Shown here: in pieces, positions 1-64,000 of the stretch
Layout: each line of letters opens with the position of its first letter
Position numbering within the stretch: the stretch's first letter is position 1
Notes under the pieces: model-generated
What the model was told of the DNA's origin: nothing
Databases searched by the model: none
The model's input: only the letters and a program-made list of their open reading frames with translations
Assembly (NCBI GenBank): GCA_038503065.1
Contig: JBCAMK010000002.1
Coordinates: 2,914,001 to 2,978,000, forward strand
Direction: 5' to 3'
Length of the DNA stretch: 64,000 nucleotides
Source: Paragyromitra xinjiangensis
Lineage: Eukaryota > Ascomycota > Pezizomycetes > Pezizales > Discinaceae
Program-made: the position numbers and the translations under genes

Positions 1-184
1 CCAAAGAGGGGAAATGAAGGGGAAAATCACAACAACTTCTGCAATAGAAGAGATGGATTTCCCAGGAGGTGTAGAAGGGGGTAAAAGGGGGCGCTGATTC
101 CGAATATGAAGTCGGTTTGATGATATCTCTGTTGGTTGTGGAGTTATTTTCGAAAATTCGTCCTGGTAGAATGGTTGTCGCTTT
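1..184 (-). mobile_element. 5' end of a second gag-type retroelement family (H), partial
   Basis: These bases are the reverse complement of the leader at about 28684-28870, so this is the 5' untranslated start of another H element pointing out of the window. The shared block begins with GCGACAACCATTCTACCAGG on the minus strand. It abuts LINE L1 at about 184. No coding sequence is reached here. The identification rests only on the match to the second copy inside this window. Confidence 0.6.
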
Positions 185-588
185 CTTATGTGCATGGGGA
201 GGAAATTGTGCATGTTGAGGTAGGTGTGTGTTGTTGGTGTGTGGTTGGCGTAGATGTTGGAAATTTTGATGTCGCCTAGTGCTGTGGTGATTATGATTGA
301 TATGGCGTTATTAAAGAAGGAAATTGAAATTCGTGGATTTAGGTTCATGTTTGCGTTAACGTAAGTGACACACTTGGGATTTTGGTTTGTTGGTGAGAAA
401 CGATGAAAGTTTGTGATGTTTGGAGGTAGGCCCTGGGTTTCTGACCATGGGTCCTGTAGTGCGAGTATGGCAAGTTGGGCGTTGATGTTTGCATGATGGA
501 ATACTGAGAGGGTGGAGGCCTTTCCTTTAGTGCAATTCAGTTGTTGCACTTGGGCTATGCCTGTGGTCTGTGTTGTTTGTTTAATCAT
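185..588 (-). pseudogene. LINE ORF2 N-terminal fragment (APE endonuclease start)
   Basis: The reading frame from the ATG at 588 begins MIKQTTQTTGIAQVQQLNC and continues through LQDPW and NPKCVTYVNAN, the first third of an apurinic-like endonuclease domain. It ends at the H junction, before the GDFN and SDH catalytic motifs and the whole reverse transcriptase. It is therefore inactive. Its ATG lies inside the stop codon region of ORF1, as in L2. Confidence 0.7.
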
Positions 589-1180
589 TACGGTGGTTGA
601 TTTTTTGTGCGCGTTGAGCGAGATAAAGTGCTCTGGTCTTCATTTTTTCGGGGCAGTCAATGGCGGTGTGTTGGTTGGTGTTGCAGCAGGCGCATCTGAG
701 TGGCATGTGTGTGCATCTGGCGCCTCCTTTGCATGTGATTTGGTCGCATTTGTGGTCTTTGATGTGGTGGGCAAGAGCGCAGATAGCGCAGGCGACTTCT
801 TGTTTGCAGGTAGCATCGTGGTGTCCTTGTTTTTGACAATTTCGGCATTGGGTGGTTGGGTTGATGGGATGATACTCGCGGATTGTGCATGTGGCGTTAA
901 GTATGTTGAGGTAGGTGAAGCCTAGGGTCTTGAGGGTGTGTTTGGCTGGCAAAGCGATGACGATGGAGGAAGCTTTTTTGCCAATGCGTTTTTCTTCTGT
1001 GGATAACCATCTTGGGGCTTGGGCCAGTTGTACGTCAGGTAGGGCAGCTTGGAGAGCATTGGTGATAGTGGTGGGTGTGACAGGTTCGAGGTTGAAGTTG
1101 AGGGGAATGGCGTTGATGATGAATTTGGACCATTTGCTGTTTACTCTGATGTTGGTGATGGGAATTTTGAGGAGGTTGCA
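581..1180 (-). pseudogene. LINE ORF1 C-terminal fragment (RRM tail and CCHC zinc knuckles)
   Basis: This encodes the end of an ORF1 (gag-like) nucleic-acid chaperone, about 200 residues. It enters in frame from the M1 boundary and reads NLLKIPITNIRVNSKWSKF..., matching L2 ORF1 from about residue 280. It carries CRNCQKQGHHDATC and CACCNTNQHTAIDC, both C-X2-C-X4-H-X4-C zinc knuckles, with a third Cys/His cluster between them. The N-terminal half and start codon are missing, so it is a fragment rather than a gene. The stop overlaps the ORF2 start by 8 nt (ATGATTAA). Confidence 0.8.
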
Positions 1181-1425
1181 CATCAGCAAAAACAAACGAC
1201 ATTCCTCTGTGGCCTATTTGACCTCTGTGGCCTATTTGGCTCCTATTTGGCCTCTGTGGCCTCTGCAGAGGTCAACATTCCTCTGTGGAGGTTTCCGAGG
1301 AAATTTTGATATTTTCCTCTGCAGAGGCCACAGAGGCCACAGAGGTCCAAATAGGAGCCAAATAGGTCACAGAGGTAAGAACATGATCCTAATTTCAAAT
1401 AGGTCATTTTTTGTTCTTGCTGATG
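1181..1425. mobile_element. TIR element M1 (245 bp, CATCAGC termini)
   Basis: It starts CATCAGCAAAAACAAACGAC and ends ...TTCTTGCTGATG, inverted termini matching seven other elements in this window. The interior is built from repeats of CCTCTGTGG and CCTATTTGG in both orientations and would fold on itself. It has no coding capacity. By eye it is the same sequence as M2 (10633-10877) in the opposite orientation and of the same length, which suggests recent movement. The flanks are CA on the left and TA on the right, and they belong to different parts of the LINE, so this copy has been through a rearrangement. Confidence 0.85.
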
Positions 1426-1833
1426 TAGTATTATGTGCATGGGGAGAAAGTTGTGCATGTTGAGGTAAGTGTGTGTTGTAGGTGTGTGGTTGGCGTAGAT
1501 GTTTGAAATTTCAATGTCACCTATGGCTGTGGTGATTATGATTGATATAACGTTGTTGAAAAAGGAAGTTGATATTCGTGGATTCAGGTTCATGTTTGCG
1601 TTTATGTAGGTGACGCATTTGGGATTTTGGTTCGTTGGTGAAAAGCGATGGAAGTTTGTGATGTTTGGTGGTAGGCCTTGGGTTTCTGACCATGGGTCTT
1701 GTAGTGCGAGTATGGCAAGTTGGGTGTTGTTGTTTGCATGATGGAGTACTGAGAGGGTGGAGGCCTTTCCTTTAGCGCAATTCAGTTGTTGCACTTGGGC
1801 TATGCCTGTAGTCTGTGTTGTGTGTTTAATCAT
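1426..1833 (-). pseudogene. LINE ORF2 N-terminal fragment
   Basis: The ATG at 1833 overlaps the ORF1 stop by 8 nt (ATGATTAA on the minus strand). The frame reads MIKHTTQTTGIAQVQQLNC...LQDPW...NPKCVTYINANMN, the start of an APE-type endonuclease. It breaks at the M1 boundary, just before the catalytic GDFN segment. Reading on into M1 adds only about 40 unrelated residues. An upstream in-frame start at 1866 also exists, but overlap restart is more consistent with the other copies. Confidence 0.75.
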
Positions 1834-3265
1834 TACGGTTGTTGATTTTTTGTGCGCGTTGAGCAAGATAGAGTGCTCTGGTCTTCATTTTTTCGGGACA
1901 GTCAATGGCGGTGTGTTGGTTGGTGTTGCAGCAGGCGCACCTAAGCGGCATGTGTGTGCATCTGGCGCCACCTTTGCATGTGATTTGGTCGCATTTGTGG
2001 TCTTTGGTGTGGTGAGCAAGTGCGCAGATGGCACAGGCAACTTCTTGTTTGCAGGTGGCGTCGTGGTGTCCCAATTTTTGACAGTTTCGGCATTGGGTGG
2101 TGGGGTTGATTGGATGGTATTCACGGATTTTGCAAGTAGCATTTAGGATGTTGAGGTAGGTGAAGCCTAGGGTTTTGAGAGTGTGTCTGGCTGGCAGGGC
2201 GATGACGATGGAGGAGGCTTTTTTGCCGATACGTTTTTCTTCTGTGGAAAGCCATCTTGGGGCTTGGGCTAATTGTACATCAGGTAGGGCGGCTTGGAGG
2301 GCATTGGTGATGGTGGTGGGTGTGACGGGTTCGAGGTTGAAGTTGAGTGGGACAGCGTCGATGATGAATTTTGACCATCTGCTGTTGATTCTGAGGTTGG
2401 TGATTGGAATTTTAAGGAGGTTGCATGCTGAGGTGATTTCATGTTCATATTGTTCGATGAATTTGTCAGCTGCTTCATTAGGTTTGGTGGTGAGGATGAG
2501 ATTGTCGTTGTTGGTTTTGCGAACGGCTAGGATGCATGTATTAACGGCTCCTAGTCGGTTGTTGATAGCGTTGAGTATGGAATCTGGGGTGGCTGATGTT
2601 GGAAGGGGTTCGGTAAGTTCAAGTATGATTTCTCTCTTATCAGTGGTGAAATCAGGCTTGTATAATGGTTGGATTTTTGGGGTTTTGCGATTGCCAGTGG
2701 TGACGGTGGTGAAGTTACTTTCGCTGGGTGCTGTTGTGGCTTTGCTGGCGTAGGTTTCTTGTGCTTTGTTGGTGGTGTTGGAAGGTTTGCTGGTGTTTGT
2801 GGTGGGAGGTTTGTTGTTTGCGGCAGTAGTGTTGGTGTTGGCGCTTTGGTTGGTTTGAAGGTGTAGGAGTCTGGCATCTAAAGAGCGGACGGTGTTTTGG
2901 AGGGAGATGTTCTGAGCTTTGATTTCCGCGAGTTTGGAGGTGGTGTTTGTATTTTGGATGTTGTTGAACTTGATTTGTGCTAGGAGGGTGTCCATTTGTC
3001 TCTCAAATTCATCCTTCATTGAGTTAAATTGGCTCTGAATGAACCAGGCGAGATAGTTGGTGGTGGTGGCATTGGTCATGTTAGCCATTTCTTCAGCGGG
3101 GATTTGTGTGAAGTTGAGGTTGGAGTTGAATTCCTGGCCTCCGACGCTTTCATTGTCGTCGTGTTCACTGGAAGAGCTGCTGTGGTTGGAGGCGGGTTTG
3201 TCTTCCATGGGGAGATCTGTGGGATCAAAAGCAGAGAGGGCAGTGCTGCCTTCGGGTGCAGACAT
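1826..3265 (-). CDS. LINE ORF1 protein (gag-like, RRM plus CCHC knuckles), 479 aa
   Basis: This is the ORF1 protein of a non-LTR retrotransposon, expected to bind element RNA and form the ribonucleoprotein used in target-primed reverse transcription. The start MSAPEGSTALSAFD matches the starts used in L4, L5 and L6. An acidic/serine stretch (SSSSSEHDD) and a probable coiled coil near residues 75-125 are followed by an RRM-like region starting near REIILELTEPLP (about residue 210). Three Cys/His knuckles follow near residues 395-455, including CRNCQKLGHHDATC and CACCNTNQHTAIDC. The frame is open throughout, but the element it belongs to is broken in ORF2. Confidence 0.85.
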   Translation of the reverse strand: MSAPEGSTALSAFDPTDLPMEDKPASNHSSSSSEHDDNESVGGQEFNSNLNFTQIPAEEMANMTNATTTNYLAWFIQSQFNSMKDEFERQMDTLLAQIKFNNIQNTNTTSKLAEIKAQNISLQNTVRSLDARLLHLQTNQSANTNTTAANNKPPTTNTSKPSNTTNKAQETYASKATTAPSESNFTTVTTGNRKTPKIQPLYKPDFTTDKREIILELTEPLPTSATPDSILNAINNRLGAVNTCILAVRKTNNDNLILTTKPNEAADKFIEQYEHEITSACNLLKIPITNLRINSRWSKFIIDAVPLNFNLEPVTPTTITNALQAALPDVQLAQAPRWLSTEEKRIGKKASSIVIALPARHTLKTLGFTYLNILNATCKIREYHPINPTTQCRNCQKLGHHDATCKQEVACAICALAHHTKDHKCDQITCKGGARCTHMPLRCACCNTNQHTAIDCPEKMKTRALYLAQRAQKINNRND

Positions 3266-3866
3266 GTTGGAGGTTCGGGTGAGGTGGGGGGAAAGGTGGC
3301 TGGATGTGCGTTTTCGTCCAGCGAGAGGTGTAGGTGTGATGGGTGCCCAAACAAGTCGGACGGGAGTTGCGGGTGGTGATGGCGATACTCTGGGGGGAGT
3401 ATTGGGAGCCAGGTTGATGGGAGAGCGATGGGAGTGATGAATTCCCAGATGCAGGGTGGGGTGGGATGATAAACGAGGCCAAAGAGATAGAGACTTTTGG
3501 TTCTGTGAGATTCTGGGAGAGGTGGTTTGTGGTGTTGAGTTTGCAGTCGGAGATGATGGAGGAAAAGTAGAAGCGAGGTGGGCGATCGCTGGTTAAATAC
3601 TGCCTCTAGTATGAATAGTAGATCAGGGCCGGACTGATGGGACTGTAGGAGCCTGCATCGGTGGGGTTGCTCCCAGATGCAGAGAGCTACCGCATCCCAC
3701 TGATCTGGTTGATACAGAGGAACCGTATGTTCGTAAGCTGACGAGCTGACGACACATAGACGGCTGCATCTACCACTCTGAGGAAGTGGTAGAGTTCTGA
3801 ATCAATCTGTGCAGTATGCATCAGCGAAAGCTGATAGGCAACGCACTGGCAGCGCTATCTACAGGT

Positions 3867-4173
3867 AATACACATACAGATTAGACTGAACTGCGCCGTG
3901 CATGTAGGACTGCAGTGTGCAGAACTATGCCGGTGGTTCATAGAGTCTAGAGTGGTCAGATTGCTAATGGAGGTGCGGCAGCTCTTGAAGCATAGCCCCC
4001 GGAAGTACAGAAGGTCTTCCGGAGTAGAACACCAGTCCATTTGGCAATGGGACTCGGGGTCAAACCCAGTCCCCCACTAGAGCACGACAGAGCGAGGACT
4101 GCGGAACGCAGGTGTTAAATACATCGCGAATGCTCCACCCTGCTGCTCTGTTCTTCATGCGATAGTTGAGCCT
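3867..4173 (+). repeat. Repeat Rh, copy 1, left part (interrupted by LINE LB)
   Basis: This segment continues at 9482-9602 and is otherwise matched by 49166-49577 in reverse, where LB is absent. It carries GGGTCAAACCC (4053-4063), a fair match to a pol III B box, inside a longer hairpin GGGACT...AGTCCC. No convincing tRNA fold can be drawn, so tRNA ancestry is a guess. The AATACACATA end abuts a LINE in both copies. Short ORFs across it are not credible genes. Confidence 0.7.
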
Positions 4174-4394
4174 TCGAACCGAACCCACACCTGCCTAATT
4201 AGGAAACCCAACCACCACGCAACACAGAAATCTCGCGATAAGTCTTTATTTTACAGCTTCAAGTTACCCCGCACCGAGTGAAAGTGAGGACTCGCACCCC
4301 ACACCATCACTTCGTTTCGCCCACAGCTGTTCCTTACAGAACCCACACCCACCCCACCCGCCCAGATTAATTTAATCACAGTCGCAAGACCCTG

Positions 4395-6119
4395 ATGTCC
4401 TCCAAAAGGACCTCTTCCCACCAGGGCACCCGTGAGAATAGCCCAACCAAGTCCACCCTACAAACTACCATCCCGTTCCCCCGCCTCGGGGACTCCAGAC
4501 ACTCATCAGTCGCAAGTGACGTCGTCCAACAAGTAGGCTCAACCATCCCGGACTCTCAGGACCTCGAAATGGGAGAATCCTCCTCTATGGGAGCAGCCGG
4601 TTTATCCAACCTCTCCCTTCCTCCCCTCACCATTCCACAGGCCTACACAGGAGGCACACAATTCGGGTCCCAGCCGCCTAACCTGACTCTTCCAGACGAG
4701 CCCTACTCCTCGGATTGCCCCCCTGCGATCCACGAGGACTTTGTTAAAGATTACCAATTTAACATCGACTACACACATCACCGAGTCCGCCTCACGGAAC
4801 AAGGAGCCCACTGGCCGACCATCAACTACAACACCTGGATGACCAGAAACAGCAACCTCATGATGTTTAATACCTTCGTTGACAAGCTGGTCGACTTAGA
4901 CAAAACTTTCAGCCGACGGATAATAGGCCTAGAGCAGTCCCAAAATGCCCTGGCAAGACAGTTCTCACAAGCCATGAAAAACGGGGCCCCCAGCACAAAT
5001 CCTCTCAGGGGAAGGACTGAAAACCGCCCCCCACCCCCTCAAAACGCACAAACAAACACACCCACCCCACCAGTCACAAATACGAATCCTGCCCCATCTG
5101 CACCCCAAATCCAAACACAAACCCCACCCCAGCCCTCAATGTCCACCCCTTCAGCTTCATGGGCAGCGATTGCAGCGGCCGAAGCTGATAAATTCACCAC
5201 CGTCCAAAATAAGAAACAGCCCAAAAAGATCACCCCCCTCATTAAACCTGATTATAGCAGAGTTGACCGAGAATTGGTCATCGAAGTCGAAGGAGCTCTA
5301 CCGGAGATTCCCCCCATCAATCAAATCAAGGATGTTATAAACGACGTCCTTAAATCCACCAACCTAATCGTCATCCTAGGGGGCAAAACCAACAAGAACA
5401 ACCTCGTCTGCGAAACTCCCTTTGATACCCCAGCCTCTTCCGTGTTTGCGTACAAAAATGAGATCCTAAAGGCCCTCCAGAACATAAACCTGAAAGCAGC
5501 GGAAATCAGGGTAAACCAACCCTGGGCAAAATATATCGTCCACGGAATTCCAACTGCGATCGGAGACGGCCAGGAAGGAGGAAATATGCTTGCATCGGAA
5601 CTAAAAGTGGCATACCCAAGTCTGACTTTGGCCCAGATCCCACGCTGGCTCTCTAAGCCAGAAGCCAGGGCGAATAAACAACATTCCTCAATGGTAATAT
5701 GTTTTGCGTGTGAAGATGGGGCCAAGAACGCAAATCCCAAAACCCTGATCGGCACTGACCATTTTATCCTCTTCAACAAACTATGCAGATTAGCCAAGTA
5801 TAATTCCCTCGGAAGTGACACCCTGTGTGGATACTGCTGCAGATACGGTCACGTTTCGTCCATGTGCAAAGCAGAGGAACCAACATGCGCGGTCTGCAGC
5901 AAAAAACATGCCACTAGCGACCATAAATGCAAAGATTGCAACGGAGGAATCAAATGCATCCACCCCCCCATCAAATGCATTAATTGCCCAGGACAGCCTG
6001 GCCACAAAGCAAATGATCGCAATTGCCCCACAAGAATGAAAGTCATTCTCCTAGCTCGTAACGACCGCTTCCAACAAACCCCCTTGAACCCTCCTGAAGT
6101 CCAGAACATGGATCAATGA
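4395..6119 (+). CDS. LINE LB ORF1 protein (gag-like, CCHC), 574 aa
   Basis: An open ORF1 of a second LINE family. The N-terminal third is Ser/Thr/Pro rich. A proline-rich linker near residues 200-260 precedes SWAAIAAAEADKFTTVQNKK, the same junction motif seen as SWAQVASKK in the G elements. An RRM-like region follows (RELVIEVEGALPEIPP, from about residue 295). Cys/His clusters lie near residues 478-545: CGYCCRYGHVSSMC is a C-X2-C-X4-H-X4-C knuckle, followed by CAVCSKKHATSDHKC and CINCPGQPGHKANDRNC. The stop TGA overlaps the ORF2 start as ATGA, so ORF2 is probably made by termination-reinitiation. No internal break is seen. Confidence 0.88.
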   Translation: MSSKRTSSHQGTRENSPTKSTLQTTIPFPRLGDSRHSSVASDVVQQVGSTIPDSQDLEMGESSSMGAAGLSNLSLPPLTIPQAYTGGTQFGSQPPNLTLPDEPYSSDCPPAIHEDFVKDYQFNIDYTHHRVRLTEQGAHWPTINYNTWMTRNSNLMMFNTFVDKLVDLDKTFSRRIIGLEQSQNALARQFSQAMKNGAPSTNPLRGRTENRPPPPQNAQTNTPTPPVTNTNPAPSAPQIQTQTPPQPSMSTPSASWAAIAAAEADKFTTVQNKKQPKKITPLIKPDYSRVDRELVIEVEGALPEIPPINQIKDVINDVLKSTNLIVILGGKTNKNNLVCETPFDTPASSVFAYKNEILKALQNINLKAAEIRVNQPWAKYIVHGIPTAIGDGQEGGNMLASELKVAYPSLTLAQIPRWLSKPEARANKQHSSMVICFACEDGAKNANPKTLIGTDHFILFNKLCRLAKYNSLGSDTLCGYCCRYGHVSSMCKAEEPTCAVCSKKHATSDHKCKDCNGGIKCIHPPIKCINCPGQPGHKANDRNCPTRMKVILLARNDRFQQTPLNPPEVQNMDQ

Positions 6120-9100
6120 ATAATACACCTCCAAGGAAGAGACTTCTGGCCAGAATACTGAACTGCGCCAAAAACGAAGTAACCACAAAGGCAGTATTGG
6201 AGGATTGTGAAATGGATTTGGAAATTTCTTTTGTTATTTTGCAAGATGTTTGGACGGATAGAAATGGAAAGTTTCCTTTTGTTATTAATTTTGATGTTTT
6301 CCAACCTTCTGTATTTCCTAAAACTGTCTGTCTTGTACGGAAAAGATGGGGATTTCAACCAAAAATGATATATTCCTGGAAGGACCTAGCCGTTGGAGTT
6401 CAACTCCAAATGGATCAACAACCCCTTCGAATCATCGCCTTTTATTCACCCCAACTGAAATTGATCAATCAACAGATACGAAAGCTTCCCCTGGATCAGA
6501 ATACCCTCCTTGTGGGGGACTTCAATAACCACCACAAATTATGGTATGGTGTTCAGAGTCAAGAATACCAGGACCTAATGCGAAACACCACCATCGCAGA
6601 TTATGCCGAAGAAAAGAATCTCCTCCTCCTGAACCCCCCAGGGCAGTTTACCCACTTCCCTAGAAATGGAAATCGCCCCACCATAATAGATCTGGCTTTC
6701 GCAAATGGAAGATGGGCCAAACATTTCAACAACTGGTCAATCAACGAAAGCGGTTTCGGCTCGGATCACGGGTCAATTACCCTCAGCTTTAGTTTTAACC
6801 CACCAAGCTTCATTCCCAGACGTCTATGGCATAAAACCGACTGGCCGGAATTTCACCGCATCATCGCAGAAATACCACCACTGGAGTGGGACTCGGAAGA
6901 AAACACCAGGCTGAGCGCATCCTATTTTATTCAACTCCTGCATAACGCCATGGACGTTACTACGCGATGGTCAAAGCCCACCCAAAGATCCAAGGAATGG
7001 TGGAACCCAGCCCTGCAGCAACAAAGGAAATCGCTGAAAGCCCAACAAAGAATAACCAGGAAGGTCCCCACCGTGGAAAATAAAGAAACGTTGTGAGTCC
7101 TAACAAGAAGATGGACAACCAGCATCCGAAAGGCGAAAGCACACTCAGACATGGAAAGGATGGAGAAGGCCAGCAAATCCCAAACGTGGAAACTGATCAC
7201 AAAACCCAAAAGCAAAGCCCCAATCCCTGACATAGCTGGAGAACGCACTTTTGAGGGAAAATGCAAACATCTAGGAGAACGTTTCTTCCCAGCAAGAAGG
7301 AAGGAAGAACCCACATTAGTTGTGGAATCCCTGAGACCCCCCACGATGAACCTGGAAGAAGTCTTCGAAGAAGTCTCCGAAAGCGAATTGATCAAAGCCC
7401 TACGATCATGTGCAGCTAAATCGGCCCCCAGTGCAGATAAACTAAGATACCCTACATTACTAGCGGCAGTAAATGCAAACAGGGACTTATTCATCGATAT
7501 GTTTTCCGCCCTTCTCCATTTCGGCATACATCCAGAGGAATGGAAAAAAGCCATATGCGTCCCAGTTCCCAAAACAGGAAGACCAGATTATTCACAACCA
7601 AAAGCCTACCAACCTATATGCCTCCTATCCTGCTTCGATAAGCTACTATCAAAAATAGTAGCCAGCCGCATGGAAACCTATGGATCCTTGACCGGAGCCC
7701 TTACAGAAACCCAATTCGGAGCAAGAAGGGGCTTAAATGCAATAGATGCTCTAATCTGAACAATAACCCCCACGAACACCTGGCTCCAGGCCCCCAACAA
7801 TAATTCCAGATGGCAACCAGTCATACGCCCTGCCCTCCTAACAAATGACATTCGTGGAGCATTCGACAGTGTCATTCATGGTCATGCGGTAAAGATCTTA
7901 CGACACTTAACCTTTCCAAAATACCTCGTCAAATGGATAGAGGACTTCCTATTGAAAAGAACCTTCTTTATGATGTTCGACGGACAAAGCGGCCCAACCT
8001 CTCCAGTCTGGATTGGCACCCCCCAAGGATCGCCTATTTCACCGGTCTTGTACATGATATATGCAGGAATGATGATCCCCGCTCCAGACCCAAAGGTCCC
8101 GACAGAACTAGACACCGGATATGTGGACGACGATGGACTCCTACAGGGAGCAAAACAAGAAGCTTACCTGGTCGGAAGACTCCAAAAAAGGATGAAGGAC
8201 AGAATCCAGATTGCGGATCGCCTGGGATTAGAATTCGAATTGGAAAAATCAGATTTCCTTTTCATGAGGCCACTCATGTCCAAACAACCTCCTCCAAACC
8301 GACCCCTTCTGATAAATAATCAAGTTATCACCCCATCAGAGAAAGTCAAATACATCGGAGTTTGGATCGACTCGAAACTTTCTTTCCGGGATCACCTAAA
8401 CGGAAGGATAAGCAAGGCTTGGGGAATAATCACCAGAACCCGCTCAAAATGGAATAAATTTAATCACCGAACGATACGCAATTTGGTTCACCAAACGCTA
8501 ATTCCGCTTGTCTTCTACGCAAGCGAAGTGTGGTGGACGGGAGCACAACATATAGTCGACTCACTTTCCCCAGTATATAACGCCATGGCCCGACTGGTGA
8601 CGAAACTTCCCAGATATACGAAAATCAGCCGATTGTTGGTAGAGGCAGGCTTTCCCCCTCTAGATTTGTTCCTTGATTACCGGTCCCGAAAATACGGTAC
8701 TAGACTCCTTTGCGGCCCGGAGGACCACCCCAACAAGAAAACCCTCCTCAACCTCCCGAACTTACCCTTTTCGCCACAAAAATTACAGTGTGGGGCAGCT
8801 CGAATAAAGCAATTATTACTCCCCTTTCAAATCGAAGGAAATATACGACAAAAATTCGAACAAACCGATGCCTTGAAGAAATATATGGTTGAGCAATGGA
8901 CTGAGAGAACCAAGACGAATAATTACCTCCTCCCGGAATGGGACATTCCGAAGAACGTCAAAAATCTACCCTCCAAAGCGGCATATGGAATAATGCTACT
9001 CAGATCCCAGATGACGAATAAAGACTCCAAACTTGGCGTTCCCCCACCTCAATGTGAATGCGGAGCGGAAACGTCTTCCAAACACCTCCTAGTCGATTGC

Positions 9101-9244
9101 CCAAAGTGGGTAAACCACTGCCGGAAATTAATGGATAAACTGCAAGGAAACCTGACATGGGAAAATATGATGTTTGGAGAAAAGCTGGAAAGTGATCTTA
9201 TAAGGAAGTTGGCGAAGGAAGTTGGAATTGTTTTTCCTTGGTAA
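6116..9244 (+). pseudogene. LINE LB ORF2 (endonuclease-reverse transcriptase), two in-frame TGA codons
   Basis: The frame from ATG 6116 runs to the stop at 9242-9244 (about 1,042 codons), interrupted only by TGA at 7094-7096 and 7757-7759. Endonuclease motifs are GDFNNHH (near residue 134) and SDHGSI (near 215). RT motifs include GTPQGSPISPV and YVDDDGLLQG (near 667), with the catalytic Asp pair kept. The C-terminus has CECGAETSSKHLLVDC (near 980), a Cys/His motif typical after LINE RTs. There is no RNase H segment between RT and this motif, unlike L3-L5. Both stops could be CGA-to-TGA changes, which fits C-to-T decay. Otherwise the copy is remarkably intact. Confidence 0.85.
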
Positions 9245-9481
9245 AGCTTCGTTTAAGTTTTGATTTTTTAAGTTTGATTTATTTTCCTTCAAATAAGATG
9301 GAAGTTTGTTTTATGTTTGGCTGGAAATGCTTGAGGAATTTTCTTATTGAGGAATTTTCATTTATGCTTGTATGTTAGTGTTGTTTGTTTTGTTTGTTTG
9401 TTTTGAGGCGAGGGGACGCGCAATAAGTATTTAGTACTTCAATGTGATAAAATATTAATTGAAAAAAAAAATTGAATTGAA
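9245..9481 (+). other. LINE LB 3' UTR and tail
   Basis: A 237-bp non-coding, T-rich stretch after the ORF2 stop. It ends with an A-run near 9462-9471 followed by TTGAATTGAATT, then the host repeat resumes. The short minus-strand ORF here is not supported by any homologous copy. Confidence 0.7.
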
Positions 9482-9602
9482 TTAAGCCCTTAAGATTCTT
9501 GAGTAGTTTGCACGAAAGAATCGGATTCTGAACCTGATCTATATCCATTTCGCAACGGCCGTACACCTAGCCTATCTACCTAGGCCTACCCCCGTTACAA
9601 CC
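9482..9602 (+). repeat. Repeat Rh, copy 1, right part
   Basis: This continues 3867-4173 after the LB insertion and matches 49166-49280 in reverse. It ends in CCCCCGTTACAAC, where LINE L3 begins. The same CCCGTTACAAC reappears at 13928-13938 after L3, giving an L3 target duplication of about 11 bp. Confidence 0.75.
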
Positions 9603-10632
9603 AACCCCAAATGCGTCACATACATCAACGCAAACATGAACTTCAATCCACAGATCTCACATACTTTCTTCAATAATGCCCTATCCATCACTATCACCAC
9701 AGCCATTGGCAACATAGAAATCACAAACATATACGCCAACCACCTCCCAACAACCCACACCTATTTAAACATGTTTAATTTTCTCCCCAAACACATCGTA
9801 CTAGCCGACACCAACCTTCATCACATATGGTGGTACGGCTGCGAAGCTGAAAATCACATCACATCCCTAAGAAACACAAGCACACCTGCAAATCAACTTG
9901 TACAACTACTTGAAGACCAAAATTTTTACCTTGCCAACTCACCCGGCATTACCACACACTTCCCTAGAAATGGCCACAAACCCTGTCATTGATCTCTCAT
10001 TATTTAGAAATTTACAACAATATATCATAGCATGGCACGCAGACCAAGACCTCAGAGACTGCTCCGACCACGCCCTCCTCACCACTACATTATTTCTACC
10101 ACCTATACCCATAGCTACTCCAAAACGTTCACTGCACAAAGCAAACTGGACCCTTTTTAACACTATCATAACACAATCACCACTTAATCACTCAATTCCA
10201 ACCAACGAAGCCAAAGCCACGCACGAATGCCAACTTCTCTCATCACTTATACAACAAGCAATCACCTCAGCCATTCCACTCTCAAAACCCAGCAGCAAAT
10301 CAAAAGGCTGGTGGACCAATGAACTCTCACAACTTAAAAAGAAAATAAACGCAGTCAATAGACTGACACACCTTCCCCACCCACCACATATTCGCAACAC
10401 ACTCAAAGACCTAAGAAAACAAAGGAGAAACGAAATTTCAGAAGCCAAAAAACACCACTGGCACCAACATCTTTCCTCCAATGATCCCAAACAAATCTGG
10501 CAAGCCATTAAACAAACACATGGCAGACGACACCCCACCATCGTACAACCCCTTCTAAACGCGGCAGACTTTAACACACAATGTAATCTCTTTCACACAT
10601 CTTTCTTCCCACCAGTAACAAACACCGCATAA

Positions 10633-10877
10633 CATCAGCAAGAACAAAAAATGACCTATTTGAAATTAGGATCATGTTCTTACCTCTGTGACCTATTTGG
10701 CTCCTATTTGGACCTCTGTGGCCTCTGTGGCCTCTGCAGAGGAAAATATCAAAATTTCCTCGGAAACCTCCACAGAGGAATGTTGACCTCTGCAGAGGCC
10801 ACAGAGGCCAAATAGGAGCCAAATAGGCCACAGAGGTCAAATAGGCCACAGAGGAATGTCGTTTGTTTTTGCTGATG
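10633..10877. mobile_element. TIR element M2 (245 bp)
   Basis: It begins CATCAGCAAGAAC and ends GTTTTTGCTGATG, with the same interior as M1 but inverted. It interrupts L3 ORF2 exactly between FFPP... and ELPKNWLPPPL, which are adjacent in L5, so this is a clean insertion. The flanks show a 2-bp duplication AA (10631-10632 and 10878-10879). It has no ORF of its own. Confidence 0.9.
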
Positions 10878-12001
10878 AAGAACTACCCAAAAACTGGCTC
10901 CCCCCTCCTCTTTTAAATCAATCCCATATCACACCCTTAATCACTCCACAACTCATCACCAAACTCCTCGCCAAAACCTCACCTGCATCCTCTCCTGGCG
11001 CAGATGGCATACTCTACCCCCACATCTCAAAGGCCCACTTAGCCTCCCCCCTCCTCATCCCAAAAATATTCACCGCAGCATTAAAATTTGGCATCTTCCC
11101 CGACATATGGAAACAAGCCATCATCACACCTATCCCGAAGGCAGGCAAAAGTGATTATTCAAAGCCCAAATCCTACCACCCAATCTCGCTCCTTTCCTGT
11201 CTAGGCAAACTACTTGAGCGCCTAGTCACAAAACAACTCGAAACCGCAGCAATCAACTCAGGCGCAATAAACCAACAGCACACAGGAGGACGCACAGGCA
11301 TCTCTGCCATTGACGCACTACAACAAATCATCACCCCAGCAAAACAATGGCTAGACACTCCCGCCACAACTGGACACCAAAAACAACTTCGACCATCACT
11401 CCTAACCACAGACATAGAAGAAGCCTTGAACTGTGTCATACACAAACAAATGGCGAATATATTTTCACACTATGAATTTCCAGCATACCTCATCAAATGG
11501 TATCTAAGCTTCACAACCAACAGAACCATCTCCTTCCACTTTAATAATACCACCAGCGCCATCCTTCCCTTTCACAGTGGCCTCCCCCAAGGCTCACCAA
11601 TCTCTTCCATCGCCTTTACAATTTATAGTGCGGCCCTAGACAGGGAACCTACCGCTTCCAACCTAATACGCTCCAACACCTACATTAATGACAATGCTAT
11701 GTTACAAGCAAGCTTCTCACAAAAATTTGCAACGATAACACCCCAACAACGCCTCAATACAAAAATTGAAAGAGGCTCCCTATTAAACATCACTTTCTCC
11801 CCTCCCAAAACCGAACTCATGCATCTGAGACTACCATCCAGAATCAAAGATCCCTTACCCATACCCATCACACTCTACGATCAACAAATCCTACCAACCA
11901 AACACAGCGTAATGCTGGGCCTCACCATTGATCAAAGAATCAACTTCCACAAACACACCGATCACATCACCGCCTCACTATTAAAAGCAAGAGGAATTAT
12001 C

Positions 12002-12377
12002 CATCAGCAAAAGGTTTGGATTTCCGCCCAGTGCCATTTTATGTAATCCCCATTCGCCCAGAGGAGATATCAGAAATCCCGTTAGTGCATTGGAATCAGC
12101 TCATCAAACTGCATATTCCCACGCGGGGCTTAGCAGGATCGGATGAGGTTTAACCTTCCATCTTACATCCTGAATATCAAGTTTTCAGGCTTAAAATCGT
12201 GATATTCAGGATGTAAGACCGAAGGTTAAACCTCATCCGATCCTGCCAAGCCCCGCGTGGGAATATGCAGTTTGATGAGCTGATTCTAATGCAATATCGG
12301 GATTTCTAATATCTCCTCTGGGCGAATGAGGATTACTTAAAATGGCACTGGGCGGAAATCCAAACCTTTTGCCGATG
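12002..12377. mobile_element. TIR element M3 (376 bp foldback)
   Basis: The termini are CATCAGCAAAAGG and CCTTTTGCCGATG. The two halves are near-perfect inverted copies of about 180 bp each around a short centre near 12190, so a single strand would form a long hairpin. It lies in L3 ORF2 with a 2-bp duplication TC (12000-12001 and 12378-12379). Its interior is unlike M1/M2; only the outer ~12 bp are shared. Confidence 0.9.
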
Positions 12378-13925
12378 TCTACCCTCTTCTTCATTCTATT
12401 CATCTCATGCCCGCCAACATTCATCATATAATACAACTAATTCACATACCCAAAATGCTCTGGGGCTCCCCCATCTGGTGGACAGGAACACCCACCGTCC
12501 TCAGCAACATCCAACCTTCGTATAACAATCTTGCCCGCCTCATCACGGGCCTTCCCAAACACACTCATATACCAGACCTCTTACGAGAAGCTGCCCTCCC
12601 ACCATTAAATTTACTCCTTGATTACCACTCTCAAAAGTACGGCATTCGAATACTCAAAAGCGACACCAAAAATCCTGCCTTTCTCCCACTCCTACAATTC
12701 CTACCACAGACAACCGAATATAAGGGCACAGGCCTCAAAAGAGTTGCATCCTTACTGCACAATCTCACAGGCAACCTACCACTCGAAAGACTCAACTTTC
12801 CATCCCAAAACATTCACCTACCCACACAACAACTCATCATATCCACGCTCTCCAAGGAAATCACCACCCAACAACACAATTCATGGACAGGCTCTCTCAC
12901 CAACGCATGGCTACTATATTCCGATGGCTCTCAACGAGAAGATGAGCACACCTCTGCAGCAGCACATATCACCCACATCAGATATGGCATCCCCACACAA
13001 AGTTATCAACACTCATGCGCCCTTGGCTTCCATGCCGAAAACGAAGACGCTGAAATACACGCCATACAAGAAGCCCTCATATTACTCCTACAAAACATCA
13101 TCTTTCCAGCCGACATATACCTCTGCGTAGACAACCAAAACGCATTACGCGCCCTCTTTGGAGGACCCACGCAAAACAAGGAATACCTATGGCACGCCCT
13201 CATTGCCTGCAAAGCCCTCACAGATATCAGATGCACCATATACGGCATCTGGACACCATCGCACACCAAAATCCCAGGCAACGAAGAAGCCGATCGCCTC
13301 GCCACACTTGCTCACCACAAACCCCCCTGCTCATGGCAATGCCTCACACTAGGACATCTTTCACTCCTTCCACGCAAACATCTACTCAAACAATGGTCAT
13401 TAAAATCCATTCACCCCACCACTCTAAAAATTCCAAAGCACCTAGCACATCTATCACGCAAACGCTGCTCCAAACTCATGCGGATACGTAATCACCTACA
13501 CTACATCGATCCCAACACCTTCACCGACCCCAAATACTGCAAATGCGGGGAATTCGATTCATCTCACCATCGCATCATGCTCTGCAAACTCCGAACAGTC
13601 GAATGTCAAGAATTTTTCAAAGATTCCAACGAAGATTGGAATCTTCTCTTTTCATCTCGGTTAAATATTTCAGAATTCTTTTCTTTTATCGAAAAACTTG
13701 AGCTATAAGCGCATTACCTAAAGAAATTAGTCAGGAAATAAGGGCCTTTCTTACTTTTATTTTTCTTTTGATTTCAATATTTCTTATCGTTTCGTTTGGG
13801 AAAATTAGTTAGTTTATTTTATTTAGGGGAGGATTTATGTAGTATGGCGGGGGATGAGGCGATATACTTTAGTATCAGGGCCGTAGAATAAAAACACTAA
13901 AACACTGGAGGCATAGTAACGGCGT

Positions 13926-14113
13926 ACCCGTTACAACTTCGGATGATAGAACCAAAGTAATCTGCAGTCCAGTTCTCTTGCTCCAATGCCCACTTTAGCC
14001 TTTGTATAACATGGACCTCTTTCAACTTTGGCCGACATTTTGCTAACCACTTCTTCACATCTCCCTTGCGTAATGCCGGATCCAAGGTTTTCAGACTGAC
14101 ACCAGGTGTGCAC
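13926..14113 (-). pseudogene. Tc1-like transposase fragment
   Basis: On the minus strand from about 14085 a frame reads LRKGDVKKWLAKCRPKL followed by QRLKWALEQENWTADYFGSI. This resembles the segment before the first catalytic Asp in Tc1/IS630 transposases, where a run like R-x-x-x-A-x-x-H-x-x-W-T-x-x-D-W precedes WSDE. The frame then breaks in the L3 target duplication. Only ~60 residues are visible, so the family call is tentative. Confidence 0.4.
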
Positions 14114-14862
14114 TTATCACGAAAATAAATTCTTCACATGCTTCAGTTTTCCGGTTTTTGTGACTCACGGATCAGGAATCTTTGTTGCTGTCAGCTGATT
14201 TTTGGTTCACGTCCAGAACGTGGCAGGTTGTCAACAGAAAGTCATTCACAGACTCGCACAAGAAAGCTCTTCACTGTTGACCAAGGACGTCCCACAAGAT
14301 CAGGAACCATTTTAGCCGACCAAAAGACATAAAAAAACACGATTATCATGCTCTTCTCAGCATCGCTCATTTGTTTGCTTGCGGTTTTGCATGGCCGTGG
14401 CTTTGGTTTTGGCTCTGCCATTTCGCTGGCAGCAGATCGAGGTTGAGGTTGAGGTTGAGGTTGAGGTTGAGGCCAAGGTTGAGGCCGGAAGCACTGGCAA
14501 AGGTCGGGAGGTAGAGCTCGAGACGGAGCCTGAAGTTGAAGCATCGATCTCGAGCTCTCAGGGGCTTGCTGCTCGGGCCCTCGAACTCCCAAGTGAGACC
14601 GGTCTCAGGTTGCGTCATGAACACATCTGTCTAGGTACTTTATATAGCACCTGGCGAATTAATTTAAAAGAACTCATATTTACTCCTACTCTTGAGACCC
14701 TTTCGGATCCTCCCCACTGTCTCTATCATGTGTAGTTGGCTTTATTGTACGCATTTTTTTTATTTGCGTGCTCTAATTCTGTCTGCACCAACGATCATTG
14801 ACATATTAACCCCATTACCCTGCCTTACTCACAACTGGCTCGGGGATACCGGAAATAACGAA
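14114..14862. other. Intergenic, with a small GAGGTT microsatellite
   Basis: No supported gene. A run of about six GAGGTT units lies at 14439-14472, and it creates repetitive NLNLNL and VEVEVE ORFs on the two strands that I do not accept. The rest is unremarkable non-coding sequence. Confidence 0.6.
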
Positions 14863-15496
14863 TTATTCGAGTGAATACGGTATATGCCTACATGTACTAC
14901 TTAGAGAGGCAAAGAAGTAATCTACAGACCTAGTTCCATCAGTACACACGACGTCTCCACCCATAGCGAGCTCTTGGAACTCACCCGGGAGCGGTGATTC
15001 AAGCTCGAGTTCTTCTTGGGCCGTGCCAAAGGGTAGGAGTTCAAACTCAGGTTCCCAGTGCTGGCTCTCGCCAACATCATCTAGTAATATGCCCCCACCA
15101 ATTGTGACTCGAGCGTCGCGAGCGGCATCACAATAGTTCTCGTCGTCTTCTTCGTCCATCGTCTGAAATCTGCTTGGACCATAACTAACCCTAAGAGATT
15201 GGTACATATCGGTTGTAGATGCCTAATATACTCTGGAAGAGACTCCAGATCATCATCCAGGATTGTTTGGGCAGCATATGTTTCATTTTCAGTATGCTCT
15301 ATAGCATCAGCGGCAAACCCATGTTCATCCCATACCGGAATCTCGCCTCCATCCCCTGGCGGCCGGAGTCTAGGTGGTACTGTTTTTAGGATTAGAGATT
15401 GTTCCAAAAGAAGATCTGTTCGTATTTTTGGAAGACTTACAGGCTTGCTGCCTTTTCGGTGGCAGTGGCTCCATCCAGGAAACTACGACGCTTCAT
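14863..15496 (-). CDS. Unknown spliced gene, acidic protein
   Basis: I do not recognise this protein. Two minus-strand frames join in phase across a 41-bp intron (15191-15231, GTATAT...CTCTTAG): the exon ending ...DDDLESLPE continues as VSYGPSRFQTMDEEDDENY. The downstream exon is rich in Asp/Glu (GGGILLDDVGESQHWEPEFELL) and ends at 14863. A possible first exon starts at ATG 15496 (MKRRSFLDGATATEKAAS) with a GTAAGT donor at 15440, but I could not join it in frame to the next exon, so the 5' end is uncertain. It lies 170 bp from, and divergent to, the PD-(D/E)XK-like gene, so the two may share a promoter region. Confidence 0.5.
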
Positions 15497-15665
15497 CGTG
15501 ATTTGTTGGAGTGTTGAGGTGTGACGTTAAATCTGAGCCCCTAAGACCCAGCAAGATCTAATCAGATCTGATAACAATAAGGGTTTGGCAAACCCCAAGT
15601 TTACTTCCCCGACATCATTGAAGCTTTGCGCCTCACCAACCTAAAAATCACATTAAACAAACGCG

Positions 15666-17433
15666 ATGCTCCGCGGCCGTAAATCTTGGGTCGACAAATA
15701 TGTTGGAGACTGGCTTACAGGCACTCCTTCTCCACCTCAGCTGTCCCTTCATGTTTCTCCAGCATCGCCCCAAACAAAAACCCTCAAGCGTAAGCGAAAT
15801 ACGTACAGTTGTGGTGTACAACAAATGCCACTTTCATGTCTTGAAATGGAGAATCACGATGTAGGGGACGTTAAAGGGCTTCAGGTTTGGAAACCAGGTC
15901 ACTTGACCCAGGAAAACGATGATGATGCCACAGGGAGCCAACCATCTTCCCCATCCTTGGAGGAGACTGACATCTCTCCACCTTTCAGCCCCAAATCTTC
16001 GCGAAACCCTTCTCAAATCATGGAATTAGACAATCATACAAGATCGTCGGTTCTATCGCTAGCTTCAACACCTACTTTTAACTCGAAGACAAGTCTTAAA
16101 AATAAACTCGAACCCTTAGAGTTCAATTGCACACCAGTTTTCGCTTTCCATAATACGCCATCGCACGAAAAATGCCCCCAATCGGTGAGCGACCTACTTA
16201 CAAATTTATCAATATCAGCTAGCGGGTGCGGATGTATCCCAGTATCATTAAAATGTACTCTGGAGTCTCACCCAAAACTAGCAACTGAGGCGCTTTCCCC
16301 GTTTTTATGGGCTTCCCAACAACTTAATCATTTAGAGTTACCACCATCTCCGACAGATTTGAAACTATGGGAACTGGTACAAGAGATCGTCCAGCACACT
16401 GCAAAGTTGTCGCGCCAGAACTCTGAGGAATCGGAGTATTATCCATTAGTGCAAAAGATCCTAGATAGTCCCAATAACAAGCGAGAAGTGTAAGGTTCAC
16501 CAAGGCATGCATGTATTCTCAGGCTATAGGATTCTGTTAACTGACTATTACACCCTAGCTCGGATCTTACAGTAAAACAAGTGTAAGTAGAAACCACATT
16601 AAATCCTTCGATATCAATTTTAACTGTGATGGTAATGTAGGACAAGCTTGAAGTTTAACGCCCACCACCTTCCCCAGGGTGAGAGTCCACAGCCTAGGTC
16701 TGAAAGCAGTTCTCCAACAAAACGCGCTCGGCGAGGCAATAACCAAACCGCACCAATCCTAGACACGAGGGTCGACATCTCTATCGAGCATGAAATTCCT
16801 ACGATTACAAATGACTGTTTCCCGCTTCTTCCATTTTCTCTCCTGGCCGCCCTAAAACGAGAATTCGGGTCTACATGGGGTTTTGGCCCGTATGCAGGGC
16901 TCTCACTTGTCACATGTTTGGCGGAAGTAAAGACCCCCGTTTCTCCGGCAAGACTAGAAGCCGAGTTTCAAGCAGCAGTTGGCGGAGCTTGTATGATTGC
17001 TGCTAGGATGGAATTAGTGGAGATGATACAAACTCACGCAAGCCTTAACAATCCAATGCTAACCTCCGGGCTGGATGATGCATTATTACAATTTTCGTTT
17101 CCTGTTCCAACGCTCGTGATACTAGGCGATACCTGGTACCTCCAAATTGTGTATCTGCGTACACGGTCGTCTTGTGTATGTGGTCATCTGGACTAGCTTT
17201 GTTGGTTTCAAATTTTTTTTCCAGGAACGCTTGCTGACCCTTCTTTTGCATTAATAAAGGTGGTGCTCCCACCTCGTCTTATAGGTGAAAGTGCAACTCA
17301 TGTTGGCACATTCAAATTGCTCGCTTTTGTGGATTGTTTAAGGAGTTGGTGTATCGATGTCTACGCTAAGGAGTTTGCTACCCTTTTGAAGGTCCTTGGA
17401 AATAGTGTGGGGTGGAATGGGCAAGACGAATGA
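15666..17433 (+). CDS. PD-(D/E)XK nuclease-like protein (fungal family), spliced
   Basis: The protein resembles the large fungal family annotated as PD-(D/E)XK nuclease-like domain proteins, whose cellular role is not established. Exon 1 (15666-16489) starts MLRGRKSWVDKYVGDWL and has a basic patch (KTLKRKRN) and a Ser/Pro-rich stretch, as in that family. An intron at 16490-16640 (GTAAGG...TGTAG) joins in phase to exon 2, which begins TSLKFNAHHLPQGE. Exon 2 carries LAEVKTPV near 16920, the likely E-x-K half of the active site. After an intron ending at about 17221 (TTTTTTTCCAG), the last exon reads GTLADPSFALIKVVLPPRL through to TGA 17431-17433. The donor of that second intron is unresolved. 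The upstream catalytic Asp is not obvious, so activity is doubtful. Confidence 0.55.
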
Positions 17434-18389
17434 GTAAACCCATTCCAAAACTTCCCTAACGTATAAGATTTTGTATGTTCCCGCTGGTATATGGGAACAG
17501 ACCGTTAACAGCTCCAATTCTGCCGGATATACTGTTTATGACTGCCAGCCTATAGCACGCAAACCATACCTAATAACAGAGCTGCTACGAATTGATGCCC
17601 AGTAACTTGGCTAGCTGGCCTTATTTACCGGATACAACAATGTTCTGCCAACTCCATGTATGTATTTTTATCGTGAGGAAGGTATATTCATGCTTGAAAC
17701 TCATCCGCTTAAACGTTAACCATCGAAACACTTTGGCACGATATACTATTCCAGTGTACCCCAATAATATCTCATGTAATGACTCTACTTTTAATTTCCT
17801 GTCCAGTGTCAAGGATAGAACATGTGGTCTACATGCCTTTCTCTAATCCACCCTCAACGCCGAGCACTACGACGAAGTTGAATTCCCGTCCTTGGCATTA
17901 CTTCGTTCGTCAATGTGCCACCAGCCGATAGTAAAACCCAACGGCTGGGGGTTGCTCGTTGTCGAGGTCACCCGACATCTATAGATCCAATTAAGAAATG
18001 TAAGCTCTACCTCCAGAAGTATGTGGGAATATGCTCACCTACACACCATATCGGCGATACATGTTGGAATGGCCCACTCATAAATGCGTTTCTAGCATAA
18101 TATCCTGTACCGTTGTTGTTGGGTTCGGCTGCAGACATCCTGATTAGGCTGCGCGGCCGGGACCGGGATCTTCATCCCGTCTCATATCCCGTCCCATATC
18201 CCGTCCCAGTATCCCGGACCACCAATTCCTACGAAATAAACAGTTGAGCATCTTCAGATATAGATTTAGAGTAAGCTGTGCTAGTGCTAAAGTGGAGTAA
18301 TGGAAAGCCGTTGGGCTCATTTACATCCAAAATAGAAGACTGAGATGTCTAAAGACTTCTTCAGAAATCGGGCGATTATAGTTTGTTTA
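17434..18389. other. Intergenic, no gene seen
   Basis: No ORF here has homologues elsewhere in the window or a recognisable motif. A short reiterated stretch CCCGTCCCATAT with variants lies at about 18170-18220. The segment may include the 3' UTR of the upstream gene. Confidence 0.5.
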
Positions 18390-18800
18390 CATCTGCAAAA
18401 AAAGATATTTGTCTTCTGGACCTTCAGATGGAATATGGCCTTCTGGAAGGTCCTGAAAACCCAGAAGACTAAATCTCACTGGAAGACAAAAAACATGTTA
18501 CCGGATTGGGTTGAATGATAACATCAACAGTGAAAAATTGTCTTCCAGTGAGATTATGTCTTCAGGGCCTTCAGTGTCTTCCAGAAGGCCATATTCCATC
18601 TGAAGGACAGAAAGACAATTTTTCACTTTTGATATGTTATCATTCAGCCAAATCTGGTAACATATTTTTTGTCTTCCAGTGAGATTTTGTCTTCAGGGTC
18701 TTCAAGGTCTTCCAGAAGACAAATATCTTTTTTTGCTGATAGAAACTGATGGCCCTGAAGACATAATCTCACTGGAATACAATTACTTTTTTTGCTGATG
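18390..18800. mobile_element. TIR element M4 (411 bp)
   Basis: The left end is CATCTGCAAAAAAAG and the right end CTTTTTTTGCTGATG. A second, internal right-type end (TCTTTTTTTGCTGAT) lies at about 18723-18738 and mirrors the left end, so the right terminus is duplicated or two copies are fused. The interior alternates CTTCCAGAAG, CTTCAGGGCC and CCAGTGAGAT in both orientations. A core near 18498-18522 (GTTACCGGATT...TGAATGATAACAT) is shared with M6 but no other M element. The flanks TA/CA give an imperfect 2-bp duplication. This is the only M element here in host rather than transposon DNA. Confidence 0.75.
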
Positions 18801-19419
18801 CAATATTGTTACAATCCAATATTGTTACAATTATTTACAATCCAATTTTATCGGTAAATAGTCTTATTCCTTGTATCGTTAAAATTCTTTAATAGTTCTG
18901 TTTTGCCACCAAGCGCAGCTATGGCGCACGCAGTTTTAGACCACGACCACCTTTTCCAGTCGTAATTCCGAGTTTCACAGTGAACTAAATTACACAGGAG
19001 AAGCTAAATAGTCTTTAGGACCATGTAATAGAAACTAATTAGCTTTGTATAGGGTAGGGGAGTAAATGGTTGTGGTGGAATTAGGCCTCTCTTTGGGTGT
19101 ATTTTGGGTGTGAAAAGTACCAAGTGGAACCATTCCACAAAATACACATGCTGTGACCAAATGTACCAGGATCGCGAATACCCCGCTTTTCTTACATTAC
19201 CCCTCAACCACACTGGTATAGAACCCTACCAGGCATCCAAATCTTGCTACATAGTACTTGAAGTAATTATCTATCTTCGTTTACTAAATTAAAGCAAGAT
19301 TCTAAAGATTATCTACACTTCTTGCCTCAATCATTACCTTCTTACTGGCAGGCTTTAGTACTCTACTACCTTTACTCTTCTCCCCCCTCCCACCTACTAT
19401 CCTTTACTTTATCTTCTTC
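18801..19419. other. Intergenic, upstream of the transposase gene
   Basis: No gene is supported. It contains a direct repeat of CAATATTGTTACAAT at about 18801-18830. Part of it probably belongs to the DDE element's 5' region, but I could not find inverted termini for that element. Confidence 0.4.
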
Positions 19420-21912
19420 GTGTTCTTTGTGGTGGTATGGGGCACCTTACGAAGTCACAAAAGGCTGGCCGGAAAAATGGGAAAAAAAAGAGCAAAGGAA
19501 AAAAAAATACCTACTATAGAGTCACCTATTAAAACACCATGGAGACCAAAAACTACAGCTTGGAGGCATAGAAGTAAAGCTGCAGCAGCAGAACAGGCTC
19601 TGTATACAGCTGCTCTCGCCCAGTTCGGGGGAGCTGTATCTAGTAGGCCATCTACAAGTCATATGAGTATTATTGGCAGTAGACCTTCTACAGCAGGACA
19701 TATGAGTTTTTCCCCTACAAGACCTTCTACAGGATATGATAGTATGATTGGAATCGCTGGAAGTGTTATCAGTGATGGAGATACACTTGACAGGATGGTG
19801 GATCCTTCAGTTCTACAGTTGAGAACAGAAAACCAGGAGGTTATAGACAATTTTAGTGACGGGTCTGAGGAGGATTTTGAAGATATGGATGAGATAGAGG
19901 ATGTATTGGGTCCTGATGCATCAGGAGTACCTGATTGTCGCAGTGGGGAGTTTATTGATGCTGTTAAACACTGGCCACGTGTTGATTCATTGGAGTTAAA
20001 GAAAGTGATTCTGATAAAAGGTATATATTTCCTATCATTTCGGGTCAATGATTGTAGTAATTCTAAACTATAATAGGCATATCAGATATGGAAAAGCTAC
20101 TTAGCTCTAAACAGTGCCCGACAGGCCATGACCAAACATGGCATCTTCAAGTCCTGTACTTCATGAATTGGCAGTTGATGGGAATACAACAAAAACTCAG
20201 TCCATTACTGTATAGAACATCAGTAATTGGTCGATTCTTCCGAAAACATTGTGCTTTAAATGTAGCTACAGGGTTTCGAAAAGGGCAGTGGGTACAGGAA
20301 AGAATCATTAAGCATGAAAAACTATGGATTCAAACCAGGAAAATTCCTGTAAGTCTACAAGGAAAAAATGCAAAGATGATGTGTATGTTAGAGGATGAGG
20401 GCACTATGGAAGTCGTACAAAAGTGCATAGCTAGTGCTGGATCAAGTAGGTTTTACCAGAAACTAATATTTTATATTAATAACTAATATCTATAGATTTA
20501 AGAGCACAAATGCTGGCAAAAGCTGTTACAGATTACTGGCAACAGGATCACCCTACAACAAACCGTACTCAAGAGCTTATTACCTTCTCCCAATCACTTC
20601 AAGAGATAGAGCATAATTCAGCTACTAGAGATGGTATTACCCCGAAAAGACTAAGTCTATCTGCTCGAACCGCTGTTACCTGGCTCCACCGCATGAGATA
20701 TGATTGGAAAGAGGTAAAAAAAGGGATATATAAAGATGGGCATGAGAGTGACAGTGTAGTGCACTATCGTCAAGAGGTTTTTCTAAAAAAGTTAGAAGAA
20801 CTCCAACCACGAATGCCCTATCCTGTTAGAAATGAGGAAGGAGAGGTGATTGATATCAAGTTACCAGTGCTATCACCGGAGGAAAAGTACTGCATTCCTG
20901 TCACTCATGATGAGTGTACCTGTAATGCCAATGATGGTTCTCACCACCAATGGATCAAATTGAATGAGAACCCTCTGCGAAAGAAATCTCGAGGCCAAGG
21001 TCTTCACATCTCCGAATTTATTACACCTTGGGGACGACTCCAAGTGAGGCCTGAGTTATCAGAAACTGAGCTACTTCAACTTGGATTGGACAAACGAGAA
21101 GCTACTGAGATTATTCAGTGTGGGGGTGATATATGGTGGGATCAAGAACATATAGTACAGCAGACATTAACTGCTATCACTGTATTTGAGGCCGCCCATC
21201 CTGGCTGTCAAGGGTTATTTTTATTTGATAATGCTACTAGTCATTGTGCATATGCCAATGATGCATTAAGGGCAAATAAAATGAATAAAGGGTGGGGAGG
21301 AGAACAGCCACATATGCGTGATGGCTTCTATTACACTCAAAGTGGTAGAAGAATAGTACAAAAGATGTCATATGGACGGGGTAGAAGGATAGCAAGGTAC
21401 TTATGGGGTCAGCCAAAAGGCATGGAAATCATATTAAAAGAGAGGGGATTGTGGCCTAGAGGTGGCCTATATTTGGACTGCACCCAACGAGCAAGTATTC
21501 CTAAGGAGCAAAGAAAGCACTCAGGTGATAACTGTTGTGCTCGCAGGCTTATGTCCCAACAGCCTGATTTTTTGGCTCAAAAAGGAAGGGTCCAGGAAGT
21601 AGTAGAAGCTAAAGGTCATCTTGTGCTATTCTATCCCAAGTTCCATTGTGAACTGAACTGGATTGAATACTTTTGGGCTAGGGTAAAGCAGTATACCCGA
21701 AGCCACTGTGGGTATGATATTAAATCATTGAGGGAGATGTACCTCTAGCCTTGTCTTGGGCTTGTAGTCATATCCCCAAGTGGTGGGGTAAGGCTGGGAG
21801 AATTATGGAAGCATATAGAGAAGGTATAGCATATGGGACTGAGGAATTTAAAACACGGGCATATAAAAGCCATAGACGGGTTACTATAAGATCTACTAAT
21901 ACTGTACAGTAG
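19420..21912 (+). pseudogene. DDE transposase gene (IS630/Tc1/mariner-like, fungal), one frameshift
   Basis: A cut-and-paste transposase in at least three exons. Introns at 20021-20076 and 20446-20495 (GT...AG) join in phase, giving ...LIKG-ISDMEKLL and ...ASAGS-NLRAQMLAK. The start is uncertain: 19420 is the first ATG in frame, and the basic GKKRAKEKK near 19480 may be closer to the true N-terminus. Catalytic candidates are Asp in THDECTC (near 20908), Asp in FDNATSH (near 21226) and Glu in FHCELNWIEYFW (near 21650), the layout of DDE_3-type enzymes. An insert holding CCARR and a basic GRGRR lies before the last motif. The main exon stops at 21748, but another frame continues at once as GDVPLALSWACSHIPKW to the stop at 21912, so a 1-nt deletion near 21737 has broken the gene. 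I saw no TIRs around it. Confidence 0.75.
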
Positions 21913-22018
21913 TCCTTAATAGCACCAGTACTAGAATTTGTAGAGGGGGTAAAGTTGGGGGGGGTACTAGATAGGTGAAAAAATTATATGTCAGAATACT
22001 TCAAAGCGTGACTAAATA

Positions 22019-22231
22019 TCAATTCTAATACTACCCGAGAGCTTATATTTGAAAGGGCACATCTCTAGGACCACACTTGATATACAAATGGTAAATTGGT
22101 TATTCACCCGAAAACCCCCAAAAAAGCGAAAAATTTACCACCCTGAAACTTGGAGTCGGGGCTGGGAATTGATTCTAATACAACCAGAGAGCTTATATTT
22201 CAATAGGCGCTCTTCCAGGACCAGTGTTGAT
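22019..22231. repeat. Imperfect direct repeat pair, ~65 bp each
   Basis: The segments 22019-22082 and 22168-22231 align along their length, sharing TTCTAATAC, AGAGCTTATATTT and CCAGGACCA/TAGGACCAC blocks. They follow the DDE gene by about 100 bp and may be subterminal repeats of that element. No function can be shown. Confidence 0.5.
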
Positions 22232-22542
22232 GGAGGAATAAATAATTAATGATAACAGCGTGGAGGAGAGAGCTGGATCAAGGGATATCACTCGGGTCTT
22301 GGCATTTTACCCGGCCTGCTTGGCGAGTCAGTGGTGTTCCACCTCCAATTTCTATTGGTCGAGGTCTAAGACTGCGTGCGCCATACTTTATCTAAACATA
22401 CTATTTCTTCTATACCATAAATGTTCAGGATGCAGTCCACATCCTACTCCCTTGCTTTCCTCCTCGAATATGTTTTAATTGTCTTTGGCTTGCATCATGA
22501 AAAGCTTGATTTGCTGCCACCCCCCTTTTGGGTGTTACCACC
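22232..22542 (+). other. Intergenic, target region of G1
   Basis: No gene is supported. It ends with the left copy of the G1 target duplication, TTTTGGGTGTTACCAC, at 22527-22542. Confidence 0.5.
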
Positions 22543-23008
22543 TCCCGCATCAACGAGCTCAAGAAACCCCTTCGACCGACAACAACAACCACGAAACGAC
22601 TTTTTGGTCATAACTCCACCAGTTTTACTCCGATTAACGAGATTTTTGGTTATTCGGACTCGCCTCACTGCCCCCGTTCGATCCTGCTATTGTACGTTGA
22701 GGTCGCTCTCGATTTGCAAAAGTTGTTGTCGAATTCGCTATTTTACCCCTCTTTTCCCCCCTACACCTCAAATTTTGAGATATTGCAAAACCTCATATCT
22801 CCACCAATACTACTCCGATTGACTCGACCGCGGGCTTTTTGGAGTCCCCTCACTGTGCCCGTTCGATCGCCCCCTCGTTCGTCCGGATCCGAGCAGATTT
22901 GCAGAAGTTGTTGACACTTCCTGCTCCCACCCTCCCCCACCCACCAGGGACCCCCCCAGGGCCCAGCAACACCTCCCCCCACTACCTGTCGGTTCAGGAC
23001 CCTTCACC

Positions 23009-24490
23009 ATGTCTTCCTCTTCGTCTAGAGGCAGAGGGAGAGGCAGAGGCTATCAGTCTCCCTCTCCTGGCGGAATTTCGCCATTTACCACCCCCACAAC
23101 ACCCACAGCACCCACAACACCCCCCAATTCGCGACTTTCTGCTCTCCACCAGGGAGACCCAGAGCAGACCCCCACCCAGACCCTCCCACTGCGTCCTGCT
23201 GTTGCCCTTCAGGACTATGAGTCGCTCCCACTCCCTCCTGATTCTCAAGACCATGAGATGACTGAGTCTGAGTCTGAGCATGAGAGCATGGATGATTTCG
23301 TGGCTCCCACCCTCAACACCACTGTCAAGATCGCAGATGCTGTGATCCAAATCGCCAGAGACCTCCATCAGTATTGCCTCTATGTGAAGCAACTGGAGAG
23401 GGAAATCAGACGCCTCCAGAAGGCAGCCAGGAACCCCCCACCTCCCCCTACCATTCACAACGACCCAGCTCTTGTGGAGAAGGTAGCAACTCTCACAACC
23501 AAGGTAGCAGACTTGGAGCAGAAACATGCTTTAACTAGCATTCTGGCCACTGCCAACCTTCCCCCACCTCCAGCAGCTGCCCCAGCACCTGCACCAAATT
23601 CCTGGGCCCAGGTTGCCTCAAAAAAGGCCTCCAGGACCGCCCCCAAGGCCACCAAGGCCTCCAAACCACCAACAGCCCCCCCCAAACGCGAACGCACACT
23701 TATCATTACCAGGAATGGTCTACCCATTTCTGATGATATCACACCACTCACCATCCGCAACGCAGTCAATGCTGGCCTAGAAAGCCCCTTGATTGCTGAA
23801 GTGCGATTTACACCAGCCCACCATGTGCAGCTCATTGCTGTCACCACCACCTCCTCTGACACACTTCTCAAGCAGAGACAAAAGCTTGAGGAGATTGTGA
23901 GAACCACCATCCCAAACGCCACCAGCTTGGAGAAAGAGGTCACTCTCTTCCAGGTTCTCCACAACGTCCCTACCTCCATTCCTTCTACCGAAGAAGGATT
24001 CCAACAGATCAGGTCAGAGGTTGAACAGTTCAACCCTGGCACCACCCTCATGCGCAACCCTCGCTGGCTCACCAGACCAGAGCAGAGAGAGGGCAAGCAG
24101 GCTTCCTCAATGGTCTTGACTATTGTAGGAAAACAACCTGCCACCACTGCCCTTGAGAGAGGCCTCTCCCTTTTCGGACGCCGCCTCAAGGTTTCCAAAT
24201 ACCTTCGCTTTGGACAGGATACCCAATGCACTCACTGCCTTGCCCTTGGGCACCACCAACAACGCTGCACCAGCAAGACCCCCATCTGTACCATCTGTGC
24301 TGGGCCCCATACAGCGTCACAACATACCTGTGGCAAATCCTCTTGCACTGTCAAAGGATCTCCTTGCCTACACACCACTATCCGCTGCGCCAACTGTGGC
24401 GAACCACATAGAGGCAACTCCCCCGGGTGCCCCAAACTCACTGCTGCTAGACTAGCTGCAAGCGCAAGACAGAATCGCATGCAGGAATAA
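23009..24490 (+). CDS. ORF1-like (gag-like) protein of G1, 493 aa
   Basis: The sole protein of G1. Order of parts: a Ser/Arg/Gly start (MSSSSSRGRGRGRG), a Pro/Thr-rich stretch, an acidic segment near residues 85-105, and a likely coiled coil (VKQLEREIRRLQKA; KVATLTTKVADLEQK) near 125-175. SWAQVASKK lies near 205, then an RRM-like region starting at RTLIITRNGLPIS (near 230). Cys/His clusters lie at 410-480, with CTHCLALGHHQQRC a C-X2-C-X4-H-X4-C knuckle, followed by CTICAGPHTASQHTC and CANCGEPHRGNSPGC. It is an RNA-binding nucleocapsid-type protein of the same build as LINE ORF1. The frame is intact. Confidence 0.9.
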   Translation: MSSSSSRGRGRGRGYQSPSPGGISPFTTPTTPTAPTTPPNSRLSALHQGDPEQTPTQTLPLRPAVALQDYESLPLPPDSQDHEMTESESEHESMDDFVAPTLNTTVKIADAVIQIARDLHQYCLYVKQLEREIRRLQKAARNPPPPPTIHNDPALVEKVATLTTKVADLEQKHALTSILATANLPPPPAAAPAPAPNSWAQVASKKASRTAPKATKASKPPTAPPKRERTLIITRNGLPISDDITPLTIRNAVNAGLESPLIAEVRFTPAHHVQLIAVTTTSSDTLLKQRQKLEEIVRTTIPNATSLEKEVTLFQVLHNVPTSIPSTEEGFQQIRSEVEQFNPGTTLMRNPRWLTRPEQREGKQASSMVLTIVGKQPATTALERGLSLFGRRLKVSKYLRFGQDTQCTHCLALGHHQQRCTSKTPICTICAGPHTASQHTCGKSSCTVKGSPCLHTTIRCANCGEPHRGNSPGCPKLTAARLAASARQNRMQE

Positions 24491-24745
24491 GTCTTTCCTC
24501 CACCCTTACGACTTACATGTCCTTCTCTGGTTCTAGGATTGGATTGGGCTGTGCTAGAGGCACAAAGCATGTGATGGTGAAAGAACAAGGCCGTTGGTAG
24601 TCATTTCATTTATGTTTTGAGATCATGGTTTTAATATTTTGTTACTGACGACGAGCCTAAGAGAGGCTGGGATGAAACGGGTGATGGATTTCGTTATATT
24701 TTCCTATATTTTCTTTCTGTCGGTTATTCTCTTGATGTACGCCAT

Positions 24746-24758
24746 ATCCTTATAGGAT
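24746..24758 (+). promoter_or_regulatory. Conserved 3' hairpin of G1 before the AATA tail
   Basis: ATCCT-TAT-AGGAT, a 5-bp stem. The equivalent site in G3 and G7 is ATCCG-TTT-CGGAT, so the fifth pair changed on both sides. It lies about 20 nt before the (AATA)n tail in all G copies and is a likely RT-recognition structure by analogy with stringent-type LINEs. Confidence 0.6.
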
Positions 24759-26253
24759 GCATGCGAGTATGAGCAATAAATAAATAAATAATTTTGGGTG
24801 TTACCACAGCTTTTGACACATGAGGGTAACAAAATGGGTGAAATGGGCGAAATGGGTGAAAACGACCAATTGAGTTTACCAACAACAACAATGCAAAAGT
24901 GACTTTTTGGTCACAACTCCACCAATTCTACTCTGATTAACGAGATTATTGATTATTCGGAATCAGCTCGCTGCCCTCGTTCAATCCTGCTATTGTACGT
25001 CGAGGTCGCTCTCGATTTGCAAAAGTTGTTGTCGAATTCGCTGTTTTACCCCTCTTTTCCCCCCCAACAACAAAAGCCTCACCAAACTTTGGCAATCTGC
25101 ATTTTGTCACAACTCGACCAGTTTTCGTCCGATTAGATCAACCCCGGGCTTTTTGGAACCGCCTCAGCGCGCCCGTTCAATCGCCCTCTCGTTCGTTCGG
25201 ATCCGACCAGAACTGCAGAAGTTCAGCTCGATTTCCAACCCCCCTTCACCAGGGACCCCCCCCAGGGCCCAGCAACCCCCCAACACACCCTGCCTCCTCC
25301 TGTCGGTTCAGGACCCTTCTCTATGTCTTCTTCTTCATCTAAAGGCAGAGGGAGAGGCAGAGGCTTTAGGTCTCCCTCTTCTGTGACTAGTTCACCTCAA
25401 AACCCACTCCAAACGCCTTTTGGCGCCCCTACAACACCCCCAAACACCCGATTTTCACCTTTGCTCCATGGAGACCCAGAGCAAACACCTACCCAAGCCC
25501 TGCCACTTCGCCCAGCAGTCCCCCTACCTCACTATTCCTCCCTGCCAGCCACAGATCCCACTGGTACAGACAGTGGCTCTGTTCTCTTGGAAGAGTCTGA
25601 CTCTGACATGACGGACGCAGAGGGACCCCTCATCTTCTCCACCACCCTACCTCCTGTCATCCAGATGGATGATTCCAACAGCAATTTGGATTGCCTTGGT
25701 GCCATTGGCACTGGGGAGAACTACAACCCCTCTCTCTTCACAGTGATGGATGAGCAGAACAGGCTCATCAAAGCACTCACCAAACGCATCAAACAGCTTG
25801 AAAAAGCTATCAACACACCCCCACCAGCCCCTACATTCCACAACGACCCAGTTCTAGTGGAAAAGGTGGCTACCCTCACCTCCAAGGTAGCAGACCTGAA
25901 ACAGAAACGGACCCTTGCAACCATTCTGACCTCTGCCAACCTCCCCGTACCTCCAGCAGCTGCTCCCCCGCCAGCCACCACCTCCTGGGCTCAGGTTGCC
26001 TCCAAAAAGGCTCCTAGACCCGCCAGCAAGGCCTCCAAGCCTACCAAACAACCTGCAAACCCCCCAAAACGCGACCACACCCTTATTATCACCAGGAATG
26101 GTCTACCCATTCCTGATGACATCACCCCACTTCTCATTCGCAATGCAGTCAATGCTGCCCTGGAAAGGCCATTGATTGCAGAGGTGTGATTCAAACCAGC
26201 CCACCATGTGCAGCTCATTGCTGTCACCTCCACCACCTCTGACTCCCTCCTTA

Positions 26254-27764
26254 GAGGCTTCAGGTCTCCCTCTTCTGTGACCAGCTCACCCCAAAACTCG
26301 CTCCAAACGCCGTTTGGCGCCCCTACAACACCCCCAAACACCCGTTTTTCGCCTCTGCTTCATGGAGACCCAGAGCAAACACCCACTCAAGCCCTGCCAC
26401 TTCGCCCAGCAGTCCCCCTACCTCACTATGCCTCCCTGCCCGCCACAGAGCCCACAGAGAGTGGCTCTGTCCTCCTGGAAGAGTCAGACTCTGACATGAC
26501 GGACACTGAGGGACCCCTCACCTTTTCCACCACCCTACCTCCAGTCATCCAGATGGACGACTCCAACAGCAACCTAGATCGCCTTGGTGCCATTGGCACT
26601 GGGGAGAACTACAACCCCTCCCTCTTCGCAGTGATGGATGAGCAGAACAGGCTCATCAAAGCACTCACAAAACGCGTCAAACAGCTTGAAAAAGCTATCA
26701 ACACACCCCCACCAGCCCCAACCTTCCACAACGACCCAGCTCTAGTGGAAAAGGTGGCTACTCTCACCTCCAAGGTAGCAGACCTGGAACAGAAACGGAC
26801 TCTCACAACCATTCTGACTTCTGCCAACCTCCCCCTACCTCCAGCAGCTGCTCCCCCGCCAGCCACCACCTCCTGGGCTCAGGTTGCCTCAAAAAGGGCT
26901 CCTAGACCCGCCAGCAAGGCCTCCAAGCCTACCAAACAACCAGCAAACCCCCCAAAACGCGACCGTACCCTCATCATCACCAGGAATGGTCTACCCATTC
27001 CTGATGACATCACCCCACTCCTCATTCGCAATGCAGTCAATGCTGCCCTGGAAAGGCCATTGAATGCAGAGGTGCGATTCACACCAGCTCACCATGTGCA
27101 GCTCATTGCTGTCACCTCCACCACCTCTGAGTCTCTCCTCAAGCAAAGACAGAAGCTTGAGGAAGTAGTTCGCAACACCATCCCCAATGCCAGCAGCATG
27201 GAGAAGGAAGCAGTCCTGACCCAGGTTGTTGTGCACAACATTCCCACCTCCATTCCCTCTGGCAAAGAGGGTTTCCAACAGATCAGGTCTGAGGTTGAGC
27301 AGTTCAACCCAGGCACCACCCTACTTCGCGACCCCCGCTGGCTCACTAGACCTGAGCAGAGAGAGGGGAAACAGGCATCCTCCATGGTTCTTACCATTGT
27401 GGGGAAGCAGCCTGCCACCACTGCCCTTGAGAGAGGGCTCTCCATGTTTGGACTTCGCCACAAAGTCACCAAATACCTCCGCTTTGGGCCAGACACCCAA
27501 TGTACTACCTGCCTGGCCTTTGGCCACCCACAACAACGCTGTACCAGCAAGACACCCTTCTGCAACATCTGTGCTGGGCCTCATACAGCATCCTCCCACT
27601 CCTGCGCAACCTCCTCTTGCACCATCAAGGGAGCTCCCTGCCTCCACACCATCATCCGTTGCAAGAACTGTAACGAACCGCATCGTGGTAACTTCTCTGG
27701 TTGCCTCAAACTCACCCAAGCCAGACTTAGTGCCAGCGAACGTCAGGATCGCATGGTAACTTAA
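26254..27764 (+). pseudogene. ORF1-like protein of G3, lacking its start
   Basis: About 503 codons open to the TAA at 27764, entering in frame from G2 upstream. It has every domain of the family after the SR-rich start: acidic segment, coiled coil, SWAQVASK, RRM-like region, and knuckles CTTCLAFGHPQQRC, CNICAGPHTASSHSC and CKNCNEPHRGNFSGC. Without its own start and promoter it is probably silent. Confidence 0.85.
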
Positions 27765-28083
27765 GTTACACCCCACCCTTATTGATGTATCCAACCTTCA
27801 GGGGTCTTCGGACCTGGTGGAAGGAGTGCTATAGGCACAAAGCAAGCGATGGTAAAGGAAGAATGCCCAGGGTAGTCTTGACACTGTGAGAGGGAGTCAC
27901 TAGATTGGGGTATTAACACATTCACTGATGACGAGCCTAGAAGAGGCTGAGTTGGAACTGGTGGAGGATTAGTTAGTTTTGTTTTGTTTTCTTTTATGTT
28001 CCTGTTGGGTTTTCTTCTGCTGTACGCCATATCCGTTTCGGATGCATGCGAGTATGAACAATAAATAAATAAATAAATAAATA
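26254..28083 (+). mobile_element. Gag-only element G3, 5'-truncated, inserted in G2
   Basis: Flanked by ACTCCCTCCTTA at 26242-26253 and 28084-28095, a 12-bp target duplication. It starts inside the gag ORF (RGFRSPSS), lacking leader and start codon, which is typical of incomplete reverse transcription. The 3' hairpin ATCCG-TTT-CGGAT lies at 28031-28043, followed by an (AATA)n tail. Confidence 0.92.
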
Positions 28084-28683
28084 ACTCCCTCCTTAAGCAA
28101 AGACAGAAGCTTGAGGAAGTTGTTCGCAACACCATCCCCAATGCCAACAGCATGGAAAAGGAAGCAGTCCTGACCCTAGTTGTTGTGCACAACATTCCCA
28201 CCTCCATTCCCTCTGGCGAAGAGGGCTTCCAACAAGTCAGATCTGAGGTTGAGCAGTTTAACCCAGGCACCACCCTACTTCGCGACCCCCGCTGGCTCAC
28301 CAGACCTGAGCAGAGAGAGGGGAAACAGGCATCCTCCATGGTTCTTACCATTGTGGGGAAGCAGCCTGCCACCACTGCCCTTGAGAGAGGGCTCTCCATG
28401 TTTGGACTTCGCCACAAAGTCATCAAATACCTTCACTTTGGGCCAGACACCCAATGTACTACTTGCCTGGCCTTTGGCCACCCACAACAACGCTGTACCA
28501 GCAAGACACCCTTCTGCAACATCTGTGCTGGGCCTCATACAGCATCTTCTCACTCCTGCGCAACCTCCTCTTGCACCATCAAGGGAGCTCCCTGCCTCCA
28601 CACCATCATCCGTTGCAAGAATTGTAACGAACCGCATCCTGGTAACTTTTCTGGTTGCCTCAAACTTTCCCAAGCCAGACTTA

Positions 28684-29563
28684 GTAAAGCGACAACCATT
28701 CTACCAGGACGAATTTTCGAAAACAACTCCACATCCAACAGAGATATCATCAAACCGACTTCACATTCGGAATCAGCACCCCCTTTTACCCCCTTCTACA
28801 CCTCCTGGGAAATCCATCTCTTCTATTGCAGAAGTTGTTGTGATTTTCCCCTTCATTTCCCCTCTTTGGGGCTCACCCCACCAAAAAACCCGCCAAGCCC
28901 CCCCTCAAAATCGTCGCCAGTCAACCAGTTCTTGTCCGATTGACTTGAAACATGCACATCCAAGCCGCCTACATACTACGGCCCAGGATTTTTAGTTTCA
29001 GCCAAATCGGCCCACAGGCGCCCGAGTGGTACTCATTTTATCGCCAGAAATCGCCTGAAATCTCGGAATATTGCAATTCTGACTGACCGCACATCACCTG
29101 CTACCTTCTGGAACATCCCATCGGTGGAACCCAATCAGCCTCCGGTCTTCAACGTCCAATCAACTTTTGTCTCAGCAATTTATTTTTAGTATCCATTACA
29201 CGAAAATTTCCGAAAATTTCCGGAACCATGTCGGCCCACGGGGATGAAATGCAAGATGATACGGAACTTCCCGTTGTGCCTCCATCTTCACCTCCCTCCA
29301 GCCCTACCATGACGGCCACAAACCGATTCCTTAACGTCAGCCAGCATGCTCCAGACATCATGAGCAGCGACCCTATTTCCTCCACCACCAAACCCCTCCC
29401 GGCACCATTTGCTCGCAAGATTACACTCCCACCACCATTCTTCTCCTCAGCAGGCAACTCCCCCACACATCCTCTATCATTTAGGAACACTTGGGTGGAA
29501 TTGACATCACCTACGAGCCAGAACCAATGACCAGGACCAGATCCGCAGCTGGCCCGTCAAAGA
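28684..29563 (+). mobile_element. Element H, 5' part (second gag-type family)
   Basis: It starts GCGACAACCATTCTACCAGG, the leader also seen reversed at 1-184. A ~540 bp non-coding leader precedes an ORF at 29228. It is interrupted by G4 and seems to continue at 48366. A 6-bp CAAAGA at 29558-29563 and 48366-48371 may be the G4 target duplication. Confidence 0.65.
29228..29530 (+). pseudogene. N-terminal gag-like fragment of H
   Basis: 100 residues from MSAHGDEMQDDTELPVVPPS to a stop at 29530. It is Ser/Pro/Thr-rich with an acidic start, like the N-termini of LINE ORF1 proteins, but I do not recognise the sequence. The continuation at 48366 reads TWATVAKDGKLAKA, comparable to the SWAQVASKK junction of G proteins, which supports a broken ORF1-like gene. 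Confidence 0.45.
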
Positions 29564-30985
29564 TTATTTATTTATTTATTGTTCATACTCGCATGCATCC
29601 GAAATGGATATGGTGTACAGCAGAAGAAAACCCAACAGGAACATAAAAGAAAACAAAACAAAACTAACTAATCCTCCACCAGTTCCAACTCAGCCTCTTC
29701 TAGGCTTGTCATCAGTGAATGTGTTAATACCCCAATCTAGTGACTCCCTCTCACAGTGTCAAGACTACCCTGGGCATTCTTCCTTTACCATCGCTTGCTT
29801 TGTGCCTATAGCACTCCTTCCACCAGGTCCAAAGACCACTGAAGGTTGGATACATCAATAAGGGTGGGGTGTAACTTAAGTTACCGTGCGATCCTGACGT
29901 TCGCTGGCACTAAGTCTGGCTTGGGTGAGTTTGAGGCAACCAGAGAAGTTACCACGATGCGGTTCGTTACAGTTCTTGCAACGGATGATGGTGTGGAGGC
30001 AGGGAGCTCCCTTGATGGTGCAAGAGGAGGTTGCGCAGGAGTGGGAGGATGCTGTATGAGGCCCAGCACAGATGTTGCAGAAGGGTGTCTTGCTGGTACA
30101 GCGTTGTTGTGGGTGGCCAAAGGCCAGGCAGGTAGTGCATTGGGTGTCTGGTCCAAAGCGAAGGTATTTGGTGACTTTGTGGCGAAGTCCAAACATGGAG
30201 AGCCCTCTCTCAAGGGCAGTGGTGGCAGGCTGCTTCCCCACAATGGTGAGAACCATGGAGGATGCCTGTTTCCCCTCTCTCTGCTCAGGTCTGGTGAGCC
30301 AGCGGGGGTCGCGGAGTAGGGTGGTGCCTGGGATGAACTGCTCAACCTCAGATCTGATTTGCTGGAAACCCTCTTCGCCAGAGGGGATGGAGGTGGGAAT
30401 GTTGTGCACAACAACTTGGGTCAGGACTGCTTCCTTCTCCATGCTGTTGGCATTGGGAATGGTGTTGCGAATAACTTCCTCAAGCTTCTGTCTTTGCTTA
30501 AGGAGGGAGTCAGAGGTGGTGGAGGTGACAGCAATGAGCTGCACATGGTGCATCAGCAAAAAAAATTGTTGCCCCGACACTTTCCTGTCTTCTGGAAGGC
30601 TATATTCCGCCCGCTGCGTTTGTGGCCTTCCCGATCGCCTAGGCGAGCTGCTCCAAGCGCTAGCCTGTGTGGGCGCGGGCTGCACAGCGCTCCGGCCTCC
30701 AGGCGCTCGGCTGCAGCTTATCTTTGAATACCCGCACCTGGATGTGGCACTTAGCAAAATCCAGCAAGCTGCCGAATCGATTTTTTTTTTTCTCTAAGTC
30801 CCTGGAACCTCGGGACTTAGCAAAATTCACCTCACCTCCCCCAGGCACTTAGCGATGGTCAAAAATCTCCAGGTCGTGTAGTCATCGCTGAGTCGTTGCC
30901 AAAGCAACGCCTAATAAGACACCAATCTCCACCTCTCCCATCATCAGAAAAAAAAAAAGTGGCACCCAGTGCCTCTAAAGGATAT

Positions 30986-31036
<51 letters not shown>

Positions 31037-33259
31037 TATTTCATACTGGATAAATCCGAATCGGATATGGCATACATATAGAGAAAACCAAACAGAAAAC
31101 AAAATCAAAACACAACTAACTACCCGATTCCTCCCACAGGGTCCAACTCAGCCCTCTACGGCTATTCTTCAGTTTATGTGTTAATACCCCGATCTAGTGC
31201 CCTCTCTCACAGGACAAGACTACCCTGGGCATTCTTCTTTCACCAGCACATGCTTTGTGCCTATAGCACGTCCCTCCAACAATCCGAGCACTGTCAAGGG
31301 AGATGAAGTCGTAAGGGTGGGGGGAGACTTAGATTTGCATGCGATTCTGTCTTTCGCTTGCAGCTAGTCTTGCTGCTGTGAGTTTGAGGCACTCAGGGGA
31401 GTTACCACGATGTTGTTTGCCACAGTTGGCGCAGCGGAGGATGGTGTGGAGGCAGGGAGATCCTTTGACATGGCAGGAAGGTTTGCCGCAGGTGTGTGTT
31501 GATACTGTATGAGGCCCAGCACAGATGGTACAAATAGGGGTCTTGCTGGTACAGTGCTGTTGGTCGTGGCCAAAGGCCAGGCATTGGGTGCATTGGGTGT
31601 CCTGTCCAAAGCGAAGGTATTTGGAAACCTTGAGGCGGTGTCCGAAAAGGGAGAGCCCTCTCTCAAGGGCAGTGGTGGCAGGTTGTTTCCCCTGGATGGT
31701 CAAAACCATGGAGGAAGCCTGCTTGCCCTCTCTCTGCTCTGGTCTGGTGAGCCAGTGAGGGTCGCACATGAGGGTAGTGCCAGGGTTGAACTGTTCAACC
31801 TCTGACCTGATGTGTTGGAATCCTTCTTCGCCAGAAGGAATAGAGGTGGGTACGTTGTGCAGAACAACCTGGAAGAGAGTGACCTCTTTCTCCAGGCTGT
31901 TGGCATTGGGGATGGTGGATTTCACAATCTCCTCAAGCTTTGATCTCTGTTTGTGGAGTGTGTCGGAGGTGGTGGTGGTGACAGCAATGAGCTGCACATG
32001 GTGAGCAGGTGTGAATTGCACCTCTGCAATGAATGGGCTTTCTAAGCCTGCATTGACTGCATTGCAAATGGTGAGTGGGGTAACATCCTCAGGAATGGGT
32101 AGACCATTCCTGGTAATGATGAGGGTGCGGTCGCGCTTGGGAGGGTTGGTGGGTGGTTTGGGGGCCTTGGTGGCCTTGGTGGCGGGTCTGGGGGCCTTTT
32201 TAGAGGCAACCTGAGCCCAGGAGTGTGGTGCAGGTGTTGGGGCAGCTGCTGGAGGTGGGGGAAGGTTGGCTGTAGAGAGAATGCTAGTTAAAGCACGTTT
32301 CTGCTCCAAGTCTGCCACCTTGGTTGTGAGAGTTGCTACTTTTTCCACAAGTGCTGGGTCGTTGTGGATGGTAGGGGGAGGTGGGGGGTTCCTGGCTGCC
32401 TTCTGGAGGCGTCTGATTTCTCTCTCCAGTTGCTTCACATAGAGGCGATACTGGTGGAGGTCTCTGGCGATTTGGATCACAGCATCTGCGATCTTGATGG
32501 TGGTGTTGAGGGTGGAAGCCACGAAATCATCCATGCTCTCATGCTCAGACTCAGACTTTATCATCTCATGGTCTTGAGAGTCAAGAGGGAGTGGGAGCGA
32601 CTCATAGTCCTGAAGGGCAACAGCAGGACGCAGTGGGAGGGTCTGGGTTGGTGTCTGCTTTGGATCTCCATGGTGGAGAGCAGAAAGTCGCGAATTGGGG
32701 TGTGTGGTAGGTGCTGTGGGTGTTGTGGGGGTGGTGAAGGGCGAAATTGCGCCAGGAGAGGGAGACTGAAAGCCTCTGCCTCTCCCTCTGCCTCTGGATA
32801 ACACGTACACCACCACCGACAACAACAACGCCAAAGTGACTTTTTGGTCACAACTCCACCAATTCTACTCCGATTAACGAGATTTTTGATTATTCGGAAT
32901 CAGCTCGCTGCCCTCGTTCGATCCTGCTATTGTACGTCGAGGTTGCTCTCGATTTGCAAAAGTTGTTGTCGAATTCGCTGTTTTACCCCTCTTTTCCCCC
33001 CCAACAACAAAAACCTCACCAAACTTTGGCAATCTGCATTTTGTCATAACTCCACCAGTTTTCGTCCGATTAGCTCGACCCCGGGCTTTTTGGAACCGCC
33101 TCAGCGCGCCCGTTCGATCGCCCTCTCGTTCGCTCGGATCCGACCAGAACTGCAGAAGTTCTGCTCGATTTCCCACCCCCCTCCGCCAGGGACCCCCTCC
33201 AGGGCCCAGCAACCCCCCAACACACCCTACTTCCTCCTGTCGGTTCAGGACCCTTCTCT

Positions 33260-35855
33260 ATGTCTTCCTCTTCGTCTGGAGGCAGAGGGAGAGGCAGAGG
33301 CTTCAGGTCTCCCTCTTCTGTGAATTCACCCCAAAACCCGCTCCAAACGCCTTTTGGCGCCCCTACAACACCCCCAAACACCCGTTTTTCACCTCTGCTC
33401 CATGGAGACCCAGAGCAGACACCTACACAAGCCCTGCCACTTCGCCCAGCAGTCCCCCTACCTCACTATGCCTCCCTGCCCGCCACAGACCCCACTGGTA
33501 CAGACAGTGGGTCTGTTCTCTTGGAAGAGTCTGACTCTGACATGACGGACACTGAGGGACCCCTCACCTTTTCCACCACCCTACCTCCAGTCATCCAGAT
33601 GGATGATTCTAACAGCAATTTGGATCGCCTTGGTGCCATTGGTACTGGGGAGAACTACAACCCCTCCCTCTTCGCAGTGATAGATGAGCAGAACAGGCTC
33701 ATCAAGGCTGTAAGACCGGTACTTCGCACCACTACTGAATTCTAAGCGAAGCTTTAGATAGCTCTCTAGACTCTGTAACTCGACTGGCTACTATCCGTAG
33801 CCCAATACCCGAGCGCACGTCCTGACAACTTCTTATGAACCGCACAAAGGCAACGATAGTTTAAGCGAGATAAGGGTCAGGGCTGTTCCGTTGAAAGAAC
33901 TTTCTCAATAGGAAGGACACGAGTGTTGAAGCGCGAAGCTATGCTAAACAACTCGATACAATGGAGAATTTATTACGGAACAAAGTATGTTGGTAACAAA
34001 ATAATATTGATAAGGCTCGTTCTTCTTCGATGATGATCGAGGAAGAATTGACGTCCAATGCAAGAGTATTTATATCCCGTCCTCTTTACTACTGTGTGTT
34101 CTTTGTAGCTTGGGTCGACGGACTAAACTATCTACTATTACAATTTGAACTAACTCGCTTATCCATTTATCCGACATCCTATCGGCGTAGCCGATATCTC
34201 CAACTTCCGACGCTTACCCCTCGTTCAGTAATCCTCAGATCGCCTCGGTTCGACGTGGCGATGATACGGTTGCGACGGTTGCGTTCGCCCGATCGAGTAG
34301 GTGGTTACACGATATCGTTTTGTTGCGACAGCTGGTGTTTGGAGCCCCATAGCGTGGGCAGGAGACCTCTGATGACTAATCCGAATAGCCCACGTGACTC
34401 GGCGCCCCAAGTTGCCCTATGAAGACCTCTCATACATACCCTCCGGGTCACGTTCCGCGGGAAGGGCGCCGTTGACGACCAAAGGGTTACTTTTAGTCTC
34501 CGGGACGCGGATATTTTGCGGGTGTCCCCCCTTCTCGATCCACTCGCTGCTGAAGGCAGGGTAACGGCCGGGTAACCGGGGAAGGCAGGGTAACTGCCTG
34601 GGAATAGGCTGGGGAGGCCAATATCACAACAGGCAGCCACAGAGGGGTCCAACGAAGACGGGAAGGTGACCAAATGGAAGGTAGGGTAACTCCCTACGTA
34701 GGTAGGGTAACAGGGAGACCACTGCACGCCTATAGCCATAGGTATAACAAGGCACTCACCAAACGCGTCAAGCAGCTTGAAAAAGCTATCCTTACACCCC
34801 CAGCAGCCCCTACCTTCCACAATGACCCAGCTCTAGTGGAAAAGGTAGCCACCCTCACCTCCAAGGTTGCAGACCTGGAACAGAAACGGACACTCACAAC
34901 AATTCTGACCTCTGCCAACCTCCCCCTACCTCCAGCACCTGCTCCTCCGCCAGCTACCACCTCCTGGGCTCAGGTTGCCTCTAAAAAGGCTTCCAGACCC
35001 GCCAACAAGGCCCCAAAGCCTTCCAAACAACCTACAGCGCCTCCAAAACGTGACAGAACCCTCATTATCACCAGGAATGGTCTACCCATTCCTGATGACA
35101 TCACCCCACTCCTCATTCGCAATGCAGTCAATGCTGCCCTGGAAAGGCCATTGATTGCAGAGGTGCGATTCACTCCTGCCCCCCATGTGCAGCTCATTGC
35201 TGTTACCTCCACTACCTCTGACTCCCTCCTCAAGCAAAGACAGAAGCTTGAGGAAGTTGTTCGCACCACTATTCCCAATGCCACCAGCATGGAAAAGGAA
35301 GCCATCCTTACCCAAGTTGTTGTGCACAATGTCCCCACCTCCATCCCCTCGGGCGAAGAGGGATTCCAGCAGATCAGGTCTGAGGTTGAGCAGTTCAACC
35401 CAGGCACCACCCTACTCCGCGACCCCCGCTGGCTCACCAGACCTGAGCAGAGAGAGGGGAAACAGGCATCCTCCATGGTTCTTACCATTGTGGGGAAACA
35501 GCCTGCCACCACTGCCCTTGAGAGAGGGCTCTCCATGTTTGGACTTCGCCACAAAGTCACCAAATACCTTCGCTTTGGGCCAGACACTCAATGCACCACC
35601 TGCCTGGCCTTTGGCCACCCACAACAACGCTGTACCAGCAAAACCCCTTACTGCAACATCTGTGCTGGGCCACATACAGCATCCTCTCACTCCTGCGCAA
35701 CCTCCTCTTGCACCATCAAGGGAGCTCCCTGCCTCCACACTATCATCCGTTGCAAGAACTGTAACGAATCGCATCGTGGTAACTTTTCTGGTTGCCTCAC
35801 ACTCACTCAAGCAAGACTTAGGGCCAGCGAACGTCAGGATTGCATGGTTGTTTAA
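33260..35855 (+). pseudogene. ORF1-like protein of G6, split by the LTR
   Basis: MSSSSSGGRGRGRGF from 33260 runs to 33708 in frame (MDEQ changed to IDEQNRLIKA), is broken by the LTR, and resumes at 34754 with LTKRVKQLEKAI to the stop at 35855. All domains of the family follow, with knuckles CTTCLAFGHPQQRC, CNICAGPHTASSHSC and CKNCNESHRGNFSGC. Without the LTR it would equal the 516-aa G8 protein with few changes. Confidence 0.88.
33709..34749 (+). mobile_element. Solo LTR (about 1.04 kb)
   Basis: It begins TGTAAGACCGGTACTTCGC and ends CCATAGGTATAACA, TG...CA ends. It splits the G6 gag gene with (A)AGGC on both sides (33704-33708 and 34749-34753), a 4-5 bp duplication. No coding domains are present. 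A longer relative is at 37803-40521. The duplication, TG/CA ends and absence of internal genes fit a solo LTR left by recombination; orientation is undetermined and shown as plus by convention. Confidence 0.85.
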
Positions 35856-37059
35856 GTTTTTCCCTACCTGTTATGATTTAACCAGCCTTCAGGGGTCTTA
35901 GGATTCAGTGGAAGGAGGGCTATAGGCCCAAAACATGCGATGGTGAAGGGAAAAGGAACAGGTTGAGATCTTCGGGTAGTCACTTGTCTTTCCTTATCAT
36001 ATTAACTGACGATGAGCCTGAGAGAGGCTGAGATGGAACTGGTGGAGGGTTTAGTTAGTTTTTTTTGTTTCTTTTCGTTCCTGTTGGGTTTTCTCTTATT
36101 GTACGCCATATCCGATTCGGATGCATGCAAGTATGAACAATAAATAAATAAAATAAATAAATCTGCCTCTGGATGAAGAGGAAGACATGGAGGGGGTTCA
36201 TGAACCGACAGGAGGAGGTAGGGTGTATGGGGGGTCCCGGGCGGGGGGGAGGGGTTGGGAGGAGCAGGAAGTGTCAACAACTTCTGCAAATCTGCTCCGA
36301 TCCGAACGAACGAGAGGGCGATCGAACGGCGTGCTGTGGGGAGTCCAAAAAGCCTGGGGTCGAGCTAATTGGACGAAAACTCGTGGAGTTATGAGGTCTT
36401 GCAAGATCTCGAGATTTGAGGTGTAGGGGGTGAAAGAGGGGTAAAACAGCGAATTCAACAACCACTTTTGCAAATCGAGAGCGATTTCGATGTGCAATAG
36501 CAGGAATGAACGAGGGCAGCGAGGCGAGTCCGAATAATCAAAAAGTAGCGCAATCGGAGTAAAACTGGTGGAGGTGTGACCAAAAAGTCACTTTGGCGTT
36601 GTTGTTGTCGGTTCCAAATTTGTGCCTCTGAAGGAATGTGGCCTTCCAGAAGATCAGGATGCACTGGGTGCCAAAATGATACTGGGTGCCAAAAATATTG
36701 TTACCGGATTAGGCTGAATGATAACATACTAAAAGTGAAAAATTGCACCTGGTACTTCTGAAGGAATGTGGCCTTCCAGAAGATCAGGATGCACCTGAAG
36801 ACCAAAACACACTGGGTGACAATTAATTTTTTTGCTGATGGTCCTTCCTACTATTGCTTCCCCCTATTCCCTCCCACCCATCCCCTATTCCTCCACCCAT
36901 CCTCTATTCCCTCCCACCCATTCTCAACCTCGCTGTACCACTGACATGGTGACATTTAAGTGCGAAGCAACGAGCTCTGCTTGCAAAGAACCTCCCAGGT
37001 AACGTCTCGATTCCGTTTATTTGACTCCCGCTGATATGCCTCCTAGACTCGCTTTGATC

Positions 37060-37802
37060 CACTGCTTCAGCTTCCTCTGCTTCCGCCTAAGCGAGCTCTA
37101 CATGCAGATCGATTTGCTGCCTCCGCCATATGGTCGATTTGCTGCCTGTGTCATATGGTCGATTCGGTGCCTGAGCTTCTGCTGCCTCAGTCAATTGATC
37201 GATTCACTGCTGCAGCCTCCGCTGCCTCCGCCACAGCTGCAGCAGCTTCCACTGCCTGCGCCATATGGTCAATTCGCTGCCTGAGCTTCTGCCGCCTCCT
37301 GGAGGTCCTCAATTCGCTGCCGAACTTCCTCCGCCTCCGCCATATGTTTGATTCGCTGCTGCAGCCTCCACTGCCTCCGCCATATGGTCGATTCGCTGCA
37401 TGAGCTTCCTCCACCTCCGCCATATGTTCAATTTGCTGCTGCAGCCTCCGCTGCCTCCGCCATATGGTCGATCCGCTTCCTGAGCTTCCGCCGCCTCCGC
37501 CACAGCTGCAGCAGCTCCCGCTGCCTGCGCCATATGGTCGATCCGCTGCCTGAGCTTCAGCTGCAGCAGCTTCCGCTGACTGAGCTTCCGCCGCCTCCTG
37601 GAGGTCGTCAATCGGCTGCCTGAGCTTCCTCCGCCTCCGCCAATTGGTCAATTCGCTGCCTGCACCATATGGTCGATTTGCTGCCTGAGCTTCTGCTGCC
37701 TCAGTCAATTGATCGATCCGCTGCCTGAGCTTCCGCTGCCTCCGCCACATGGTCGATCCGCTGCTGCAGCCTCTGAAGCCTCCACCATATGGTCGATTCG
37801 CT
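37060..37802. repeat. Degenerate ~40-bp tandem array with CATATGG (in M5)
   Basis: Repeated units combine CTGAGCTTCC, GCCTCCGCC, CATATGGTCGAT and TCGCTGC in variable order. The array resumes at 40526-40960 after the LTR and occurs reversed in M7 (about 41965-42560). It yields long artefact ORFs rich in AEAQAADRPYG that are not genes. Confidence 0.85.
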
Positions 37803-40521
37803 TGTAAGACCGGTACTTCGCACCACTACTGAATTCTTAGCGTAGCTTTAGATAGCTCTCTAGACTCTGTAACTCGACCGGCTACTATCCGTAGCACAAT
37901 ACCCGAGCGCACGTCCTGACAACTTCTTATGAACCGCACAAAGGCAACAATAGTTTGAGCGAGATAAGGGTCAGGGCTGTTCCGTTGAAAGAACTTTCTC
38001 AATAGGAAGGACACGAGTGTTGAAGCGCGAAGCTATGCTAAACAACTCGATACGATGGAGAATTTATCACGGAACAAAGTATGTTGGTAACCAAATAATA
38101 TTGATAAGGCTCGTTTCTCAGGGAGCGAGGTTTCGTCAAGCCCTTCGGTATCCCCAAAGGTGAGCAGTGCTACTTGAAAGAGACTTCGCTACAATGATAA
38201 TACAGTGTTTTCCACAGGCCTCACGTAGGGTAAGAATCGAGGTGATTCTGGGGGGTCACAGCGACAGCGACGATGATGTTTCTGAGGTAGAAACAGAGAT
38301 GATATTTCTATAACAGTAGGGTAGAAGTAAAGTAAGAAAGGTAAAGGTAAAGTATTTTATTTCGCACTGAAGCAACTAAATGCTTATGGCGCACCAACAC
38401 ACTACGACTAACTACAGTAATTATGGTACACTACTAACCGCACATCGCGTTACAGCGCAGGCCATCATCGTAGCTCCCCCGAGAGAAAAAAAACAACATA
38501 AACGTAGGAGAAAAGGAAATCCAGCCACGGAAACCCAAAACCTACACCACAGAATACAAACAACTCAACTTACTACAGTACCTATGGTCCGAGTACCAAC
38601 CGCACATCCCGTTACAGGGCAGGCCAAAAGAAGAGAAGCGACGTCAAGGAGGGGAGTCTGGAACACTGGCGAAGTGTTAGACTGTTTGTCGAGAATGATT
38701 TTTGACCAAGAGCGAAGGTTGGTCGGCGATAGGGTGAGGGAGTAAACTCCCTCGGTAATAGCGGGTGGTCTTCTGGTTTAAAGTCCCAGCGTGTCCTCTA
38801 ATGACTGGAATGGTTTAAGGTCTGCTTGCGACCATATCGATGAAGGGTGGGATTGAAGTATCCCAACTGAGGAGGGGTAGGTCATGAGTGACCACGGCTG
38901 TAGGAATGTATGAGACTAGCTAAGACCGCTAAATACGATCAAAAAAAGGTACTATGATAGACATGTCATAGTAGTCTCAGCGAAGAAGTGAAATTGCAGA
39001 TTGAGTCCAAATACGATCCCATGGGTACTATGATGGAAAACAAAATGCAAGAAGGGGAAACGAAGAAAGGTAGACCACACAGACGAACTGGTGTGGCGCA
39101 GTGGATGGGGTGAGTTAACCGAGGTTAACTCAGCGGGGATGGGGTGACGTGTCATGCGGCAAATGCCGTGACTTGTCAGGGTCAAACGGGTTCCCTCAAC
39201 ACCAAGGTGAGAGGGGATCGAAGATGGGGTGAGAGAAAGGACGCGAACGTTTCTCTCGTGTAGACGGGGATGGAGAATAGTTAAATTCTCCGTTCAAACG
39301 GGGATGGATTCACGTAGTGAATCCTGTTGTAATGGTACCACTCTGGCGAAACGAATGAACGATTCGTGAGTGGTGTTGAGGCGTGGTTGTGATCGCTTAA
39401 CACAGGAACATCGTGAGTTTGATGGCAACACTTCAACAGTGACCAGAGGTGATATCGACGTTGACAGAACGCTCAAACGACGGAGAAAACGGTGGGATAG
39501 TAGAAGCAATCCTTTAGCGAAAAGGTACTATCATTGAGGAGGGAGAAGTTCAGGCGTGAACTTCCTCACGAACGCGCGCCCGAAGGTTTGCGTCGCGGAG
39601 AGAAGAAGAAACGTTGCTTAAGGAAAGAAAGAAAAGAACAATCACAATCGCGGAAATCCATCGCTTATATACCCAATCTTCCCCTTTCTATGACTCATCC
39701 ATGACTCAACCATTCAAGGCAACCCAACCGAATCACAAAGAAACACAACGAAATAATACAATGACTAATCCTTAACACCGCACCTGTGCCTGACCCTATC
39801 CATGATATTGTTCTTCCTCGATGATGATCGACTCAGAATTGACGTCCAATGCAAGAGTATTTATATCCCGTCCTCTTTACTACTGTGTGTTTTTTGTAGC
39901 TTGGGTCGACAGACTAAACTATCTACTATTACAAATTGAACTAACTTGCTTATCCATTTATTTGACATCCTATTGGCGAAGCCGATATCTCCAACTTCCA
40001 ACGCTTACCCCTTGTTCAGTAATCCTCAGATCGCCTCGGTTTGACGTGGCAATGATACGGTTGCGACAGTTGCGTTTGCCCGATCGAGTAGGTGGTTACA
40101 CGATATCGTTTTGTTGCGACAGCTGGTGTTTGGAGCCCCGTAGCGCGGGCAGGAGACCTCTGATGACTAATCCGAATAGCCCACGTGACTCGGCGCCCCA
40201 AGTTGCCCTGTGAAGACTTCTCATACATACCCTCCGGGTCACGTTCCGCGAGAAGGGCGCCGTTGATGACCAAGGGGTTACTTTTAGTGTCCGGGACGCG
40301 GAAATTTTGCAGGTGTCCACCCTTCTCGATCCAGCACTGCCAGCAGTGCAACCGAAGGCAGGGTAACGGTCGGGTAGCCGGGGAAGGCAGGGTAACTGCC
40401 TGGGAATAGGCTGGGAAGTCAATAGGCAGCCACAGAGGGGTCCAACGAAGACGGGAAGGTGACCAAATGGAAGGTAGGGTAACAGGGAGACCACTGCACG
40501 CCTATAGCCATAGGTATAACA
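37803..40521 (+). mobile_element. Long LTR copy (about 2.7 kb) of the same family
   Basis: It shares its first ~310 bp (TGTAAGACCGGTACTTCGC...) and last ~710 bp (...GGTATAACA) with the solo LTR at 33709, but has about 1.7 kb more between 38121 and 39810. It is flanked by TCGCT on both sides (37798-37802 and 40522-40526). Either the short copy is a deletion at a GTT microhomology, or this copy carries an insertion. The extra segment shows no pol or gag motif and contains a palindrome GAGTTAACCGAGGTTAACTC at about 39111-39130. Confidence 0.75.
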
Positions 40522-40525
40522 TCGC

Positions 40526-40960
40526 TGCCTGAGCCTCTGCAGCCTCCTGGAGGTCATCGATCCGCTGCCTGAGCTTCCTCCGCCTCCGCCAATTGGTCAA
40601 TTCGCTGCCGCTGCCTCTGCTGCCTCTGCCATATGGTCAATTTGCTGCCTGAGCCTCTGCAGCCTCCGCCATATGGTCAATTCGCTGCCTGAGCTTCTGC
40701 CGCCTCCTGGAGGTCGTCGATCCGCTGCCTGAGCTTCCTCCACCTCCGCCATATGGTCAATTTGCTGCCTGAGCTTCCTCCTCCTCCGCCAATTAGTCAA
40801 TTCGCTGCAGCAGCCTCCCCTGCCTGCGCCATATGGTCGATCCGCTGCCTGAGCTTCCGCCGCCTCAGTCAATTGATCAATTTGCTGCAGCAGCTTCCGC
40901 TGCCTGCGCCATATGGTCAATTCGCTGCAGGAGCCTCCACTGCCTCCACTCCCCTCCCCT
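40526..40960. repeat. Second half of the M5 tandem array
   Basis: This continues the CATATGG/TCGCTGCC array beyond the LTR. One TCGCT unit was used as the LTR target. Confidence 0.8.
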
Positions 40961-41585
40961 CTACTCCTTGGATATGAAGAACAGATACATGTACATATAG
41001 AGCTATATAGAAATAATAGAACAATTGTAAACAAGCAGATGGGCAAAAGCATTCAAACTAGACCACAAGGTGACCTGCTGAAAATGTGATTCTGTGGGTG
41101 CACTGCTCTCCCCCTGCTGTCTTCCAGACGCTCGTCTACCCTCCGTGGCCGCCCAGAGAATAGCCTCCTGAACCTAGCGCGCCCCCATCCCGACCTCTAG
41201 TAAGCTGTCGCCCAGACGTGAAGGGCAAAATTTACAGCCTGAGGGAGGGCTATATTCCGCCCTGACCGCCCCAGTCGCCTGATGCATTGGGCGGACCGGG
41301 CGACAATCAATTTTTTTGCTGATGTAGGCTGGTGTGAATCGCACCTCTTCAATCAATGGCCTTTCCAGGGCAGCATTGACTGCATTGCGAATGAGGAGTG
41401 GGGTGATGTCATCAGGAATGGGTAGACCATTCCTGGTGATGATGAGAGTACAGTCGCGTTTTGGGGGGTTTGCTGGTGTTTTGGTAGGCTTGGAGGCCTT
41501 GCTGGCGGGTCTAGGAGCCCTTTTAGAGGCAACCTGAGCCCAGGAGGTGGTGGCTGGTGGGGGAGGTGGGGGGAGGTTGGCAGAG

Positions 41586-43117
41586 CATCATCAAAAATTG
41601 ATAAAGCTACCCCTGCCGCCTGGAGGTCTAGGTGGTCAGGCGGAATGTTACCCTTCTGTTAGGTTGCTGCAACATCTCGGCGTGCCCTAGAGCCATGGTT
41701 TCTAGACCTTTGACCGCCGGGAAGAGGTCGTTTCCTCCTGTAGCAAGTGGTGCAGTGGGCTGCTTCTGGATGCGTGTGGTCCCTCGCTGCCGCAGGATTT
41801 TGGCAGCAGTTCGCCCTGTAGAATGGATTTCTATAGTAGGGCCTGGAATATTCGGGAATCACTTGTATGGTGGAACCAATATCATTTACAATTGCTTTAT
41901 TCTATGTATCTATCTATATATCTATGTACAAATATCCAGGGCACAGCTAAACTGGCTTCTGTGGAAGCTGCAGCAGTGAGTCGACGACCTGCCAGAGGCA
42001 GGCAGCAAATTGACCTATTGGCGCAGGCGCAGGCTCAGGCTCAGGCTCAGGCACCGGATCGACCATATGGTGCAGGAAGCAGAAGCTCAGCCAGCGAATT
42101 GACCTATTGGTGCAGGCTCAGGCGCAGGCGCAGGCTCAGGCAGCGGATCGACCATATGGCGCAGGAAGCGGAAGCTCTGGCAGTGAATCGACCTAAGGGC
42201 GCAGGCTCAGGCTCAGGCAGCAGAGGCTGCTGCAGCGAATCGATCAATTGGCTGAGGCAGTGGAAGCTCAGTCAGTGAATTGACCTATTGGCGCAGGCAG
42301 CGAATTAATCAATTGACTAAGGCTGCGGAAGCCCAGGCAGCAAATTGACCATATGGCGGAGGCTGCATAAGCCCAGGCAGCGAATCAACGACCTCCAGGA
42401 GCTGGCGAAAGCTCAGGAAGCTCAGGCAGCAGATCGACTTTATGGCGGAGGCTGCAGAGGCGGAGGCAGCGAATCGATCAGTCAATTGAGCTGTCTCCTG
42501 AGCTCGCTTAGGTTGAAGCAGCGAAGGAGGCAGCCGGCGGAGGCAGAGGAAGCTGAAGCAGCGGATCAAAGCGAGTCTAGGAGGCATATCAGCGGGAGTC
42601 AAATAAACGGAATCAAGACGTTACCTGGGAGGTTCTTTGCTAGCAGAGCTTCGCACTTTGAGCCTAAAAGTCACGTTGTCAGCGGTACAGTGAGGTTGAG
42701 AATGGGTGGGAAGGAATAGGGGGAAGCAATAGAAGGAAGGACGGGAAGGAATAGGGGGAAGTGGAGATTGCTGTCTTACTAGGCGTTGCTTTGGCGACGA
42801 CTAAGCGATGACATGGCGACTACAAAGTGATGACTAAGCAACTTCCAGATTTTTGAAAATCGCTAAGTGCCTGGGAGGCGAGTGTATTAAATTTTGCTAA
42901 CTCCCAAGTTTTCAGGGACTTAAAAAAATTTGATCCAAAATTTGCTAAGTACCCAAGCTGCCACCCTGCGCTGCCCGATGGTAGGAGGTCGCCTGAAAGC
43001 GTTGCAGGCAGCAAGTGCCGCCTGGGGAAATTGCAGCAGGCAGCAAGTGGCGCCCGGGCATGGCAGGCGGTTGGGTGGAATATGTACCTATTGGGCGCAA
43101 TTTTTTTTTTGCTGATG
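41586..43117. mobile_element. TIR element M7 (1.53 kb)
   Basis: The left end is CATCATCAAAAATTG (one change from consensus) and the right end AATTTTTTTTTTGCTGATG. It splits the G4 gag gene between ANLPP and the T-rich coding part, with a 3-bp duplication GAG (41583-41585 and 43118-43120). The interior holds a reversed version of the M5 array (CTCAGGC, CGGATCGACCATATGG) and, near the right end, a block inverted relative to M5's left end (AAGCAACGCCTA...). It is M5's closest relative and an uninterrupted guide to its structure. Confidence 0.87.
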
Positions 43118-45239
43118 GAGGTCAGAATGGTTGTAAGGGTCCGTTTCTGTTCCAGGTCTGCAACATTGGAGGTGAGGGTAGCCACCTTTTCCACTAGAGC
43201 TGGGTCGTTGTGGAAAGTAGGGGCTGGTGGGTGTATTGATGGCTTTTTCAAGCTGTTTGACGCGTTTTGTGAATGCTTTGATGAGCCTGTTCTGCTCATC
43301 CATCACTGCGAAGAGGGAGGGGTTGTAGTTCTCCCCAGTGCCAATGGCACCAAGGCGATCCACCATTCGCGATACCAACAACAACAACGCCAAAGTGACT
43401 TTTTGGTCACAACTCCACCAATTCTACTCCGATTAACGAGATTTTTGATTATTCGGAATCAGCTCGCTGCCCCCGTTCGATCCTGCTATTGTACGTCGAA
43501 ATCGCTCTCGATTTGCAAAAGTTGTTGTCGAATTCGCTGTTTTACCCCTCTTTTCCCCCCTACACCTCAAATTTTGAGAATTTGCAAAACCTCATATCTC
43601 CACCAATACTACTCCGATTGGCTCGACCCCGGGCTTTCTGGAGTCCCCTCACTGTGCCCGTTTGATCGCCCTCTCGTTCGTTCGGATCGGAGCAGATTTG
43701 CAGAAGTTGTTGACACTTCCTGCTTCTCCCACCCCCTCCCACTTCGCTAGGGACCCCCCCAGGGCCCCACAGCAACACCTCCCATACACCCCACCTCCTC
43801 CTGTCGGTTCAGGACCCCTATATGTCTTCCTCTTCGTCTAGAGGCAGAGGGAGAGGCAGAGGCTTCAGGTCTCCCTCTTCTGTGACCAGCTCACCCCAAA
43901 ACTCGCTCCAAACACCCTTTGGCGCCCCTACAACACCCCCAAACACCCGATTTTCGCCTCTGCTCCATGGAGACCCAGAGCAAACACCCACTCAAGCCCT
44001 GCCACTTCGCCCAGCAGTCCCCCTACCTCACTATGCCTCCCTGCCCGCCACAGAGCCCACAGAGAGTGGCTCTGTCCTGCTGCAAGAGTCTGACTCTGAC
44101 ATGACGGACACTGAGGGACCCCTCACCTTTTCCACCACCCTACCTCCAGTCATCCAGATGGATGATTCTAACAGCAATTTGGATTGCCTTGGTGCCATTG
44201 GTACTGGGGAGAACTACAACCCCTCCCTCTTCACAGTGATGGATGAGCAGAACAGGCTCATCAAAGCACTTACAAAACGCGTCAAACAGTTTGAAAAAGC
44301 CATCAATACACCCCCACCAGCCCCTACCTTCCACAACGACCAAGCTCTAGTGGAAAAGGTGGCTACCCTCACCTCCAAGGTAGCAGACTTGGAACAGAAA
44401 CGGACCCTCACAACCATTCTGACCTCTGCCAACCTCCCCCTACCTCCAGCAACTGCTCCCCCGCCAGCCACCACCTCCTGGGCTCAGGTTGCCTCAAAAA
44501 GGGCTCCTAGACCCGCCAGCAAGGCCTCCAAACCTACCAAAACACCAGCAAACCCCCCAAAACGCGACCGTACTCTCATCATTACCAGGAATGGTCTAAC
44601 CATTCCTGATGACATCACCCCACTCCTCATTCGCAATGCAGTCAATGCTGCCCTGGAAAGGCCATTGATTGCAGAGGTGCGATTCACACCAGCTCACCAT
44701 GTGCAGCTCATTGCTGTCACCTCCACCACCTCTGACTTCCTCCTTAAGCAAAGACAGAAGCTTGAGGAAGTTATTCGCAACACCATTCCCAATGCCAACA
44801 GCTTGGAGAAGGAAGCAGTCCATCAGCAAAAAGCCCGGTCTGCGTCCAGTCGCGCCTAGAGCAGTAGGCGCACTGGGCGCACTGGGCTCGGATTTTTTTT
44901 AGGCACTGCGTTAGGCGCATCGTCTAGTATGGCGTACGTCTGGGCGCGCTGGGCGTGCTGGACATAGGACCTGCCTCGTCCACGCCCAGGCGCAGGCCTG
45001 GAAAATCCGAGCCTGACATACTGGACGTACAGCCTCCCATGGGTGCATTGGGCGCATTGGGCGTACGATGTCACGCTGCTTGTCACGCTGCTTTGTATGG
45101 CACTAAAAGTCTATTCTGCTCTATGTACATGTAGGACGCAATTCCACCCATTATCTTGCTTCCACTCTGATCCAGCTGCCTCCAAATCGACTCCCAAGCA
45201 ACCTCCCAAGCAGCCTCCGAGTCAGCTGTCTGCCTGCCT

Positions 45240-46030
45240 CTGAATTGACTCACGAATTGACTCCTGAATTGACCCTGAATCGGCTGTTTCTGAGCCTCCA
45301 AATCCTGCTGAATCCACTGCCGAATTGACTCCTAAATAGACTCCGAATCGGCTGTTTCTAAGCCTCCGAATCGTGCTGAATTGAATGCCGAATAGACTCC
45401 CAAATAGACTCCGAATCCTGCTGAATTGACTGCCGAATAGACTCCCAAATAGACTCCGAATCCTGCTGAATTGACTGCCGAATTGACTGCCGAATAGACT
45501 CCCAAATAGACTCTGAATCGGCTGTTTCTAAGCCCCCGAATCCTGCTGAATCCACTGCTGAATTGACTCCTCAATCGAGTCCGAATCGGCTGTTTCTAAG
45601 TCTCCGAATCCTGCTGAATTGACTCCCGAATAGACTCCGAATCCCGTGCTTTCCTGCCTCCGAATAGGCTGTTTCCGAGCCTCCGAATCCACTGCCAAAT
45701 TGACTCCTGAATTGACTCCTGAATTGACCCGAATCGGCTATTTCTGAGCCTCCGAATCCTGCTGAATTGACTGCCGAATTGACTCCTGAATAGACTCCGA
45801 ATTGGCTGTTTCCGAGTCTCCGAATCGACTCCTGAATTGACTGCTGAATAGGCTCCTGAATAGACTCCGAATCGACTCCCGAATAGGCTCCGAATTGACT
45901 GCGGAATAGGCTCCTGAATAGGCTCCTGAATAGACTCCGAATTGGCTGCTCAATAGACTCCGAATTGACTCCCGAATTGACTCCGAATCGGCTGTTTCTA
46001 AGCCTCCAAATTGACTCCTGAATTGACTCT
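45240..46030. repeat. Satellite of GAATTGACTCC-type units in M8
   Basis: Tens of degenerate 11-12 bp units (GAATTGACTCCT, GAATAGACTCC, GAATCGGCTGTTTC) in tandem. Long ORFs across it on the minus strand are translation artefacts. Confidence 0.85.
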
Positions 46031-46254
46031 ATAGTACAGCATGTTAGCACAGTCGATTGACAGGTAAGAAGTGGGGATTGGAGAGGTGGGGCAAGCGGGA
46101 GGTGGAGAGGGGGGAGGGGGAGAGGTGGGAGGCGAGCAGGAGGTGGGGTGTGTGGTTGATATAAGGGAATTGCTGGCGGAAGGCGCGTGTGAGGTCATGA
46201 TGAGCCTAGGAGGTTCAGGTAACCGAGGGTTAGGGTTTCGACTTGGCTGAATTT

Positions 46255-46625
46255 GCGGCCAGGAGACAGTATATGGGCGCATGGGCGTATGATAGAGCAA
46301 TTGGGCTGCGCAAGGGCGTATGTGGGCGCATGGGCATATGATAGAGTGGTTGGGCGTATGATAGAGCGATTGTATGGGCCTACTAGGCGTCTATGCATGC
46401 TGAGGCGAGCAATAGAGCAAGCGTATGGGCGCATAGGCGTATGTGGGCGTGTGGGCGTGTGGCCGTGGGCGTATGTGGGCGCATGGGCGTATGGACGTAC
46501 TAGGGCGAGCTATAGAGCAAGCGTATGGCCGTACTAGGCATACCAACGTGCTGGGGCGAGCAATAGAACGAACGTATGGGCGTACTAGACTTATGGACGC
46601 AGCTGGACGCAAGCAGGCGTACTGA
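46255..46625. repeat. Satellite of GGGCGTATG-type units in M8
   Basis: Repeats of GGGCGTATG, GGGCGCATG and ATAGAGCAA/ATAGAGCGA. It lies just inside the M8 right end, the position where CACTA-type elements carry transposase-binding subterminal repeats. Confidence 0.8.
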
Positions 46626-48365
46626 GCGTTGGGGCCACGCCCAGGTTCTTGCCCATCGCGCCCAGGCGGGCATCCCTTTTTGCTGATGTCCTGACCCAAG
46701 TTGTTGTGCACAACATTCCCACCTCCATCCCCTCTGGCGAAGAGGGTTTCCAGCAAATCAGATCTGAGGTTGAGCAGTTCAACCCAGGCACCACCCTACT
46801 CCGCGACCCCCGCTGGCTCACCAGACCTGAGCAGAGAGAGGGGAAACAGGCATCCTCCACGGTTCTCACCATTGTGGGGAAGCAGCCTGCCACCACTGCC
46901 CTTGAGAGAGGGCTCTCCATGTTTGGACTTCGCCACAAAGTCACCAAATACCTTCGCTTTGGGCCAGACACCCAATGCACTACCTGCCTGGCCTTTGGCC
47001 ACCCAGAACAACGCTGTACCAGCAAGACACCCTTCTGCAACATCTGTGCTAGGCCTCATACAGCATTCTCCCACTCCTGCGCAACCTCCTCTTGCACCAT
47101 CAAGGGAGCTCCCTGCCTCCACACCATCATCCGTTGCAAGAACTGTAACGAACCGCATCGTGGTAACTTCTCTGGTTGCCTCAAACTCACCCAAGCCAGA
47201 CTTAGTGCCAGCGAACGTCAGGATCGCATGGTAACTTAAGTTACACCCCACCCTTATTGATGTATCCAACCTTCAGGGGTCTTCGGACCTGGTGGAAGGA
47301 GTGCTATAGGCACAAAGCAAGCGATGGTAAAGGAAGAATGCCCAGGGTAGTCTTGACACTGTGAGAGGGAGTCACTAGATTGGGGTATTAACACATTCAC
47401 TGATGACGAGCCTAGAAGAGGCTGAGTTGGAACTGGTGGAGGATTAGTTAGTTTTGTTTTGTTTTCTTTTATGTTCCTATTGGGTTTTCTTCTGCTGTAC
47501 GCCATATCCGTTTCGGATGCATGCGAGTATGAACAATAAATAAATAAATAAATAAATAAGCACCAAGGCGATCCAAATTGCTGTTAGAATCATCCATCTG
47601 GATGACTGGAGGTAGGGTGGTAGAGAAGGTGAGGGGTCCCTCAGTGTCCGTCATGTCAGAGTCTGACTCTTCCAGGAGGACAGAGCCACTCTCTGTGGGC
47701 TCTGTGGCGGGCAGGGAGGCATAGTGGGATAGGGGGACTGCTGGGCGAAGTGGCAGGGCTTGGGTAGGTGTTTGCTCCGGGTCTCCATGGAGCAGAGGCG
47801 AAAAACGGGTGTTTGGAGGTGTTGTAGGGGCGCCAAAGGGCATTTGGAGCGAGTTTTGGAATGAGCTAGTCACAGAAGAGGGAGACCTGAAGCCTCTGCC
47901 TCTCCCTCTGCCTCTAGACGAAGAGGAAGACATAGAGGGTCCTGAACCGACAGGGAGAGGTGGGGTGTATGGGGGGGTCCCTGGCGGGTGGGAGAGGGTG
48001 GGAGCAGGAAGTGTCAACAACTTTTGCAAATCTGCTCGGATCCGAACGAACGAGAGGGCGATTGAACGAGCACAGTGAGGGGACTCCAGAAAGCCCGGGG
48101 TCGAGTCAATCGGAGTAGTGTTGGTGGAGATATGAGGTTTTGCAATATCTCAGGATTTGGTGTGGTTTTTGGGAAAAGAGGGGTAAAATAGCGAATTCGA
48201 CAACAACTTTTGCAAATCGAGAGCGACCTCGACGTACAATAGCAGGATCGAACGAGGGCAGCGAGCTGATTCCGAATAATCGAAAATCTCGTTAATCGGA
48301 GTAGAATTGGTGGAGTTGTGACCAAAAAGTCACTTTGGCGTTGTTGTTGTCGGTGTGCCTTGCAC

Positions 48366-48755
48366 CAAAGACTTGGGCCACTGTGGCGAAAGATGGAAAG
48401 CTTGCGAAGGCCAACACTGACACTCCCACAACCCCAACCCCAGAACTCACCAAGAACATGATTGTCCAACGCAGTGGTGATCAGAAAGAAGAAAGCCTCA
48501 ACCTCCTTGTCCTGCGCAACACCATCAACAAAGAACTCCTGACTGCCAAAGCACCAGAAAGCCTCCAGATCTCAGGAATCTCCTGGAACCTGAAAGCCAA
48601 CCTCTTGCTTTAAACTCGCAATGGATTCACCAATACTGACTTTGACCTGCACAAGGCCACCATTGAGAAAGTTGTGAAGGAAAGTGATGAGAAAGCTCTC
48701 TTTCTCTCCAAACAGGAGTCCTGGCACAAGGTTGCCATTCACTGAGTTCCAATCA
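48366..48755 (+). pseudogene. Element H, 3' part: gag-like fragment
   Basis: From 48371 a frame reads KTWATVAKDGKLAKANTDTP and later MIVQRSGDQKEESLNLLVLR to a TAA at 48610-48612, then continues in the same frame as TRNGFTNTDFDLHKATIEK to a second stop near 48747. The layout (SWAQVA-like junction followed by an RRM-like stretch) parallels G proteins, but the sequence is diverged. It is cut by the tail of element I. Confidence 0.5.
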
Positions 48756-49165
48756 TTATTTATTTATTGCTCATATTGCATAAATCCGTAACAGATATGG
48801 CATACAGTGAAAGGAAACCCCATGACCGCACAATAATTAACAAAGGAAAATCCTCCGCGAACATGAACTAACTAATTAGTAGATATCCACATCAGATATC
48901 CCATTGCGAAAAACAGAAGAAACATAAATCAAAAAAAAATAACAAAAGGAAAATAACAAAAGAGGAAATAACAATTTTTATCTCAAAGTTCTACCAAACA
49001 GTAGAAACGAACGGAATATCAATCGACAGGGTAAAATCATAGGGAAATACTCAAACAGTTTTTATAATCAGAAATCCTCCACACAGTCATGTTCCATCTC
49101 ACACCACTTTCAGGGTATTCATCAGTTTTCTATCGTCCTTCACCATCGCATGCTTTGGGCCTATT
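48756..49165 (-). mobile_element. 3' end of another gag-type element (I), 5'-truncated
   Basis: On the minus strand this ends GCCATATCTG-TTA-CGGAT...GAGCAATAAATAAATAAT, the same 3' hairpin and tail plan as G elements with a T-G wobble in the stem. The rest is a diverged, A-rich 3' UTR of about 410 bp that begins at the end of repeat Rh. No coding part remains. Confidence 0.7.
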
Positions 49166-49577
49166 GTAACAGGGGTAGGCCTAGGTAGGCTAGGTGTACG
49201 GCTGTTGCGAAATGGATATAGATCAGGTTCAGAATCCGATTCTTTCATGCAAACTACTCAAGAATCTTAAGGGCTTAACTATCGCTTGAAGAACAGAGCA
49301 GCATGGTGGAACATTCGCGATGTATTTAACACCTGCGTTCCGCAGTCCTCGCTCTTCCGTGCTCTAGTGGGGGACTGGGTTTGACCCGGAGTCCCATTGC
49401 CAAATGGACTGGTGTTCTACTCCGGAAGACCTTCCGTACTTCCGGGGGCTATGCTTCAAGAGCTGCCACACCTCCATTAGCAATCTGACCACTCTAGACT
49501 CTATGAACCACCGGCATAGTTCTGCACACTGCAGTCCTACATGCACGGCGCAGTTCAGTCTAATCCGTATGTGTATT
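49166..49577 (-). repeat. Repeat Rh, copy 2 (no LB insertion)
   Basis: The reverse complement of 3867-4173 joined directly to 9482-9600, reading GCGATAGTTAAGCCCTTAAG at the junction. It is thus the unoccupied site for LINE LB. The right end TATGTGTATT (49568-49577) abuts the L4 tail, and the left end abuts element I. Confidence 0.8.
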
Positions 49578-51739
49578 TATTTATTTATTTTTATACGGCC
49601 CTGATACATAGTATATCGCCTCAACCTCCATCGCTAAAATCTCCCCTAAAAACAAAACCAAAACGCAAAACAAAAACAAAAACAAAACAAAATAAAACAA
49701 AACTGAACAACACTAACAACATAAAAACAATTTCAAATATCAAGCGCATTCATAAAAGAAAAACAATTCGCTATATTTAAATCATTTTCAAAAAGAAAAT
49801 CCCATTTAATATCCCGTTGTTCAAAGAACGAGGCTCTTTCAATAGTATAGAGTGGGCAGGACAGGATGCGGTGTTTAGTAGAATCTTCTTCTCCGCATTG
49901 ACAGGTGGTGGGGGGTTGCCCCGGCAAATGATCAGCTTTGGAAAGTTTGTTTCTGACTTTCCTGATTCTTTTTGCGCGGTGTAGTGGCAGTTGAGCAATT
50001 TTTGAATTTAATCGTTTAGAATGAGGATGTGGGGGAACTCATTTTTGATTTAGGGTTTTGCGTGGTTGGAGAGATAGCCAGTTTAATGTGGTTCGCGTCC
50101 ATTTGCATGGAGATAGGTGGTAGGCTTCTTTGGCTAGGCGATCTGCTATTTTATTTCCCGTGATGCCTGTGTGTGACAGGGTCCATTTGCCCATCACTTG
50201 GCAGCCGATTGCTTGTAGGGTTTGTATGCTGGTGAGGGTGTGCCAGAGATATTCTCTGTTGGCTGTGGTTGCGCCTGTTAGCGCCAATAGGGCGTTTTGA
50301 TTGTCTACGCAAAGGAAGACTGGGGTGGAGTGTATAATATGATTGACGAGTAGATGGATGGCTTCTTGTATGCCATGAATTTCTGCATCTTCATTTTCGG
50401 CATGGTGTGCGATGTTGCATTGATGTGAAAGGCTTTGTGTTTCAATGCCGTAGCGAATGTGGATTAGGTGTGCTGCTACCAAAGTGGTTCCGTCTTCAGC
50501 TTTAGAGCCATCAGAGTATAGAAGCCAGGCGTTTTCTAATGTACCAATCCAGGATTTGTGTTCTTGGGCTGTTTCATCTTTCGATTTGGGGGATATGAGG
50601 ATATTTTCGGATGTGAGGTACGTTGGTAGGGAAGGAGGAAGAAGATTTTCGATGGGTGGTGAATATTGAAGCAGGGGTGTGAGGAGTGAGGCGATGCGTT
50701 TGAGTCCAGTTCCTTGGTATTCCTGGTTTTGTGGTAATAATTTGAGCAGGGGAAGGAAGGCTGGGTTGTGAGGTCCTGTTTTTAGGATTCTGATGGCGTA
50801 TTTTTGTGTGTGCATGTCTAATAGAAAATTTAATGGTAGAAGGGCAGCTTCTGCCAGTAACTTTTCAAGTTTGGTTCGCCGTGGAAGACCTGTAATTAGT
50901 CTGGCGAGTGAATGATAGGCTGGTTTGATTCTTTCCAAGAGATTATGTTTGCCTGTCCACCAGAGGGGTGAGCCCCATAGGAGGTTGGGTATAGCTAGAG
51001 CATTGATGAGTTGATGAAGGTTGGACGGGGTGAGGTTGTGTGCTTTGGCCATGGTGCTTAGGCGTTGTGTGATTGCTCTGAGTCGGTTGGAGGCTTTATC
51101 CGTTTGTGGGAGGAATGAAAGTTTATCGTCGATGTGTATACCAAGTGATTTGATTACCTGCGATGGTAATATTTCAAGATTGATTGACGGTATGGTGAGT
51201 GAGACGTCCAGTTTTCTGGCCGTGGTTTTTGTGAGGAATTGTATGAGTTCCGTTTTGGGGGGTGAATAGTTGATGTTGAGATATTTGGCCCTGTTAATTT
51301 TTTCCGTGAATCTGTTTTGCAGGGTGATGTTGGCAAATTTGGTGCTGAAGGCTCCTTGCAGGAGGGCATCGTCGTCTATGTAGATGGAGGAATGTTGGAG
51401 GTTTGAGGGGGACGGTGCGGCATCTAGGGCTGTACTTTATATGGTGAATGCAATGGATGAGATTGGTGAACCTTGTGGAAGGCCTTGCGGGAATGGTTTG
51501 GGATTCTCTTTTTGTTGATTAAAGGAGAAAGAGATGGTACGATTGTTGTTGAACTCTCTGTACCAGTTGGTGACCCAGTTGGGGAATGTGTAATGTTGGA
51601 GAATGTGGAGCATTTGTGAGTGGATTACGCAGTTGAATGCTCCTTCTATGTCTGAGGTGAGGAGGGATGGTCTGATTTCCCTGTTGCCACTTTTGTTTTT
51701 GCTTCTGATGATTTTCCTATCAAGCCACTCTTGAGCTGT

Positions 51740-54038
51740 ACCACCGACAACAACAACGCCAAAGTGACTTTTTGGTCACAACTCCACCAATTCTACTCCG
51801 ATTAACGAGATTTTTGATTATTCGGAATCAGCTCGCTGCCCTGGTTCGATCCTGCTATTGTACGTTGAGGTTGCTCTCGATTTGCAAAAGTTGTTGTCGA
51901 ATTCGCTGTTTTACCCCTCTTTTCCCCCCCAACAACAAAAACCTCACCAAACTTTGGCAATCTGCATTTTGTCATAACTCCACCAGTTTTCGTCCGATTA
52001 GCTCGACCCCGGGCTTTTTGGAACCGCCTCAGCGCGCCCGTTCGATCGCCCTCTCGTTCGCTCGGATCCGACCAGAACTGCAGAAGTTCTGCTCGATTTC
52101 CCACCCCCCTCCGCCAGGGACCCCCTCCAGGGCCCAGCAACCCCCCAACACACCCTACTTCCTCCTGTCGGTTCAGGACCCTTCTCTATGTCTTCCTCTT
52201 CGTCTAGAGGTAGAGGGAGAGGCAGAGGCTTCAGGTCTCCCTCTTCTGTGAATTCACCCCAAAACCCGCTCCAAACGCCTTTTGGCGCCCCTACAACACC
52301 CCCAAACACCCGTTTTTCACCTCTGCTCCATGGAGACCCAGAGCAGACACCTACACAAGCCCTGCCACTTCGCCCAGCAGTCCCCCTACCTCACTATGCC
52401 TCCCTGCCCGCCACAGACCCCACTGGTACAGACAGTGGGTCTGTTCTCTTGGAAGAGTCTGACTCTGACATGACGGACACTGAGGGACCCCTCACCTTTT
52501 CCACCACCCTACCTCCAGTCATCCAGATGGATGATTCTAACAGCAATTTGGATCGCCTTGGTGCCATTGGTACTGGGGAGAACTACAACCCCTCCCTCTT
52601 CGCAGTGATGGATGAGCAGAACAGGCTCATCAAGGCACTCACCAAACGCGTCAAGCAGCTTGAAAAAGCTATCCTCACACCCCCACCAGCCCCTACCTTC
52701 CACAATGACCCAGCTCTAGTGGAAAAGGTGGCCACCCTCACCTCCAAGGTTGCAGACCTGGAACAGAAACGGACACTCACAACAATTCTGACTTCTGCCA
52801 ACCTCCCCCTACCTCCAGCACCTGCTCCTCCGCCAGCTACTACCTCCTGGGCTCAGGTTGCCTCTAAAAAGGCTTCCAGACCCGCCAACAAGGCCCCAAA
52901 GCCTTCCAAACAACCTACAGCGCCTCCAAAACGCGACAGAACCCTCATCATCACCAGGAATGGTCTACCCATTCCTGATGACATCACCCCACTCCTCATT
53001 CGCAATGCAGTCAATGCTGCCCTGGAAAGGCCATTGATTGCAGAGGTGCGATTCACTCCTGCCCACCATGTGCAGCTCATTGCTGTTACCTCCACTACCT
53101 CTGACTCCCTCCTCAAGCAAAGACAGAAGCTTGAGGAAGTTGTTCGCACCACTATTCCCAATGCCACCAGCATGGAAAAGGAAGCCATCCTTACCCAAGT
53201 TGTTGTGCACAATGTCCCCACCTCCATCCCCTCTGGCGAAGAGGGATTCCAGCAGATCAGGTCTGAGGTTGAGCAGTTCAACCCAGGCACCACCCTACTT
53301 CGCGACCCCCGCTGGCTCACCAGACCTGAGCAGAGAGAGGGGAAACAGGCATCCTCCATGGTCCTTACCATTGTGGGGAAGCAGCCTGCCACCACTGCCC
53401 TTGAGAGAGGGCTCTCCATGTTTGGACTTCGTCACAAAGTCACCAAATACCTTCGCTTTGGGCCAGACACTCAATGCACCACCTGCCTGGCCTTTGGCCA
53501 CCCACAACAACGCTGTACCAGCAAAACCCCTTACTGCAACATCTGTGCTGGGCCACATACAGCATCCTCTCATTCCTGCGCAACCTCCTCTTGCACCATC
53601 AAGGGAGCTCCTTGCCTCCACACTATCATCCGTTGCAAGAACTGTAACGAATCGCATCGTGGTAACTTTTCTGGTTGCCTCACACTCACTCAAGCAAGAC
53701 TTAGGGCCAGCGAACGTCAGGATCGCATGGTTGTTTAAGTTTTTCCCTACCTGTTATGATTTAACCAGCCTTCAGGGGTCGTAGGATTCAGTGGAAGGAG
53801 GGCTATAGGCCCAAAACATGCGATGGTGAAGGAAAAAGGAACAGGTTGAGATCTTCGGGTAGTCACTTGTCTTTCCTTATCATATTAACTGACGATGAGC
53901 CTGAGAGAGGCTGGGATGGAACTGGTGGAGGGTTTAGTTAGTTTGTTTTGTTTTCTTTTCGTTCCTGTTGGGTTTTCTCTTATTGTACGCCATATCCGAT
54001 TCGGATGCATGCGAGTATGAACAATAAATAAATAAATA
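51740..54038 (+). mobile_element. Gag-only element G8, full length and intact
   Basis: Inserted in L4 ORF2 with (A)CTCTTGAGCTGT on both sides (51727-51739 and 54039-54051). It has the leader ACCACCGACAACAACAACGCC, one intact ORF, 3' hairpin ATCCGATTCGGAT and (AATA)n tail. It is the best reference copy of the family here, about 2.3 kb. Confidence 0.95.
52188..53738 (+). CDS. ORF1-like (gag-like) protein of G8, 516 aa
   Basis: The only gene of G8 and fully open. Parts in order: SR/GR-rich start (MSSSSSRGRGRGRGF); Pro-rich stretch; acidic LLEESDSDMTDTEG near residue 90; coiled coil (MDEQNRLIKALTKRVKQ; KVATLTSKVADLEQK) near 140-200; SWAQVASKK near 222; RRM-like region from RTLIITRNGLPIPDD near 245; a second helix-rich segment (KQRQKLEEVVRTTIP); and knuckles CTTCLAFGHPQQRC, CNICAGPHTASSHSC and CKNCNESHRGNFSGC near 430-500. 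Expected role: RNA binding and particle assembly for its own transcript. No RT domain is present, so it must use a partner's. Confidence 0.92.
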   Translation: MSSSSSRGRGRGRGFRSPSSVNSPQNPLQTPFGAPTTPPNTRFSPLLHGDPEQTPTQALPLRPAVPLPHYASLPATDPTGTDSGSVLLEESDSDMTDTEGPLTFSTTLPPVIQMDDSNSNLDRLGAIGTGENYNPSLFAVMDEQNRLIKALTKRVKQLEKAILTPPPAPTFHNDPALVEKVATLTSKVADLEQKRTLTTILTSANLPLPPAPAPPPATTSWAQVASKKASRPANKAPKPSKQPTAPPKRDRTLIITRNGLPIPDDITPLLIRNAVNAALERPLIAEVRFTPAHHVQLIAVTSTTSDSLLKQRQKLEEVVRTTIPNATSMEKEAILTQVVVHNVPTSIPSGEEGFQQIRSEVEQFNPGTTLLRDPRWLTRPEQREGKQASSMVLTIVGKQPATTALERGLSMFGLRHKVTKYLRFGPDTQCTTCLAFGHPQQRCTSKTPYCNICAGPHTASSHSCATSSCTIKGAPCLHTIIRCKNCNESHRGNFSGCLTLTQARLRASERQDRMVV

Positions 54039-55494
54039 ACTCTTGAGCTGTGGTGAGTAGGTTGGCTAGGGGGTCTATGGCGGATATGGATGTTCTTGCT
54101 CCTGTGTGTTGGGAGTTGATCGCGCCTGTGGTGATTGCGTAGGTCTCCAGTTTTTTGGCTACGCATTTTTCCAGAAGTTTGCCTAAGCATGAGAGCAGAG
54201 ATATGGGACGGTAAGACTTGGGTGTGGAATAGTCGGGTTTGGATGCTTTGGGTATTGGGGTGATGAGAGCGTGTTTCCAGCAGGATGGCATGACTGAGTG
54301 TAGTAATGCTTGGTTAAAAATTTTGGGTATGAGATTGGGGTCGGCGAGATGTGCTTGGGTGATGATTGGATATGTTATGCCGTCTGCGCCTGGGGCTGAA
54401 TTGTTGTTGGTTTTGGTGAGGAGTTTGCTGATGTGGTTAGGTGTGATATGTGGGAGTTCGTGTGTGATGTTTGTATGCGGGGGTTGTAGCCAATGGGGTG
54501 GTATTGGTTGTGGGGTGGAATTGTTGGGAGGGAAGAATGCTTTTGTGAAAATTTGGCATTTGTCCTGGAATTCGGATTTATTTTCAAGTGATGGGATGTT
54601 GGTGGGGGGAGTGCGTCCTTTGGATTGTTGGTTGGTTTTCCATAAGGTGTCGGGGTCGCTAGTGTTGAGTCTTTGCTGCCAGTGATGTTCTTTGGCGAGT
54701 TTGACTTCTTTTTGCCATTTTTTGTGTAGGTTTTTGGCAGTGAGTTTGTTTCCTGGTGTGGGGTGTTGTCTGCTGTGTTTGTTTGTGGCGCTGAGGGCCT
54801 TACGCAGTTTGGTGAGTTCTTTTGTCCACCATGATTTGGACTTTTGGGAGGGTTTGGAGAGGGGAATTGTGGCTTCTGTTGCTTGTTGCAGCAAGAGTGT
54901 GAGGGTTTCGCATGCTGTTGTGGTTTGTGCTTTGGTTGTGAGTGGCATGTGATGTATGGGATGGTTTTGTATCATGCGGTGGAATTTGTCCCAGTCTGCT
55001 TTGTGGATGTCCCTTTTAGGGCGAGTGTGAGTGTGTGCATTGAAGACGAATGTTGTGGTGATAGTTGCGTGATCCGAGCCGTCTTGGAGGCCTGAGTCGC
55101 TTTCCCATAATTGGGCGAGGTGCTCTATGCCTCTGGAGAGTGTGAGGTCGTTATGGAGGGGTTGTTGCCGTTGCGTGGGAAGTGTGTGTATGTTCCTGGG
55201 TGGTTGTGGAGTTGGTATGTTTGTTCCTCTCGCCAGGAGACCAGGAGGTTGGATATTGGTCTGGTCCTGTCGATGGTTGGGAAATGTAGGTGTGTTTTGG
55301 TGCCATACTACCATGTGTGGTGGAGATTGAAATCTCAACAGATGATGTGATTGGTTAGGAAGGTGTTGGTGGATAGATAGTTGTGTGATGATGGTAGATG
55401 GTTTGCGTAGATGTTGGTTATGTCAATTGTTAAGTTCGGGAGTTTGATTTGTACTGTTAGGCAGTTGTTGAAGTATATTGATTTTTGTATTGGA

Positions 55495-57162
55495 TCAAGG
55501 TGTGACTTGATGTAAGTGACGCATTTGGGGTTCAGTGATAATGGTGCGAATTGTGTGAAGTTTGGAATTTGTGGTGGTAGACCAGTTGGTAGGCACCAGG
55601 GGTCTTGTAGTAGGAGTGCTATTAGATTTTTGTTTGTTGTGGCGTGTTGGGTTACTGAGTAGGTGGAGGCCATTCCTTTGGCACAGTTCAGTTGCTGTAC
55701 CTGGCCTATGCCTGATGATTTGGTTGTCATCATAATTAATGGTGGTGGGTTTTTTGGAGCGGTTTACTAGATATAGGGCTCTGGTTTTGGCTTTTTCTGG
55801 GCAGTCAACAGCTGTATGTTGATTGGTGTTGCAGCAAGCGCAGCAAAGTGGCGTGTGAGTGCATCTTGCTCCTCCTTTGCAAGTGGGGGTGGACCATGTG
55901 TGGTCTTTAGTGTGGTGAGGTTGGGCGCATATGGCGCAGGCAGTGTCGTTTTTGCATGTTGCGTCATGGTGTCCGAGCTTTTGGCAGTTGTGGCATTGGG
56001 TGGTGGGGTTGATGGGGTGATATTCTCTTGCTTTGCATGTGGCATTGAATAAGTTGAGGTATGTGAATCCAAGGGATTTGAGAGTGTGTTTGGCGGGTAT
56101 GGCGATGACGATGGAGGAGTGTTTTTTCCCTCTGCGGCCTTCTTCCGTGCTGAGCCATCTGGGTGCTTGTGCAAGTTCAACTTCGGGGAGGGCTGCTTTG
56201 AGTGCATTGGTGATGTCAATGGTTTGGACTGGTTTGTTAATGAAGTGGGTTGGGACACTGTCTAGGATGAATTTGGACCATCTGCTGTTGACTCTGTTGT
56301 TGGTGATGGGAATTTTGAGTAGCGTGCAGGCGGAGGTGATTTTGTGTTGGTATTGCGTGAGGAAGATTTCTGCTGGTTCGTTGGGACATGTGAGGAGCAT
56401 TAAGTTGTCTCCATTGGTTTTTCTGACTGCGAGGATGCAGGTTTTTTGTGCTCCAAGCTTATTGTTTATGGCGTCGAGAATTGCATCGGGTGTGATGGTT
56501 GTTGGGAGAGGTTTGGTGAGTTCCAGAATTATTTCTCTTTTGTCTGTGGTGTATTCTGGTTTGTATAGTGGCTGAGTTTTTGGTTTTTTGTCCTTTTTGT
56601 TTTGGACTTGGACTGATGGTTCACCTGGTGCTGAGGCGGTGATGTTGGTGTAGGAGGTTTGAGCTCCTTGTTTGGGTTTGGTTTGGTTGGTGAGCTGGGG
56701 CGCTTGAATGGTGGGGATGATGGGGGCGGTCGGTGTGGTTTTGGATGTTTGCAAGCTGTGGAGTCTATTGTTAAGGGTGCGAACATCATTTTGGAGTCTG
56801 ATGTTTTGTGCCTTGATGTCGGCGAGTTTGGTGAGGGAGGATTCGTGCTGCTTGTGGCTAAGTTGAATCTGGGTTTTGAGGCTGCTAAGCTGTAATTCAA
56901 AGTCTAGCTTGAGGTCTGCGATTTGGCTTCGGATGAGCCAGGCGAGGTAGTTGGTGGCTTTGCCGTGATTGAGGTTCTGAAGTTCCTCGGGCGCAAATTG
57001 TGTGAAGTTCATGTCGGAGTTGTATTCTTGTCCTCCAAAGTCTTCTTCGTCTTCATCGGCTTCGCTGGAGGAGCTGCTGTGGTGGGAAGGGGGTTTATCT
57101 GTCATGGGGAGGTCTGCTGCGTCAAAGGCAGAGAGAGCAGTGGAGCCTTCAGCTTGTGACAT
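55495..57162 (-). CDS. LINE L4 ORF1 protein, stop lost by a small change
   Basis: Gag-like ORF1 matching L5 ORF1 over its length: MSQAEGSTALSAFDAADLP start, SSSSSEADEDEED acidic patch, coiled coil, RRM-like region from REIILELTKPLP, and knuckles CHNCQKLGHHDATC and CACCNTNQHTAVDC. I use the ATG at 57162, matching the other copies; an upstream in-frame ATG at 57261 exists. The normal end KKPITKN-stop became KKPTTINYDDNQ..., so the frame runs about 80 codons into the ORF2 region before stopping at 55495. The true C-terminus lies near 55735. Confidence 0.8.
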   Translation of the reverse strand: MSQAEGSTALSAFDAADLPMTDKPPSHHSSSSSEADEDEEDFGGQEYNSDMNFTQFAPEELQNLNHGKATNYLAWLIRSQIADLKLDFELQLSSLKTQIQLSHKQHESSLTKLADIKAQNIRLQNDVRTLNNRLHSLQTSKTTPTAPIIPTIQAPQLTNQTKPKQGAQTSYTNITASAPGEPSVQVQNKKDKKPKTQPLYKPEYTTDKREIILELTKPLPTTITPDAILDAINNKLGAQKTCILAVRKTNGDNLMLLTCPNEPAEIFLTQYQHKITSACTLLKIPITNNRVNSRWSKFILDSVPTHFINKPVQTIDITNALKAALPEVELAQAPRWLSTEEGRRGKKHSSIVIAIPAKHTLKSLGFTYLNLFNATCKAREYHPINPTTQCHNCQKLGHHDATCKNDTACAICAQPHHTKDHTWSTPTCKGGARCTHTPLCCACCNTNQHTAVDCPEKAKTRALYLVNRSKKPTTINYDDNQIIRHRPGTATELCQRNGLHLLSNPTRHNKQKSNSTPTTRPLVPTNWSTTTNSKLHTIRTIITEPQMRHLHQVTP

Positions 57163-57650
57163 TGGGATTGCTTTGCGTTGGATGGGGGGAGAGAGGTGAG
57201 AGGAAGTTTGTTTGCAGCCAGCAACCTTTGGTGGGGTTGTTTGGATGCGGACAAAGTGCACTGGGGTTGCGATGGGTGAGGGGGATCTCCTGGAGGGAGT
57301 TTGGGGATCCAGAGTGATGACTCCAATGCAGGAGGAGGTAAATTTCCTGAAGCGGGGTAGAAGTGGTGAGAAAAGAAGCAGTGAAGTTAAAGACTTTTTG
57401 CTGTGTGTAACGCGGTTGCAACGCAGAATTTGGTGTTTTCGGCTAGTTCAATCAGCGATGTCGGGGCTTGTGTATTTTATTTTATTTTATTTATTTTTAT
57501 ACGGCCCTGATACAAAGTATATCGCCTCAACTTCCACCGCTAAAAACCTCCCCTTAAAACAAAACAAACAAAACAAAAACAAAAACAAAAGCAAAAATAA
57601 CAAAACAACTAAAACAAAACTTAACCGAACTAATAATATGAAAAACAATT

Positions 57651-60600
57651 TCAAATATCAAGCGCATCCATAAAAGAAAAACAATTCGCAATATTTAAAT
57701 CATTTCCAAAAAGAAAATCCCATTTAATATCCCGTTGTTCGAAAAATAATGCTTTTTCAGTGTTGTAAAGTGGGCAGGAAAGGATGCGGTGTTTGGTAGA
57801 ATCTTCTTCTCCGCATTGACAGATGGTGGGGGGTTGCCCCGGTAGGTGGTCGGCTTTTGAAAGTTCGTTTCTGACTTTCCAAATTCTTTTTGCACGATGT
57901 AAAGGCAACTGGGCGATTTTTAAATTTAATCTTTTAGAATGAGGATGTGGGGGAGCCCATTTTTGATGTAGGGTTTTGCGTGGTTGAAGAGATAGCCAGT
58001 TTAATGTGGTTCGCTTCCATTTGCATGGTGATAAGTGGTAGGCTTCTTTGGCTAAACGATCTGCCATTTCATTTCCTGTGATGCCTGTGTGTGATGGGGT
58101 CCATTTGCCCATTACTTGGCAGCTGATTGATTGTAAAGTTTGTATGCTGGTGAGGGTGCGCCATAGGTATTCCCTGTTGGCTGTGGTTGCGCCTGTTAGC
58201 GCCAGTAGGGCGTTTTGATTGTCTACGCAGAGGAAGACTGGGGTGGGGTGCATGATGTGGTTGACGAGTAGATGAGTGGCTTCTTGTATGCCATGGATTT
58301 CTGCATCTTCGTTTTCGGCGTGGTGTGCAATATTGCATTGGTGTGAAAAGCTTTGTGTTTCAATGCCGTAGCGGATGTGGATTAGGTGTGCTGCAACTGA
58401 TGTGGTTCCGTCTTCGGCTTTAGAGCCATCGGAGTATAAGAGCCAAGCGTTTTCTAGTGTACCAGTCCAGGATTTGTGTTCTTGGGCTGTTTCTTCTTTG
58501 GATTTGGGAGATATGAAAATATTTTCGGATGAAAGGTAAGTTGGTGGGGAGGGTGGAATGAGATTTTCGAGGGGTGGAGAATGTTGGAGCAGTGGTGTAA
58601 GAAGTGAGGCAATGCGTTTGAGTCCTGTTCCTTGGTACTCTTGGTTTTGTGGTAATAATTTGATCAAAGGGAGAAAAGCTGGATTGTGAGGTCCTGTTTT
58701 TAAGATTCTGATGGCGTATTTTTGTGTGTACATGTCTAATAGGAGCTCTAAAGGTGGAAGGGCAGCTTCCGCGAGTAGCTTTTCGAGTTTGGTTCGCCGT
58801 GGAAGTCCCGTGATTAATCTGGCGAGTGAATGGTAGGCTGGTTTGATTCTTTCCAAAAGATTGTGTTTGCCTGTCCACCAGAGGGGCGAGCCCCATAGGA
58901 AGTTAGGTATGGCTAGGGCATTGATAAGTTGGTGAAGATTGGATGGGGTAAGATTGTGTGCTTTGGCCATGGTGCTAAGGCGTTGTGTAATCGCCCTGAG
59001 TCGGTTGGAAGCTTTGTCTATTTGTGGGAGGAAGGAAAGCTTGTCGTCTATGTGAATACCAAGTGATTTGATTACTTGCGATGGTAATATTTCGAGGTTG
59101 ATTGCTGGTATGGTGAGTGGACTGTCTAATTTTCTTGGAGTGGTTTTCGTGAGAAAATGTATGAGTTCCGTTTTGGGAGGTGAATAATTGATATTTAGGT
59201 ATTTGGCCCTGTTGATTTTTTCCTTGAATCTGTTTTGCAGGGTGATATTGGCGAATTTGGTGCTAAAAGCGCCTTGTAGGAGTGCATCGTCATCTATATA
59301 GAAAGAGGAGAGTTGGAGATTTGAAGGGGATGGTGTGGCGTCTAAGGCTGCGCTGTATATGGTGAATGCAATGGATGAAATTGGTGAGCCTTGTGGGAGG
59401 CCTTGCGGGAATGGTTTGGGATTTTCTTTTTGTTGATTAAAGGAAAAGGAAATTGTACGATTGTTATTGAATTCTTTGTACCAGTTAGTGATCCAATTGG
59501 GAAATGTATAATGTTGAAGGATGTGGAGCATTTGTGAATGAATGACACAATTGAACGCTCCTTCTATATCGGAGGTGAGAAGGGAGGGTCTGATTTCCCT
59601 GTTGCCGCTTTTGTTTTTACTTCTGATGATTTTCCTATCGAGCCACTCTTGAGCTGTGGTGAGTAGGTTGGCTAGGGGGTCGATGGCGGATATGGAGGTT
59701 CTTGCTCCTGTGTGTTGAGAGTTGATTGCGCCTGTGGTGATTGCGTAAGCTTCTAATTTTTTGGCTACGCATTTCTCCAGAAGTTTGCCTAGGCATGAAA
59801 GTAGGGAGATGGGGCGGTAGGATTTGGGTGTAGAGTAATCAGGTTTGGATGCCTTGGGTATTGGGGTGATGAGGGCGTGTTTCCAACAAGATGGCATGAC
59901 TGAATGTAGTAATGCTTGATTGAAAATTTTGGGTATGAGGTTGGGATCGGCGAGGTGTGCTTGGGTGATGATTGGATATGTTATGCCGTCTGCACCTGGG
60001 GCTGAATTGTTGTTGGTTTTAGCGAGGAGTTTGCTGATGTGGTGTGCTGTGATGTGTGGAAGTACATGTGTAATGTTTGTGAGTGGGGATTGTAGCCATT
60101 GTGGTGGTACTGGTTGTGGGGTGGAATTGTTGGGGGGAAAGAATGCTTTTGTAAAAACTTGGCATTTATCTTGGAATTCGGATTTGTTTTCGAGTGAGGG
60201 GATGTTGGTGGGGGTACGTCCTTTGGATTGTTTGATGGTTTTCCATAAGGTGTTGGGGTCGCTGGTGTTGAGTCTTTGCTGCCAGTGATGTTCTTTAGCG
60301 AGCTTGACTTCTTTTTGCCATTTTTTGTGTAGGTTTTTGGCGGTGAGTTTGTTTTCCGGTGTGGGATGTGATCTGCTGTGTTTATTTGTGGCGCTGAGGG
60401 CCTTTCGCAGTTTGGTGAGTTCTTTCGTCCACCATGATTTGGACTTTTGTGAGGGTTTGGAAAGAGGAATTGCGGCTTCTGTTGCTTGCTGTAGCAAGAG
60501 AGTCAGGGTTTCGCAAGCTATTGTGGTATGTGCTTTGGTTGTGAGTGGCATGTTGTGTATAGGATGGTTTTGTATTATGCGATGGAATTTATTCCAATCT

Positions 60601-61334
60601 GCTTTATGGATGTCCCTTTTGGGGCGAGTGTGAGTGTGTGCGTTTAGGACAAATGTTGTGGTGATGGTTGCGTGATCCGAGCCATCTTTGAGGCCTGAGT
60701 CGCTTTCCCATAACTGGGCAAGGTGTTCGATGCCTTTGGATAGCCTGAGGTCAATTACGGAGGGATTGTTGCCATTGCGTGGGAAGTGTGTGTATGTTCC
60801 CGGGTGGTTGTGGAGATGATATGCTTGTTCCTCTAACCAAGAGACCAGGAGGTTGGATATTGGCCTGGTTCTGTCGATGGTTGGGAAGTGTAGATGTGTT
60901 TTGGCGCCATACCACCATGTGTGGTGGAGATTAAAGTCTCCGCAGATGATGTGGTTGGGTAGGAAGGTGTTGGTGGATAGATAATTGTGCGATGATGGTA
61001 AGTGGTTTGCATAAATGTTGGTGATGTCGATTGTCAGGTTTGGAAGTTTGATTTGCACTGTTAGGCAGTTGTTGAAGTATGTTGATTTTTGTGTTGGGTC
61101 GAGATGTGACTTGATGTACGTGACACATTTGGGGTTGGGTGATAAAGGTGCAAATAATGTGAAATTTGGAATTTGAGGTGGTAGGCCAGTTGGTAGGCAC
61201 CAGGGGTCTTGTAGTAGGAGTGCTATTAAATTTTTGTTCGTTGCAGCATGTTGGGTTACTGAATAGGTAGAGGCCATTCCTTTGGCACAGTTCAGTTGCT
61301 GTACCTGGGCTATGCCTGATGATTTGGTTGTCAT
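57651..61334 (-). CDS. LINE L5 ORF2: endonuclease, reverse transcriptase, RNase H, 1,227 aa
   Basis: The polyprotein that nicks the target and copies the element RNA. The APE-type endonuclease spans residues 1 to about 245, with GDFNLHHTWWYG near 132 and GSDHATI near 240; the usual LQEPW-type motif reads LQDPW. The RT domain starts near NSAPGADGITYP, with SYRPISLLSCLGK, GLPQGSPISS and YIDDDALLQG near 676. RNase H lies near 967-1120: LLYSDGSKAEDGTT, ENEDAEIHGIQEA, LCVDNQNALLAL and WTPSHTGITGNEMADRLA supply the acidic residues. A C-terminal CQCGEEDSTKHRILSC lies near 1171. The domain order fits the Tad1/I-like group. No stop, frameshift or active-site loss was found. Confidence 0.92.
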   Translation of the reverse strand: MTTKSSGIAQVQQLNCAKGMASTYSVTQHAATNKNLIALLLQDPWCLPTGLPPQIPNFTLFAPLSPNPKCVTYIKSHLDPTQKSTYFNNCLTVQIKLPNLTIDITNIYANHLPSSHNYLSTNTFLPNHIICGDFNLHHTWWYGAKTHLHFPTIDRTRPISNLLVSWLEEQAYHLHNHPGTYTHFPRNGNNPSVIDLRLSKGIEHLAQLWESDSGLKDGSDHATITTTFVLNAHTHTRPKRDIHKADWNKFHRIIQNHPIHNMPLTTKAHTTIACETLTLLLQQATEAAIPLSKPSQKSKSWWTKELTKLRKALSATNKHSRSHPTPENKLTAKNLHKKWQKEVKLAKEHHWQQRLNTSDPNTLWKTIKQSKGRTPTNIPSLENKSEFQDKCQVFTKAFFPPNNSTPQPVPPQWLQSPLTNITHVLPHITAHHISKLLAKTNNNSAPGADGITYPIITQAHLADPNLIPKIFNQALLHSVMPSCWKHALITPIPKASKPDYSTPKSYRPISLLSCLGKLLEKCVAKKLEAYAITTGAINSQHTGARTSISAIDPLANLLTTAQEWLDRKIIRSKNKSGNREIRPSLLTSDIEGAFNCVIHSQMLHILQHYTFPNWITNWYKEFNNNRTISFSFNQQKENPKPFPQGLPQGSPISSIAFTIYSAALDATPSPSNLQLSSFYIDDDALLQGAFSTKFANITLQNRFKEKINRAKYLNINYSPPKTELIHFLTKTTPRKLDSPLTIPAINLEILPSQVIKSLGIHIDDKLSFLPQIDKASNRLRAITQRLSTMAKAHNLTPSNLHQLINALAIPNFLWGSPLWWTGKHNLLERIKPAYHSLARLITGLPRRTKLEKLLAEAALPPLELLLDMYTQKYAIRILKTGPHNPAFLPLIKLLPQNQEYQGTGLKRIASLLTPLLQHSPPLENLIPPSPPTYLSSENIFISPKSKEETAQEHKSWTGTLENAWLLYSDGSKAEDGTTSVAAHLIHIRYGIETQSFSHQCNIAHHAENEDAEIHGIQEATHLLVNHIMHPTPVFLCVDNQNALLALTGATTANREYLWRTLTSIQTLQSISCQVMGKWTPSHTGITGNEMADRLAKEAYHLSPCKWKRTTLNWLSLQPRKTLHQKWAPPHPHSKRLNLKIAQLPLHRAKRIWKVRNELSKADHLPGQPPTICQCGEEDSTKHRILSCPLYNTEKALFFEQRDIKWDFLFGNDLNIANCFSFMDALDI

Positions 61335-61335
61335 T

Positions 61336-62868
61336 TTAATTTTTGGTGATGGGTTTTTTGGAGCGATTTACTAGATGTAGGGCTCTGGTTTTGGCTTTTT
61401 CTGGGCAATCGATGGCTGTGTGTTGGTTGGTGTCGCAGCAGGCGCAGCGGAGAGGCATGTGGGTGCATCTTGCTCCTCCTTTACAGGTGAGAGTGGAGCA
61501 TGTGTGATCTTTGGTGTGGTGAGGTTGAGCGCATATGGCGCAGGCAGTGTCGTTTTTGCATGTTGCGTCATGGTGTCCAAGTTTTTGGCAGTTGCGGCAT
61601 TGGGTGGTGGGATTGATGGGATGGTATTCTCTGGCTTTGCATGTGGCGTTGAAGAGATTAAGGTAGGTGAATCCAAGTGATTTGAGAGTGTGCTTGGCGG
61701 GTATGGCAATGACGATGGAAGAGTGTTTTTTCCCTTTGCGGCCTTCTTCCATGCTGAGCCATCTAGGTGCTTGTGCGAGTTCGACTTCGGGGAGGGCTGC
61801 TTTGAGTGCATTGGTGATGTCTGTGGTTTGGACTGGTTTGTCGTTGAAGTGGCTTGGGACGCTGTCCAGAATGAACTTGGACCATCTGCTGTTAACTCTG
61901 GCGTTGGTGATGGGAATTTTGAGTAACGTGCATGCAGAGGTGATTTCGTGTTGGTATTGCGTGAGGAAGGTGTCTGCTGGTTCGTTGGGGCGTGTGAGGA
62001 GCATTAAATTGTCTCCATTGGTTTTTCTGACTGCGAGGATGCAAGTTTTTTGTGCTCCTAGCTTGTTGTTTATGGCGTCAAGAATTGCGTCAGAGGTGAT
62101 CGTTGTTGGGAGGGGTTCAGTGAGTTCCAGAATTATTTCTCTTTTGTCTGTGGTGTAATCTGGTTTGTATAGGGGTTGGGGTGTTGGTTTTTTGCCCTTT
62201 TTGTTTTGGGTTTGTTGGGAAGATGGTTCCCCTGGTGCCAGGGCAGTGATGTTAGCGTAGGAGGTTTGAGCTCCTTGCTTGGGTTTGGTTTGGTTGGTGA
62301 GTTGAGGGGCTTGAATAATGGGAACGATGGGAGCAGTTGGAGTGGCTTTTGCTGTTTGCAAGCTGTGTAGCCTGTTGTCTAAGGTGCGGACATCATTTTG
62401 GAGTCTGATGTTTTGTGCCTTGACATCAGCGAGTTTGGTGAGGGAGGATTCGTGCTGTTTGTGGCTGAGTTGGATCTGGGTTTTGAGACTGTTTAGCTGT
62501 TGTTCGAAGTCTAGCTTTAAGTCTGCAATTTGGCTCTGGATGAGCCAGGCAAGATAGTTGGTGGCTTTGCTGTGGTTGAGGTTTTGAAGTTCCTCGGGCG
62601 CGAATTGGGTGAAGTTCATGTCAGAGTTGTAATCTTGTCCTCCGATATCTTCTTCGTCTTCGTCGGCTTCGCTAGAGGAGCTGCTGTGGTGGGAAGGGGG
62701 TTTGTCCGTCATGGGGAGGTCTGCTGCGTCGAAGGCGGAGAGCGCAGTGGAGCCTTCAGCTTGGGACATTGGAATGGTTTTGCGTTGGATGGGAGGAGAA
62801 AGGTGAGAGGAAGTTCGTTTGCGGCCAGCAACCTTTGGTGGGGTTGTTTGGACACGGACAAAGTGCAC
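61336..62868 (-). CDS. LINE L5 ORF1 protein (gag-like, CCHC), 510 aa
   Basis: RNA-binding ORF1 protein. The frame opens at 62868, but MSQAEGSTALSAFD at 62769 is the start conserved in L2, L4 and L6. After an acidic SSSSSEADEDEEDI patch come a coiled coil with TNYLAWLIQSQIADLKLDFE, an RRM-like region (REIILELTEPLPTTIT) and a segment ending APRWLSMEEGR. Zinc knuckles follow: CRNCQKLGHHDATC, CAICAQPHHTKDHTC and CACCDTNQHTAIDC. It stops TAA at 61336-61338, one base before the ORF2 ATG (TAAAATG), suited to termination-reinitiation. Confidence 0.9.
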   Translation of the reverse strand: MHFVRVQTTPPKVAGRKRTSSHLSPPIQRKTIPMSQAEGSTALSAFDAADLPMTDKPPSHHSSSSSEADEDEEDIGGQDYNSDMNFTQFAPEELQNLNHSKATNYLAWLIQSQIADLKLDFEQQLNSLKTQIQLSHKQHESSLTKLADVKAQNIRLQNDVRTLDNRLHSLQTAKATPTAPIVPIIQAPQLTNQTKPKQGAQTSYANITALAPGEPSSQQTQNKKGKKPTPQPLYKPDYTTDKREIILELTEPLPTTITSDAILDAINNKLGAQKTCILAVRKTNGDNLMLLTRPNEPADTFLTQYQHEITSACTLLKIPITNARVNSRWSKFILDSVPSHFNDKPVQTTDITNALKAALPEVELAQAPRWLSMEEGRKGKKHSSIVIAIPAKHTLKSLGFTYLNLFNATCKAREYHPINPTTQCRNCQKLGHHDATCKNDTACAICAQPHHTKDHTCSTLTCKGGARCTHMPLRCACCDTNQHTAIDCPEKAKTRALHLVNRSKKPITKN

Positions 62869-63083
62869 TGGGGTTGCGATGGGTGAGGGGGATCTCCTGG
62901 GGGGAGTTTGGGGATCCAGAGTGATGGCTCCGATGCAGGAGGAGGTAAATTTCCTGAAGCGGGGTAAAAGTGGTGAGAAAAGAAGCGCAAAGATTAAAGA
63001 CTTTTTGCTGTGTGTAACGCGGTTGCAACGCAGAATTTGGTGTTTTCGGCTATTTCAATCAGCGATGTCGGGGTATGTGTATT

Positions 63084-64000
63084 ACCTGTAGATAGCGCTG
63101 CCAGTGCGTTGCCTATCAGCTTCCGCTGATGCATACTGCACAGGTTGATTCAGAACTCTACCACTTCCTTGGAGTGGTAGATGCAGCCGTCTATGTGCCA
63201 TCAGCTCGTCAGCTTACGCACATGTGGTTCCTCTGTATCAACCAGATCAGTGGGATGCGGTAGCTCTCTGCATGTGGGAGCAACCCCACCGATGCAGGCT
63301 CCTAAAGTCCCATCAGTCCGGCCCTGATCTACTACACATACTAGAGGCAGTATATAATAAGCGACCGCCCACCTCGCTTCTACTTCTCCCTCCATCATCT
63401 CCGACCGCAAACTCAACACCACAAACCACCTCTCCCAGAATCTCACGAAACCAAAAAGTCTCTATCTCTTTGGCCTCGTTTATCATCACACCCCACCTCG
63501 CCTCCGGGAACTCATCACTCCCATCGCTCCCCCATCAACCTGGCTCCCAATACTCCTCCCAGAGTATCGCCATCACCACCTGCAACTCCTGTCCGACTTG
63601 TTTGGGCACCCATCGCACCCACACCTCTTGCTGGGCGCAAACGCACCTCCAGCCACTTCTCCCCCCACCTCACCCGAACCTCCAACATGTCTGCACCTGA
63701 AGGCAGTACTGCCCTCTCTGCTTTCGATCCCGCAGACCTTCCAATGGAAGACAAACCTGCCTCCAACCACAGCAGCTCATCCAGTGAACATGACGATAAT
63801 GAAAGCGTCGGAGGTCAGGAATTTAATTCCAATCTCAACTTCACCCAAATCCCCGCCGAAGAAATGGCAAACATGACCAACTCCACTTCCACCAACTATC
63901 TTGCCTGGTTCATCCAGAGCCAATTCAACTCAATGAAAGATGAATTTGAAAGACAAATGGACACTCTCCAAGCACAAATCAAATTCAACAACATTCAGAA
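63084..64000 (+). mobile_element. LINE L6 (alpha subfamily), 5' end, runs off the window
   Basis: It begins ACCTGTAGATAGCGCTGCC as L2 does and is arranged 5'-to-5' with L5, the two separated by TATGTGTATT. The ~600 bp 5' UTR has TATATAATA at 63352-63360, about 330 bp before the ORF1 start, a possible TATA element (L2 has TATTTAA there). The rest lies beyond the window. Confidence 0.88.
63687..64000 (+). CDS. LINE L6 ORF1, N-terminal part
   Basis: The first 104 codons of an alpha ORF1, starting MSAPEGSTALSAFDPADLP and open to the window edge. It differs from L2 ORF1 by scattered substitutions (for example ADL for TDL, LQAQIK for LLAQIK). The acidic SSSSSEHDDNES patch and the following helix-rich segment are present. 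RRM and knuckles would lie outside the window. Confidence 0.88.
   Translation, partial: MSAPEGSTALSAFDPADLPMEDKPASNHSSSSSEHDDNESVGGQEFNSNLNFTQIPAEEMANMTNSTSTNYLAWFIQSQFNSMKDEFERQMDTLQAQIKFNNIQ

What the first reader, a model, noticed from the sequence alone, without database searches (positions are those of the whole stretch)
1181..46688. Eight elements share only a ~12-bp terminus (CATCAGCAAAAA) and have unrelated satellite or foldback interiors
M1-M8 all end in CATCAGC plus an A-run, or a near variant, in inverted orientation. Seven lie inside retroelements, where uninterrupted copies prove the borders for most. Target duplications are 2-3 bp: AA, TC, TC and GAG are exact, while TG/TA, AT/GT and TA/CA differ by one transition. 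Interiors differ completely: CCTCTGTGG repeats, a 180-bp hairpin, CTTCCAGAAG blocks, a CATATGG array, and GAATTGACTCC plus GGGCGTATG arrays. Known CACTA/EnSpm-type elements have 2-3 bp duplications, CA-type ends and subterminal repeats bound by transposase, so each M type may be a non-autonomous satellite-bearing derivative with its own subterminal code. A family this uniform at the tips and diverse inside is unfamiliar to me and may be undescribed.
Basis: partly seen in the sequence, partly recalled or inferred. Interest (0 to 1): 0.88.

Follow-up and report, generated by a model that had tools for sequence, protein, structure and literature searches.

The report
Fungal Plavaka transposons that swap ends
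The eight elements look like short passenger copies of a known kind of fungal DNA transposon (Plavaka), and some of them carry the same satellite-rich middle under different ends, as if the passengers had changed drivers.

Summary
CATCAGCAAAAA occurs 356+332 times in the genome against 1+2 for the backwards control, and 44 of 60 hand-paired inverted pairs have an exact 2-bp target duplication (shuffles). It is not undescribed: CATCA..TGATG ends with 2-3 bp duplications are the published signature of PlavakaB, a CACTA-like fungal group (PMC12730594, passages). Three 9.1-9.3 kb elements here have such ends and contain Plavaka transposase. Only M6 and M7 could be tied to one of these by their ends; the rest rest on termini and duplications.

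"Uniform tips, unrelated interiors" is partly reversed. Beyond about 12 bp the ends are family-specific. M6 and M7 share a satellite core, M4 and M5 are related, and M5 is a ~247-bp element split by a retroelement. Across three end families the unique core differs by 12-15% on average and the outer parts by 49-67%; within families both differ by 4-14%. So non-autonomous elements seem to have changed ends while keeping the core, as CORE-SINEs change tails. I found one precedent, the coral CMITEs (PMC2872659, passages). How the ends were exchanged is inferred.

The parts
1181..1425 (+). M1: 245-bp non-autonomous element, type T1 (CCTCTGTGG repeats, palindromic interior)
   Evidence: 40 scored matches in the genome at 98-100%, 39 over 1-245 and one over 1-242; flanks rearranged, no empty site
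10633..10877 (-). M2: second T1 copy, duplication AA
   Evidence: uninterrupted copies of equal length, e.g. 300 bp for 300
12002..12377 (.). M3: 376-bp foldback element, type T3, duplication TC
   Evidence: 10 full-length places at 93-100%; uninterrupted copies, e.g. 295 bp for 295
18390..18800 (-). M4: type T4 element (CTTCCAGAAG blocks), 411 bp with an internal inverted copy of its own end at 18741; TA/CA
   Evidence: no empty site found
30551..30941 (-). M6, piece 1: end of a T6 element (ends of the L019 Plavaka family)
   Evidence: 92% to L036, 80-88% to other T6 elements
30942..30983 (-). M5, piece 1: short end of a ~247-bp T5 element, cut by a retroelement with a TATT tail; right limit approximate
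36622..36840 (-). M5, piece 2: positions 1-219 of the T5 element
   Evidence: 99.5% to L030:2775-2557; empty site in other T6 elements, 94% gapless to L036
36841..37802 (-). M6, piece 2: core A (unique part and 40-bp CATATGG satellite)
   Evidence: 70-82% to many T6, T7 and T9 elements, TRF
40522..41324 (-). M6, piece 3: rest of the satellite and the other T6 end; left limit inferred from the repeat at 39810-40521
   Evidence: empty site of M6, 95.7% gapless at 27239-26940 with 2 bp removed
41586..43117 (+). M7: T7 element, 1532 bp, ends of the L018 Plavaka family, core A interior, duplication GAG
   Evidence: first 92 bp 88% and last 53 bp 92% to L018; 10 T7 elements cover each other fully; empty site
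44821..46688 (+). M8: T8 element, 1868 bp, core B (GAATTGACTCC satellite, about 420-1208 of the element), duplication TC
   Evidence: three full-length places at 93-100%; empty site gapless at 94.3%

Best explanation
M1-M8 are non-autonomous DNA transposons of the PlavakaB kind, moved in trans by Plavaka transposases encoded by ~9-kb elements in the same genome. SHOWN: the shared CATCAGC-A(n) tips, mostly 2-bp target duplications, empty sites for six of the eight, three ~9-kb elements with such tips that encode Plavaka, and for M6 and M7 a match of the outer ~50-100 bp at each end to one of two different Plavaka families. SHOWN BY DISCORDANCE: elements with the ends of three families (T6, T7, T9) carry one and the same core in the same orientation, and this core is far less diverged between families than the ends are. 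INFERRED: the transposase recognises the common tip plus family-specific subterminal DNA, and a core-bearing element of the T6 kind was re-armed with T7 and with T9 ends, each probably once, so that it could be moved by another transposase. The likeliest route is template switching during repair of the gap left by excision (copying starts in both ends of one element and continues in a core-bearing one); this route is not shown.
For: Tips and duplications. Empty sites. Plavaka: 125 matches in this genome, 0 of 14 control genomes; L017, L018 and L019 enclose such matches between inverted CATCAGCAAAAA ends, with PF18759 over the cut-off in all four L018/L019 ORFs tested. Ends: T7 elements match L018 over 92 and 53-70 bp at 87-97%, T6 elements match L019 over 103 and 82 bp at 87-90%, nothing in between. 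Discordance: mean difference of the unique core between families 0.120 (T6-T7, 198 pairs), 0.154 (T7-T9, 55), 0.127 (T6-T9, 90) against 0.49-0.67 for the outer parts; within families core 0.069-0.071, outer 0.040-0.136. L018 and L019 transposase ORFs differ at 121 of 225 fourfold sites (193 of 353 with a third, accessory ORF pair). Core tree: T7 one clade 99/99, lying among T6 rows (94/96); T6 as one side of a branch in 0% of 200 bootstrap trees, AU p 0.011. Published PlavakaB features: PMC12730594 (passages).
Against: For M1-M5 and M8 no autonomous partner with the same ends was found in the sequence I held. I saw both ends of only 3 of the elements behind 125 Plavaka matches. The ends of the families keep weak similarity (L ends: GGCGGAAT..ACCCTT), so part of the discordance could be fast evolution of ends rather than replacement. 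Branches with full support do not force T6 to be paraphyletic, and the root is a midpoint. T9 cores cover only about 180-220 bp. No element with one end of one family and the other end of another was seen among 60 pairs, which gap repair permits but does not predict. T6 autonomous and non-autonomous ends do not share the same top 8-mer. 8 of 60 pairs show no duplication.
Confidence: 0.85

Rival explanations
1. Common descent without exchange: an ancestral core-bearing element existed before the L018 and L019 families split; its ends then changed quickly along with the transposases while the core changed slowly.
For: Orientation L-core-R is the same in T6, T7 and T9; the ends keep weak similarity; each of T7 and T9 forms one group in the core tree.
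Against: Within families the core changes about as fast as the outer parts, so it is not slow. Fourfold sites of the cognate transposases differ at more than half of the sites while cores differ by 12-15%. T7 cores lie among T6 cores.
Confidence: 0.22
2. The core is an independent satellite or element into which different Plavaka ends were captured repeatedly, or satellites spread between elements by recombination of the arrays alone.
For: The left edge of the shared part coincides with the edge of the 40-bp array; core B is found with three kinds of ends, in two of which both ends were seen.
Against: The unique right part of core A, not only the array, is shared. Whether core A occurs outside elements with CATCAGC ends was not tested genome-wide.
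Confidence: 0.2
3. One reading: an undescribed family, uniform at the tips, with unrelated interiors.
For: M1, M3, M8 and the M6/M7 core have no similarity to one another by blastn at 1e-8.
Against: PlavakaB ends and duplications are published. Interiors are shared by M6 and M7 and related in M4 and M5.
Confidence: 0.03
4. The CATCAGC matches are chance or low-complexity artefacts.
For: The motif is short and A-rich.
Against: 688 against 3, empty sites, duplications far above shuffles.
Confidence: 0.01

Closest known systems
PlavakaB DNA transposons (CMCT clade; PMC12730594, passages seen)
   Same: Termini CATCA..TGATG, target duplications of 2 or 3 bp, Plavaka (PF18759) transposase in the autonomous relatives here.
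   Different: The window elements encode no Plavaka; many carry satellite cores, which the passages seen do not mention ('subterminal' has 0 occurrences in that main text). The host here looks like a Pezizomycetes fungus (inference), while the passage on Plavaka reports reconstructions from Agaricomycotina.
Plavaka elements, autonomous and non-autonomous, of Marasmius oreades (PMC8290104, passages; PMC9674265, passages)
   Same: Plavaka TIR motifs characterised and non-autonomous elements defined by duplications and structure in a mushroom genome.
   Different: Shared cores under different ends are not mentioned in the passages seen; the supplementary figure with the TIRs was not seen.
Coral CMITEs (PMC2872659, passages)
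   Same: Non-autonomous elements with different TIRs but an internal region more conserved between families than the TIRs.
   Different: piggyBac-like with TTAA duplications, about 100 bp long with a 75-bp interior; no satellite; only one family had a candidate autonomous partner there.
CORE-SINEs and other SINEs with a shared centre and LINE-derived tails (recalled; PMC3747384 and PMC3272025 seen in a search listing only)
   Same: A shared centre with exchanged terminal parts that fit the partner's enzyme.
   Different: Retroposons, not DNA transposons; only the tail is exchanged there, here both ends are.
CACTA/EnSpm elements of plants with subterminal repeats (recalled)
   Same: Short conserved tips, 2-3 bp duplications, repeated subterminal motifs, non-autonomous relatives.
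   Different: Different transposase group; tips CATCA rather than CACTA.

Membership tests
PlavakaB | Termini 5'-CATCA..TGATG-3' | tested here: met
   All eight elements have CATCAGC or a near variant at both ends (M4, M3 and M7 each have one end with one change in CATCAGC, M5 one end reads CATCAGA); 12-mer 356+332 against 1+2 in the genome
PlavakaB | Target duplications of 2 or 3 bp | tested here: met
   44 of 60 exact 2 bp, 1 exact 3 bp, 7 one transition, 8 none; shuffles. For M1 and M4 themselves not shown
PlavakaB | Plavaka transposase (PF18759) in autonomous members with the same ends | tested here: met
   L017, L018, L019. Linked by matching ends to M6 and M7 only
PlavakaB | Autonomous partner with the same ends for M1-M5 and M8 | tested here: inconclusive
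   None in the sequence held; a candidate region for T5 (L037) has one T5 end only; M8 end matches were compared by position with the listed Plavaka matches and none lay between them
PlavakaB | Transposase groups with PlavakaB rather than PlavakaA in a tree | not tested
   No reference sequences of the two groups were fetched
[quoted passage not shown]
   CPVC and HLLTH are seen in that order in the L018 and L019 ORFs (read by eye); catalytic residues were not aligned to a reference
Non-autonomous Plavaka derivatives | Ends of an autonomous family without its transposase gene | tested here: met
   For T6 and T7: only 53-103 bp at the ends shared with L019 and L018. Not shown for the other types
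PlavakaA | Termini 5'-TGT..ACA-3' | tested here: not met
   Element ends read CATCAGC
CMITE-like elements (shared interior, different TIRs) | Interior more conserved between families than the ends | tested here: met
   (core A, three end families); core B with two end families seen at both ends and a third at one end. piggyBac membership is not claimed

The most novel reading that the evidence does not exclude
A DNA-transposon counterpart of CORE-SINEs: satellite-bearing non-autonomous Plavaka elements persist by replacing both ends with those of another autonomous family, at least twice for core A (T6 to T7 and to T9) and possibly again for core B (M8, L017-like and a third kind of end), so that one passenger body is carried in turn by several transposases with different subterminal codes.
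Probability: 0.5. Interest if true: 0.62.

Novelty: new variant of a known kind. Interest (0 to 1): 0.45.

Why it matters
If right, passengers of DNA transposons outlive any one transposase family by changing ends, which separates what an element carries from what moves it. It also gives a natural comparison for finding what a Plavaka transposase recognises: the same body with different ends, and the same ends on different bodies. For annotation it warns that such elements classified by interior would be assigned to the wrong transposase, and those classified by ends would be split from their relatives.

Tried and rejected
Autonomy of L020: first taken for autonomous by its 9.17 kb length; it has no listed Plavaka match and aligns as a T7 element with about 7 kb inserted. 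Global alignment of ends between families with shuffled controls was uninformative, the gap costs being too lax (controls about 0.7). Rfam gave no match in the window. A search for an autonomous T5 element (L037) found one T5 end only. Partner for M8: no Plavaka match listed between its end matches, judged by position only. M1 as a clean insertion: rejected, its flanks are not collinear with other copies. The other end of the third core B type was not found in L052 and L055, whose similarity runs to the edge of the stretches. Eight Plavaka loci L009-L016 hold too little flank to show both ends; the printed part of the output (cut) shows T6 element sequence beside Plavaka in L012 only, and only its outer ~410 bp. 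Literature: 'CATCAGC' with 'transpos' 29 papers, 20 listed, none by title on this; 'Plavaka' 11 papers, 10 listed; 'Plavaka' with 'satellite' 0; three searches on shared interiors or subterminal satellites 0, one gave 4 papers including the CMITE paper, one on satellites in non-autonomous elements 5 papers, listing only. These cover open-licence papers alone.
Full report
WHAT IS THERE. The window is G000:C2:2914001-2978000 of an unnamed 48.2-Mb genome in 22 contigs. The nearest named relatives of one transposase ORF are from Maublancomyces gigas (63% over 82% of the query), Morchella and Tuber, so the host is probably a Pezizomycetes fungus (inference). CATCAGCAAAA with up to one mismatch occurs 21 times in the window, against a shuffled mean of 2.26 and largest 7. 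CATCAGCAAAAA occurs 356+332 times in the genome, against 1+2 for the backwards control.

BORDERS AND DUPLICATIONS. I paired inverted ends by eye in the window and in fetched loci. Of 60 pairs, 44 have an exact 2-bp duplication, 1 an exact 3-bp one (M7, GAG), 7 differ by one transition and 8 have none. Two mispaired rows were dropped before this count. Against shuffled right flanks: 28 of 45 against mean 5.1 and max 13, and 16 of 17 further pairs against mean 2.6 and max 8. Uninterrupted copies were found for M5, M6, M7 and M8, M3 and M2. A T1 element inside a T5 element on C6 leaves T5 pieces 1-158 and 157-247, a 2-bp overlap. M1 has no such proof, because its flanks are not collinear with other copies, and M4 has none because its flanks are single copy.

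WHICH KIND. Plavaka (PF18759) has 125 listed matches in this genome and none in 14 control genomes. Three elements of 9283, 9076 and 9315 bp (L017, L018, L019) enclose such matches between inverted CATCAGCAAAAA ends with exact 2-bp duplications, and Pfam confirms Plavaka in the four L018 and L019 ORFs tested. In passages of PMC12730594, PlavakaB families have termini CATCA..TGATG and 2 or 3 bp duplications. A tree placing these transposases in PlavakaB was not made.

ANATOMY OF THE EIGHT. M1 and M2 are 245-bp T1 elements; 40 scored genome matches are 98-100% identical, 39 of full length and one over 1-242, so they spread recently (inference). M3 is a 376-bp foldback with 10 full-length places at 93-100%. 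M4 (T4) and M5 (T5) are related at about 75%. T5 has 25 places at 96-100% over all or nearly all of its 247 bp, and M5 is such an element cut by a retroelement. M6 is a T6 element in three pieces, M7 a T7 element. M8 is a T8 element with three full-length places at 93-100%.

ENDS AGAINST CORES. T7 elements match the L018 Plavaka element only in the first 92 bp and last 53-70 bp (87-97%), T6 elements match L019 only in 103 and 82 bp (87-90%). L017-like non-autonomous elements match L017 more loosely (68-73%). Yet T6, T7 and T9 elements share a core of about 1.0-1.3 kb in one orientation, made of a 40-bp satellite and a unique part. On 34 elements, the unique part differs on average by 0.120 (T6-T7), 0.154 (T7-T9) and 0.127 (T6-T9) between families, and by 0.069-0.071 within them. 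The outer left part differs by 0.52-0.54 between and 0.040-0.090 within; the outer right part by 0.49-0.67 between and 0.075-0.136 within. Best blastn stretches of the core, array included, give K2P 0.177-0.202 between and 0.082-0.130 within families (picking the best stretch lowers these). The L018 and L019 transposase ORFs differ at 121 of 225 fourfold sites; with a third, accessory ORF pair 193 of 353, K2P 1.02. So the core is not slow within families, yet far less diverged between them than either the ends or the silent sites of their drivers.

DIRECTION. In a tree of the unique core (34 rows) T7 is one clade (99/99) that lies among T6 rows (94/96) and T9 is one group (94/95). T6 is one side of a branch in 0% of 200 bootstrap trees, and holding it together is rejected with AU p 0.011. 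Against this: fully supported branches alone do not force it, T9 rows fill under half of the columns, and the root is a midpoint. I read it as T6 being the source and T7 and T9 as derived by end replacement, each probably once.

SECOND CORE. M8 shares its GAATTGACTCC core (356-1209 of the element) at 73%, inverted, with elements that have L017-like ends (L029b; L053, L054 and L056). L052 and L055 carry it with a third kind of end, of which only one side was seen.

SUBTERMINAL CODE. In 9 of 13 end sets the commonest 8-mer (one mismatch allowed, both strands) exceeds all 40 dinucleotide shuffles; T6 (autonomous and not), T5 and T3 do not. The motif is shared by autonomous and non-autonomous members in T7 (CGACCGCC) and T17 (CTCC[CA]GGA), also by T1 with L031c and by T4 with T5, but not within T6; T8's motif also occurs 5 times in T7 ends and T9's 5 times in L019 ends. 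This is modest support for a family-specific code.

MECHANISM. Cut-and-paste by Plavaka transposase acting in trans on tip plus subterminal DNA is the standard reading for such elements (established for related groups; not tested here). For the exchange I favour template switching in repair of the excision gap. It would replace the inside between short retained ends at one stroke and would give elements with both ends from one family, as seen: none of 60 pairs combined the ends of two families, one low-scoring end aside. Recombination in the satellite arrays could explain the left border, which falls at the edge of the array, but not the right one alone.

VERDICT. A known kind of transposon, with an unusual relation between bodies and ends that has one precedent that I found, the coral CMITEs (PMC2872659, passages).

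Noticed in passing
window 1031-1577: M1 sits at a junction of two retroelement stretches that are in the opposite order elsewhere (right-flank sequence some 700 bp upstream of the left-flank one), suggesting a rearrangement at or through the element.
   Followed up: partly
window 30984-36621: Retroelement material that splits the T5 element, with a run of TATT at 30983-31037 and about 12-14 bp (TGCCTCT[GA]AAGG) repeated on both sides, as a LINE-type insertion with a target duplication would leave; it holds further nested repeats.
   Followed up: partly
window 37803-40521: A second insertion in M6, sharing 97% with 33709-34021 and 89% with 34019-34749; not identified.
   Followed up: no
L018 4064-5985 region and L019, minus strand relative to the transposase: A second long ORF (640 and 512 aa, 53% identical over 466 positions) opposite to the transposase in both autonomous elements; no family search of it was completed.
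   Followed up: no
L026 1943-1944: Two T8-type ends lie head to head with no base between them.
   Followed up: no
L039 (C14:1383000-1384300): A T5 element lies inside a Plavaka gene and shows no 2- or 3-bp duplication.
   Followed up: partly
L034 1057-1110: A T6 right end begins inside a truncated T6 left end, 28 bp in.
   Followed up: no
window 20483-21748: An ORF of 421 aa with a weak DDE_3 match below Pfam's cut-off (19.5 of 28.6 bits, E 0.00094), perhaps another DNA transposon.
   Followed up: no
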